A model generated the notes under the pieces. It worked only from the letters and a program-made list of their open reading frames with translations. It was not told the origin of the DNA and did no database searches. The translations under genes were made by a program, and so were the position numbers. Positions 1-64,000 of a DNA stretch of 64,000 bases are shown in pieces (within the stretch, counting starts at the first letter, position 1; each line of letters starts with the position of its first letter). Source of the stretch: Siphonodentalium dalli (Eukaryota; Mollusca; Scaphopoda; Gadilida; Siphonodentaliidae); assembly GCA_032622095.1 (NCBI GenBank), contig CP136066.1:10067784-10131783 (forward strand), given 5' to 3'.

Positions 1-764
1 ATCTTGTTGATTTCTGTTGCTCCGAAGACTGATTCAGGGCTTCATGCATGGACTGCAGATCTTGTCTAATTCAGGGCTTCATGCATGGACTGCAGATCTT
101 GTCTAATTCAGGGCTTCATGCATGGACTGCAGATCTTGTCTAATTCAGGGCTTCATGCATGGACTGCAGATCTTGTCTAATTCAGGGCTTCATGCATGGA
201 CTGCAGATCTTGTCTAATTCAGGGCTTCATGCATGGACTGCAGATCTTGTCTGATTCAGGGCTTCATGCATGAACTGCAGATCTTGTCTAATTCAGGGCT
301 TCATGCATGGACTGCAGATCTTGTCTAATTCAGGGCCTCATGCATGGACTGCAGTGCAAATAATATCTTGTTGATTTCTGTTGCTCCGAAGACTGATTCA
401 GGGCTTCATGCATGGACTGCAGATCTTGTCTAATTCAGGGCCTCATGCATGGACTGCGGTGCAAATAATATCTTGTTGATTTCTGTTGCTCCGAAGACTG
501 ATTCAGGGCTTCATGCATGGACTGCAGATCTTGTCTAATTCAGGGCCTCATGCATGGACTGCAGTGCAAATAATATCTTGTTGATTTCTGTTGCTCCGAA
601 GACTGATTCAGGGCTTCATGCATGGACTGCAGATCTTGTCTAATTCAGGGCCTCATACATGGACTGCAGTGCAAATAATATCTTGTTGATTTCTGTTGCT
701 CCGAAGACTGTTGTCTGATTCAGGGCTTCATGCATGGACTGCAGATCTTGTCTAATTCAGGGCT
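1..764. repeat. composite satellite, 37-bp unit plus spacer unit
   Basis: Tandem 37-bp units (ttcagggcttcatgcatgga ... ctaa) alternate with a spacer carrying tcttgttgatttctgttgct. The array is cut by the window start. The unit closely resembles the acceptor and first codons of THADA exon 1 (ttcaggccttcatgtatggg), suggesting descent from a copy of it. Confidence 0.9.
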
Positions 765-765
765 T

Positions 766-1905
766 TTTCCCTGTGGATAAAATTAATTGAAAACAAATTC
801 CATTTTTGGTAGTGATATCAAAATTTATTAATATAACGAGACATATATATATAATAAACAAACATAACTTATGCATACATTATAAAATAATACGTTAGCA
901 GTTAACAGGAACACTTTTACATTTCGACAATTACATGTGAACTTTGCTGTTAATTCTTTGACAGTTAGAACTGGACCAATGATGTACAATCTCGAACAAT
1001 ACATACAGCTGCAATGTGCGAATTAACACCTGAAAGAATTCAAATAAAGCCTTAATTAGTATTCTAAATTAGAACTTCTGGTTCAACAAAGTTGTAATAG
1101 GTAACTGGATGTAACCTTTTGCCTCTTGGTCATGTGATCTTACCTATAAATTGTATTCACAGGTAATATACTGTCCTTCTTCTCCTTTATGGAGTCGTGT
1201 CTATCGGATGTACAGGGAAGAATTTTGTCCCTATTTAACCTTGATAAAATTTACAATTCAAAAACTTACAATGTCTTGTCTCGCTTGCGGTCACAGTAAA
1301 TTTGACTTTGACAACCACACACCTTATGTGTTGTGCACGGGATACTCACCGATTTATCAAAATAGCATTTTTAGTAAATGGGTGCATGGTGATTTATCAT
1401 TCAGATGATCGCCGTCTGCATTTGCTATTAAATGTGTGTCAAAAAACAATGCCATGTGTAAAATCAATAAATCAGGTGTTTTAGATATTCATGTCCCACT
1501 GCAGTGTATTAGTGATATTGACGATTGACTTACCTTTGGATGTTTCATGTTTAACGAGTAGATCTTGCTTGATAGTTGTGCAACCAGTAACATACTTTTA
1601 ACTAATATACCAGCATTTATGCAAACCTTACAAGACATGGCACCTGTAACTGTGTCATATTTCATGATGAAACTGATATCAATCTTAACATTGCCCACCT
1701 TTTTATTAAAAACCTAAAACAACAACATTTTACTTAAATAAACATAATAAACACAGTTCAGTGATTGGCGATGATGTCCGCTCACGCATCTACGTTGTTA
1801 AAAAACTTTGGCCAATTATTTTTGCTAATCATGATTTTTTTTAGCCAAATTGAATTTTTTTTACCAATTTGCTAATTTGGCTCCTGCAAGCACGATCCCT
1901 GAACA
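766..1905. other. intronic AT-rich DNA, no gene recognised
   Basis: Apart from short open frames without coding character (the longest is 1151-1408), nothing is recognised. From about 1795 there are gccaaat-type repeats related to the MITE that follows. Confidence 0.5.
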
Positions 1906-2038
1906 CAGGGTCCGTGCTGGACTGAAAGTTTACTTTTGCCAAATAATTTGCCAAATGAAAATATTTTTTGCCAAATTATTTTAGAATTTGCCAAATGTGA
2001 ATTATTTTTGCCATTGGCAAGTGGCAGCACGAACCCTG
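1906..2038. mobile_element. small hAT-like MITE (133 bp)
   Basis: The ends are CAGGGTCCGTGCTGG and the inverted GGCAGCACGAACCCTG, with internal gccaaat repeats. The flanks CCTGAACA (1898-1905) and CCTGATCA (2039-2046) match at 7 of 8 positions, as for an 8-bp target duplication. A larger relative is at 47683-48208. Confidence 0.7.
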
Positions 2039-2347
2039 CCTGATCAGGAGGGATGTTAAGGATATATTAGCCGTCAACCACTTCACGAAACGATAATACA
2101 AGTGAAGAGGAAATCATATTTATTGCTGAGAAATGTTCAAATATTAAGTTCAACAAACTTATTATATGAACATTTCCTAAGGGAGCTACTCATCAATGAG
2201 TATTTAGTATAGAAAGGGTTAAAGTTATTATCTGAGCATTTCTTCATGAGAACTACTCATCAATGAGTATTTAGTATAGAAAGGGTCAATGGCCTGCCTC
2301 TGGTTGTTCCTTGATTGTTGACTAAGATTATTGTCTTGTTATTTCAG

Positions 2348-2477
2348 GCCTTCATGTATGGGCTACAGACATTACTCTTTGACGGCCTGCAGACCGGCTG
2401 TTCATTTGCCCGTAGACTGACTTGCTTGTCTGCTCTCGTGCTGATGTTAGATATATATGGCAACAAACCTGTGAAAG
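2348..2477 (+). CDS. THADA: THADA exon 1 of window
   Basis: The acceptor is ttatttcag|GCC and the donor AAAG|gtagga; the exon ends in phase 1. It encodes FMYGLQTLLFDGLQTG and RRLTCLSALVLMLDIYG, matching the vertebrate block NFMSSICNSLFEALFPG. Earlier exons must lie upstream of the window. A satellite resembling this acceptor and exon start fills positions 1-764. Confidence 0.85.
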
Positions 2478-5400
2478 GTAGGAAAACCTACACGATTTGT
2501 ATTGAATAATAGACAGAAGGCTGAACATTCTCCATTATGAAACATTTGTCAAATGAGCAAATTATACAGTACTTTATTTCATGAGGATCAATTCTGTTTT
2601 AGGTCTGAAAATCCTATTTGCTGCTGAAGGTAAACACGTTGTGCAGCATCGCATTATCACATGATAATCTGGGAAAAACATACAGATGGATAATAAAAAT
2701 GTCATTGTACCATGTTGTGTACAGTTTGTGTACAGTATGTGTACAAGGTGAATTTAGTGATGCTAGCCCACTGTTAGCATCATTAATTTCACCCTCTGGG
2801 GACCTCATTCTGCATGTCCTCATCTGCTATGGGAGACCTAGACACAGATTTACATTCCAAGATGGTGACGTGCGGACTAGCATCACTAACTTGAGAAACA
2901 TCTTTAGAAAGTTTCTTTTTCTTTTCAGTTTAGTTTCTCTATATCCCAAAATTGGCAGACGACACAATGCATAATTGAGGTGCCCAATGGGTTCTCATCA
3001 CCATATTCACCATCTGGGAACTTAAATATGTGTCTAGTTCTCCCATATACAGAATAAGGTCTCTTGATGATGAATGTAGATGCAAATGTCCGGCACAATA
3101 TTTCGAAGCCATATTACATTTGAATATACCAGAGAGATATTTGTAGCTTTCTATATTATTTCGAGCATTATTCAGTTCTTGTTCGTATCTTCAAATATTT
3201 CAGAATCTGCCAGCTGTTTTCGTTTCTGCTCCAGACTCAGTAAGCAACACGTCTGCTCCCTACTGAGCTGCCTCACAGACACATTCGAAGATATCAAAAT
3301 CGACGCTGTTATAGTTCTCACATCAATGCATCAGGCCGGCTTATATATAAAGGTGAGTGACTGGCTTATATATAGAGGTGAGTGACTGGCTTATATATAG
3401 AGGTGAGTGACTGGCTTATATATAGAAGTGAGTGACTGGCTTATATATAGAGGTGAGTGACTGGCTTATATATAGAGGTGAGTGACTAGATAATGTATAG
3501 ATGTGTTCATACACAACAGCAATAACTGATTATTCTCATATATTATATCTCACATGACTTTCTCGCATTCTGATTGGCTGCACGCTGCTATACTATTTTA
3601 CGATAGTACCCCAGTAGGATTCATACATGCCTACTATTCTTTTTCTATTTATAGTAACAAACGCATTTCGCGAAATCGGGTTGCTGCCTGAAGATGTGGT
3701 CAATCGTAAACGATACCTTCTACGATACTTGTTGCAATATTTGAATATCATCAGATTTATTGGTGAATTGTAATGATCCTACAAATGTCCGATCATAGCT
3801 ATCCAATGTATTTAATAGTTTGTCCCTTTGTATAATTAGTTGGCAAGCAGCCAGTCCTAATTTAGTACTGCTAGTGGACGTTATTTATAACTTTCTTTGA
3901 CCATTTTAATTAAGTTTAACTTCTAAAAATTTGCCAAAATGTCTTTGCTAATGACGTATTTATATAAATAAATGCATGAATCATTAAGATGTAACTATTA
4001 ACATAGTTATTCTCCCCTGATCATTAGAAGATTGCCGTAAATTGTAAAATCTGAGACCGATTTCCAAAATTCACAGTGAAATTCACGGTAAATAAAAAGG
4101 TGACAAAATCGGACAAAGAAATAGTGTGCTAGAATTGGCACCAATGTTCAATATAAAAATAATTAATGTCATGTCATTGAAAAAAATAGTGGTCCTTGAG
4201 GAGGAATAGTCAACTCGCCTGAAGCTCGAGGACTTTTCCTCCTCTCGGACCACTATTTTGGCATAGTCCACTCGAAGCCATTCATTATCTATATAATATA
4301 TCTCATGGTGATTCCATATTGGTATCTTGATACGGCATGTGTTCATGCACAACAGCAATAACTGATTATTCTCATACATGTTATATATCCCTGTTTTGAA
4401 ATATAGATATGTTTCTCTTGACAATAGTAAAATATTTTTTTGGAGTAGCAGACGATTGAAAACTGACCAATCAGCAAGTGGGATTTATGTCTTGATCACA
4501 TACACTGTCATTCGTTTAGCTATCCAGATATCCGTTTAGCATTATACAGTTTAAGTTTGTATTGGGATCTCACAGGTCGAAATGATACGATACGCATCAA
4601 CGCTTTGTCATAATTATAATGTTTTGACACACTTTCTTGCCCATTTCCACTTGAATAGACCTTTACTCGGTTAACCTATTGTTATATCAGCGGCTTTGAA
4701 ACAGAATCACATGACCTGGAATATGAATATCACATTGCTATAATGCTTGGTTGTTCAGATTTTACCTGAGTATAGATAGACATGAGTGATAAGGGTGGTT
4801 GTACAATTTTGTTTACATCAAAAGACACATTTAAAATGGAACTATAATTTTTCTTGAAGGTGTCTTTACTTCCTCTATGGTTGTGATAAGGAAATCAATA
4901 TTTTTTTTTTAACCCCAGCCGTTTCGAGATTGTTTTTCCTTGCTAAAATGTGATTATGTGATCAAATGGTTAGGGGAGCAAACTTAATAAAAGCCCTTGG
5001 GCTTGTTGTTTAATCCCCTTTCCAATCAATCGATTATTTATATTATTCTGTCTTATTGTAAAATGTTTGTCAAATGTTTAAATATGTTATTATTTTGATT
5101 GGAATAAAATATGTTTACACAAAATGGTTTCAAATTCGTCGCAATTCTATACAAAATTTATTAACCTCGTTCATTAATTTTGACTTGAGCCTCGCAAAAG
5201 CTCAGCTCAAATCAAATTTAGCGTACTCAGATAATAAATTTAGTGTACTCAGATAATAAATTTCGTGCACTCAGATAATAAATTTCTAATAGATTTGCGA
5301 CTCATTAGAGAACCTCTATTTATACTTTTAGGATCGAGAGGAGTTAGAGTTATTATTCACAGCTGCGACGAAGCTTTCTACGAGCACCCGACCCCAGGAC

Positions 5401-8400
5401 TGCTCACATGCGTCACATCTATTCACATATATTCTGCTTCACGATGAGCTCGGCTCCATAATTAAAAGTCACTACATACAACACAATAGGAATATGGAAT
5501 CTAAAACGATAGATTCGTCATTCCTGGATGCTATTAACATGGGGTCGATGTCCAATCGAACACTGGCGTTGGTCGCTTATCTGTTGCTCCTCCTCACAGA
5601 TCAGCTGAGTGTAGCTGAGCGGAACCTTCTCACGGCAGCTGCTAATGGCCCCATGTATCCCACGCTGCATGCTATAAGGCATCTAATGGACAGAGTTGAC
5701 TTCAGGTAAGACCCATGTATCCCACGATGCACGCTATAAGGCATCTAATGGACAGAGTTGACTTCAGGTAAGACCCATGTATCTCACGCTGCACGCTATA
5801 AGGCATCTAATGGACAGAGTTGACTTCAGGTAACGGCCCCATGTATCCCACGCTGCATGCTATAAGGCATCTAATGGACAGAGTTGACTTCAGGTAACGG
5901 CCCCATGTATCCCACGCTGCATTCTATAAGGCTTCTAATGGCCATGTATCCCACGCTGCATTCTATAAGGCTGCTAATGGCCCCATGTATCCCACGCTGC
6001 ATTCTATAAGGCTGCTAATGGCCCCATGTATCCCACGCTGCATTCTATAAGGCTGCTAATGGCCCCATGTATCCCACGCTGCATTCTATAAGGCTGCTAA
6101 TGGCCCCATGTATCCCACGCTGCATTCTATAAGGCTGCTAATGGCCCCAGGTATCCCACGCTGCATGCTATAAGGCATCTAATGGCCCCATGTATCCCAC
6201 GCTGCATGCTATAAGGCATCTAATGGCCCCATGTATCCCACGCTGCATGCTATAAGGCATCTAATGGCCCCATGTATCCCACGCTGCACGCTATAAGGCA
6301 TCTAATGGCCCCATGTATCCCACGCTGCACGCTATAAGGCATCTAATGGCCCCATGTATCCCACGCTGCACGCTATAAGGCATCTAATGGCCCCATGTAT
6401 CCCACGCTGCATGCTATAAGGCATCTAATGGCCAGAGATCCCACGCTGCATGCTATAAGGCATCTAATGGCCCCATGTATCCCACGCTGCACGCTATAAG
6501 GCATCTAATGGCCAGAGATCCCATGCTGCATGCTATAAGGCATCTAATGGCCCCATGTATCCCACGCTGCACGCTATAAGGCATCTAATGGCCCCATGTA
6601 TCCCACGCTGCACGCTATAAGGCATCTAATGGCCAGAGATCCCACGCTGCATGCTATAAGGCATCTAATGGCCCCATGTATCCCACGCTATAAGGCATCT
6701 AATGGCCCCATGTATCCCACGCTGCACGCTATAAGGCATCTAATGGCCAGAGATCCCACGCTGCATGCTATAAGGCATCTAATGGCCCCTTGTATCCCAC
6801 GCTGCACGCTATAAGGCATCTAATGGCCCCATGTATCCCACGCTGCATGCTATAAGGCATCTAATGGCCCCATGTATCCCACGCTATAAGGCATCTAATG
6901 GCCCCATGTATCCCACGCTGCACGCTATAAGGCATCTAATGGCCAGAGATCCCACGCTGCATGCTATAAGGCATCTAATGGCCCCTTGTATCCCACGCTG
7001 CACGCTATAAGGCATCTAATGGCCCCATGTATCCCACGCTGCATGCTATAAGGCATCTAATGGCCCCATGTATCCCACGCTGCATGCTATAAGGCATCTA
7101 ATGGCCCCATGTATCCCACGCTGCATTCTATAAGGCATCTAATGGACAGAGTTGACTTCAGGTAACGGCCCCATGTATCCCACGCTGCATGCTATGAGAC
7201 ATCTAATGGCCCCATGTATCCCACGCTGCATGTTATAAGGCATCTAATGGCCCCATGTATCCCACGCTGCATGCTATAAGGCATCTAATGGCCAGAGTTG
7301 ACTTCAGGTAAGTTTCAAAAGGCTAATATGTGTTAAAGACATATAATACTCTTATTTCAATTAAAGATGCATTATCCGAATTAAAGCTCCTAAATTACTA
7401 TTTCTTTGGCTTTGGGGTAAAAAATATTTGATTCGATTATCGAAAATTATAACACTAATTATAACATTTTATCTCTGAACTATGCACACTCTTAAGGGAA
7501 ACTACTCGTTAATGTGTAATTAGTATAGAAAGAGTTAAACTTATTATCTGAACATTTCTTAAGGGATAACTACTCTTCGATGTGTAATTAGTATAGAAAT
7601 GGTTAACCAATCTTTTTATTTTGTAGTAACCTTACCGACTCGCTATCCGCTGTATTAACCCATCTTTTTATTTTGTAGTAACCTTACCGACTCGCTATCC
7701 GCTGTATTAACCCATCTTTTTATTTTGTAGGAACCTTACCGACTCGCTATCCACTGTATTAAGCCATCTTTTTATTTTGTAGTAACCTTACCGACTCGCT
7801 ATCTGCTGTATTAACCCATCTTTTTATTTTGTAGGAACCTTACCGACTCGCTATCCGCTGTATTAACCCATCTTTTTATTTTGTAGGAACCTTACCGACT
7901 CTCTATCTGCTGTATTAACCCATCTTTTTATTTTGTAGGAACCTTACCGACTCGCTATCCACTGTATTAACCCATCTTTTTATTTTGTAGGAACCTTACC
8001 GATCCGCTATCTGCTGTACTCTGGAGAGATTGTATCGCCAGATTGTTACAGCTTGGCCATGATATCGCAGAAGTTGTGTCCCCTGTTGTGAATAACTCCT
8101 CACCAGAGGGCCACATCCCAGAATCACTAACTCAGTGTGAGTAGACTTTGAAAGAAGTTTGCATATGACCACGAAGAATCGTGGTCTGTCAAACACAATA
8201 AATATAAGGCCAATATAAAACATTTGCTAGATTTAAATCCCCTCCCAAATCTATTTTTAGTCCCCTCCAAGTCTGAGTTTAGTGTACCTGTCATTTGCTG
8301 AATGAGGTCCCCAGAGGGTGAATTTAGTAATGCTATCCCACACAGCAGGCTAGCATCACCAAATTAACCCTCTTGGGACCTTATTCTGCATGGCCCCATC

Positions 8401-11400
8401 TGCTATGGGAGACATAGACTCAGGTTGAAGTTCCCAAAATGGTGAATATTGTGATGTACACCCATTGATTATACAAAGTGTTGTATGTCAATTTAGGGAT
8501 ATAGAGGGACTAAACTAAAAAAGAAATAGAATCTAAGTTTCTATAGAAATTTTATAATAACTTTTCAGAGAAGATGAAGCCAAAGCAGAATGAGGTCCCC
8601 AGAGTGTGAATTTAGTGATGCTAGCCCACTATGCGGGATAGCGTCACTAAATTCACCCTCTGGGGACCTCATTTTACAAATGACAGACATGCTATAATCA
8701 GACTTTTCAATCCAGTTAGTATTTTCTTCTAACCTATATTTGGTAATACATACCAAATAAGGAATATTACAATGAAGCGTATTGTGAGTCGTATATTGTA
8801 AGCGCACCAAATTAGGAGTCTTAAAATTGTCGTAAAGCACGCGAATCTAAATAAGGAAATGGCGCAATATCGTGACTCATCTTATGAACAATCCACTGTG
8901 TTTTTTGCGAGAAACTAAACAACAGTCGACCTGTATTTTCTCGGACACAAAACGCGTTTTGTGAATAATATCGCATTCATATCATCATTATGCTATACTA
9001 TTAGTATATTCTTGAGGAAATAATCATAATTTGATAATGTTATTTTTAAATTATAACCTACAACGAAGGCCGGCGTCACTTAAGATACTGCTTCAATATC
9101 TAGAACTGACAATGACCATTTATATTAGGAAGAATAAATATGAAAAATAAAATTTACCCTAAATGTTTGGCCTAAAGGTTCACTTTTATGTGTACCCATA
9201 CCATGTATGGTACACATAATGCCAACATCCAGATCAATCATCCGTCGTTGAATGCCACATCCGTGTTCCTATTGTGCTTATGTGATTCCAATTGTGACCT
9301 TAATAGTAAGGTGTGAATTGTTGAAACTTTTACACTCATGAAAAGGTTGGTGTAAGGATTTATTAAAATAGCTAATCGGTATCGGTATGGGTTAAACATC
9401 TGCCAATCGTGATCGGCCTCTCGTTAAACTTTAATTCCTAGTAGCTGTTCCCATTAGGCTTGTATTTTATTGTTTCTGCATAGTATATCTTTATAATGAA
9501 TCCGTTTTTGGTCAGAAGGAAAGTTAACAATCTCTTCTACAATAGTTTCAACCCAATAATTTTTATTGTGTACCCCAAGTTTATCATGAATTTACATTTC
9601 TTTTATAAATTCTACCCCAAGTTAGTTTACATGAATTTACGCTTCCTCTATAAATTCTACCCCAAGTTTACATGAATTTACGCTTCCTCTATAAATTCTA
9701 CCCCAAGTTTAACATGAATTTACACTTTCTCTATAAATTCTACCCAAGCTTAACATGAATTTATGCTTCCTCTATAAATTCTACCCCAAGTTTACATGAA
9801 TTTACGCTTCCTCTATAAATTCTACCCCAAGTTTAACATGAATTTACACTTTCTCTATAAATTCTACCCAAGCTTAACATGAATTTATGCTTCCTTTATA
9901 AATTCTACCCCAAGTTTATATGAATTTACACTTCCTCTATAAATTCTACCCCAAGTTTAACATGAATTTACGTTTTCCTCTAGAAATACTTCTGTAACTT
10001 TTTAGATCCATGACAACCGACATCAAATTATCGCCCATTTACATTCTGGTCGTCTGCTCAGTTAACAAATTATCTGCCATTCAAACGTGCCGGTGGATGC
10101 GATGTCATCACAGGTTCTGACATTTATGAAACAGTGACGTTGATGCCGGAGTATCTTGTTGTCTGCTCAGTTAACAAATTATCTCCCATTTACAGGTTCC
10201 AGTGCATGTGATGATGTCATCATGGGGTCAGACAGTTATAAAACAGTGACTTTGATGCCGGAGTATTTGGTCGTCTGTTCCTGGAGGTCAGTTAAGGAGA
10301 TGTCGTTACTGTTCGGACAGTTATCTCTTACAGTACCTGTCGTTAACGATAAATGCTACCAGGGACTTCTCTACTGTCAACAGGTAATTTATTATCCTTG
10401 AAATAGTGTGTCTGTCATTTGCGGAATGAGGTCCCCAGAGGGTGAATTTAGTGACGCTACCCTGCACTGCGGGCTATCATCACTATATTCACCCTCTGGG
10501 GACCTCATTCTGCTTGGGGCTCATCTTCTGGGAAGTATCTATAGTCTCAAATTAATTTTTTTTAGTTACTTTTTCCCTTCTGTTCAGTTTCTATATCCCC
10601 TAATTTGCAGAAGATAAAATGTATAATCGAGGTGACTACAATGGGTGAACATCACCAACTTTAACTGGGGAACTTCAATATGATCCTAGGTCTCCCATAG
10701 CCTCAGCTGAATGAGGTTCCCAGAGGGTGAATTTGGTGATGATAGCCACCTGGGACCATATTATGCAAATGATAGACACAATATTTCAAGGCTTAATAAT
10801 TTTTTATCCTGTACAAATTGAAGTTTGTTGTTATATATTGAAATGTTGTGTTTCATGTGTCTACAAGTACAACATGTCTTGTTTATTAATTTGTTGCAGA
10901 TTTATGGCCTTCAGCATTCACAATGCATCCACGCCAACTTTGGATTTTGTATGGAACACAACAATTTCAACATCCATTCCTTATATTTAGACTCGACTAG
11001 CAAATTAAATTGAGCATTTAGCACCTATTTAGCACCCATTTAGCACCCATTAACACCTATTTTCAATAATATTCTGATAAGACTTGCAAATTGCATTCAT
11101 ACAATATGGAAACAAGTTGGGGCTCACACGCGATGTCACATGAAACAATTTCAACCAACCAACATTCTGCAATGAAGTTCCAAATATATGAAACCAGTTT
11201 TGTCCAGTCAAGTCTGGATTTAGTGTGTGTGATATTTGCAGAATGAGGTCCCTAGAACAAAAATTGACCCCACCCCAATAATACTTAATCTTGTAGAAAG
11301 GTATCTATCTTCTTCGGGCTATCATTTATCACCAGTCCACAAACTGGTACAATATATACAAAAATAATATTTGTTACATATATATAGGTTTAAAAAATAT

Positions 11401-14400
11401 ATTATTAGGCCAAAAAAAAAAGTTTTGCTTCTCAGGCTCCGCCGCATTGAATAAAAAGGGCCGCATTAGGCCTTTTTATTGCAATGCCTGATGTTATGAC
11501 AAAAAAACTTACGAAAAAACAGATTTTATTTTTTTGGGATTTTATAATCAACATGTCCGTAGCAGATATGTGATGAACATTAGTTTGCATTGAGCTCTAA
11601 CATGTAATGTGTTAAAAAGTGACTTGCAGGCTTACAACATGAAGTAGATGACTACAATTAAGAAAATGATTAGCTGATCCTCATGCTCTTCTTACAATTA
11701 GTCATTGTGAACAACTTACACTACAAGTAATTGTAACTTTATACAATTGAAAAGCACAGGACTAAATTCAGGATCACATATTGGAATGGAGAGGTATCAG
11801 TTTTTAGACAACAATAACAGTAGTTAATGTCAGGGGGATTATATAATGTTAGGTAATCCCAGTCATACACTGGAAGTACAATGTCATTTTTATGTAAGAC
11901 TAAATGAGTTTATATGCATAACAGTTCCTCTACATTTCTGATTATTACTAGACAGAGGAAGGTATCGTTGTCCATGCTTACTATATGCAGAAAAAAATAA
12001 AAAATAAAAATAAAACCCTCCCTCCCTCATTGATTTGAAGAAAAAAAATTGCCCGAGAACCAAAACACTTTTTTTTTTTGGCCTTACTCTTCAATTTGAT
12101 GTATCCTATCCTGTGTAAAATTTGGCTCAGAAGAACTCCGGTATGATCACAGGTCTGATGCAGACCGGCTGTTATTACTACATGATGTCCCCTCAAGTAT
12201 GAGTTTAGTGTGCATGTCATTTGCAGAATGAGGTCCCCAGAGGGTGAATTTAGTGACACTATCCCGCATAGCAGGCTAGCATCACCAAATTCACCTTCTG
12301 GGGACCTCATTCTGCATGGCCTCATCTGCTATGGGAGACATAGACTCAGATTGAAGTTCCCAAAAGGTGAATGTTGTGATGTACACCCATTTGGAACCTC
12401 GATTATGCAATGTGTCATCTGACAATTTGGGGATATAGAGAAACTAAACAAAAAAGAAATAGAATCTATGTGAAGAAGTTTCTATATAAATTTGACAATA
12501 AAGAAACTTTCCAGAGAAGATGAGACCTAAGCAGAATGAGGTACCCAGAGGGTGAATTTGGTTATGTTAGCCCGCTATGCAGGATCGCGTCACTAAATTC
12601 ACCCTCTGAGGACCTCATTCTGCAAATGACAGGCACACTAAAATCAGGCTTGTGTCCGCTCCAGCTCCAGCAAAGACTTTGTTTTTATACAGTCTTTCGC
12701 CTCAAAGATACTCTCAATGGTAAGTATCATATATATATATTACATATTACATAAGCAGAATTGTTTACTGACGCACCCAAACCAATCACGCCACATGACG
12801 GCCCCGTATCTCTCGTATTTATTGAAAAAATGAGTTTCATAAATCTGGAAGCAAATTTCCAAATTAAAAAACAGCCATTTTGTGCGAGTCTATTGTGAGT
12901 ACTATTTATAGTTCATACGAAACACAAAAATTAGTTATAAAATGAAATAAACACATTTTAAAGATTGAATTAACACGAATGCCGACTTTAAAACATACAT
13001 ATGGACAAGAATATAACTTCATAAATATTTAGAGCATAAATACATTACTTCTCCGTTAATATTTGATTTATATTTGGCCAATGACAAATTAGTGTTATGT
13101 CATTTCAGCTTACCTACAATATTTGACAAAATGGCTGATATTGGAATATGAAAATTTGCTTCCGGGTTTATGAAACTGATTTTAGCAGAATGAGGTCCTC
13201 AGAGGGTGAATTTAGTGATGTATGGACATGTTGGTGATTTATATTTTATATTTATAGGTTTTGTATATCGGTGATTTATTTAGCAAACAGCTATTAGAAG
13301 CGATACACAGAGGAGCATTTGAGCTGGCGTACGCAGGTTTCATTAAACTCTGTGAAATGCTCTGGAGGTATGTGTGTGTTAATTTACCTGTCCAATATTT
13401 TATGTCAGGGGATGTTTAGTCATCATTACAATAATGGGACAGCTAATATGTATTTTATTTCAAACTATTTTTCTTGACTTAATTATTATGGTTTCAGAAA
13501 AACATGGACTTCTTTGAAACATTTTTTTTATTTTTGCTCATATACTTAAAATGATATGTTCATCTTTTCATAATTTAATAATAAGCCGTCAATCCACGGA
13601 ATACTGTGAAACAATTGACTGCCACACACTTTGCGAGTCAGGTTATTTCTCAATAACCTAAATTTCTTGTTTAATTTCCCGCTACAAAAATGACAGCACT
13701 CATAGCAGCATCTTACGCAAATGAAAAGTCCTTGAATTTCGACCCCTTCATTGAGAAGTGCTTAAATTCAGTTTGTTCCTTGAAAAGTACTTGATTTCTC
13801 ACTACCACCCTTGATAAGTACTTGAATTTGGCCCATTTACGATCTTATTAATTAAATTAGGTGTACAAATGCTTCCCGAAGTCAACGCAATCAGAACGCT
13901 AACAAAATTCTCACAGTGAGATATCCTCACCTCTATTATTAACTCAAGCGGGAAATTCCAGGAATAACCTGACATCATCGATTTATAATAAGATTTATGT
14001 GTAGTACGTCATCGCTCTTGCATCTTGTGCCAACCACCTGCACGTGTTTTCTCCGGAGTCAGTTCTTTATTTATTCAGGAGGCAATTGTTTACGAATAGT
14101 TAATAGTTTGAAAAGTTATCAATCATGCCTTCCGGTCGATGTGTTTTTAATCCATGCTGGGTAAAGACTTATGCGTGGCTTTTGTCGGTAAAAGACATGT
14201 TCTTCAAAGACATGCTTCAACATTAGACATTAACATTTGGTATAAAATTGTGTGCATCAGAGAGGTATTTCAATATGAGAGGAGGCTTGTTGCTTGTTGT
14301 GAACTTTCGGTAAGTGTATATGAACAAGTTGGAAGTCCTTGAAAATCAAGTATGTGGTCCTTGAAAAGTGCTTAAATAGTCCTTGAATTTGATTTTGAAA

Positions 14401-17400
14401 AAGGTGTGGGAACCCTGTTACTATATGACCACGGCTACATATTGCGTGCCTAAAATATTTCTTGAACCCCTGCTGTCACAGTCAAGTGGTCTGCTGATCA
14501 CTTCGTGTTTGCTGTTTGCTAGCCAATAAAAACCGACGAATTCACAACAACTTTGATCTCTCAATAATTGGATGTTTGATTGACAGCATTTCAACTTTGG
14601 GTGCGTCTTTTTCGTCCGCAATAATCTCGCAATAATAAGTTTTATGCTCCTTTTAAACTTATACCTTCTACTTATGGTGGTTCTCTTGCGGAATGTCGGA
14701 TTAAATTATAAGAAAAAACTCATGTTTCGATTAAGATTATGAGTTTGAAGATAAATTTTCTATAACTGCGCTATGCGCGTTATAGAATTTATCTTCAAAC
14801 TTTTAGGTTATAACTGCATAACCTTGATTGAAACAAGAGTTATATCTTAAATAAATTGTATGATTACCTCTGAATTTCAGAAGTCCTATCAGTCAGTTGC
14901 ACAAGCTGCCAAGGCTATGGCTGAACAAGATTCTATCTGATATTAAAACTAGTGACCCAAACTCGAAACTCTGTTCCACTCGGAGGAGTGCTGGTGTACC
15001 TTACTATATACAAGTGAGTGAAACATGTAACCATTAGATATAGCTGGAGTTTTGTTAATGTTAATCACCTGATTTTCATTAAATTAATGACCTCCATCTG
15101 TCTGTCTAGCCATCCATCGGGACACAAAATATTGTTTTTCACTAAGTTATTCCCCTTTTTTGACCGTTTTGTCTGTCAGATATTATGGGTACCTTCGTTG
15201 TATAATCAACGTCTCCCACAGTTTGGAATGTAGAGATTTGAAACTTTAGTATGGATGGAAGTTAGTCTGCTATTTTATGTGTCGAACGCTTTTGAGTTCC
15301 ACACAAAATGACAGACCAACTTGCATCCATAATGCTCCATACTCCATGGACTGCAATCATATCAACATCCATTTAACATTTTGATAACAGGATACTCGTG
15401 GATGTATGGTTACTTGATTTTATACTCGTGGATGTATGGTTACTTGATTTTATACTCATGGATGTATGGTTACTTGATTTTATACTCGTGGATGTATGGT
15501 TACTTGATTTTATACTCGTGGATGTATGGTTACTTGATTTTATACTCGTGGATGTATGGTTACTTGATTTTATACTCGTGGATGTATGGTTACTTGATTT
15601 TATACTCATGGATGTATGGTTACTTGATTTTATACTCGTGGATGTATGGTTACTTGATTTTATACTCATGGATGTATGGTTACTTGATTTTATACTCGTG
15701 GATGTATGGTTACTTGATTTTATACTCGTGGATGTATGGTTACTTGATTTTATACTCGTGGATGTATGGTTACTTGATTTTATACTCGTGGATGTATGGT
15801 TACTTGATTTTATACTCGTGGATGTATGGTTACTTGATTTTATACTCGTGGATGTATGGTTACTTGATTTTATACTCGTGGATGTATGGTTACTTGATTT
15901 TATACTCGTGGATGTATGGTTACTTGATTTTATACTCGTGGATGTATGGTTACTTGATTTTATACTCGTGGATGTATGGTTACTTGATTTTATACTCGTG
16001 GATGTATGGTTACTTGATTTTATACTCGTGGATGTATGGTTACTTGATTTTATACTCGTGGATGTATGGTTACTTGATTTTATACTCGTGGATGTATGGT
16101 TACTTGATTTTATACTCATGGATGTATGGTTACTTGATTTTATACTCGTGGATGTATGGTTACTTGATTTTATACTCGTGGATGTATGGTTACTTGATTT
16201 TATACTCGTGGATGTATGGTTACTTGATTTTATACTCGTGGATGTATGGTTACTTGATTTTATACTCGTGGATGTATGGTTACTTGATTTTCATTGACTC
16301 ATTTGTAGCTAATATATATGTTCAACATTAGACAGTTTGTTGAACTCATTATCTGAACATCTGTAAATGAATAGGGTTCCATAGTGTTTTTCTTTGCTTG
16401 TCGTCAGTTTAAATTATGTGCAGCAAATGAGGAACAGACCAATGTATACATTTAAAACTAATTTTTGACTGACTGCCTGTGTAAAAAAATCTGGTGATTT
16501 CTTAGACGTTCTTGATGACGTTTTGGCTGAACTGTGCCATGTTTCTGTGCCTTTAAATGTTTGTATGTGGATTATGAGGCAATTATAACCCTTCAGCCAC
16601 CGTTATATGGTATACATACACAGAATCACGTGTGTTCAGTTTACGACCTCCTCAATTGTTATCCTTCCGTGATTACAAGAGTGACATAAACTATCGACCA
16701 GGAACACACATGTGCAGTTTATAATTTTTTCTTACATTCTATAATGATTTTTATTATTGTTTATCCCTTGTTCATTACACGATAGATTAACATCTCCTAA
16801 GCGATTATCTCTTTTATTATACCTTATTTTATATATGATGACGTAAGCAGCGGAACGAAGAGTTCCGTAAATATATGATGACTAGCTGATGTGCCTCACT
16901 TCGTCCGGGCTATTTGGGGAACAACGTTCAAAAGTATTAGGAGAAAGAAAAATACTATTTGAGTCAGATCTGTCGATGTCCAGAAACATGCCTATATGGG
17001 CGATGTTAAGGACACTGTCACGCATGCAATTGGACCCGCCCATATTGTTCCCGGAATCAAAGTAGTCCTACATACCAAATTTGAGTCGGATCGGTCGAGG
17101 TCCAGAAACATGCCTATATGACCGTATATGAGCAAGGTCAAGGACACGGTCTCATGTGAAATTGGACCCACCCATGTTGTTGCCCAGATCAAAGTAGGAG
17201 TACATACCAAATTTGAGTCAGATCGGTAGAGCATTTTTCGAGTCTATAACACACATACACACATACATACAGACAGAAGTTCCAAAATATATGATTATTT
17301 CCTGACATTGTCATGGGTGATGATGTTTCTTCTTTTTTTTTAAGTTCTGGTTTTATTGTCGTTTTGAGGTGAATGTCATGTGTGTCATGTGACAATGTTC

Positions 17401-20400
17401 CATTCCACACACGTGTGAGGAATGGTTTGAAAATTATGACACAAGCTGCGATTGAGAAACGGTGTGTTTTTTAGTATCCGGTGTGTAATAATTATATTAT
17501 TCTCCCAAGTTGAGCTAGTGTCATTGCAATTGTCATTTTATTCTCCAGGCATGCCTGAGTTTAGTGTGCCTGTCATTTGTAGAATGAGGTCCCCAGAGGG
17601 AGAATTTAGTGATGCTGTCCCATAGAGCAGGCTAGCATCACCAAATTCACCCTTTGGGAACCTCATTCTGCTTAGGCCTCATCATCTGGGAAGTATCTAT
17701 ACTATCAAATTAACATTGTTTTTAGTTACTTTTTCCCTTCTGGGAAGTTTCTATATCACCCAATTTGCAGAAGATAAAATGCACAAACGAGGTTCCCAAT
17801 GGGTGTAGATCACAATATTCACCATTTGGGAACTTAAATCTGAGTCTATGTCTCCCATAGCCGATGAAGCCATGCAGAATGAGGTCCCCAGAGTGTGAAT
17901 GTGGTGATGCTTGCCCACTTTGTGGGATAGAGTCACTAACTTCACCCTCAGGGGACCTCATTCTGCAAATGACAGGCACACTAAACTCTGGTTTGTCTCC
18001 AGGCCATCATAACCATGGAGCCTCCAGTGACTGCCCGGAGTTGCTTCAAGCAGACAATCAAAGACCTGCTCAGTCTCAGTCTGGAACAAGCTCATCAATA
18101 TTCATTAGATGCAAAGGTATGTATGTGTATAATAATATTCAAGTGTTGCTGGGAATGCCATGAGTAGTGAGGGTGAGTCCTAAACCATGACCCTGCACAA
18201 AAGCAGTGTATATATAAATACCACGAGTAGTGAGGATGAGTCCTAAACCACGACCATAAGGGTGATAACAAATTATAAGTCAACTAAATAGAAAGGAGCA
18301 TAATACAGTGGTTTTGCAGTCAAACAACAGGCACAGATAAATAGTTTATTATATAAATAGTATTATAAATACAGAAATTCTAATCTTTGAATGTCGCTAG
18401 GCAGCATGAGAGCGCACAGTGCACTAATTTCGACAAAGAAATACTACGACCAGTCCAAAATATGTCACAATTTATAGAGTTGGGTATGCCAGAAAATAAA
18501 AGTTGACTACAGTGGTCAACAGCAAGCCTTGAAATAGGGTGTCTGTCATTTTCAGAATGAGGTCCCCAGAGAGTGAATTCAGTGATGCTACCCTGCATAG
18601 CGGGCTAGCATCACCAAATTCACCCTCTGGGGACCTCAATCTGCAAATGACAGGCACCCTATTTCAAGGCTTGATGGGTTATGTAATAGACAGAATGAAT
18701 CTATTATTATGAGTCTCAGTCTGGAACAAGCTCATCAATATTCATTAGATGCAAAAGTGTGTATGGATAAACTAATGAATATTTATCAGAAACTGATTTA
18801 TCAGATGAATGTGATAATGAAGGTGTTAGTTCATGAATTGTGATTATGTCAGATTTAGTAACACCAGATGGACATCACAATGTCACGTAAATAGGATTTT
18901 ATATTTTATTCACTCTTTATGAACAAGCCTGGATATATGATTGGGGACTGAGGTTCCGAGAGGGTGAATTTATTGACACGATCCCACACAGTGGGGTAGC
19001 ATCACCAAATTCACCCTTTGTGGACCTCATTCTGCTTCAGGGAAGTATCTAGTCTCAAATTAACATTGTTTTGAGTTACTTTTTCCCTTCTGGGAAGTTT
19101 CTATATCCCCTAATTTGCAGAAGATAAATTGCATAATCAAGGTGACTAATGGGTGAACATCACCAACTTCAACTGGGGAACTTCAATCTGATTCTAGGTC
19201 TCCCATAGCAGTCGGGACCTAAGCAGAATGAGGTTCCCATAGGGTGAATTTTGTGATGATAGCCTGCTGTGCGGGATAGCGTCTCTAAATTAAACCTCTC
19301 GGGAACCTCATTCTGCAAATGCCCATCCCATTATATCCAGGCTTGAAAGCACTATAACATGTAAGTACAGTAATGCCCTTAATAATGGACTCCTTAACCA
19401 CAGCAGAATTATGTGTAACTTTTCAGGATTTAGTCGGAAATATGGCTTGTTGCCATTCATCGGAAAGCTCTCACTGAGAGCTATCCGATGAATGGCAACA
19501 AGCCATATTTCTGACTAAATCCTGAAAAGTTACCCATAATTCTGCTGTGGTTAAGGAGTCGATTATTTAGGGCATTACTGTACACTCGGTTGATCATTGG
19601 ATTGTTTTATTTGTATCTCAACATGAGCAACTCACTTTAGTGTTCAATTCAGTGGTAAAGTCTGTTGATAGCTTTATCATTTCATTGACTTGTCAAACAC
19701 GAAAATTTTCCGAAAAGCTGTTCCAAGTATACCAATGGAATGTAACCTGAGATTTGATACACTATGAAAAAAATCTTGACATGCCATGCCGATAATAGGT
19801 ACTATTCAAACTGATTTTATTTAATTACTTGTCGTATTGTATTGGCATGAAAATAAACGCTGTTTCATTGGAAATTCAGTGACTCGCGCATGAAAAGAAT
19901 TTTGTCCTTTTTCTGGCAAGGCTGTTTTCATGCTCGAAGCTCTTCATATCTAACTCAATAGGGTATTTTTAAGGCTGTTTTCGTAGTCGAAGGTCTTCAT
20001 ATCTAACTCAATAGGGTATTTTTAAGGCTGTGTTCGTAGTCGAAGGTCTTCATATCTAACTCAATAGGTTATTTTTAAGGCTGTTTTCGTAGTCGAAGGT
20101 CTTCATATCTAACTCAAGAGGGTATTTTTAAGGCTGTTTTCGTAGTCGAAGGTCTTCATATCTAACTCAAGAGGGTATTTTTAAGGCTGTTTTCGTAGTC
20201 GAAGGTCTTCATATTTAACTCAAGAGGGTATTTTTTTATGAGAAGTATATATCTTTTATCAATAGGTTCATGCACTAAACATTCTGCGGGCGTTATATAA
20301 AGAATCTAGATTGGGAGAGGACGTCTCACCTTATATATCTGATGGTGTCAGAGTCGCTGTTCTTGGATTTAGATCAGAATATTGGGCGGTAAGTACTATA

Positions 20401-23400
20401 TGCTTCATTGCTTTTCTGAAATCATTCAGTAATTCTCTTCTTATCCCGATGTTGCTATTATGTTATTAATTGGTTGTTTCCATATTGGCCGAGTTATGAT
20501 GCCGAGGTCTGTCGTATTGGCCTGAGGCCTTAGACCGAAGGCTAATATGACAGGCCGAGGCCTCATAACTCGGTCAATGTGGAAACAACAGATTAATATG
20601 TATTTTATTAATTAGCAACAATGGCAATAATTGTTGCACAGGATGAATATATTAACATAGATATACCATTGTGTGTTTTATTAAATTATCAATTATTCCA
20701 GCAATTCTTATTCTTGTGAACTTTCACAGTACTGTCAGTTTCCATTGGGAATGATATTGATACGGATACATGTAGTTCATCCACGTACATGTATATTTAC
20801 TCCCAAAAACAGTGACTGTCCGTAATTCATGGGAAATCAACTGCATGCAATCTATCTTCTGTCGACCCAATATTGTTTGCCGATAGAGCTAATTCCATTT
20901 CTTTTATAATTTAGTTTCTCTGTATCCCCAAATTGGCAGACGACACTTTGCATAATCGAGGCTCAATCTGAGTCTATGTCTCCCATAGCAGATGAGGCCA
21001 TGCAGAATGAAGACCCGAGAGGGTGAATGTGGTGATGCTAGCCCGCTATGCAGGATAGCATCACTAAATTCACCCTCTGGGGACCTCATTCTGAAAATGA
21101 CAGGCACACTAGACTCAGGCTTGGATAGACATGAGTTCTTGAGTTCACTGACTTAGAGTGATGTGATTATTTTAGGTTATGACATTAAAATAGTCCTTAA
21201 AGATTCTTTACCCAAAAATTGCTTTAAAAAGTGCTTAACCCTTTGGAGAGTATTTATAACGTCATATACGCGATGTCATGCATGAATTTAACATCAATGT
21301 CATAGCAATAAAGATTAATTGAAGTTATGTCTACATAAAAATGACATTTCCTGAAACGACATATATGTCGTTCCTCTTGCGAACCGTACGATGACATATA
21401 TGTCGTTCTACTCGCCAAAGGGTTAAATGTGATTCCCAGGCAAGAGTATGAATTGTCTGAGAATATTTATGTGATAATTAATGTGATAAATAATGTCGGA
21501 AGTTGATGTGTTCATTGAACTTTAAGACTTTTCCCGGAAATAATGGACAGGCCAAATTAAATTTTCTTAATTTGATACTTCTAGGATGCTACCTTTTCTT
21601 AATTTGAGACTTCTAGGCTGCTAACTTTTCTTAATTTGAGACTTCTAGGCTGCTAACTTTTCCTGTTTTTAATAGATATGTTATAAGGATCTTGCTCACA
21701 TGTGATTCTCAGGCGAGTCTTGTTTCCAAAGGCCAAAAAAAAGGTTCTGATTCTCAGACATCGGCGCATTGAAAAAATTGGACCATTTTATTTGGATTTT
21801 GGATTTCACCGTAGTTGTCTACCGGTAACACGAAAATAGGAAACTGTCACTTGGAAATTAGTTATGTTTCAAATATCGAATAGGAGCTAAATACAATGGT
21901 GTATTTGTGGGTATTCAACAAAAGACCATAGGCAATGACAACTATCAGGTATATTGTCACCACAGGCTGTCCAAACCCCCAATTTGTTGGCCATTGTGTT
22001 GAAATATTTCGATAAAAGATCAATCGAAAAGGTATAAAAACCAAATTTAGGAACACAAACCGGAGCACAATACAGTTTGACAAGTGGTGTATATTGGCCG
22101 TGTTATGATGGTTAGTTGAAGTTTTATTTATCATTCATTGCGGTACATATACAGTCTCTAATTAGTCTGTGAAATAATTGAAGATTTAATGATAGTTTGG
22201 AAGATTACTTTATGTTTTCGTTACAACTGAAGATCACTTTATCTTTTCGTTTCGACTTTATTTACGTTCCGTATTTTTATATGGATATATGAACTGGATA
22301 CATAGTTCTGTGTGTTGTTAAAAATGCTTATGTCAATAAAATTAAAATAAATTATACTCATCCCAATAAAGCTTATAAAAGGTGAACAAATAGGCTGGTC
22401 AATTAAATTGCTGACAATTATATTATATAATTTGATGTAATTTTCTGGACCTGGGAAGGTATAATAACCCATGCTTACTATGGGCAGTAAAAAAATAAAA
22501 AATAAAACTCTCACTCCCTCATTGATTTAAAATAAAAATTGCCTGAGAATCAAATATCTTCTTTCTTTCTTTTGTTTTGGCCTACCATAACTTGTTTTTC
22601 ATCATTTTTGATAGATAAGGAACTCTGCGACACTGCTGTTAAGTGCCCTGATGACAAGGATATTTGGTGTGAAGCGAGCGAAAGATGAAAGTACTGTTAC
22701 CAAAAAAAATTGGTAAGTAAACCATGTTGTTTGATGGATCTAGGTAACACATCTGTCATTTGCAGAATGAGGTCTCCAGAGGGTGACGCTATCCCGCATA
22801 GTGGGCTAGCATCACTAAATTCACCCTCTGGGGACCTCATTCTGCTTAGGCCGTCAACTGATATGGCAGACCTAGAATCAGATTGAAGTTCCCCAGTTGA
22901 AGTTGGTGATGTTCACCCATTGGGCACCTCAATTATGAATTTTATCTTCTGCAAATTAGGGGATATAGAAACTTCCTAGAAGGGAAATGTAACTAAAAAC
23001 AATGTTAATTTGATACTATAGATACTTCCCAGAAGATGAGGCCTAAGCAGAATGAGGTCTCCAGAGGGTGAATTTGGTGATGCTAGCCCACTGTGCGGGA
23101 TAGCATCACTAAATTCACCCTCTGGGGACCTCATTCTGCAAATGACAGTGGTGTTTGCACAGGGAAGGCAACTCATAACAGTGGTGTGTGCCCAGGGAAG
23201 GCAACTCATAACAGTGGTGTGTGCCCAGGGAAGGCAACTCATAACAGTGGTGTGTGCCCAGGGAAGGCAACTCATAACAGTGGTGTGTGCCCAGGGAAGG
23301 CAACTCATAACAGTGGTGTGTGCCCAGGGAAGGCACTTCATGCTTTTTGAAAATTTCTAAAACTGTTACCCAAAAAAACTTGTAAGCTGAGAATTCTTAT

Positions 23401-26400
23401 TGATGGATGTATGTAATACATAGCAACAGTTGATGGTGTGGAGTGGGGACCAACCATTGCAAACTTCCAATCATACTAGAAATTTGTTGAAATAATTTAC
23501 CAAATTGGATACTTTTATTCTGGGTTTTGAATTGTCGTTCCAAAAGTAGGAATTTAGTAGCTAGAAATGATATTTCTAACCCTTTCATGGCAGGAGCTGT
23601 GCTTGTGAAGCATTAAAGACCATATGTATATATCATTGGCACGGTTTTCGCAACATTTCAGGAAGCTCCAGTCATTGAAGGGTTAAAGTTCGGGTCTGTA
23701 TTTATTTTCAGTCATACTGGACGAGCGTTCTTCCATAGATTTCCCAGTCTGTATCAGTTCCTACTTGATGACTTAGAGGATGCCTCTAGGACAGTGAGGT
23801 TAGTAGTTATTTTTTTAAACATGACATATTTGTACGTCCATCCATCTGTCTGTCCAGTCGCGTTTTTCATCAAAGCACTCGACCGTCAATCTATAACTCT
23901 GTGACAACACACGACAAGGATCAAATTGAGCAGATGTGGTTCGTAGCAATTTAAGTGTCACACTCACACAGTCACAAGACCGAGCATCGGGTAACATAAT
24001 CATGTCAATCATTTATGCTGATAAACAAAGACCACACCCTCTCCTCATTGTGATTGGTTGAATCCAATTGTATAGATACTGAAGTGCTGCCCAGAAATAA
24101 CCGTTTCAGCCAGTTTACGGAATTCAAAAAAGCTTGTTCGTTCTCTATTTATGTATTCATCCATAATCATAACTTGTTGTTTAGGTATAATCAAATGTCT
24201 ATTAGTAAAATTACATGGGGAATAAAACAAACTTTGACGACAGGCTGAAATAGAACACCAGAAAGTTACAGTTTTACAAATTAATTATCCTGATTTTGAC
24301 ATATTTAGCGGGAACAGAATTAATGATTATGCAAAAAGACGTCTTCAACGAAATATCGCCCAGTGACCCCACCCGAGTAATGATCAAATTAATTATGTCC
24401 AATGTAAACATAAAATCATAGTATCATTCAGATTTAGCACAGTTGTGTGTAAACCAATTAATATACTGTATATAATCAATAAACAATTCCTAGTACGCAA
24501 CATTTGCGGCAAAATTTGCTCATTTTGCGGGACCAACGTAAAGGTTCGATATATAGACAGAACACAATGCGCATCTTAATCGAGACTCTTTTATCGAATG
24601 AGTTGCGGATGGCGCAAGGATATATTTTGCGCCGTCCGCAACGAGTTCGATAAAAGATTTGAGATTGTGATGCAAGTTGTGTTCTGTATTTATTCTACAC
24701 CGTTCAGTCAGATAAGTTAAATCCATGAATGTCACCTTCACTGTTACTATGGCTACCTTTATTGTGATTTTAAGTCTGACAAATAACCAGTAATTATGGG
24801 GGGATCACCGGAAGCAGATGATCGATGTAATGTACGTCATCTTTATTGGCGACAACGTCAACAAGACTAGTTCCAGCTTGTATTCCACTAGAGGTATACA
24901 CTAATATGTATTCAATGGCTGGGATTCCGTTGAATACATGTGACTCACGTCAATGGGTGTGGAATAAAAACGAATCCCGTCTATGGTTTCGAACCGGACC
25001 GAATCATCTTGTCGGTTTTGAATCGAATCGAACGGTTCGCAGTGGACTATTACTAAATACTCATTACCGAGTTGGCATAGATCGCATAGGAAATGTTCAC
25101 ATAATAAGTTCAACAAATGGCCATAATTTCCGACCATTGAATAGGAATCTCACTGCACTGGTATTATCTGCCGTCTGCTTATATTTCCTGAACAGGGAAA
25201 TAGTAGACCAATCCAAAGTACACTTTTGTAATTGGAATTTTTATATTTAAAAAGAGCCTTATAATCATAAAAATTAATAGTCCAGAATGTGTGTCACTGT
25301 TTTATCATGTTTCTGGGGTTTTAAATGAATATATATTTATATACTCATGCACATGCTTTAGACTGAAAACACTTATTAATGTAATAAAACATCATTAACG
25401 GTTTAAAAATGGGTGAATTGTACAGTTCCTACCTTAGTATGATAATAATTTTTCTTGCAGTAAACCTGGAGAGATCCATCTCCACCCGAGTCTGTACCCG
25501 GTGCTGATGATTCTAGGCAGATTATTCCCATCCAGCATGGAAGGGACAGACACCAGTCTAAGTCTGTCTCCATTCATTTCCCTCATTATAAGGTAAGCTG
25601 GTTCCTACACCCGAGTCTTTACCCAGTGCTGATGATTCTAGGAAGATTATTCCCATCCAGCATGGAAGGGACAGACACCAGTCTAAGTCTGTCTCCATTC
25701 ATTTCCCTCATTATCAGGTAAGCTGGTTCTCCATCTGGCATGGAAGGGATAGACACGAGTAGTTACTTGATTCCTATTCATTCATTTGTAGGACTATTTA
25801 AATAAAAAGTTCAACAAACAGCTTTAGCCTATAGTCTTTTATATTTCTATTTTTAGCTCTCCTACAATTTACTTATCTCTTGTGATAACAAAGTGCCTAA
25901 TTATACTGGTCCATAGGTTTTCAACTCGAGGCCTTCTAAGTGGGGTCATTTTGTTTTCATACAAAATAACATTAAAGGTACTCAATCCGATTTGATGGTC
26001 TCCATATCATCAGATTCCAACAACAACAATATTTTTTTAAATGCCACTGCAGTTATCAGAAGCGAGTAATTGCCCAAAAATAATGCTAACCACAGTCAAC
26101 TATAGTATAAAATTGGCCAAAACCTGTTATTTATCAACATTTTGTTCAATGAAATTTGCCAGTTTGTCAAATATCTGACACAAAAAAGCCACTTGATTTT
26201 AGAGTTATCCAACTTCATCCGCAATTTGGTCAGAGAAAGTCTTCTCGTTGACTGTTTACTGGGCCACTTAAAATTATAGGTGGTGAAATTAATAAATTTC
26301 AAACATCAATATCTGATCACTATGAGCTTTGATGGGTGGGTTCCTTGACTCGAATCAAATATTTTTTACCCCCGAAGCCAATGAAATAGTAATTTGCGAG

Positions 26401-29400
26401 CATTAATTTGGATTATGCATCTTATAGTCTGTAAAACAACTTATCATCAAGCACAGGAAAGATAAATTGACTTTTTTTTATTATTAACCCTTCCATAACT
26501 GGAGCTTCCTGAATTTTTGCGAAAACCCTGTGCCAATGCATTCTCTTGTATACAATGTATGCGAGTCTCCCAAAGGGCGCCTCGTATATATTAGAGAATG
26601 CATTGGCCTAACAATATTTACTTCAGTCTTGTAAGCCAGTGCATTCTCGTATATATGCCAGGCTCCCTATATAAGAGAATGCACTGGCACAGGGTCTTTA
26701 ATGCTGCACCAACCCAGCTCCCATCATGAAAGGGTTAATAAGTCTCCAACAATTAGATTTTGTATGTCAAAACCGTCATTATGTAAACATTACTGTTACA
26801 GTGAATTACCATAATTACGCAATTAGTCCAATAATATACCAATGTTGAATCAAAATTTGACGGCAAACATTTGTAAAGGTAAAAGCATGCATTGACAAAT
26901 ATTCTGAAAATTATATTTAAAATAAATTATTTGAACTTATTACACGATTATCGATGTTTGTTGACAAATCACTGTAAGATATTTGTTTACATAACAATGG
27001 TTTCAACACGCGGAAGTTTTGTTATTAGAGAACTGTCAATAATGAATATAAGAACAGAGTATATCTATTTCTCCATGTTTTTCTTTAGTGGTGATGTTTT
27101 TACAGACATACAGTAATGCCCTAATTAATCGACTGCTTAACCACAGCAGAATTATTGGTAACTTTTCAGGATTTAGTCTGAAATATGACTTGTTGCCATT
27201 CATCTGAAAGCTCTCGGGGAGAGCTTTCTGATGAATGGCATATTTCAGTCTAAATCATTACTCATTTGTCCAACTATGATTGCTGAATGGAATGTATCGT
27301 GTAAAAGTACAACTGATGCAAAAAAACTCACAGACCCCACCTCAGAACCAACCAAGGATGAAATACTTGCTAATATGTATAATAATTTACGCATTGAAGA
27401 GACATCAATAAGACCTCCTTCTAACTACAATGCCAGGCGGAGAACATCAAATATTTTGCAATGTAGACTCTGTAACAACTGATAAATTCAAAAATTACAT
27501 CTCCTTAAGCCCGTGTTGCTCCTCTGGTAACCAATGTGAAGACGCAAGACATTTTTTCTTCGAATGCCCTTTCTATACAGATGCAAGAAACCGTATGTGG
27601 ACACGGCTAAATGAGCATAAAGTGGTCATCACCAGTATTAAAGATATTCTCTTCGGCATACCGCAAAATAGCGATACCTTGAATAGGCGATTATTCAAGA
27701 CAGTACAATCATTCATCATATCCACAGACCGATTTTAGTAATCATTATTCCCATCGATGTGGGCTCTGCCCACTGCCATAGCCACAACTACAACCTGCAT
27801 TTTTTGATTGGGAGACAGTTCCCCTATGTATACATGTATCTGGCCGATCGTATGGGAGACCCTCCCCCAATACAAAACAAAACTCTCATCAAATTTCATT
27901 CATGCAACACCATCAATTTATATTCATCAGCAGCTGAACGCCAGGGGAGAGGAGCCTCACTAAGTTTGGTAACTTGTGCTCCGATCCCCTGTGTACCCAC
28001 AACATTATCCATATATTCTGTGTTATGTAAAATATTCCATGTATATGTGGATCACAATAAATATGTTCAAACAAACAAACTCATTTACCCACTGTGTGCC
28101 TTCATTCCATGTTGATTTAAAGATTATTTTATTTTTTTCAAAGACGTTGTTTCCTGCTTGAGCTTCAATTTTTTGGTGTCTTCCAGATGTGCCGACAGCC
28201 CTGTACTCAAGACGAGAAAGATGGCGGCTCGGGCGCTGAGACCCCTCGTTATCGGAGAACAGCTGTCTGTCACTTTAATCAATCTGATTTGCTCGTTACC
28301 TAATGAACATGAAGCACACCTCGCCAGTCGGACACATGGTATACTCTTACAGGTATAAACCACTTACATTTATTGAATATTTAAGAGAATGCATTGGCAC
28401 AGGGTTTTCACAAAATATCAGGTGGCTCCAGTCATGGAAGGGTTAACACTCGAGTCATTTCTTATCATTTAAAGTGATGTGAAACACTCCTGATATAATA
28501 GATAAAATAGAAATGGAGAATAATCTTGTTAAAGTAGTTATATTATATCTAAATTGACAACACACACCGTCATTCGTATATATTAATTAAATGCAGTGAC
28601 TTCAGATGGCGAAATCATTTTAATTAGTTTATCGCCGATAGAAGCGTCCCGATTCGAGTGGTAAATATTTACAATTTAGCATACTTCCAACAATGTTTTC
28701 TATGGAGTGGTACGGTCGATCTGCTTGAGATTTTCTGTGACGCTAGTAGGATGCTATATTCCTCCAGTTGGCATAGCACCTGAATACTAACTTATTGGTT
28801 TCACGCACTCGAACAAATACATAATATGTCTTTAACCTCAAGATTTGCCAATGGACATTTACCTTCCCAAATAGAAAATCAATATCTCCATCAAAGATAT
28901 CTTGGACACTGAATTAACTAATGGTTATATATTTCTTGCTTTCAAGATCCTTGAATTTTTTTTTTACATCGGTACAAAGTACCTACAGTACGCGCACGGT
29001 CAAACCAGATTAAGTTCAACTTCCGCCAGACCATGTGACAGTCCTTTTGTTATAAAAGACTATGGCTTCCAATATTTTTTCCAACAAACTATAATGAATG
29101 TAGAGTTTGAAAAGTTATGTCATTAAATATATGCCATTAAATATGCCAAAGAGTCTTTATTTATCTAGGACTATTTCTTTATGCGAAACTTCATCACATG
29201 CCTTACAGAAGCCGATGGTAGTTTCACATCCCATTTGTTGATTTAAGTATGTTTTATCGAAATTTTGGATCATGTAATAAATAGAATCTACAACTCGTCA
29301 CCAGTTTCTAGTGGAATTTACAAAACTCGTCCAGTAAATTAGGTCTGGACCAGCTGTCTGGACTTAATTTACTGGACTTGTTTTGTAAATTACGCTATAA

Positions 29401-32400
29401 ACTGGGGATTCGTAGATCCTCTATGTATTAACCCTTTACCCAACAGAACGACCCTGTGCCAATGCATTCTCTTATATATGCGAGTCGACCATAGGTCGCC
29501 TCGCATATATAAGAGAATGCATTGGCTTAACACATATTAAAAATGATAAAATTGTCAAAGAATGTAGAAAAATTGTTAAAAATTGTTAAAAAATGCAAGA
29601 AAAAATTATAAAATTGTTAAAGAATGTAAGAAAAAATGGTAAAAAGTGTTAAAAAAAGAATTTTTTTAGGCCAATGCATTCTCTTATATATGCGAGGCGA
29701 CCTATGGTCGACTCGCATATATAACAGAATGCATTGGCACAGGGCATAACTGTAACCATCACAATGTGGTCAAGGAGCCGGTTCCAATGATATCCATATT
29801 TGTATGGTTCTATTGAGACAGACCGAAGATATTTTAGGCTGTTGAAGCTTTCTTTGGGCGTTTTTGGCCGTTTTGTTGGGTAAAGGGTTAAATTAAGTTT
29901 CGTTTATGGGATCTATTTCTTTCTTCTTATTTTGAACTTTACGATTGGAATGCTCTCTTCTCCTCAGATACTGGAATTACTTGAGTCATTACTGGAATCT
30001 CAGTTACACCAGACTGGTGATAATGTGTTTGTGGTTGCTCAGAAATGGATGCAGAAGCAACGGTTCATCAGGTATTTATCAGAGTATTACACCTAGTCAC
30101 CTAGTCTGGAACTTTATTATTATGTTAATTACAATATAATTATGATATTCGACTTGTGTTGGGTTATTTCGTGTTGACTGTGAGACAAACATGGGTGATA
30201 AAGGTGGTTGAACAATGTTGTAAACATGAAAAGAAAATTTAAATGGAGCTTTATTTTTGTCTTGAAGGTGTCGTTACTTCCTCTTTGGTTGTGATAAGGA
30301 AATCAATTTGTTTTAATTCCAGCCATTTCTAGATCCTTTTTCCTTGCTAAAATATGATTATGTGATAAAATGGATTTGTCGCAATTCTAAACGAAATTTA
30401 TTATCCGAGTGCACTAAATTCGATTCAAGCTGAGCTTTTGCAAGCCTCGAATCGAATTTAGTGGATCCTCTATGTCAGGGACCAGCCTAGGGGGCGACGT
30501 GGGCGAAATGGTCGCCCTGTGTGGCCGTAAGTCGCCCTGAAATGACGTCAGGGAGAAGTGGATGTCTCTCTTAAAAAAAAAATATTTTTAGTTAAATTTT
30601 TAATCTCCCTGAAGAATTGGTGACTGGATGATCTACTGCTCAGCATTACACTTCCAGTTTATCCTCACCCATGTAGAAAATCTATTGTGGACAATAATGA
30701 CAGCTAAAACAATCAGTTCTAATCAATAGTTACTAGCGTCAAATAGTCACACTAACGCTCCACTTCTCCCTGGTAAGCCCCCACTTCTCCTTATTTTTCC
30801 AAGAGGGAGAAGTCACTTCTCCCTATATTTTGACCCTAGGCTGGTCCCTGCTCTATGTCTCTGTAAATTTTCATGAGACTGATTTAAACAAAGGAAAAGA
30901 GGAAAGCAAAACCTAAATTGATAAATTTTTATCGAAAAACAAGAAAACAATTGTATGTTTGACTATGTTTTCCAAAGAAAATCGCAGACACAAAACTCAT
31001 GGACCGCTTCCCATCTCTATTTCCGAAAACTCATGGACTGCTTCCCATCTCTATTTCCGAAAACTCATGGACCGCTTCCCATCTCTATTTCCGAAAACTC
31101 ATGGACCGCTTCCCATCTCTATTTCCGAAAACTCATGGACCGCTTCCCATCTTTATTTCCGAAAACTCATGGACCGCTTCCCATCTCTATTTCCGAAAAC
31201 TCATGGACCGCTTCCCATCTCTATTTCCGAAAACTCATGGACCGCTTCCCATCTCTATTTCCGAAAACTCATGGACCGCTTCCCATCTCTATTTCCGAAA
31301 ACTCATGGAGATTGATGGCACCATTTGGAAGGTTAGCCGATTCCAAATTTATAACCGAAATGATCTCAAATATACAGAAAAATATAAGAAACAAAACATG
31401 TTTTTCAGTGCTATATCAGAGTGCAAAATCTGTGTAAAATCTGTGCAAAATCTGTGTAGGTATGTTTTAAGATACCACTCAACAAATTATGTATGCATCA
31501 TATTGTAGTTCAAATGAGCACGTCTGTTTTAAAATATATTGAAATGAGGTATTCTTCATCTGTATGGATATAACATAAGCAGACCACTAGCAGAGAAACA
31601 TCTATGGATTGCCATTTATTCCTTTTGAGATTTCATTTTATTCATATTCAGATCAATACTTAAAACCCCCTTGGCGATTTGCGCTCCAAAATACACCTAA
31701 TAATATTCACTTTTGAATTATTCCGGCCAACTATATAGTTTGAGGTACCTTTCTACGAACATTATATGTCCCAGAAAGACACATTTGTAGTCCTAAAAAA
31801 TACAACTTCCATTATGATAATCAGTCCTGAGCCATTACTCCGTCATTTGTATTCATTGAAATCCTGGGATCGGAAACGGAATAATTCGCGACTGTCTGGA
31901 AAATGTATATTTCGTTATATATAACTTGAAACTATTTTAACTTCAGGCATTGCTTTCTCTTCATGTTAAACATGAAATTCTGTTGTACCATAAAAGTTTC
32001 AGAGCAAAGAGAGCTCTAAATTTCTTCCCATGGTCCGCAGGTTAAATTTTTACACAGCCGCTGAATTAAAAAATTGAACCAGTACAAATGAAATAATCTC
32101 AAATTTACTGAAAAATATCAGAAACAAAACAGGTATTATCCGCTCTATTTCGAAGAGTTTGTTTGGACACCTTCCGTGCAGATATGTTTTCAAAGACTTC
32201 TTACCAAATTATGGTATCGAATGAGCCACGTCCATTTAAAAAAACTTTGTAAGAACTTATAGCTAAAAATGTCTACAAATGACCAAATGTTACTCAGATA
32301 ACAACCTAGTTTCCAGCTATAAAAGCCTCATTCTATTTCTCAGCAAACTTATCTTTATTGACTTCAAAGAGCCATAACATTATAAGTTGTTGCGGTTGAT

Positions 32401-35400
32401 TGATGGTAACATGGTGTGATATATTGACTGCTTGGAGCATATGTTCAACTTCGTCACACTCGCCACATCGCTGACAGTCAATTCATCACTATAACATATA
32501 TGTTCTGCTGACAGTCCTGGAAGAGTGAACAGCACAAAATGTCAGAAAATCCTTTCGATTCTTGCTGGAGGCAGAACATTTGTTTAGCTCTGTAAATTGT
32601 GGTACAAGATAATGGCTACCTTATCAAACATGGAATGTGTTATGCTTCAGTGAGAATCAATGCCTGATATCACGGAAAGTGTGTAGTACCACCTACTACC
32701 TGTTATAGGTTAGCATACAAAACATGAACACATTATATTTCAGTGAGAATCAATGCCTTATAACACATAAAGTGTACAGTACTACTACCCGTTATAGGTT
32801 AGCTTATCTATCTATATAAAATCCAAATGTTTGTGTGTGTACCATGCGGCACATATTAGAATACGACATGCAATTTCAGGCCAATCGGTACAAGACAACT
32901 TGAGATATAACATGTTTTCCAGACATTATCAAGTTGATATTTTCACTGATGTTATGCGTTTGTCCAAAGACGAATGAGGTTTCAGCGGGGTCCATCATTA
33001 GAAAACACCAAGGCCATATTGGGACAAAACGCACACTGTTTGCCAGCTTTCTTTATATCATTATCAGCGGTGCAGCAGTGACGATATTTTCCTGTATGTC
33101 ACCCCATCATTTTGACGTGCAATCACTTGGTAAAACATGAACATGTTATATTTCAGTGAGAATCAATGTCCTCTGATACAGCTGACAGCTCTGGAGATCT
33201 CCGTCCAGTTAGCAATCAGTAAGTCGTCCGACAATCACCAAATACTATGTGATATAGGCCAGCTTATGTGTGAAGCGGCACTAAAGAGAGCCACTATCCC
33301 GTTACCATGGAAACATATCCCTAGTTATATAGAGCTTCAGATGACAGCTGTGAATATTCTGCTGCTTTATATATCAACCAATCCAAAGGCATTTAGTTCA
33401 TCCACTTGCAGCAGTTCGACCAATCAGAATATCTCTGCAAGCATGGAATCAGGCGATCAAAAAGCTCCAAACTTGGAGTTAATATTGGATTCTTTGATTG
33501 ACTCACCATCTTATGAAGCCGTTCTGGTGACACTGACATGGATTAAATACTTTGTGACGTTGACCTCTGATTCTGGCTCAAATATAGAGAATTCATCTCA
33601 GGAAGAGGTTGCGTCCTTGACCTCTGATGCTGGTGAGGCTGTTGAGGGTCTATCTCAGGAGGAGGCTAGTTGCAGAGTTCCACTGAATTGTTCCCGTTTC
33701 ATGAAGCTCTGCCGTCCGTCGGAGGAAGTGTTGCAGCAGATAAAAGCATCTCACAGCTTGTACAATAAATTGCTCTGTGTTGGCTTCAGAGACGAGGCTC
33801 ATGAGGAATGTGTGGCTAAGGTTAGTCTTTATAAAGAACGATGTTAATATGAGCTTAAAAATGATATCCTTCATCACCAGATCTCGGAAATTTTTTTAAT
33901 TATACTCCCCGCAACGAAGTTGTGGGGGGTATACTGGAATCAGTTTGTCCGTCGTCCGTGAACACAAATTTGTCCGGAGTTTTTCTCAGTTGTTTTTTGA
34001 TCATTTTCCGTGAAACGTGGCACAGACATCAACCACCATGGGAACCTGTGCACCTGCGATTATAACGTCGGATTTTTCTTGGTGGGGTTATCCCCTCTTT
34101 TTCGACTTAGAAACTTTTCGCAACATGTATAATTTTGTCTGATCTTTTATTCCTACATTATTAGGCAATTTTTTTTAAACTTGGCACAGATATTTAGTAC
34201 CATGGGAACCTGTGCACCTGCGATTATGACGTCTGTCCGACTTTTTTTGGTGGAGTTATTCCCCTTTATTGACTTAGAACATTTTCGCAACATACATAAT
34301 TTTGTCCAAGCTTTTATTCCTACATTTTTCGGTCAATAGGTTTAGGGTTAGGGTTGTGCAATTGCAATGGGAATCTGTTATTTTATAATTTTAACTAAAT
34401 GTTTACTGACATGTGAAACATCTATTGTTTTAAAAACAATTCCTCCTTAGTCGCAATGGGAGAGTCACACCTCTAATTAAATGGATAGAAAAATAACTAT
34501 AAGATAAGCATCGAGGTTATCTCAAACAACATAGTTCGAGATTCAACACATCGTGAAATTTTCTTTATATTTTTTAGGACAAAACTGTACAGGGCTTGTG
34601 CTATAAATATTAATTACATTGGACTTTGTTTTCACTTTATTTGCGTATCAGGTTATTTTCAAAGTCCCTCAAAAATTGCTTTGGGCCATACTGTTTATTA
34701 TTTATATTAAAATATATTTTATCTCACGTGGCTATCTAATCCTAATCCATGCTTGTGATTGGTTGCTTGACATTCACTATTTCCAATAGTTCTGTCACCA
34801 ACACAATAGTCTGATTCCCAATTTTAGCATGCCCATTATTGCTGGGAAATCCCCTAATCTATTTGTAGCATGCATGCAATTCCAGGGATGTAATTTGAAA
34901 GTCATCTCTCCCTCACTGGATAAGTTCAATATTATTTGTAATCGACAAATAGAGAACAATAAATTATCGTAAGCAATTTCTTTGTTATTTGTGATGTTTG
35001 ATGTGAGGATTTATCCTGTACTGTCTTCGCTTCGATATTTTCTGTCAATTCCCTAAGTTCATGCTATACTAAATTTTCGCAATGAATGATCAGTTTGTTT
35101 TTGGTAGAATTGTTTGATATATGGGATCTGGGATGGGAATTGGGAAAGCATGAAGCAAGCTCAATAAAATATAATAAATTTTGCACAGCTTTTCAGTGAC
35201 TATGCCAAAATAGTGGTCCTATGTGGAGGAATATTCCTCCCCTCAGATAAGCTGTTCAATATTTATATAATAATCTTCTCTCATGACTTTCTCTCATGCA
35301 CCCCCGCCTATGTTTTGAGATTGAAATTTAATCACTTAATCATGGTTAAATAATTGCATTAGAACCTTTTTTAAACTAGCAACAAACATATCTTTCTGCA

Positions 35401-36161
35401 TTCTCTTTGCCCAATGGCTTAAAATGGTACTGTACACTAAATCTGGTCATTTATGGGACCATCTCCTTTTATACATATATGCAACAAATGAATGAATTTG
35501 AGTCTTGGATTAGTGCAAAATACGGTCATGTGCTCAATGAACGATGCAGCAAATAACATGGTAATTATATTGAAAATGAATAAATGGCTGGAGTCATAAA
35601 TTCATTTTCATTATAACTGACATGTTATTTGCATCGTTCATAGAGCACATGAGCATATTTTGCACTAATCCATGGCTCAAATTCATTCATTTGTTGCATA
35701 TGTTTTGTTGAGTATAAAAGGAGATGGTCCCATAAAATGGCCAGATTTAGTGTACAGTACCCCTTTAATGGTCGGATTTAGTGTACAGTACCCCTTTAAT
35801 GGTCGGATTTAGTGTACAGTACCCCTTTAAACAGTTTAAGTATATTATGCTTATGTTTTATGATGTTTTTCTCTTTACATTTGACAGATATTTGATATTC
35901 TTTCTCATCACTGTCTGTCAAGAATTCCTAGAACCACATGGAAGGTTGGCTCTGGTACCTACAGAAATACTGATGTAAGTAACATTTGAGCAAGTCTATA
36001 ATAATAATAGTAATAATGACATGTTTATATAGGGGTTAACCCTTTGAGTGCCAGGTCCGATTTTTGTATCAACCCATATACCCTGTGCCAATGCATTCTC
36101 TTATGTATGCGAGTCGACCATAGGTCGCCTCGCATATATAAGAGAATGCATTGGCTTAACA

Positions 36162-36193
<32 letters not shown>

Positions 36194-39100
36194 TTTACAA
36201 TTTTAATAATTTATTCTTGTATTCTTTAACAGACTTATTTTGTAGGTTTAGGGCCGATGAGATCGGCCCCTGGCACTCAAAGGATTAACCAATTACTTGC
36301 TCTAACATGCTTTTAAACATTACAATATTACCCTAGTCATTTGTACAAGCCAACCAATGAACTGGCTGCAGACGCTGCTCTAGTTTGATCAGAACATGCT
36401 CTGATACTCATCAGTATGACAAGCTGACTGGTACTTGTTTAATGCATGAGTGATGCGAAGCTGGCACGTTCCGAGCGACCTTGCTTAAGGGTCACAACTT
36501 GGTGCGGGTTTTGAAACAGCGAGCAATCCGACAATTGCATGTCGCTCAAAGCGGTCAAGCCACTGCTGTGTGAAGACTCATAATAGACCAGCGATGGGCT
36601 GCGAACCCATATCATAGTTTTTACAGTGATTTCATGTCCGACACACTAACACTGTCTGTCATCTTGGAAACAAACTCCTCAAAATAGACCATTCCTGTTT
36701 CTCAGGCCAAAACTTGATCCCAAATTGGCAGACGACACATTGCATAATGGAGGTTCCACGTGGGTGTACATCACAATATTCACCATTTGGGAACTTGAGA
36801 GAGTGAATTTGGTGATGATAGCCCGCTACCTGTGATAGCGACTCTTAATTCACCCTCTGGGGACCTCATTCTGCAAATGACAGGCACACTAAATTCAGGC
36901 TTGGATTCTGGGCAAGGGTTTGCAAAAGTCATGGTGAGATTTCCGTCACCATTATTCAAGTTTTTAGCACATGTTTGAACATAGTTGACAATTACACTAA
37001 TGAATCAGACATCTGAAAACACCATGCAGGGTTTATATCCCTTTATGACTCGGGAAGACCGCTGCTACCAGTGACATTTTACCCACATTTGGTGGACTTC
37101 CGCAATATTAATATATGTGCTATGCAAACAGAGCCACGTTCCTGTGTTTTTTGTAATTTCATACATTAACTTTGGAAAGTTCCACTACATCCAAAGACCT
37201 ATATCGTGAAACAGTGTGATTTGGTTCTCCGATTATTTTATCAACACAAAAGCCTAAACGCACATGGATGACAACACACATGGCAAACATCAGTCTAGTC
37301 AAACACAAGAGCTCTAATTTGCTGCCATATTTCTGAGTAGCATGTGAAAATCATCAACAAAACTACCACTATAATTCTCCATTCTATTAATAAGCTTTTA
37401 GTTGGGGAATAATTCTCAAAGCACATAGCAAATTTGTCTTTTGGGCAATCTGTTTTGTCATTTTGGCTGGAAAAACCTGTGCTAAATATAGAATACCACA
37501 GACTAGTACCCAGTCAGTGACAGAGTCAGAAAGGAAGTATGACTGGTGCGATGTAGAGTTTGTATAAAAAAACGTACTGCAACTATTCCATACGACATTT
37601 GCAGAATGAGGAACCCAGAGAGGGAATTTAGTGCTATCACACACAGCAGCTAGTGTCACCAAATTCACCCTCTGGTTACCTCATTCTGTTTAGGCTTTGA
37701 TTTGATTTTTTGAGTACTCTTTAAAGCCACATGGCAGTTTGCACACCAAAATACAAATAATATTATTATCTTTTGAATTTTTCCCAGTATCGAAATAGGT
37801 TGATAAATATCTTAACTACCTTTCTACAAGCATTCTCTAACCCAAAAAGATGCATTGAAGTAATGAAAAATGCAGCTATGAACAAGGTGATTGGGTCCCA
37901 TAACAAAAAAAGCGCCATTTGCACGACATGGAACAGAAAAGAGCATTCCGTGTTATTCTATTCCTGATACGGTAGCAATAAAGAGCGTTTCTCTGACTTC
38001 GGGCGAAAAATTGAAAATGGCTGGAAAATGGCTGTGACTTTGGCAAGTGTTTTTCAAAGTATTTGAAGCCGGCATATAACTATTTGCGTGTATTTGTCGA
38101 CCTATCGTATCCGAACCTCCAAATTACGTAGAAAAATTTGGAAGTTTGAATGAGCCATGTCCATTTAACACATATAATTTTTAGGTGTCTACACCTGTAA
38201 AATATTACATACTAGTACATACTCTCCTCTTGATGTAATCCGATCCAAAACAAAGACTGAATCCTCACACCTTTTGGCATCTTCAGCATTGGCAGTAGTA
38301 CACTATTAGTAAGCAGACTGAAAACTTCAGTTTGAACATAAGATTTTTTATAAACTAAATCTCTAAAAAAAAAAAAACCTTCCTTCTACAGATTTTCAAG
38401 ATGTGTCTCTCAAAACTCAGCATGGTCCGAGGGTAAGTGGATATATATGTGTATTATGATGGTTAGGAAAGTCATTCAATGCTCCCAGATTTAGGGAGAT
38501 GTTATTTCTCATGCAAAATGGGGCAAATGTGACACATTCAATGAAGAGTCCAGAGAGGTATTACAAATGGTCTATATCTTCTCAGCAAGTTTTATATAAA
38601 TTCTGCGGTATATAATATATTATTTAATATCCATCCCTCAACTAACACTATTTCCGATTGGGCAAAAGCCGCCACGTGATAATCCGGGAAAATGTCATAT
38701 TGGACTCCCGAATGTCATATTGAATTGCCAAGTGTGCAATATGACTTTATTATCGGACTCTGTGACGTCACGAATTAACTCTATTGCCAAATAAATCGGT
38801 GAAATTGTGATGTGCACGCAACACTGGTGGATTTAGCAGACGTTTCAATTCCGCATTGAGTTTTTTTTCACTTCCGTGTTTACTGTTCCAAATACAGGCT
38901 TTTATAGAGAATTAAGTTCCGCCAAATACCAAAAATAAACACAAAAGTTTTATTCCCGAAATATGGATAAACATACAGATGTCATTATACAATGTTGTGT
39001 ACAGTATGTGTTTTTCTTGTACTCGTCCAGGTTGTGGTGAAAAGTCATATTGGGCTCAACATTATGACTTTTCACCACAACCTGGACGAGTATAAGAAAA

Positions 39101-42100
39101 ACACATACTGTACACAACATTGTATAATAACCTTATAAGATTGTCTGGAAAAGTTTCTATCAATTAGTATAATTTTTTTTAGAATTTCTTATGACATTGT
39201 GCGACAGTTTTAGGGGCTATTTTTAGAACATTAATCTGGATGAAAACGTTTGGAGCATACCATGAGAGAGAACCACCTTAATCAAGGAAAATTGCATTTT
39301 AGCTAAGAGATTTACTGCGAATTACTATTGAAATAAATTAATTTTTGTGCCTTTAAAGACAGTATAAACTGTCTTTAAAGGTACAGATGGTCCCCATTTC
39401 ATCAAGTTACAACAACAACATTTCTTCAAAATATGCTTTAGTTATCAGAATCGACTAATTACAACAAAATAATGCTAGCCGCTGTCAACTATGGTATAAA
39501 ATTTCCCAAAACGTGTTATTTATCAATATGTTGTTCAATGAAATATGGCCGTTATTATCACTTGAGTATCACAAAATTTGGCCGTATTACCACTTGATTT
39601 TAGAGTTATCCATTTTCATCCGCAATTTTGTCCAAGACCGTCGGTTTGATGATTTTTTTCTGGGCCACAAGTAAGTACATACCGGTATCTCGAGAAATAA
39701 CAAATTTCAAAAATCGATATCTGAGCTTTGATGGGTGGGTTCCTCGACTCGAATCAAATATTTTTTACCCCGAAGCCAAAGAAATAGTAATTAGGGAGCA
39801 TTAATTTGGATATGCGTCTTTAAATAGTTTATTCACATTATCTATTTTATTCACACAATAGCTATTTGTTGTCTATAAAATAGGATTTATTAAAAATATG
39901 TTCTTCTTGTAATTGTGGTCCATAAGAGATAGACCATGTTTAACCCGTTGATTATTGAATCTATTATCCTGGCTGTTCAGTTTCATTGGAATTGTCTAAT
40001 CTTTATTTGTAGCGATGTTCTGATAACTTGAGCAGGCGACAGGCTGGGAAACACTTTATGCAATTTCATCCATTCAGTTATAGGGGTGTTTCATCCATTC
40101 AGTTATAGGGGTGTTTCATCCATTCAGTTACAGGGGTGTTTCATCCATTCAGTTATAGGGGTGTTTCATCCATTCAGTTATAGGGGTGTTTCATCCATTC
40201 AGTTATAGGGGTGTTTCATCCATTCAGTTATAGGGGTGTTTCATCCATTCAGTTGTAGGGGTGTTTCATCCATTCAGTTATAGGGGTGTTTCATCCATTC
40301 AGTTATAGGGGTGTTTCATCCATTCAGTTATAGGGGTGTTCCATCCATTCAGTTACATGGGTGTTTCATCCATTCAGTTATAGGGGTGTTTCATCCATTC
40401 AGTTACAGGGGTGTTTCATCCATTCAGTTATAGGGGTATTTCATCCATTCAGTTATATGGGTGTTTCATCCATTCAGTTATAGGGGTGTTTCATCCATTC
40501 AGTTACATGGGTGTTTCATCCATTCAGTTATAGGGGTGTTTCATCCATTCAGTTATATGGGTGTTTCATCCATTCAGTTATAGGGGTGTTTCATCCATTC
40601 AGTTATAGGGGTGTTTCATCTAGGGTTGAAATGATTAATCGACTAGCTGTAATCGACGCTGAAATGTCAGAACGTCGACTCTGAATTTTGCCGTTGACTA
40701 GTCGGAACATAGTGTATTAGTTACATGTATAACATTTTCAAGATTGATTCAGGCATAAATGGTGTTAACTGCGCGTAAGTTACGGTAAGTATAATGTTTG
40801 GTGGCACCCGGAATTGACAGTTTTACTAGTATAGACACACACGGTGACCCGACTATTAGAATTAATTGAAAGAATGAAATTGACAACACAATGTCTCACT
40901 CGTCGTTTGAGGTCAAAGAGGTCAAATCACTGCGACATGATGGCAATGATTGACGCGGCTTTATCGTTTGTCGGAGACCGCTTTGATCTAGACACTGTGT
41001 ATATTTCGATTGGTCTCGCACCGTCGGGTTATGATGCGACGCTGTGTGAAGGTTGCTTAAGGTGACGTCATTGGTGCTACCTTATATAAATGATACTGAC
41101 ATTAAGAAATGGCTATCATATTCTACAACGTAGCCTATACTGTAGGGCGTATTTAGTCGAAACATTAACATTTTATAGTGACCCCGCTCGGCACCGGTTT
41201 ATTGGTGATCACATGACTAAACGAAATCTCGAACGCTGATATTAAATTTAAAACCATTATAAAAGATCGTGTTTCTAATCATTATCCACCACATGTCTAA
41301 TTATATAATTACATTCAGTGTTTCATCCATTCAGTTATAGGGGTGTTTCATCCATTCAGTTATAGGGGTGTTTCATCCATTCAGTTATAGGGGTGTTTCA
41401 TCCATTCAGTTATAGGGGTGTTTCATCCATTCAGTTATATGGGTGTTTCATCCATTCAGTTATAGGGGTGTTTCATCCATTCAGTTATAGGGGTGTTTCA
41501 TCCATTCAGTTATAGGGGTGTTTCATCCATTCAGTTATAGGGGTGTTTCATCTAGGGTTGAAACGATTAATCGACTAGCTGTAGTCGATGCTGAAATGTC
41601 AGAACGTCGACTCTGAATTTTGCCATTGACTAGTCGGAACATAGTGTATTAGATACATGTATAACATTTTCAAGATTGATTCAGGCATATAGGGTGTTAA
41701 CTGCGCGTAAGTTATGGTAAGTATAACGTTTTGTGGCACCCGGAATTGACAGTTTTACTAGTATAGACACACACGGTGACCCGACTATTAGAATTAATTG
41801 AAAGAATGAAATTGACAACACAATGTCTCACTCGTCGTTACTCTATATAATTTATACATAATGTATAATTGATTTATGATGTGTTTATATTTCCAGCGAT
41901 ACGGCTAAGTCCAACCTGATTCTGTTCATGAGACATCTGATGTCATCCGTTTATAAGGAAACCTGTGAGGAGAGGGCGATGAACATATCAAATGCATCCG
42001 TTTATAAGGAAACCTGTGAGGTGAGGGCGATGAACATATCAAATACATCCGTTTATAAGGAAACCTGTGAGGTGAGGGCGATGAACATATCAAATGCATC

Positions 42101-45100
42101 CGTTTATAAGGAAACCTGTAAGGTGAGGGCGATGAACATATCAAATGCACCAATTTTAGCTGAGTTTATTAGATATCTTCACGTAACAATTTGTAAAGCC
42201 AGACAAAGATTTGAAAAACTTTGAACCGAGATGTGTTTCTAATTCTGTGCGGTGCGTGCTGGTGCTCATGGTGCACACAGATTGAGTTGACTTTGCCGAA
42301 TAGAAGATTTGTATGTCTGGTGAAATATGTAAGAAATTTAATTACCTATAAGATATTGAAATTATCAGTGGTGTATAACTTTTAAAACTGGATATTTTTC
42401 CATATATTCCATACAAAATGTTTCCAAACATATTGCATTCATTCTACTTGATATATTTGTCCCCAGAAAACATATTTTTGTGGCACTATAGAAATTACCT
42501 ACATCTGTCTGTCCATTTTGTGGCTGTCACACATTATGGGTACATTCATTGTGTAATCAACTCCTCCCACAGTTTTGAATGTAGAGAATTGAAACTTTAG
42601 GAATAGTATAGTTTGTCACTGAGTTATTCCCCTTACTTGAAAAACTTACATAACCCATTATGGAGCCCCAGACTGAGAGAACCGTGCACTGATGACTATC
42701 GTCAGCTTGTATCCATGTGAGGCTCCATACGAAAGTGTTATATAACCCTTTCATGACAGAAGCTGTACCAGTGTATAACTTCCGTATTAAAAAAACCCTT
42801 ATAAAACTTTTGACCATTCTGATTTAAATGTGTTGTGAGCAACCATCCTAAAATTTGGTCTCTTATCCTGTCTTATCACAAAGTTTTACAGGATTTTGAT
42901 GACAATTTTTATGCATTTTCTAACATTCATATAAAGGGGGATAATCCAAGGTGTTCTAGGCTGTTATATTCTATTATTTTGGTTACTTTTATCTTGACTT
43001 CTGTAAACTGCCGCAAGGTAGACTGCTCGGGACATATTTAGTGAAGTTTCCACTACCGAAGTCCAAGACAGGGATACCTCTAATGTAGGACTGTGATACG
43101 AGCATACCCTGCTCATATATTATGGGTATCACAAGACAGGGTGCCTCTAATGTAGGACTGTGATACGAGCATCCCCTGCTCATATATTATGGGTATCACA
43201 AAACAAGTTTGAGGCGTTTTCTGAGAGCAATTCTATCTTGATATATAAATAAATATAATTGTATTGATTATTTTTTTCAGATAATTACTCCGCCGTGTAA
43301 TGACTCCTTGCTGGCTGAAGTGGTCGTTCTATTGGAGACCTATAGCCGCACAGAACAATGCACCGAATTACAACAAGCCTGCGCCTTATTCATCGTTGAT
43401 AATATCAAGGTTCTGCTCGTGGATGCTGCAAACTGTATGGGTTAGTAAAATGCTGGTACTAATGCTGGTATCTCTTCCGTTGAGAATGACTAATGTGTAG
43501 AACTATATATTACTAGCAGGGTGACCCGACTTCGTCCGGGCTGTTTCCCCACGGCTTTCTGTGGATCTAACATCGAAATCCGTCGAAAGGTGCGATTTGA
43601 CCTTGAATTGACCATTTTGAAGGTCAGGTCGTGGTCACGATTTGAACCGTCCAAAACACTACCCGGACAAAAGTACCCCTAAGTATCAAATTTTGTCGAA
43701 ATCCGTCTGGCAGTTTTCCCGGCCATTGCTAACAAACAAACAGACAGACAGAAATCCCAAAATATATAGTAGATAAATTACCTGTTAGTAATGATATCGA
43801 TGGATGTTTGTATGTTATTTAGCTTGATACTTTATATTGATATTATTGGATGCTTGTAAATCTTTCTTTTCTAAATGGATTCTCCTACCCAGTTATAAAA
43901 GTATATATTGGAATAGTCTATTATTTTCGATGGATGTTCAGATAATAAAAGCAGACGAAAGACAGACGAAAAGCTAATACAAGTGTAGAAGGAATTATAT
44001 TGTTATATTCTTTGGTGGGAAATTTTCAGATTATAAGTTCAACAAGTTGAGCTTATTATCTGAACATTTCATCAATGAGTATTTATTATAGTAATGGTTA
44101 ATTTATATAACACTCCTGTATGGAGCCTCACTCTGACCCAAGCAGACGACAGTCATCAGTGCATCATTATCTCTGCCTGGGGCTCCATAGAGGTGTCATC
44201 AATGAGTATTTATTATAGTAATGGTTAATTGATATAACACTCCCATATGGAGCCTCACTCTGACCCAAGCAGACAACAGTCATCAGTGCATCATTATCTC
44301 TGCCTGGGGCTCCATAGAGGTGTCATCAATGAGTATTTATTATAGTAATGGTTAATTTATATAACACTCCTGTATGGAGCCTCACTCTGACCCAAGCAGA
44401 CGACAGTCATCAGTGCATCATTATCTCTGCCTGGGGCTCCATAGAGGTGTCATCAATGAGTATTTATTATAGTAATGGTTAATTTATATAACACTCCTGT
44501 ATGGAGCCTCACTCTGACCCAAGCAGACAACAGTCATCAGTGCATCATTATCTCTGCCTGGGGCTCCATAGAGGTGTCATCAATGAGTATTTATTATAGT
44601 AATGGTTAATTTATATAACACTCCTGTATGGAGCCTCACTCTGACCCAAGCAGACAACAGTCATCAGTGCATCATTATCTCTGTCTGGGGCTCCATAGAG
44701 GTGTCATCAATGAGTATTTATTATAGTAAGGGTTAATTTATATAACACTCCCATATGGAGCCTCACTCTGACCCAAGCAGACGACAGTCATCAGTGCATT
44801 GTCCGCTCTGCCTGGGGCTCCATAGAGGTGTCATCAATGAGTATATAGTATAGACGGATTAAACCACAGACATGTAGACAGGTTTATATAATATGGCATA
44901 TATTTTATATATATATATGTGATCGGGGGGTTCGATGGTATATAATATGGCATATATTTTATATATATATATGTGATCGGGGGGTTCGATGGTATATAAT
45001 ATGGCATATATTTTATATATATATATATGTGATCAGGGGGTTCGATGATATATAAGGCCAAAAAAAAAAAGGGTTTTGGTCTCGGGCAATTTTTTTCTTC

Positions 45101-48100
45101 AAATCAATGAGGGAGGGAGGGTTTTATTTTTATTTTTTATTTTTTTCTGCGCATAGTAAGCATGGACAAAGATACCTTCCTCTGTCTAGTAATAACCAGA
45201 AAGGTAGAGGGAACTGTTATGCATATAAACTCATTTAGTCTTATATAAAAATGACATTGTACTACCAGTGTATGACTGGGATTACCTAACAATATATAAT
45301 GCCCCTGACATTAACTACTGTTATTGTTGTCTAAAAACTGATACCTCTTCATTCTAATATGTGATCCTGAATTTAGTCCTGTGCCTTTCAATTGTATAAA
45401 GTTACAATTAGTGTAAGTTATTCACAATGACTAATTGTAAGAAGAGCATGAGGATCAGCTAATCATTTTCTTAATTGTAGTCATCTACTTCATGTTTTTT
45501 TTTTTCAAATTTATTTTTTCGTTAGTTTTTTTGTCATAACATCAGGCATTGCAATAAAAAGCCTAATATGGCATATATTTATAATATGGCATATATTTTA
45601 TATAATGTGATCGGGGGGTTCGATGGTATATAGTATGGCATATATTTTATATATATATGTCATCGGGGGGGTTCGATGGTATATAATATGGCATATTTTT
45701 TATATATATATATATGTGATCTGGGGGTTCGATGGTATATAATATGGCATATATTTTATATAATGTGATAGGGGGATTCGATGGTATATAATATGGCATA
45801 TATTTTATATATATATATATGTGATCTGGGGGTTTGATGGTATTATGGCATATATTTTATATATATATATGTGATCTGGGGGTTCAATGGTATATAATAT
45901 GGCATATATTTTATATATATGTGATCTGGGGGTTCGATGGTATATAATATGGCATATATTTTATATATATGTGATCTGGGGGTTCGATGGTATATAATAT
46001 GCCATATATCTCATATATATTTTGAAGATCTCTGTTTGTATGTATGTTTGTATGTCATTGATACAAATCTACGATTCTCGACCAATCGGGACGAAACTTG
46101 GTACGTGTGTGTAGTTTGACCGGGCGGTGGACGTTGTCGTATTGGCGAGCCCGTGTGGCGCCCGCTTCGCGCATGCGCAGACGAGATCTCGGAAACGGGT
46201 GGAGCTATCGACTTGAAATTTGCTATGCGAATGTATCTTGCCCCGGATACGAATTTTATCGGGTTGCCGAGCCCGTGCGACGCCAGCTTCGCGCATGCGC
46301 AGACGATATCTCGGAAACGGGTGAAGCTATCGACTTGAAATTTGGTATGTGAATGTATCTTGCCCCGGATACGAATTTTATCGGGTCGCCGAGCCCGTGC
46401 GACGCCAGCTTCGCGCATGCGCAGACGAGATCTCGGAAACGGGTGGAGCTATCGACTTGAAATTTGGTATGTGAATGTATCTTGCCCCGGATACGAATTT
46501 TCGACTTGAAATTTGGTTTTTGAATAGTCCGGACAACGTAGCCCGGACAACGTCCGGCTCATCGGCTAGTTTTATATATATATGTGATCTGGGGGGTTCG
46601 ATGGTATATAATATGGCATATATTTTATATATATATGTGATCTGGGGGTTCGATGGTATATAATATGCCATATATTTTATATATATATGTGATCTGGGGG
46701 TTCGATGGTATATAATATGGCATATATTTTATATATATATGTGATCTGGGGGTTTGATGGTATATAATATGGCATTTATTTTATATAATGTGATCGGGGG
46801 GTTCGATGGTATATAATATGGCATATATTTTATATAATGTGATCTGGGGGTTCGGAAATTAAGTGGCCCTTTAAGGTGCAAATTCCATTGAGTCCCATAG
46901 CATTTAAAGTGATGTGAAACACTCCGGTTGGGTGATCAAATAGAAATGGAGAATACTCTTGTTAAAAATTGTTGTTTTACAAATAGTATATGTAAATTGA
47001 CAACTCACACCATCATTCTTATATATTGATTAAATGCAGTGACTGTCGATGGCGAAATCATTTTCGTTAGTTTATCGCCGAAAGATGCATCCCGAATCGA
47101 GTAGTAAATATTTACAATTGAGCATAGTTCAGACGATGTTATCTTTTGAGTGTTTACGGTCGATTTGGTTAAGATTTTCAGCGATGTTAGTAGAATCCTA
47201 CATTCCTCCAGTTGGCATAGCACCTGAATACTAACTTATCAGTTCCACGCACCCGAATAAGTACATAATATGTCTTTAAATTCTTCAATTTGATTGGCTG
47301 AGACCGAGTAGAGAATTACAATAAGATTGCCATCTGCTAATTGTGGTTAATGTTGATATTCACATCAAGATTCAACAAATTTCATATGTAAATCAATATT
47401 CATTTTAATTTTCCAATTTGATTAGTCAAAATATACTATGGATGGACTGATCGAGTTACTAAGTTTTGAGAATTATTGGAATTATCTTATAAACTGGTTT
47501 CTTATATTTCTAGGTGCCATATCATTTGCTTTCTGGAGAATTCTGTTTGACTTGCTGCAGGAGGAAGATCTGGTTGTCAGGGAAACCGTTGCTATGGTGT
47601 TACCAAGACTTAATGCAAACTACAGTGGTAAGATAATGCAGATATCATTGAATGTCTGCCTAACTTTCTTAGGTCTAGGACCCAGGGTACGTGCTGCCAC
47701 AAAAATTACTCACATTTGGCAAAAAATATTTCATTTGGCAAAAGTTTTGGCAAGTTACTTTTTAATTCCTCAAGCAATTTGAAAAATATTGGTCAATCAA
47801 TACCATTAATTTTAGGAAACTCTTATATCTTAATTATATTAGTGGTGTTTTATAGGGAAAGATAACACCTCTATTAAGATGCAGTTAATCTCATAGCATT
47901 AGTACTGATGGTTGGAGGGATTACTAGTCATGCTGCGATGTACCCTACTGATGGAAAAACCTTTCTACCATTGTATTGTTCAGTGATTGGCTTATTGTTG
48001 TACGATAAACCACAATCTAGATGCGAGTATAACTAATTATTAACTAACTGCTTTTCTATCGATATCAAAAGTTGTTCAAACTGCGAGTGTCGAAACATAA

Positions 48101-51100
48101 GACTTAAGGTTGCAGAAAATGATACTATCAGGGATAGCATTTGGCAAAAAATATTTTCAAATGGCAAATTATTTGGCATAAGTAAATTTCGGTCCAGCGC
48201 GGACCCTGCTGGGATCAGATTGGGCCTATTTAACCCTTCCCATAACTGGAGCTTCCTGTAGGGAGCCCCATACAGGTGGCAGCTTGTATTGCTGGGTGTC
48301 GTCTGATCATGTCTGTGAGGGGCTCCATAAGGATAGTTTAACCCTTCTATGACTGGAGCTTCCTGTAGGGAGCCCCATACAGGTGGCAGCTTGTATTGCT
48401 GAGTGTCGTCTGTTCATGTCTGTGAGGGGCTCCATAAGGATAGTTTAACCCTTCCATGACTGGAGCTTCCTGTAAGGAGCCCCATACTGGTGGCAGCTTG
48501 TATTGCTGAGTGTCGTCTGTTCATGTCTGTGAGGGGCTCCATAAGGATAGTTTAACCCTTCTATGACTGGAGCTTCCTGTAGGGAGCCCCATACAGGTGG
48601 CAGCTTGTATTGGTGAGTGTCGTCTGCTCATGTCTGTGAGGGGCTCCATATTCACAGTGGTTGTTTTCACGGGGGGGGGGGGGGGGGGGGGTCCCAGAAA
48701 ACAGACAAAAATTACAAGTGTTAGATGTTATCAAGTAGTTTCAACGGATCGAAACTTGGTGCAACACGCTCGATTTCCCGGGAAACAAAAACTGAAAGTA
48801 GGTAATTTATAGGAATTCTGCCGGCAGTGTCGCAGATAACTGGTCGCACATGCTGGCTTCCATTTAAGAACGTAATAGACCGATTGTTCTAAGGTTTCTC
48901 ACCGTTTCTGTTCATTCCAATCTATGTTTTGTTGCTCATAACGGCGGCTGACATTGAATTTTATTCATATAATCTGAATTGGATATCTGTGTTCTAAACA
49001 TAAGGTAATCAATTGATTTCACATCTAGCGAACAAGCACTGTGTAGAAAAATTTACATACTGTCGACACAGATTACAAATATATGCGGCGATTGATCACT
49101 GTCACGGGTTGCGATCGAAGCACATAGGCCTAATTTGTATAATCCACGTCGATTCTGAATGGCATCAATTCAAAATAACATACGTTGGTCAACTTGGCAA
49201 CCTTGTGCTTAAATTTTTGTGAGTTCAGGTCATTTGGCATGTGTTATTTAGACGCAAAAAACGAGACTACACCAAAGTAACACCGATTGAAAATATCCGA
49301 ATCAGCGGACCGATTCGGTGTCGATCTCAAATCGGGTGCCCGATATCGACATCGAATCGAATCTCGAATATTCGCAGATCCCTAGCCTAACAACATTTAC
49401 GTTGACCGTGTAAGCCATCGCATTCTCTTCCATATGTGAGGCTCCCATGGTAAACTCGCATATATAAGAGAATGCATTGGCACAGGATCATTAATGCTGC
49501 ACCAGCAATTTCTGTATGTCTGTTGAATTGTTCTGGTTAAGTATTTCGCTCATTCTTAGTTCTGTATTATCCCAATTTTACGACACACTGAGAATTAGAC
49601 TGTGTTTAACTGTGTGTACTATATTTAGTCTGGGTCCATTTAGGGTCAAGTCTGCAAATAGTGTGTCTGTCATTTGCAGAACTCATGTGGATCTCATTCT
49701 GTTTATAGAACTCATTGGGACCTCATTCTGTTTATATCTCATGGGGACCTCACTCTGTTTATAGAACTCATGGGGACCTCATTCTGTTTATAGAACTCAT
49801 GGGGACCTCATTCTGTTTATATCTCAAGGGGACCTCACTCTGTTTATAGAACTCATGGGGACCTCATTCTGTTTATATAACTCATTGGGACCTCATTCTG
49901 TTTATATCTCATGGGGACCTCACTCTGTTTATATAACTCATGGGGACCTCATTCTGTTTATAGAACTCATTGGGACCTCATTCTGTTTATAGAACTCATG
50001 GGGACCTCATTCTGTTTATAGAACTCATGGGGACCTCATTCTGTTTATATATCTCATGGTAACTTCATTCTGTTTATAGAACTCATGGGGACCTCATTCT
50101 GTTTATAGAACTCATCGGGATCTCATTCTGTTTATAGACCTCATGTGGATCTCACTCTGTTTATAGAACTCATGGGGACCCCATTCTGTTTATAGAACTC
50201 ATGTTGATCTCATTCTGTTTATAGATCTCATGGGGACCTCAGTCTGTTTATAGAATTCATGGGGATCTCATTCTGTTTATAGACCTCATGTGGATCTCAT
50301 TCTGTTTATATATCTCATGGGGATCTCATTCTGTTTATAGAACTCGTGGGGATCTCATTCTGTTTATAGAACTCATGGGGACCTCATTCTGTTTATAGAA
50401 CTCATGTAGATCTCATTCTGTTTATATAACTCATGGGGACCTCAGTCTGTTTATAGAACTCATGGGGACCTCATTCTGTTTATAGAACTCATCGGTACCT
50501 CATTCTGTTTATATAACTCATGGGGATCTCACTCTGTTTATAGAACTCATGGGGACCTCATTCTGTTTATAGAACTCATGTGGATCTCATTCTGTTTATA
50601 TAACTCATGGGGACCCCAGTCTGTTTATAGAATTCATGGGGATCTCATTCTGTTTATATATCTCATGGTAACCTCATTCTGTTTATATATCTCATGGGGA
50701 TTTCATTCTGTTTATAGATCTCATGGGGACCTCATTCTGTTTATAGATCTCATGGGGACCTCATTCTGTTTATATAACTCATGGGGACCTCATTCTGTTT
50801 ATTGAACTCATGGGGATCTCATTCTGTTTATAGATCTCATGGGGACCTCATTCTGTTTATAGAACTCATGGGGACCTCATTCTGTTTATATAACTCATGG
50901 GGACCTCATTCTGTTTATATATCTCATGGTAACCTCATTCTGTTTATATATCTCATGGGGATCTCATTCTGTTTATAGATCTCATGGGGACCTCATTCTG
51001 TTTATAGCACTCATGTGGATCTCATTCTGTTTATATATCTCATGGTAACCTCATTCTGTTTATATATCTCATGGGGATCTCATTCTGTTTATAGACCTCA

Positions 51101-54100
51101 TGGGGACATCACTCTGTTTATATATCTCATGGTAACCTCATTCTGTTTATATATCTCATGGTAACCTCATCTGTTTATATATCTCATGGGGATCTCATTC
51201 TGTTTATATACCTCATGGGGACATCACTCTGTTTATATAACTCATGGTAACCTCATTCTGTTTATATATCTCATGGGGATCTCATTCTGTTTATAGACCT
51301 CATGTGGACCTCATTCTGTTTATAGACCTCATGTGGACCTCATTCTGTTTATAGACCTCATGTGGACCTCAGTATGTTTATAGAACTCATGGGGATCTCA
51401 TTCTGTTTATAGACCTCATGTGGATCTCATTCTGTTTATATAACTCATGGTAACCTCATTCTGTTTATAGAACTCATGTGGATCTCATTCTGTTTATAGA
51501 GCTCATCGGGATCTCATTCTGTTTATAGAACTCATGGGGATCTCATTCTGTTTATAAAACTCATCGGGACCTCATTCTGCTTAGGCCTCATCTTTTGGGA
51601 AGTATCTATAGTCTCAAATTAACATTGTTTTAGTTACTTTTTCCCTTCCGGGAAGTTTCCATATCCCCTAATTTCCAGAAGATAAAATGCATAATTGAGG
51701 TGACTAATGGGTGAACATCACCAATTTCAATTGGGGAACTTCAATCTGATCCTAGGTGCAGTTGAGGCCTAATCAGAATGAGATTCCCCGAGGATGAATT
51801 TGGTGATGCTAGCCCACTGTGCAGGATGGTGTCACTAAATGCACCCTCTGTGGACCTCATTCTGCAAATGACAGATACTATTTGCAGGCTTGATTACTCA
51901 GTAACTCACTCTGGCTTTTCAACTTGGAAATGTCCAAGCCATAGCAGTTGAGGCCTAATCAGAATGAGATTCCCAGAGGGTGAATTTAGTGATGCTAGCC
52001 CACTGTGTGGTATAGCATCACTAAATTAGCCCTCTGGGGACCTCAGCCTGCAAATGTCGAGCCCCATATTCTCAGAGCTGAACTCCATCTATTCATCCCC
52101 TGAAATCTTCCATAATGCAGACTTTTGATATCGATCTATTGATTTTCACAGGAAGCATGCAGCCGTACCAGGCTATGAAGGACATATTACAGACTTTTGA
52201 TATCGATCTATTGATTTTCACAGGAAGCATGCAGCCATACCAGGCTATGAAGGACATATTACAGACTATGATATCGATCTATTGATTTTCACAGGAAGCA
52301 TGCAGCCGTACCAGGCTATGAAGGACATATTACAGACTTTTGATATCGATCTATTGATTTTCACAGGAAGCATGCAGCCATACCAGGCTATGAAAGACAT
52401 ATTACAGACTATGATAACCATTCATAGCCAGAAACATCCAGGGGTTCTCGTTGCTACGCTACTGCAATGGATTGTGGGAAATGATGATGTAACTCAGGTA
52501 ATGATTACTTACATCTGCTTAATGCAAACAAATCTCACTCTCAACCCGGCAATCGACTTAGGTGAAAAAGTACTTTTTCTGGTGTTGAAATGGTTATTCG
52601 ACTAAACAACGTCAACTCGATTATTAAATAAACCCTGAAAGCTCCCAGTCGATTTGTTGAAACAAATCTGCAACTTTTCCCACTGATCACCACAAGCAGC
52701 AGAAAAGTAACGACAAAGAATCTTCAAGAAAATGGTAGCTAAATTATTCAAAGACCCAATTATTAACTCACTCTATTGACCAGGTCAGGCACATCCTGAA
52801 TTCCACTATTATAGTGGTATATAACCAGGTGAGGCACATCCTGAATTCCACTATTATAGTGGTATATGACCAGGTCGGGCACATCCTGAATTCCACTATT
52901 ATAGTGGTATATAACCAGGTGAGGCACATCCTGAATTCCACTATTATAGTGGTATATGACCAGGTCAGGCACATCCTGAATTCCACTATTATAGTGGTAT
53001 ATAACCAGGTGAGGCACATCCTGAATTCCACTATTATAGTGGTATATGACCAGGTCAGGCACATCCTGAATTCCACTATTATAGTGGTATATAACCAGGT
53101 GAGGCACATCCTGAATTCCACTATTATAGTGGTATATAACCAGGTGAGGCTCATCCTGAATTCCACTATTATAGTGGTATATAACCAGGTGAGGCACATC
53201 CTGAATTCCACTATTATAGTGGTATATAACCAGGTGAGGCACATCCTGAATTCCACTATTATAGTGGTATATAACCAGGTGAGGCACATCCTAAATTCCA
53301 CTATTATAGTGGTATATAACCAGGTCATGCACATCTTGAATTCCACTATTATAGTGGTATATAACCAGGTCATGCACATCCTGAATTCCACTATTATAGT
53401 GGTATATAACCAGGTGAGGCACATCCTGAATTCCACTATTATAGTGGTATATAACCAGGTGAGGCACATCCTAAATTCCACTATTATAGTGGTATATAAC
53501 CAGGTCATGCACATCCTGAATTCCACTATTATAGTGGTATATAACCAGGTCAGGCACATCCTAAATTCCACTATTATAGTCGTATATGACCAGGTCAGGC
53601 ACAAAAATGGTTAGGATACAGGGTTTCCGCTACTACGGCAGGCCGGCCGTCCAGCGGCCGCATTCCCCTCCCCAACCTTTACTTAATATTGGTCACAAAC
53701 TTGCCACAGACCTAGCTCAGTCCGCTTTTTACACAGGATGAGCGATCACCGACGCTGACGATTAACCGATTGCAAGGAATCCTACACTTGGTGCCTGAAT
53801 AAGACATGATCAGTAGCGCGGACCTGCATGTGCACAGTTGTCTACACAATCATGGGTAATGCTTTGTCGGGCGAATATTTAGTAGTAATCAGCCTCTCTG
53901 TCAGATTTCTGTCAATAAGGTTCTAACCCACTATTTCCGCTCAAAATGTGCAATATACATCGTATGTCATTGGGGTGGGGGTTCTGAGCTACAACAATGA
54001 ACACAGGTGAGTTTTGGCAGTCGCTGCGACGAACAGTGCATAACTTTTCCCCCAAATTAAGATCTGTATCAAGGGAATGTTTAATTAAAAATAAAACAAT

Positions 54101-57100
54101 TAAATTATTAATAGTTATTATCAGTGTATTTATTCCCTATCCAATTATTACAAAATTATCCATTTTACGAATCCAGCATGAGGTCATCTTCATCTGAGGA
54201 ATGGCTTTCGATTTTACAACAACCCAGTTTTGATCGGTACTGTGAACAAAATACAAAGAAAGCACCGACGCAGAACGTGGTATAGCACGTGCTCATCTCC
54301 TTACCTGTTACTGCTGGACTGTGTGACAATACAATATGTGTTTTGCCAACCCCGGCAGTCTTTGATGTTGGTAGTCTTTGATGTCGGTTTTTAATATTGC
54401 TACTGTTTAAATAAAAGGCGTATCCATTGTATGCTGTTGTGCTTACATGCTTTTAGTTCATTGACTTGAGAACTAAGCAAGACGATCTGTTTTAATTTAG
54501 TTTCTATACAAAGCTTCAATGTTCCTGCCTGTTGTCTCAAGTGCAAGGAAATGGCTACTTTCAGTGATAAACATCCATTTTTTCTCTCGATAAGGCGTCT
54601 GGTATGTGCTTCCCAAATATGGCCACATTCCCCCAACCCCTAGCGGAAACCCTGGGATAGTAGAATGGTTGGTTTTTCATGGGTTATGTAAATGTTTTAA
54701 TCACGCGATAACAGTATAAGGCATATACATATATCTATTAAGTATACAGAGTAGTTACACACCCATGTAGTTACACAACTATAAATAAAGGTTATCGTAG
54801 TACATTGGATGAGTAGTTGAATGCCTTAGTAGGCCAGTGGACGAGTGGTCATTCATCCATAAAGTTACAGGTTATCGTAGTACATTTGATGAGTAGTTGA
54901 ATGCTATCGTAGGCCAGTAGACGAGTGGTCATTCATCCATAAAGTTACAGGTTATCGTAGTACATTGGATGAGTAGTTGAATGCTATCGTAGGCCAGTAG
55001 ACGAGTGGTCATTCATCCATATAGTTACAGGTTATCGTCTTCCACTGGACGAGTAGTTACCCACTGATATAGTTAAAGGTTATCGTAGTACATTGGATGA
55101 GTAGTTGAATGCTATCGTAGGCCAGTAGACGAGTGGTCATTCATCCATAAAGTTACAGGTTATCGTAGTACATTGGATGAGTAGTTGAATGCTATCGTAG
55201 GCCAGTAGACGAGTGGTCATTCATCCATATAGTTACAGGTTATCGTAGTACATTGGATGAGTAGTTGAATGCTATAGTAGGCCAGTAGACGAGTGGTCAT
55301 TCATCCATATAGTTACAGGTTATCGCAGTACATTGGATGAGTAGTTGAATGCTATAGTAGGCCAGTGGACGAGTGGTCATTCATCCATATAGTTACAGGT
55401 TATCGTAGTACATTGGATGAGTAGTTGAATGCTATAGTAGGCCAGTGGACGAGTGGTCATTCATCCATAAAGTTACAGGTTATCGTCTTCCACTGGACGA
55501 GTAGTTACCCACAGATATAGATACAGGTCATCGTAGTACATTGGATGAGTAGTTGAATGCTATAGTAGGCCAGTGGACGAGTGGTCATTCATCCATAAAG
55601 TTACAGGTTATCGTCTTCCACTGGACGAGCAGTTACCCACAGATATAGTTAAAGGTTATCGTAGTACATTGGATGAGTAGCTGCATGCTATCGTAGGCCA
55701 GTGGACGAGTGGTCATTCATCCATAAAGTTACAGGTTATCGTCTTCCACTGGACGAGTAGTTACCCACAGATATAGATACAGGTTATCGTAGTACATTGG
55801 ATGAGTAGTTGAATGCTATAGTAGGCCAGTGGACGAGTGGTCATTCATCCATAAAGTTACAGGTTATCGTCTTCCACTGGACGAGTAGTTACCCACAGAT
55901 ATAGATACAGGTTATCGTAGTACATTGGATGAGTAGTTGAATGCTATAGTAGGCCAGTGGACGAGTGGTCATTCATCCATATAGTTACAGGTTATCGTAG
56001 TACATTGGATGAGTAGTTGAATGCTATCGTAGGCCAGTAGACGAGTGGTCATTCATCCATATAGTTACAGGTTATCGTAGTACATTGGATGAGTAGTTGA
56101 ATGCTATCGTAGGCCAGTGGACGAGTGGTCATTCATCCATATAGTTACAGGTTATCGTAGTACATTGGATGAGTAGTTGAATGCTATCGTAGGCCAGTGG
56201 ACGAGTGGTCATTCATCCATAAAGTTACAGGTTATCGTCTTCCACTGGATGAGTAGTTACCCACAGATATAGATACAGGTTATCGTAGTATCTTGGATGA
56301 GTAGTTGAATGCTATCGTTGGCCGGTGTACGAGTAGTCATACATCCATATAGATACAGGTTATCGTAGTACATTGGATGAGTAGTTGAATGCTATCGTAG
56401 GCCAGTGGACGAGTGGTCATTCATCCATAAAGTTACAGGTTATCGTCTTCCACTGGATGAGTAGTTACCCACTGATATAGTTACAGGTTATCGTCTTCCA
56501 ATGGACAGGTAGTTACCCACTGATATAGTCAAAGGTTATCGTAGTCCATAGGATGAATATTGTTTGTAAATTCATAAATATATGGTTATGTTGTACAGTA
56601 CCTTCTCCCCATCTCACAGTTATGATGTATATTACCCCCCTCTCCATCCCACAGTTATGATGTACATTACCCCCTCCCCATATCAGTTATGATATTAATG
56701 ACACTCATATTGAAAATTTTCTGTTGCAGGAAAGAGGAGAGCGACTGTTTGACAAGGGAGAAATGAACACATATAGAGAAGAGAACGTATTCGTGACGAT
56801 GGTTAGCGAGGCACTACTGGCATTTATCAATGAGCGGAAAGAAATGTTGAGAGTCAAATCTGTTCAGGGAGATAAAATCGGCTCAAACAACAGACTAACA
56901 AGAGAACATTCGGCGAGGAATCGTGGAGATATTAACCTCCAATCTCATTTAGATCTAATTTTCCCCAGCTTCTGTGTAACACATGCTCAGCCAGTGACAG
57001 ATAGTGATGGAGCTCACGGAATTAAGTGTCTCGCAGAGAATCACCATACATTGAGTCACATGACGACAGTGGAATCTGATGTAGAGAACAGTGGCAGAAT

Positions 57101-57641
57101 GAGTTATTCACAAGGGTGTAGTGAAACTAACAATGCTGGCGTGAATAATACTGGCATTAAAAATAATGATGTGAACAATTTAGATGTTCATTTATCACAA
57201 CAATCCACCTTTCTTAACACGGAAACATTTGAGAGTTCTCAAAGTTTTGAGACGGGAGAAAACTCTAAAGTAGATGACTGTGCAAATCTATCCCAGAATT
57301 CCAAAGTTCCTCGTCATGTGGGAGAGAACTCTGAAACAGATGACCATCCAAATACTTCCCAGAATTCCACAGTTCCTTGTCGATGCATGCTCTGTGATAT
57401 GACTGTGATATTGGATGATTTTATACGTCGTCAGTCATCTGCTCGCATCTCACTGCATGTTAATATCACCCTGCCTTTCGATGACACTTTGCGCTTTGCA
57501 GACATTGCGATGTTAGTTCACCGGTCGAGCCTCCTCTTGAGATGTTGTAACTCATTCGCATGCCATGAAGATATTAAGCGGAGGTTGTCAATCATTGAGC
57601 TTGCTCGAGATAATCTTAGCTGTGACTACTTTAGCAGGTGA
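2348..57641 (+). CDS. THADA: THADA (Trm732-like), 3' part of gene, 22 exons, 5' end outside window
   Basis: THADA is a large helical-repeat (armadillo-like) protein carrying DUF2428. Its yeast homologue Trm732 and human THADA act with Trm7/FTSJ1 in 2'-O-methylation of tRNA position 32; fly THADA has been linked to SERCA and energy balance. Recognition rests on ordered matches to vertebrate THADA, including SWRSVKE, HRGAFELAYAGF, TRRSAGVPYYIQ, VHALNILRALY, TRIFGVKRAKDE and RKMAARAL. Joining 2348-2477, 3204-3377, 5363-5705, 7991-8136, 10196-10383, 13258-13367, 14881-15013, 18003-18116, 20266-20388, 22615-22712, 23712-23798, 25461-25592, 28187-28352, 29968-30071, 33157-33820, 35888-35974, 38392-38432, 41897-42020, 43281-43440, 47514-47627, 52367-52497 and 56730-57641 gives 4281 nt with no internal stop. 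All introns are GT-AG and all phases agree. The N-terminal part and promoter lie upstream of the window. The gene identity is secure; the exact ends of exons 2, 18 and 21 depend on choosing among duplicated splice sites. Confidence 0.93.
2738..3060. mobile_element. degenerate copy of the gaggtcc MITE
   Basis: It shares ggtgaatttagtgatgctag, caccctctggggacctcatt and the internal tatatcccaaaattggcaga segment with the complete copies at 12194 and 17550. The termini are eroded. Confidence 0.6.
3204..3377 (+). CDS. THADA: THADA exon 2 of window
   Basis: The acceptor is aaatatttcag|AATC; the first two bases complete a Glu codon from exon 1. The conserved core is LTDTFEDIKIDAVIVL (vertebrate STFEDVKILAFDLL). 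Six donor copies, 25 bp apart, follow at 3353, 3378, 3403, 3428, 3453 and 3478. Only exon ends in phase 1 (3377 and 3452) join exon 3 in frame, and the longer one passes a TGA at 3383, so 3377 is chosen. This puts VSDWLIYR, coded by the first repeat unit, inside the protein, and the spacing to exon 3 then fits vertebrate THADA. Confidence 0.8.
3338..3489. repeat. 25-bp donor ladder at exon 2 (6 copies)
   Basis: The unit is ctggcttatatatagag followed by gtgagtga. Each copy contains a good splice donor; the fourth has aag in place of agg. The first copy is exon sequence and the rest are intronic. Confidence 0.95.
3490..5362. other. intron with dispersed and inverted repeats
   Basis: An inverted repeat with loop lies at about 4185-4257 (atagtggtccttgag and its complement). 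Positions 4780-4985 are shared with 30190-30395. A 27-bp unit (actcagataataaattt) occurs three times at 5218-5286. No gene is seen. Confidence 0.55.
5363..5705 (+). CDS. THADA: THADA exon 3 of window
   Basis: The acceptor is ttattattcacag|CT and the donor GACTTCAG|gtaaga; the exon ends in phase 2. The start gives ATKLSTSTRPQDC, close to vertebrate LELSTSTKPYDC, which fixes both frame and boundary. Further along are NRTLALVAYLLLLL and SVAERNLLTAAANGPMYPT (vertebrate SQAENSLLQAAAAFPMYGR). Extension past 5705 meets an in-frame TAA at once, so the first of the many donor-like copies downstream is the true donor. Confidence 0.87.
5640..7308. repeat. 41-bp array derived from exon 3 end and donor
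   Basis: There are roughly 35 to 40 units of atggccccatgtatcccacg plus ctgcatgctataaggcatct. The founder is the end of exon 3 (GPMYPTLHAIRHLM). Longer units also carry the exon end and donor gacttcaggtaa, at 5763, 5823, 5890 and 7155. The last copy ends with the strong donor ggtaagt at 7307. Subvariants have gccagagatccc or a 15-bp loss. Confidence 0.95.
7370..7445 (-). repeat. fragment of the 26.0/39.4 kb dispersed repeat, inverted
   Basis: It is the reverse complement of the end of the repeat at 39740-39835 (ttttaccccgaagccaaaga and atttggatatgc). Confidence 0.6.
7604..7990. repeat. 52-bp acceptor ladder before exon 4 (7 copies plus the true site)
   Basis: The unit joins intron end and exon start: cccatctttttattttgtag then gaaccttaccgactcgctat. 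Acceptor copies precede 7627, 7679, 7731, 7783, 7835, 7887 and 7939; the functional one precedes 7991. Some copies have tag|t in place of tag|g. Confidence 0.95.
7991..8136 (+). CDS. THADA: THADA exon 4 of window
   Basis: The acceptor is tttattttgtag|GAACC, the last of a ladder of 52-bp copies; the donor is CAGT|gtgagt, phase 1. It encodes GHDIAEVVSPVVNNSSPEGH, aligned with vertebrate LSTVVSPVIQSSSPEGLIP. The upstream acceptor copies all run into an in-frame TAG within the repeat, so only the last copy can open this exon. Confidence 0.88.
8268..8706. mobile_element. gaggtcc MITE copy
   Basis: It begins caagtctgagtttagtgtac and ends near caaatgacagacatg with a degraded right end. It has the family's two subterminal palindromes and a middle segment with atatagagggactaaact. 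No clear target duplication remains. Confidence 0.75.
8707..9559. other. intronic DNA, nothing recognised
   Basis: AT-rich, without coding signal. A short perfect-looking palindrome around tgtacccataccatgtatgg lies at about 9191-9220. Confidence 0.4.
9560..9990. repeat. 41-43 bp tandem array (about 10 copies)
   Basis: The unit is ctataaattctaccccaagt plus ttaacatgaatttacgcttc, with some length variation. Confidence 0.9.
10020..10180 (+). pseudogene. duplicated exon 5 start (pseudo-exon)
   Basis: Positions 10061-10171 repeat the intron end, the exon 5 start and the segment coding for the VTLMPEYLVV region (cagtgacgttgatgccggag). The acceptor is lost (attcaaacg in place of tttacag) and the copy stops before the SWRSVKE codons. 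Confidence 0.8.
10196..10383 (+). CDS. THADA: THADA exon 5 of window (DUF2428 start)
   Basis: The acceptor is cccatttacag|GTTCC and the donor CAACAG|gtaatt, phase 0. It encodes MPEYLVVCSWRSVKEMSLLF, the hallmark DUF2428 motif (vertebrate VLVCCWRSMKEVALLLG). A decayed duplicate of the intron end and first part of the exon lies just upstream at 10020-10180. A MITE begins about 10 bp after the donor. Confidence 0.92.
10394..10796. mobile_element. gaggtcc MITE copy beside exon 5 donor
   Basis: The left end is ccttgaaatagtgtgtctgt and the right end tagacacaatatttcaaggc. It has the subterminal palindromes and the middle segment with tatcccctaatttgcagaag. It begins about 10 bp after the exon 5 GT. 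Confidence 0.75.
10797..11403. other. intronic DNA, nothing recognised
   Basis: No coding or repeat structure beyond a short tagcacccattt repeat at about 11018-11055. Confidence 0.4.
11404..12088. mobile_element. ggccaaaa-ended element, possibly Harbinger-like
   Basis: The ends are inverted: ggccaaaaaaaaaagttttg at left, and cccgagaaccaaaacact then a T run and ggcc at right. TTA flanks both sides (attaTTA|ggcc and ggcc|TTActc), as expected for PIF/Harbinger. A truncated copy in opposite orientation is at 45058-45566 and a shorter relative at 21732-22591. No transposase is seen. Confidence 0.6.
12194..12652. mobile_element. hAT-like gaggtcc MITE, near-complete (459 bp)
   Basis: The ends are CAAGTATGAGTTTAGTGTGC and the inverted form ending ATCAGGCTTG. 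The flanks TGTCCCCT (12186-12193) and TGTCCGCT (12653-12660) agree at 7 of 8 positions, supporting an 8-bp target duplication. Confidence 0.8.
12653..13257. other. intronic DNA with half-MITE
   Basis: Positions 13186-13222 are one arm of the gaggtcc palindrome. The rest is AT-rich and unrecognised. Confidence 0.5.
13258..13367 (+). CDS. THADA: THADA exon 6 of window
   Basis: The acceptor is atatttatag|GTTTTG and the donor CTGGAG|gtatgt; it starts in phase 0 and ends in phase 2. It encodes IGDLFSKQLLEAIHRGAFEL and AYAGFIKLCEML, very close to vertebrate IGDYFKQHLLQSRHRGAFEL. A half-copy of the MITE palindrome lies some 35 bp upstream of the acceptor. Confidence 0.95.
13368..14880. other. intron with dispersed repeat and palindrome
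   Basis: Between 13725 and 14425 there is a repeat with cttgaaaagtacttgaattt and ending gtgtgggaaccctg. It includes a short frame at 14126 (MPSGRCVFNPCWVKTYAW) that resembles the start of hAT/ZMYM-type transposase-derived proteins; this is tentative. An inverted repeat (gtttgaagataaatt and complement) lies at about 14716-14858. Confidence 0.45.
14881..15013 (+). CDS. THADA: THADA exon 7 of window
   Basis: The acceptor is tctgaatttcag|AAGTCC and the donor ATACAA|gtgagt, phase 0. It encodes LHKLPRLWLNKILSDIKTSD and KLCSTRRSAGVPYYIQ, one of the best conserved THADA blocks (vertebrate KLCATRRSAGIPFYIQ). Confidence 0.96.
15392..16290. repeat. 30-bp satellite, 30 nearly identical copies
   Basis: The unit is atactcgtggatgtatggtt plus acttgatttt. 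The period is exactly 30 bp throughout. The only variable site is the CpG in actcgtgg, which is actcatgg in four units (15451, 15601, 15661, 16111). A 30-bp period keeps several frames open on both strands, so the long open frames here are not genes. Confidence 0.98.
16291..16881. other. intronic DNA, nothing recognised
   Basis: No coding or clear repeat structure. Confidence 0.4.
16882..17294 (-). mobile_element. non-autonomous Helitron (413 bp)
   Basis: On the minus strand the 5' end is TCATATATTTTGGAACTTCT and the 3' end has CCCGGACGAAGTGAGG followed by a short spacer and CTAG. The flanking bases are A and T, as Helitrons require. It contains two internal direct copies of ccagaaacatgcctatat. 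Confidence 0.75.
17550..17995. mobile_element. hAT-like gaggtcc MITE at the exon 8 acceptor (446 bp)
   Basis: The 30-bp terminal inverted repeats match at 27 positions (CATGCCTGAGTTTAGTGTGC at left). Perfect 8-bp direct repeats TCTCCAGG flank it at 17542-17549 and 17996-18003. The right one contains the acceptor AG and first base of THADA exon 8. Confidence 0.9.
18003..18116 (+). CDS. THADA: THADA exon 8 of window
   Basis: The acceptor is gtttgtctccag|GCC and the donor GCAAAG|gtatgt, phase 0 at both ends. It encodes AIITMEP and KQTIKDLLSLSLEQ (vertebrate LKITMKELISLAG). A 446-bp MITE ends 7 bp before the exon and its 8-bp target duplication overlaps the acceptor AG. A detached copy of the 3' end of this exon lies at 18712-18760. 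Confidence 0.9.
18117..18522. repeat. dispersed repeat shared in inverted orientation with 58020-58245
   Basis: Positions 18250-18490 (aaatagtttattat, cgctaggcagcatgagagcg) are the reverse complement of 58020-58245. Positions 18160-18250 hold two copies of gagtagtgagg-gagtcctaaacca. Confidence 0.65.
18523..18673. mobile_element. minimal foldback MITE (151 bp)
   Basis: One palindrome with ends CAAGCCTTGAAATAGGGTGT and the inverted form, 27 of 28 matching. It appears to be an internal-deletion derivative of the gaggtcc family. Confidence 0.8.
18712..18760 (+). pseudogene. detached copy of exon 8 3' end
   Basis: It repeats cagtctggaacaagctcatc through gatgcaaa of exon 8. The donor has changed from AAAG|gtatgt to aaaagtgtgt. 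It has no acceptor and sits about 600 bp beyond the true exon. Confidence 0.85.
18935..19345. mobile_element. gaggtcc MITE copy
   Basis: Both palindromic arms are present, with the middle segment tatcccctaatttgcagaag; the left end is eroded and the right end is ccaggcttg. Confidence 0.7.
19368..19582. mobile_element. 215-bp palindrome (foldback element)
   Basis: Arms of about 105 bp pair almost perfectly, from cagtaatgcccttaataatg to its complement, with a hinge at gagagctatccg. A second, truncated copy is at 27113-27258. Confidence 0.85.
19919..20233. repeat. 53-bp tandem array (6 copies) before exon 9
   Basis: The unit is aaggctgttttcgtagtcga plus aggtcttcatatctaactca and agggtattttt. It ends about 30 bp before the exon 9 acceptor, so it supplies much of the intron's 3' region. 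Confidence 0.92.
20266..20388 (+). CDS. THADA: THADA exon 9 of window
   Basis: The acceptor is cttttatcaatag|GTTCAT and the donor TGGGCG|gtaagt, phase 0. It encodes VHALNILRALYKESRLGEDV and SDGVRVAVLGF (vertebrate VHALNILRALFRDTRLGENI). A 53-bp tandem array ends about 30 bp upstream. Confidence 0.96.
20471..20605. mobile_element. inverted-repeat element
   Basis: Arms run from ggttgtttccatattggccg to cggtcaatgtggaaacaaca around a hinge at ggcctgaggccttagaccga. Confidence 0.65.
20900..21123. mobile_element. gaggtcc MITE, right part only
   Basis: It has the middle segment (tagtttctctgtatccccaa), the right palindrome and the right terminus ending tcaggcttg. Confidence 0.7.
21235..21426. mobile_element. 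TTAA-bounded foldback element (192 bp)
   Basis: The ends TTAACCCTTTGGAGAG and CTCGCCAAAGGGTTAA pair at 15 of 16 positions. It contains two copies of acgacatatatgtcgt. TTAA at each end suggests a TTAA-targeting superfamily (piggyBac or Kolobok type). Confidence 0.7.
21732..22591. mobile_element. ggccaaaa-ended element, diverged copy
   Basis: The left end is ggccaaaaaaaaggttctga; the right end has aattgcctgagaatcaaata and ttttggcc. The interior differs from the 11404 copy and has no recognisable protein. Confidence 0.5.
22615..22712 (+). CDS. THADA: THADA exon 10 of window
   Basis: The acceptor is tttttgatag|ATAAGG and the donor AATTG|gtaagt, phase 2. It encodes IRNSATLLLSALMTRIFGVK then RAKDES, nearly identical in pattern to vertebrate VRNSSTLLFSALITRIFGVK. 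The lysine-rich end has a run of eight A bases. Confidence 0.95.
22742..23149. mobile_element. gaggtcc MITE copy
   Basis: Two palindromic arms and the middle segment are present. The right end passes straight into the 33-bp array that follows. Confidence 0.7.
23145..23336. repeat. 33-bp tandem array (6 copies)
   Basis: The unit is cagtggtgtgtgcccaggga plus aggcaactcataa. It starts at the right MITE end (aaatgacag|tggtg). Confidence 0.95.
23712..23798 (+). CDS. THADA: THADA exon 11 of window
   Basis: The acceptor is ttattttcag|TCATAC and the donor GTGAG|gttagt, phase 2. It encodes HTGRAFFHRFPSLYQFLLDD, matching vertebrate MTGREFFSRFPTLYPFLLKQ. Confidence 0.94.
23799..25460. other. intron, one inverted repeat
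   Basis: An inverted repeat at about 24558-24695 has arms from gacagaacacaatgcg to its complement and an inner hairpin around gttgcggatggcgcaa. Open frames at 24846-25250 show no similarity I recognise and lie in gaatcgaatcgaacgg-type simple repeats. Confidence 0.4.
25461..25592 (+). CDS. THADA: THADA exon 12 of window
   Basis: The acceptor is ttcttgcag|TAAACC and the donor ATAAG|gtaagc, phase 2. It encodes HPSLYPVLMILGRLFPSSME and SPFISLIIR (vertebrate HPSMFLLLLVLERLYASPMD). A second copy of most of this exon with its donor follows at 25605-25735 but has no acceptor. Reading past the first donor gives an immediate TAA. Confidence 0.93.
25605..25735 (+). pseudogene. tandem copy of exon 12 3' part with donor
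   Basis: It repeats exon 12 from acacccgagtct to ttatcag|gtaagctggtt with few changes. It has no acceptor, so normal splicing should leave it in the intron. A short third fragment (catctggcatggaagggata) follows. Confidence 0.9.
25970..26410. repeat. dispersed repeat shared with 39380-39840
   Basis: A direct copy of about 440 bp; shared segments include gttatttatcaacattttgt and gagctttgatgggtgggttc. Confidence 0.8.
26484..26738. mobile_element. TTAA-bounded foldback element (255 bp)
   Basis: The ends are TTAACCCTTCCATAACTGGA and the inverted CATGAAAGGGTTAA. Inside is the recurrent hairpin ccaatgcattctcttgtata. Confidence 0.7.
27113..27258. mobile_element. truncated copy of the 215-bp palindrome
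   Basis: The left arm and hinge match 19368-19500; the right arm stops after atttcagtctaaatca, where retrotransposon sequence begins. Confidence 0.75.
27268..28080 (+). mobile_element. 5'-truncated non-LTR retrotransposon, 3' end
   Basis: It encodes the C-terminal part of a reverse-transcriptase ORF2. The frame is split: one part ends at a TGA at 27480 (NILQCRLCNN) and continues in another frame from 27430-27738 with CGNQC-like SSGNQCEDARHFFFECPFY and TDARNRMWTRL, the Cys-His C-terminal motif of jockey/I-type elements. About 340 nt of 3' UTR follow, then a (caaa)n tail at 28067-28080. Candidate target duplications ACTCATTT occur at 27260-27267 and 28079-28086. It is dead: no RT domain, and frameshifted. 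Confidence 0.82.
28187..28352 (+). CDS. THADA: THADA exon 13 of window
   Basis: The acceptor is ggtgtcttccag|ATGTG and the donor TTACAG|gtataa, phase 0. It encodes CADSPVLKTRKMAARALRPL and THGILLQ (vertebrate CGHSPVYHSREMAARALVPF and IHGTLLQ). A truncated retrotransposon lies just upstream. Confidence 0.95.
28440..28830. repeat. dispersed repeat shared with 46898-47275
   Basis: A direct pair of about 380 bp, including attcctccagttggcatagc and aatgcagtgact. Each copy is diverged by scattered substitutions. Confidence 0.8.
29285..29405. mobile_element. inverted-repeat element
   Basis: Arms gaatttacaaaactcgtcca and tggacttgttttgtaaatta pair around a ctggaccagctgtctgg hinge. Confidence 0.6.
29428..29891. 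mobile_element. TTAA-bounded foldback element (464 bp)
   Basis: The termini TTAACCCTTTACCCAACA and TGTTGGGTAAAGGGTTAA are perfect inverses. Inside are two copies of the hairpin with ccaatgcattctcttatata, in opposite order. Confidence 0.85.
29968..30071 (+). CDS. THADA: THADA exon 14 of window
   Basis: The acceptor is cttctcctcag|ATACTG and the donor TTCATCAG|gtattt, phase 2. It encodes ILELLESLLESQLHQTGDNV and VAQKWMQKQRF, aligned with vertebrate TKAKLWLAKRQNP. A TTAA-bounded foldback element ends about 75 bp upstream. Confidence 0.9.
30180..30475. repeat. dispersed repeat shared with 4780-4985, plus palindrome
   Basis: It shares ttgtgataaggaaatcaat and tgattatgtgat with the earlier copy. 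Positions 30398-30466 form an inverted repeat (actaaattcgattcaagc and complement). Confidence 0.65.
30476..30850. mobile_element. intact hAT-like MITE (375 bp)
   Basis: Perfect 17-bp terminal inverted repeats CAGGGACCAGCCTAGGG are flanked by a perfect 8-bp duplication CTCTATGT (30468-30475 and 30851-30858). The interior repeats cttctccct motifs and codes for nothing. Confidence 0.92.
30993..31311. repeat. 34-bp tandem array (about 9 copies)
   Basis: The unit is aaactcatggaccgcttccc plus atctctatttccga. It is followed by a dispersed repeat also present near 37.7 kb. Confidence 0.95.
31560..32270. repeat. dispersed repeat related to 37710-38170
   Basis: Shared segments include acctttctac, aaaatacaaataatatt-type text and tgaatgagccatgtccattt. 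The relationship is visible but diverged. Confidence 0.5.
32626..32806 (+). repeat. two decayed copies of the exon 15 acceptor
   Basis: Copies with cttcagtgagaatcaatgcc (about 32646) and atatttcagtgagaatcaat (about 32738), each followed by ctactacc-gttataggttag. They match the true junction at 33157 (atatttcag|TGAGAATCAATG). The unit is about 93 bp. Confidence 0.9.
32807..33132 (+). mobile_element. Helitron-like insertion within the exon 15 acceptor repeat
   Basis: It begins TCTATCTATATAAAATCCAA, a typical Helitron 5' start after an A, and ends before TAAAACATGAACATG, which resumes the host repeat. No clear CTRR end or hairpin is seen, so the class is uncertain; the interruption of the host repeat is clear. 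Confidence 0.5.
33157..33820 (+). CDS. THADA: THADA exon 15 of window (664 nt)
   Basis: The acceptor is ttatatttcag|TGAG and the donor GCTAAG|gttagt; 1 + 663 nt, so it ends in phase 0. It encodes ENQCPLIQLTALEISVQLAI through FRDEAHEECVAK. The part LELILDSLIDSPSYEAVLVT matches vertebrate FSQLLESAFPEVRSLTLEAL; the rest is diverged. An in-frame 57-bp duplication at 33560-33673 repeats a Ser/Glu-rich segment ending SQEE, probably a disordered loop. Two decayed copies of the acceptor lie upstream. Confidence 0.9.
33890..34335. repeat. dispersed repeat starting tatactccccgcaacgaagt
   Basis: A hairpin (atactccccgcaacgaagtt and ggggggtatac) is followed by two internal units of about 190 bp with accatgggaacctgtgcacc. 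A double ttaggg at about 34338-34349 follows; too short to be telomeric. Confidence 0.65.
34340..35416. other. intronic DNA, nothing recognised
   Basis: AT-rich, no coding signal. The agtggtcct palindrome seen at 4185 recurs at 35205-35245. Confidence 0.4.
35417..35829. mobile_element. long foldback element with repeated right end
   Basis: Arms of about 165 bp run from ggtactgtacactaaatctg to its inverse at 35764, hinging near aatggctggagtcat. The right end (ggtcggatttagtgtacagt plus acccctttaat) is then repeated twice in tandem. Confidence 0.85.
35888..35974 (+). CDS. THADA: THADA exon 16 of window
   Basis: The acceptor is tacatttgacag|ATATTT and the donor ACTGAT|gtaagt; it is exactly 29 codons. 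It encodes IFDILSHHCLSRIPRTTWKV, aligned with vertebrate CKILKILHCMDPGEWLPQTE. Similarity is modest, but order and phase fit. Confidence 0.82.
36036..36288. mobile_element. TTAA-bounded foldback element (253 bp)
   Basis: The ends TTAACCCTTTGAGTGCCAGG and the inverted CCTGGCACTCAAAGGATTAA contain the ccaatgcattctcttatgta hairpin and a run of about 28 T. Confidence 0.8.
36704..36903. mobile_element. gaggtcc MITE, right part
   Basis: It has the middle segment and right palindrome, ending acactaaattcaggcttg. Confidence 0.65.
36904..37590. other. intronic DNA, nothing recognised
   Basis: No coding or repeat structure identified. Confidence 0.4.
37595..37695. mobile_element. single-palindrome gaggtcc fragment
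   Basis: It runs from ttgcagaatgaggaacccag to ctggttacctcattctg. The rest of the element is missing. Confidence 0.6.
38392..38432 (+). CDS. THADA: THADA exon 17 of window (41-nt small exon)
   Basis: The acceptor is ccttccttctacag|ATTTTC and the donor CGAGG|gtaagt. It reads IFKMCLSKLSMVR and ends in phase 2, which exactly suits exon 18 (first base C, completing GGC). Similarity to THADA is weak over so short a piece, so support comes from strong splice sites, phase and position. Confidence 0.7.
38980..39128. mobile_element. near-perfect palindrome
   Basis: Arms of about 65 bp (tacaatgttgtgtacagtat through gtggtgaaaagtcat) are inverted around gggctcaacat. The arm start resembles text at 2697-2740. 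Confidence 0.8.
39380..39840. repeat. dispersed repeat shared with 25970-26410
   Basis: The second direct copy, with gagctttgatgggtgggttc and ttttaccccgaagccaaaga. Confidence 0.8.
40060..40619. repeat. 24-bp tandem array (about 23 copies)
   Basis: The unit is gggtgtttcatccattcagt plus tata. It is interrupted after 40619 by an element and resumes at 41321. Confidence 0.95.
40620..41320. mobile_element. element beginning tagggttgaaatgattaatc
   Basis: About 700 bp inserted in the 24-bp array. The start is of a type seen at hAT ends, but no matching inverted terminus or target duplication was found. A 294-bp truncated copy lies at 41550-41843. An open frame at 40844-41065 gives no recognisable match. 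Confidence 0.55.
41321..41549. repeat. 24-bp tandem array, second block (about 9 copies)
   Basis: The same unit as 40060-40619, also ending directly at a copy of the tagggttgaaa element. Confidence 0.95.
41550..41843. mobile_element. truncated second copy of the 40620 element
   Basis: It matches 40620-40915 with few changes, then stops at cactcgtcgtt. Confidence 0.75.
41897..42020 (+). CDS. THADA: THADA exon 18 of window, with 51-bp repeat of its 3' end
   Basis: The acceptor is atatttccag|CGATAC. It encodes DTAKSNLILFMRHLMSSVYK then ETCE (vertebrate VALRLASKVISHHMQTC). The 3' end and donor are repeated four times at 51-bp spacing. The first donor position reads GAG|gagagg instead of GAG|gtgagg and cannot work. 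The next three, at 42021, 42072 and 42123, are intact and all in phase 0. Using 42021 predicts a 17-residue duplication that includes a second SVYKETCE. The frame is open across all four copies, so longer forms are possible. Confidence 0.8.
41940..42140. repeat. 51-bp exon 18 donor ladder (4 copies)
   Basis: The unit is catccgtttataaggaaacc plus tgtgaggtgagggcgatgaa and catatcaaatg. Each copy contains exon end, donor and intron start. Copy 1 has ga in place of the donor gt; copy 4 has taag in place of tgag. Confidence 0.95.
42141..43067. other. intronic DNA, minor repeats
   Basis: Positions 42545-42600 resemble 15200-15250 (tcccacagtttggaatgtag). No gene is recognised. Confidence 0.4.
43068..43203. 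repeat. 77-bp tandem duplication with internal hairpin
   Basis: Two copies of ctctaatgtaggactgtgat followed by acgagcat-ccctgctcatat, with tgatac/gtatca inverses. Confidence 0.8.
43281..43440 (+). CDS. THADA: THADA exon 19 of window
   Basis: The acceptor is attatttttttcag|ATAATT and the donor TATGG|gttagt, phase 1. It encodes NDSLLAEVVVLLETYSRTEQ and IVDNIKVLLVDAANCM, aligned with vertebrate RELIAAELKQWVQLVILSCE. A minus-strand Helitron begins 72 bp after the donor. Confidence 0.88.
43513..43773 (-). mobile_element. non-autonomous Helitron (261 bp)
   Basis: On the minus strand it starts TCTACTATATATTTTGGGAT and ends with a CCCGGACGAAGTCGGG hairpin, an 8-nt spacer and CTAG. It is flanked by A at 5' and T at 3'. 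Confidence 0.8.
44094..44850. repeat. 127-bp tandem array (6 copies) with internal inverted repeat
   Basis: Each unit carries tatggagcctcactctgacc and its partial inverse tgcctggggctccata, then tcatcaatgagtatttatta. A related hairpin is repeated at 48230-48655. Confidence 0.92.
45058..45566. mobile_element. truncated ggccaaaa-ended element inside the satellite
   Basis: The inverse-orientation copy of 11404-12088. It begins ggccaaaaaaaaaaagggtt and stops near aataaaaagcctaat, lacking the far terminus. Confidence 0.7.
46009..46569 (+). mobile_element. non-autonomous Helitron (561 bp) in satellite
   Basis: It starts TCTCATATATATTTTGAAGA and ends CCGGACAACGTCCGG (hairpin), eight nt, then CTAG. 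Removing it joins catata to ttttatatatatatg, exactly the satellite unit, so the insertion was between A and T. The interior is GC-rich, with three units of about 117 bp containing tcgcgcatgcgcagacga. The open frames here are not genes. Confidence 0.92.
46898..47275. repeat. dispersed repeat shared with 28440-28830
   Basis: The second direct copy, with tcctccagttggcatagcac. Confidence 0.8.
47514..47627 (+). CDS. THADA: THADA exon 20 of window
   Basis: The acceptor is cttatatttctag|GTGCC and the donor ACAGTG|gtaaga, phase 1 at both ends. It encodes FAFWRILFDLLQEEDLVVRE then TVAMVLPRL (vertebrate LALWKCVLTLLQSEEQAVRD). Confidence 0.92.
47683..48208. mobile_element. hAT-like element, CAGGGT-ended (526 bp)
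   Basis: The left end is CAGGGTACGTGCTGCC and the right end GGTCCAGCGCGGACCCTG. The flanks CTAGGACC and CTGGGATC agree at 6 of 8 positions. It has tttggcaaaaaatatt repeats like those of the 1906 MITE. Confidence 0.6.
48231..48655. repeat. 108-bp tandem array (4 copies)
   Basis: Each unit has ttaacccttctatgactgga, a hairpin between ggagcttcctgtagggagcc and ggggctcc, and ends ataaggatag. Confidence 0.92.
48671..48691. repeat. uninterrupted run of 21 G
   Basis: A homopolymer of 21 guanines, read directly. It is the only long G run in the window, and its length may be a sequencing estimate. Confidence 0.85.
48692..49675. other. intronic DNA with a foldback hairpin
   Basis: Positions 49415-49490 are a copy of the catatataagagaatgcatt hairpin found in TTAA elements. 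No gene is seen. Confidence 0.45.
49680..51565. repeat. 29-bp satellite (about 64 copies) derived from MITE end
   Basis: The unit is ttctgtttatagaactcatg plus gggacctca. The ggggacctcattctg core equals the inner end of the gaggtcc MITE palindrome. The array passes directly into a MITE right part at 51566, which points to its source. Variants mix gaactc, atctc and acctc. Confidence 0.93.
51566..52070. mobile_element. gaggtcc MITE right part and a further palindrome copy
   Basis: Positions 51566-51893 hold the middle segment and right palindrome, ending gcaggcttg. Positions 51945-52065 are a second palindrome preceded by the same agcagttgaggcctaatcag. Confidence 0.75.
52118..52390. repeat. 72-bp acceptor ladder at exon 21 (4 copies)
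   Basis: The unit is ttgatatcgatctattgatt then ttcacaggaagcatgcagcc, taccaggctatgaaggacat and attacagactt. The spacing is 72, 71 and 72 bp. Confidence 0.96.
52367..52497 (+). CDS. THADA: THADA exon 21 of window (alternative start at 52295)
   Basis: The acceptor is ttgattttcacag|GAAGC and the donor ACTCAG|gtaatg, phase 0. It encodes QPYQAMKDILQ and KHPGVLVATLLQWIVGNDDV (vertebrate LCDLLQQWDQLAPGLPILLG). Four copies of the acceptor with exon start lie at 52152, 52224, 52295 and 52367. The last two are 72 bp apart and in frame, so starting at 52295 would add 24 residues. The first two are out of register after a 1-nt loss and reach a stop. Confidence 0.87.
52778..53600. repeat. 45-bp satellite (18 copies)
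   Basis: The unit is aaccaggtgaggcacatcct plus gaattccactattatagtgg and tatat. Many copies contain CAG|GTGAGG, a perfect donor consensus, though no exon reads into it. The 45-bp period keeps frames open on both strands. Confidence 0.96.
53619..54654. mobile_element. 1.04-kb element with CAGGGTTTCCGCTA ends
   Basis: The left CAGGGTTTCCGCTAC and right CTAGCGGAAACCCTG are inverted. GGATA flanks both sides (53614-53618 and 54655-54659). No transposase is visible. A relative of the end appears at about 57705 (cccagtgtttccgct). Confidence 0.65.
54775..56565. repeat. 80-bp/48-bp composite satellite
   Basis: The 80-bp unit (gttatcgtagtacattggat, then gagtagttgaatgctatcgt and aggccagtagacgagtggtc) alternates irregularly with a 48-bp unit (gttatcgtcttccactggac ...). 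The two halves of the 80-bp unit are themselves related. Confidence 0.93.
56730..57641 (+). CDS. THADA: THADA terminal exon 22
   Basis: The acceptor is ttttctgttgcag|GAAAGA, phase 0, and the exon reads to a TGA at 57639-57641. The start (ERGERLFDKGEMNTYREENV) matches vertebrate EEDYLFEKAEVNFWAETLIF, and the end (RSSLLLRCCNSFACHEDIKR) aligns with the C-terminal helices. Between them is an Asn/Ser-rich insert absent from vertebrates, with a 66-bp in-frame duplication (57254-57385). A GT at 57638 (AGCAG|gtgaat) could act as a donor, so a further small exon is not excluded. A possible AATAAA lies at 57766. Confidence 0.88.
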   Translation, partial: ERGERLFDKGEMNTYREENVFVTMVSEALLAFINERKEMLRVKSVQGDKIGSNNRLTREHSARNRGDINLQSHLDLIFPSFCVTHAQPVTDSDGAHGIKCLAENHHTLSHMTTVESDVENSGRMSYSQGCSETNNAGVNNTGIKNNDVNNLDVHLSQQSTFLNTETFESSQSFETGENSKVDDCANLSQNSKVPRHVGENSETDDHPNTSQNSTVPCRCMLCDMTVILDDFIRRQSSARISLHVNITLPFDDTLRFADIAMLVHRSSLLLRCCNSFACHEDIKRRLSIIELARDNLSCDYFSR

Positions 57642-59034
57642 ATATCTGGTAAATATGGTTTTTGTTATGGAATTGGTTTTGGGATTTTATCACATAATTA
57701 GCCCAGTGTTTCCGCTTTCGGTGGCCAAAATGGCCAATGACCTTCTTTCTTTTTTTAAATTGGCAAATAAAAATTTCATTTGGCCAAACTTTTGTATAGA
57801 ATTGCAGCTCATTAGAAATCTTCTATATATGCATAGTTAAACGTCATTGACATAGTCAGGCATAACTGTACTCATCGGCATGGACATAGTCAGGCATAAC
57901 TGTACTCCAAATTAATAAGTAAAATGGAAAACTGTTATCTCGTCAAAACCGCCTCATAATAATAGACTCATTCCGTCTGTTACAAAACCCATGTGCCACC
58001 ATAGTCCACTTTTATTTTCTTGCATACCCAACTTTCCAATTGTGAAATATTTCGGCCTGGTCTTAGTAATTCTTTCCCCAAAATAGTTCACTGTGCGCTC
58101 TCACACTGCCTAGCGACATTCACAGATAAGAATTGTTTGTATTTATGATATTATTCAACAATAAACTATTTATCTGTACCTATTGTTTATCTACTAATTC
58201 ATTTATTATGCTCCTTTATATATGGTTGACTTATAATTTGTTATCATCATTATAGAGAGAGAGAGAGATAATTTATTGACAAAGAGCAACTCCAACAAAA
58301 TATGCACAAATAATAGTGAAGATAATAAAGTTCATACAAATTAAAAGAGGAAAAACAACAAAATCTATGCTAACCCATCTGGGATAACTATCGACCAGAT
58401 GGGCTAAGTGGTCCTTGCCTGGAGAGGGCATATCCATGAATTGGCTGTCGTACTGCCCACCCCAATTAGTCATTAAAATAACACTCTGCTCTGCCTGGAA
58501 GCTGCGTGGACGCTGGTATATTATATAGAATAACTGTGGTCAATTATAAAATATACAATTTTATGTATAGGATCATTTGGAAATGAATTCGGAAATGAAA
58601 TGTATATGTACTCAACTATACGTACCCAATACTATACATTGCTTACGTGCAGGTAGTGGTTTAAGACTTTCCCCCACTAACCGTGGAGTTCCCTGCTACC
58701 CTTGAATATTATTATACACATCAGGTTACAGTCCATTTAATTTCCATTTGTTAGTTGTGTTGATAGTATCATTGCAGTGTTTTATAACTTTATCTTTATA
58801 CAATTTTGGCCATGTGCAAGATACCATGCACTACCTAAAATGTGAGCATAATTTCAAATTGAGTATTCCGCCGCCATGCCACCGACTCTCTTCTTTATAC
58901 TTGGCTGACATACCTGTAGAGTCCTTGTGACTTAATTCACAATATGTACCCAGGAAACGGCATCGCCTGTGTGCATACCAGTGGTTTAGGACTTACCCTC
59001 ATTCTAGGGCTTTCCTAGCAACCCTTGAATTATT
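57642..59034. other. sequence downstream of THADA, no gene
   Basis: Positions 57843-57940 carry two copies of the 34-bp satellite unit with the same right flank as the large array (aagtaaaatggaaaactgt). Positions 58020-58245 are the inverse of 18250-18490. A short (ga)n run is at 58252-58268. Open frames do not look coding. Confidence 0.55.
57766..57771 (+). promoter_or_regulatory. candidate polyadenylation signal AATAAA
   Basis: AATAAA lies 125 nt after the THADA stop, the first such hexamer downstream. It sits in a stretch of the dispersed ggcaaat repeat, so it may be chance. Confidence 0.35.
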
Positions 59035-60935
59035 TCACAACATGGACATAGTCAGGCATAACTGTACTCATCATCATGGACATAGTCAGGCATAACTGTA
59101 CTCATCATCATGGACATAGTCAGGCATAACTGTACTCATCGTCATGGACATAGTCAGGCATAACTGTACTCATCGTCATGGACATAGTCAGGCATAACTG
59201 TACTCATCATCATGGACATAGTCAGGCATAACTGTACTCATCATCATGGACATAGTCAGGCATAACTGTACTAATCGTCATGGACATAGTCAGGCATAAC
59301 TGTACTCATCATCATGGACATAGTCAGGCATAACTGTACTAATCGTCATGGACATAGTCAGGCATAACTGTACTCATCATCATGGACATAGTCAGGCATA
59401 ACTGTACTCATCGTCATGGACATAGTCAGGCATAACTGTACTCATCGTCATGGACATAGTCAGGCATAACTGTACTCATCATCATGGACATAGTCAGGCA
59501 TAACTGTACTCATCATCATGGACATAGTCAGGCATAACTGTACTAATCGTCATGGACATAGTCAGGCATAACTGTACTCATCATCATGGACATAGTCAGG
59601 CATAACTGTACTAATCGTCATGGACATAGTCAGGCATAACTGTACTCATCATCATGGACATAGTCAGGCATAACTGTACTAATCATCATGGACATAGTCA
59701 GGCATAACTGTACTCATCATCATGGACATTGTCAGGCATAACTGTACTCATCATCATGGACATAGTCAGGCATAACTGTACTAATCATCATGGACATAGT
59801 CAGGCATAACTGTACTAATCGTCATGGACATAGTCAGGCATAACTGTACTCATCATCATGGACATAGTCAGGCATAACTGTACTCATCATCATGGACATA
59901 GTCAGGCATAACTGTACTCATCGTCATGGACATAGTCAGGCATAACTGTACTCATCATCATGGACATAGTCAGGCATAACTGTACTCATCGTCATGGACA
60001 TAGTCAGGCATAACTGTACTCATCGTCATGGACATAGTCAGGCATAACTGTACTCATCATCATGGACATAGTCAGGCATAACTGTACTCATCGTCATGGA
60101 CATAGTCAGGCATAACTGTACTCATCGTCATGGACATAGTCAGGCATAACTGTACTCATCATCATGGACATAGTCAGGCATAACTGTACTCATCGTCATG
60201 GACATAGTCAGGCATAACTGTACTCATCGTCATGGACATAGTCAGGCATAAATGTACTCATCATCATGGACATAGTCAGGCATAACTATACTCATCATCA
60301 TGGACATAGTCAGGCATAACTGTACTAATCGTCATGGACATAGTCAGGCATAACTGTACTCATCATCATGGACATAGTCAGGCATAACTGTACTAATCGT
60401 CATGGACATAGTCAGGCATAACTGTACTCATCATCATGGACATAGTCAGGCATAACTGTACTAATCATCATGGACATAGTCAGGCATAACTGTACTCATC
60501 ATCATGGACATTGTCAGGCATAACTGTACTCATCATCATGGACATAGTCAGGCATAACTACTCATCATCATGGACATAGTCAGGCATAACTACTAATCGT
60601 CATGGACATAGTCAGGCATAACTGTACTCATCATCATGGACATAGTCAGGCATAACTGTACTCATCATCATGGACATAGTCAGGCATAACTATACTCATC
60701 ATCATGGACATAGTCAGGCATAACTGTACTCATCATCATGGACATAGTCAGGCATAACTGTACTAATCGTCATGGACATAGTCAGGCATAACTGTACTCA
60801 TCATCATGGACATAGTCAGGCATAACTGTACTCATCGTCATGGACATAGTCAGGCATAACTTTACTCATCATCATGGACATAGTCAGGCATAACTTTACT
60901 CATCATCATGGACATAGTCAGGCATAACTGTACTC
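59035..60935. repeat. 34-bp satellite (about 56 copies)
   Basis: The unit is tcatcatcatggacatagtc plus aggcataactgtac. Most variation is at catcatc/catcgtc and actcatc/actaatc. The sequence gtcatcatcatgg variants recur in blocks, suggesting multi-unit duplication. Confidence 0.96.
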
Positions 60936-60989
60936 CAACTTAATAAGTGATTTTAAGTAAAATGGAAAACTGTGTTATAATCATCGATG

Positions 60990-61460
60990 AGTTTCCAACA
61001 TCATTGCCTGCATCGAAATTCAGTACATTATGTTTTTGCCTGCACCGAATTCAGTATATATTGTTTTTACATGCATCAAAATTCAGTACATTATGATTTT
61101 GCGTGCATCGAAATTCAGTACATTATGTTTTTGCCTGCATCGAAATTCAGTATATTATGTTTTTACATGCATCGAAATTCAGTACATTATGTTTTTACAT
61201 GCATCGAAATTCAGTATATTATGTTTTTACATGCATCGAAATTCAGTACATTATGTTTTTACATGCATCAAAATTCAGTATATTATGTTTTTACATGCAT
61301 CGAAATTCAGTACATTATGTTTTACATGCATCAAAATTCAGTATATTATGTTTTTACATGCATCAAAATTCAGTACATTATGTTTTTACATGCATCAAAA
61401 TTCAGTACATTATGTTTTTACATGCATCGAAATTCAGTACATTATGTTTTTGCAACAAAA
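60990..61460. repeat. 32-bp satellite (about 14 copies)
   Basis: The unit is catgcatcgaaattcagtac plus attatgttttta, with atcg/atca and tac/tat variants. It starts about 55 bp after the previous satellite. Confidence 0.95.
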
Positions 61461-61529
61461 ATGTTGTTTGAAAATAAGCAATTTAACCATACCATGACTG
61501 GAGGCTCTGGAGCTTCCTGAAATTTTAAC

Positions 61530-61605
61530 CAAAAAAACCCTGTGCCAATGCATTCTCTTATACATGCGAGTCTCCCATATATAAGTGAATGCATTGGCCT
61601 AACAA
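61530..61605. mobile_element. ccaatgcattctctta hairpin copy
   Basis: One copy of the hairpin typical of TTAA elements, from ccctgtgccaatgcattctc to gtgaatgcattggcc. Confidence 0.6.
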
Positions 61606-61689
61606 TATTTACCTTGACCTTGTAAGCCAGTGCATTGTCTTATATATGCGAGGCATTCCAGTGGCCTAAGGAAGATAACAGCACAAAGT

Positions 61690-63560
61690 TTTAGCGTTCA
61701 ATGGCCAGGTGACATCCCTCCATGGTCACACAATGTACACCAAGCCTCGATAGCTAGGTGACATCCCTCCATGGTCACACAATGTACACCAAGCCTCGAT
61801 AGCCAGGTGACATCCCTCCATGGTCACACAATGTACACCAAGCCTCGATAGCTAGGTGACATCCCTCCATGGTCACACAATGTACACCAAGCCTCGATAG
61901 CTAGGTGACATCCCTCCATGGTCACACAATGTACACCAAGCCTCGATAGCTAGGTGACATCCCTCCATGGTCACACAATGTACACCAAGCCTCGATAGCT
62001 AGGTGACATCCCTCCATGGTCACACAATGTACACCAAGCCTCGATAGCTAGGTGACATCCATCCATGGTCACACAATGTACACCAAGCCTCGATAGCCAG
62101 GTGACATCCCTCCATGGTCACACAATGTACACCAAGCCTCGATAGCCAGGTGACATCCCTCCATGGTCACACAATGTACACCAAGCCTCGATAGCTAGGT
62201 GACATCCCTCCATGGTCACACAATGTACACCAAGCCTCGATAGCCAGGTGACATCCCTCCATGGTCACACAATGTACACCAAGCCTCGATAGCTAGGTGA
62301 CATCCCTCCATGGTCACACAATGTACACCAAGCCTCGATAGCTAGGTGACATCCCTCCATGGTCACACAATGTACACCAAGCCTCGATAGCCAGGTGACA
62401 TCCCTCCATGGTCACACAATGTACACCAAGCCTCGATAGCTAGGTGACATCCCTGCATGGTCACACAATGTACACCAAGCCTCGATAGCTAGGTGACATC
62501 CCTCCATGGTCACACAATGTACACCAAGCCTCGATAGCCAGGTGACATCCCTCCATGGTCACACAATGTACACCAAGCCTCGATAGCTAGGTGACATCCA
62601 TCCATGGTCACACAATGTACACCAAGCCTCGATAGCCAGGTGACATCCCTCCATGGTCACACAATGTACACCAAGCCTCGATAGCCAGGTGACATCCCTC
62701 CATGGTCACACAATGTACACCAAGCCTCGATAGCCAGGTGACATCGATCCATGGTCACACAATGTACACCAAGCCTCGATAGCCAGGTGACATCCCTCCA
62801 TGGTCACACAATGTACACCAAGCCTCGATAGCCAGGTGACATCCCTCCATGGTCCCACAATGTACACCAAGCCTCGATAGCTAGGTGACATCCCTCCATG
62901 GTCACACAATGTACACCAAGCCTCGATAGCCAGGTGACATCCCTCCATGGTCACACAATGTACACCAAGCCTCGATAGCTAGGTGACATCCCTCCATGGT
63001 CACACAATGTACACCAAGCCTCGATAGCCAGGTGACATCCCTCCATGGTCACACAATGTACACCAAGCCTCGATAGCTAGGTGACATCCATCCATGGTCA
63101 CACAATGTACACCAAGCCTCGATAGCTAGGTGACATCCCTCCATGGTCACACAATGTACACCAAGCCTCGATAGCCAGGTGACATCCCTCCATGGTCACA
63201 CAATGTACACCAAGCCTCGATAGCCAGGTGACATCCCTCCATGGTCACACAATGTACACCAAGCCTCGATAGCTAGGTGACATCCCTCCATGGTCACACA
63301 ATGTACACCAAGCCTCGATAGCTAGGTGACATCCCTCCATGGTCACACAATGTACACCAAGCCTCGATAGCCAGGTGACATCCCTCCATGGTCACACAAT
63401 GTACACCAAGCCTCGATAGCTAGGTGACATCCCTCCATGGTCACACAATGTACACCAAGCCTCGATAGCCAGGTGACATCCCTCCATGGTCACACAATGT
63501 ACACCAAGCCTCGATAGCTAGGTGACATCCCTCCATGGTCACACAATGTACACCAAGCCT
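61690..63560. repeat. 49-bp satellite (about 38 copies)
   Basis: The unit is ccaagcctcgatagctaggt plus gacatccctccatggtcaca and caatgtaca. The main variable site is tagctagg/tagccagg. It is interrupted at 63561 by a MITE and seems to resume at 63986. Confidence 0.96.
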
Positions 63561-63985
63561 TGAAATAGTGCAGAATGAGGTCCCCAGAAGGTGCTTTTAG
63601 TAATGCTACCCCCGCACAGCAGGCTATCATTACCAGATTCACCCTCTGGGGACCTCACTCTGCTTAGGACTCATCTTCTGTGATGTATCTATAGTCTAAA
63701 AATTAACATTGTTTTTAATTAATTTTTCCCTTCTGATCAGTTTTTATATCCCCTAATTTGCAGAAGATAAAATGCATAAATTGAGGTGACTATAATGGTG
63801 AACATCACCAACTTCAACTGGGGAACTTCAATCTGATTCTAGGGCTCCCATAGCAGTTGAGGCCTAAGAAGAATAAGGTCCCAGAGTGTGAATTTGTTGA
63901 CGCTAGTCCGCAGTGTGGGGTAGCTTTGCTAAATGCACCATCTGGGAACCTCATTCTGCAAATTTCAGACACTATTTCAATCCCT
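63561..63985. mobile_element. gaggtcc MITE nested in the 49-bp satellite
   Basis: The left end is caagccttgaaatagtgcag and the right end gacactatttcaa, directly followed by tccctccatggtc, which is satellite text. Both palindromic arms and the middle segment are present. Confidence 0.85.
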
Positions 63986-64000
63986 CCATGGTCCAGAATG

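Follow-up and report, generated by a model that had tools for sequence, protein, structure and literature searches.

Minisatellite arrays across exon–intron boundaries in THADA and other genes of the scaphopod Siphonodentalium dalli

A THADA gene with copied exon ends

The window analyzed here is a stretch of 64,000 nucleotides from the scaphopod mollusc Siphonodentalium dalli (assembly GCA_032622095.1, contig CP136066.1, forward-strand positions 10,067,784 to 10,131,783) and contains the C-terminal half of a THADA gene. Human THADA (PDB 8y2o) matches the window exon by exon (E 1.1e-81), exons 1–16 of our model form a single open frame of 935 codons, and the first 758 residues of the model match PF10350 (E 8e-73) and PF25151 (E 2.5e-47). 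Exon 1 as numbered here, which is internal to the complete gene, was assigned to positions 2348–2477 by its frame, its AG/GT borders, and its match to PDB 8y2o; like all features described below, it lies on the + strand. From the 22 exons counted in a first-pass annotation of this DNA, we could place 21, giving 41 junctions, and a search for exon 17 by phase and splice signals yielded six candidates of which none was convincing. For exons 18–22, which have neither a PDB nor a Pfam match, placement relied solely on splice sites, phase, and open reading frames. Separately, a bantam-like locus in the genome scored 50 bits, under the gathering score of 61, and so gives a hint of a protostome. Haemocyanin searches, run without a positive control, gave no hit for either the mollusc (PF14830) or the arthropod (PF00372) domain.

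At seven of the 41 junctions (exons 2, 3, 4, 5, 12, 18, and 21), the boundary lies within an array detected by TRF whose units carry the junction. Four of these are donors: A 25-bp array of 6.7 copies at 3338–3505 runs across the exon 2 donor (junction after 3352) and keeps GT in 5 of 6 extra copies, while the exon 3 donor (junction after 5705) sits in a 62/41-bp array at 5647–7311 with GT in all 5 extra donors and inner 41-bp units without the donor segment. Most of exon 12 together with its donor (junction after 25592) is contained in a 125-bp duplication of 96% identity at 25483–25729, and 4 copies of a 51-bp unit lie at the exon 18 donor (41944–42149). Among acceptors, that of exon 4 (exon start 7991) is spanned by 8 copies of a 52-bp unit at 7603–8018, with AG kept in all 7 extra copies, and that of exon 5 (exon start 10196) by a 112-bp duplication of 81% identity at 10045–10277 whose extra acceptor is dead. 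The third, at exon 21 (exon start 52367), lies in a 72-bp array of 4.2 copies at 52111–52416 that keeps AG in 3 of 3 extra copies.

Four further junctions, those of exons 1, 8, 10, and 15, have detached copies close by. The end of exon 8 with its donor (18072–18136) recurs at 18712–18776 (91% identity, E 3e-21), and a diverged copy of the end of exon 10 with its donor (22693–22752) is found at 23362–23421 (75% identity, E 2e-4). Two copies of the exon 15 acceptor (exon start 33157), with 86% and 95% identity, lie at 32626–32755, i.e., 0.4–0.5 kb upstream of it. For exon 1, a 37-bp satellite at 1–765 resembles the acceptor, including intron end and exon start (2334–2369 against 60–96 and other units, 84% identity, E 7e-5); it lies about 1.6 kb upstream of the exon and runs about 1.27 kb further upstream past the window start. 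The first-pass annotation had reported neighbouring copies for at least eight exons, which we recover as the seven arrayed exons plus exon 15, and was equally right about a detached partial copy of exon 8 and about the likeness of the satellite to the exon 1 acceptor. Its view that more than one event was involved also holds, since units and identities differ between arrays.

Tandem arrays are hard to assemble, and repeats that were collapsed or stuttered at exons might in principle produce such a picture. We consider this highly improbable because the copies differ by substitutions, with matches of 81–97% between copies in the seven THADA arrays, and because the feature recurs across several gene families (see below).

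State of the duplicated splice sites

Most decoy sites in the seven arrays are intact, with the splice dinucleotide (GT or AG) kept in 23 of 26 extra copies. The first-pass annotation had offered, as one of two readings, that splicing is preserved by a spare site and the duplications are therefore tolerated. Tolerance as such is plausible, but six of the seven arrays have an intact copy directly adjoining the exon body, so that splicing there can be sustained by the original site rather than by a spare, and the frame of exons 1–16 is open using exon-side sites only. Judging from the sequence, exon 18 alone in THADA looks like a case of spare-site use: Its exon-attached donor (after 41969) reads GA, while intact, in-frame donors follow positions 42020, 42071, and 42122.

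These three exon 18 copies, 51 bp apart, and one in-frame spare at exon 21 would also suit the idea that duplicated junctions are kept for their usefulness, either as a buffer against splice-site mutations or as a source of alternative protein ends. However, a frameshift or an added stop would result from using the spares at exons 2, 3, 4, and 12 or two of the three at exon 21, and exon 18 itself was placed on frame and phase only, which together make such a benefit an improbable reason for the persistence of the arrays.

Junction arrays compared with random placement

The THADA region harbors forty arrays covering 26% of its length, and in such a minisatellite-rich genome, arrays starting anywhere would cover some junctions by chance, with this window being noticed because exon-derived copies are easily recognised. 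When every array was collapsed to one unit and then placed at random (unit-based null), 1.8 junctions were expected within arrays compared to the 7 observed (P 0.0015). Under a footprint null based on whole array extents (14.6 of 55.3 kb), 10.8 junctions are expected and there is no excess; because arrays grow after being seeded, we set this null aside and regard the unit-based one as appropriate. A probe test found a local copy at 11 of 41 junctions versus 3.35 expected, against a control that still includes an abundant palindromic element.

Beyond THADA, we studied four gene families of the same genome (dynein, kinesin, adaptin, and CCT chaperonin) that had been picked before their sequence was seen. 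Junction-spanning arrays were found at 18 of 416 exon ends (16 under a strict count omitting two acceptor arrays, L076 and L080, with only about 6 exon bases) versus 5.9–6.0 expected, and 4,000 random placements gave at most 15, i.e., none reached 16. These arrays comprise 12 donors and 6 acceptors, with units of mostly 34–95 bp and one array of stated period 207 bp that contains shorter sub-units. The excess over random unit placement in the sampled genes is about threefold and uneven between families: Kinesin and adaptin together contributed 10 of 154 (8 strict), CCT 3 of 84, and dynein 5 of 178. Dynein alone showed no significant excess (2.4 expected, P 0.096), nor did a dynein probe test (6 of 116 versus 7.8 expected), the set for which omits three of the five dynein cases. 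For CCT, the prediction had been fixed in advance, and the outcome agreed with it in direction (0.6–0.75 expected, P 0.04).

All 332 match ends were examined for this count, and those lying no more than 60 bp from a repeat were read by eye; since this reading contributed 11 of the 15 cases in dynein, kinesin, and adaptin, judgement entered the count. An automatic count by pairing neighbouring exons placed 4 of 190 junctions in arrays versus 3.3–3.6 expected (11.2 under the footprint null) and was set aside as biased given the 11 more cases found by reading, of which 5 were match ends with no match next to them, 3 lay in pairs dropped for low splice scores, 2 belonged to an unresolved pair, and 1 was a margin failure. 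The intronic array in L078 was not counted, and myosin matches were left out of the sample because many are recent copies.

An origin by chance thus draws support from the array coverage and the footprint expectation in THADA, from dynein, and from the choice of the window after the fact. We nevertheless find it unlikely in view of the count with one unit per array in THADA, the result for the preselected families, and the CCT prediction. The first-pass annotation had suggested, as the other of its two readings, that boundary-spanning duplications arise often here and had proposed a comparison of arrays with random placement at splice junctions; as carried out in the sampled families, this comparison supports frequent duplication overall but neither dynein test does.

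Origin of the arrays and relation to known systems

Arrays of this kind are already published as "mirage" minisatellites, of which those of amphioxus Adh3 and troponin C are reportedly known, being cited in later amphioxus papers. According to the accessible text on amphioxus, mirages in Adh3, the globins BflGb6 and BflGb9, troponin C, and PGBD5 are repeats across exon–intron boundaries that affect both donors and acceptors, have units of tens to about 160 bp, retain splice signals in many copies, and are reported not to disturb splicing (PMC3087553, PMC3902484). Published mirages are also reported to vary in copy number among haplotypes or cells and to have more homogenised copies inside the array than at its edges. 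The arrays described here resemble them in units that span the boundary (7 of 41 junctions in THADA, 18 of 416 in the other families), in hitting both boundary types (4 donors and 3 acceptors in THADA besides those of the other families), and in unit size (25–125 bp in THADA and 34–95 bp for most others, compared to about 10–160 bp). Unlike the amphioxus cases, they come from a 2.23-Gb genome in 9 contigs, affect many housekeeping genes with a measured junction excess, and are known from the DNA of one haplotype. What is new is the many cases in a large genome together with the measured excess.

Internal tandem repeats at exon–intron boundaries are also described for human segmental-duplication genes, where, in the portion of the source available, they are described as capable of altering splicing patterns and creating new introns (PMC2812944); those repeats are variable and sit in recent primate-specific paralogues, in contrast to the conserved genes of another animal studied here. 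Intron gain by tandem genomic duplication, as in the AGGT model of Rogers (cited in PMC3087553) and a potato RdRp case (PMC4974935), shares with our arrays, as far as the accessible text goes, the tandem duplication of a segment carrying splice signals. However, in that model one copy of the segment supplies an intron's donor and another copy its acceptor, whereas in all seven THADA arrays one intron end is duplicated and the partner junction lies outside the array. Earthworm metallothionein and amphioxus huntingtin were considered as further mirage cases, and the available text showed no clear case in either.

We think it probable that the arrays are mirages in this sense, i.e., near-neutral minisatellites that were born at exon ends and tolerated. 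Small tandem duplications with units of about 25–125 bp, generated by slippage or unequal exchange, would have chanced to span a splice junction and then grown like other minisatellites. One intact junction would stay on the exon body while the extra copies become intron, and a splicing machinery pairing sites over the exon would be expected to choose the one on the exon side, which would leave the mRNA unchanged and the array nearly neutral. As for the cause of the junction excess, our leading guess is that tandem duplications arise at a higher rate at exon ends; duplications wholly within an exon would be removed by selection, while those crossing a junction may survive. In favour of this account, the exon share of the unit exceeds the intron share in donor arrays (mean exon share 0.67, n = 16, P 0.015); against it, acceptor arrays have no exon bias (share 0.41, n = 9).

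An excess could also reflect longer survival instead of more births if deletions that erase arrays within introns are selected against beside exons. By reasoning only, this would yield a modest excess without any special mutation process, but the junction arrays do not look old (88–97% between-copy match in 22 of 25 arrays across THADA and the other families), and we regard longer survival as rather doubtful. A further, tentative candidate is a duplication process aimed at exon ends genome-wide, and donors above all, whose segments would start in the exon and end just past the donor, building rows of working splice sites and occasionally moving an exon end, as exon 18 may show.

As a practical caution, gene predictors may misplace exon ends inside such arrays. 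A process aimed at exon ends, if true, would provide a steady supply of shifted exon ends and perhaps new introns outside lancelets. If the excess holds genome-wide, it would turn mirages from a lancelet curiosity into a wider trait of repeat-rich animal genomes, and this genome would be a natural laboratory for the question of how the spliceosome passes over strong decoys lying tens of bases away, as well as a testing ground for exon-end shifts and new introns arising from duplicated splice sites.

THADA junctions and their arrays

The window, C6:10067784-10131783 in a genome of 2.23 Gb and 9 contigs, carries on its plus strand those exons of a THADA gene that encode the C-terminal half of the protein, and residues 759 to 1440 of human THADA (PDB 8y2o) align to this gene in six stretches. 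Exons E1 to E16 are bordered by AG and GT and, once joined, form a single open frame of 935 codons, residues 1-758 of which match PF10350 (E 8e-73) and PF25151 (E 2.5e-47). E18 to E22 preserve phase and have open frames, and searches of PDB and Pfam with them gave no match in either; E17 was sought in the window and not found. This model offers 41 exon-intron junctions for testing. Elsewhere on this contig (C6:171648700-171652400), a diverged second THADA-like gene shows open exons at about 1633-2052 and 3281-3568 of that region, one of them without the intron that splits E8/E9 in the window gene.

Between the first and last exon, Tandem Repeats Finder (TRF) reports 40 arrays after merging of overlapping rows, together 14.6 of 55.3 kb. 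Seven of the 41 junctions lie inside such arrays, namely the donors of E2 (unit 25 bp), E3 (62/41 bp), E12 (125 bp), and E18 (51 bp) and the acceptors of E4 (52 bp), E5 (112 bp), and E21 (72 bp), while detached junction-spanning copies occur at four more (acceptors of E1 and E15, donors of E8 and E10). The junction-spanning copies that the first-pass annotation had described near THADA exons are therefore present, including its detached E8 copy and its satellite resembling the E1 acceptor; tandem copies, which it had placed at eight exons, stand at all of these except E15, where the copies are detached instead. Its view that the copies did not arise in one event agrees with the range of unit sizes (25-125 bp) and with inter-copy matches of 81-97% across the seven arrays.

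The E1-like satellite continues upstream of the window start with around 34 copies (3725-4988 of the abutting region L134), preceded by a second array with a 38-bp unit (1907-2673). In the intron before E18, one 25-bp repeat forms two arrays (40064-40620 and 41318-41552), each preceding a copy of the same longer segment (from ~40621 and ~41553), which amounts to a duplicated intron block. Introns are rich in a palindromic element whose ends resemble GCAGAATGAGGTCCCCAGAGGGTGAATTT, which often forms pairs of ~100 bp (e.g., window 12530-12630, 17870-17980, 18550-18660, and 23050-23140, as well as many dynein regions) and is probably a short terminal-inverted-repeat transposon.

Comparison with random placement

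Because one duplication seeds an array and growth comes later, we reduced every array to one unit before random placement. Under this null, the seven THADA junction arrays compare with 1.8 expected (P 0.0015), whereas counting whole array footprints gives 10.8 expected and no excess; a probe test including detached copies found 11 of 41 junctions versus 3.35 expected (P 3e-4). The window had been selected for looking odd, and we therefore sampled independent protein families that were fixed before their sequence was seen: dyneins (PF08393 and PF12774, 89 of 185 matches retrieved, nine genes), kinesins (PF00225, 56 of 123), and adaptins (PF01602, 21 of 30), together 332 match ends. CCT chaperonins (PF00118, 42 of 53 matches) were sampled after a prediction had been written down.

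Junction-spanning arrays were found at 10 of 154 kinesin and adaptin ends (2.75 expected, P 0.0006), or 8 in a strict count that drops two acceptor arrays with only ~6 exon bases (P 0.007), and at 3 of 84 chaperonin ends, all donors (0.75 expected, P 0.04). Made on this sample, the comparison with random placement that the first-pass annotation proposed for the whole genome came out positive for the pooled families (18 of 416 ends, 16 strict, versus ~6 expected, with a maximum of 15 among 4,000 random placements), but not for dyneins alone (5 of 178, 2.4 expected, P 0.096); these observed rates are lowered because the denominator includes match ends that are no true exon ends. A dynein probe test on 116 paired junctions showed no excess (6 versus 7.8 expected), and an automatic count over all resolved exon pairs gave 4 of 190 versus 3.3-3.6 expected. 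Eleven further cases were identified by reading the sequence, which involves judgement, and each is backed by a TRF array. With the expectation scaled 1.4x, treating exon interiors as closed to arrays, the strict P value is 0.011. Overall, there is moderate evidence that splice junctions carry arrays more often than chance, with an excess that is about threefold and not overwhelming.

In two separate dynein heavy chain genes, arrays sit at an acceptor that appears to be the same one, where the AAA_6 exon begins (C3:198501400-198522000, oriented-gene position ~14084, and C2:179284400-179301400, position ~12143, both on the reverse strand); either this site is hit recurrently or an old event has been renewed. 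Elsewhere, several myosin head matches of very high similarity cluster at C4:274219458-275508405, likely a myosin heavy chain gene repeated in tandem.

Splice sites within the copies

Of the 26 extra copies that the seven THADA arrays contain, 23 preserve the splice-site dinucleotide, mostly with scores like those of real sites under a matrix built from 87 introns of the same genome. The E3 array has 62-bp donor-bearing units near both ends and, in its centre, a 41-bp unit without the donor segment, repeated some thirty times. Use of a spare site would cause a frame shift or stop in E2, E3, E4, and E12 and, for two of its three spares, in E21; it would extend the exon in frame in E18 and for the third spare of E21. 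The E18 donor joined to the exon body reads GA instead of GT, with three intact copies downstream, so that splicing must rely on a spare donor if E18 is a real exon.

Known parallels and a probable model for tolerance

Arrays of the same structure as those studied here are described as "mirages" in reports on amphioxus globin genes, with Adh3 also cited (PMC3087553), and on PGBD5, with Adh and troponin C also cited (PMC3902484). Mirages are reported there to have units of 10-160 bp at both kinds of boundary, unstable copy number, and undisturbed splicing (PMC3087553, PMC3902484); repeats at exon-intron boundaries are likewise described for human genes in PMC2812944. Among the literature matches listed, with subscription journals mostly outside the coverage, no further account described mirage arrays beyond cephalochordates, which does not establish their absence. 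The feature is real and striking, known in kind, and we found no report of it for this host. A bantam-like locus that scores below threshold gives a hint that the host is a protostome.

A donor-spanning tandem duplication would yield exon tail, donor, exon tail, donor, with the first donor still attached directly to the exon body while the remainder becomes intron; acceptor-spanning duplications would be the mirror image. The exon-side splice site should be the one preferred when sites are recognised across the exon. Since that site remains on the exon body, junction-spanning duplications would be nearly cost-free, and those wholly within an exon would alter the protein. This model accounts for tolerance, not for the excess. 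By hand estimates, the exon share exceeds the intron share in donor arrays (mean 0.67, n 16, P 0.015), and acceptor arrays show no exon bias (mean 0.41, n 9, P 0.46). The donor bias, though based on few cases, fits a picture in which many duplications arise at exon ends and only those crossing the junction survive.
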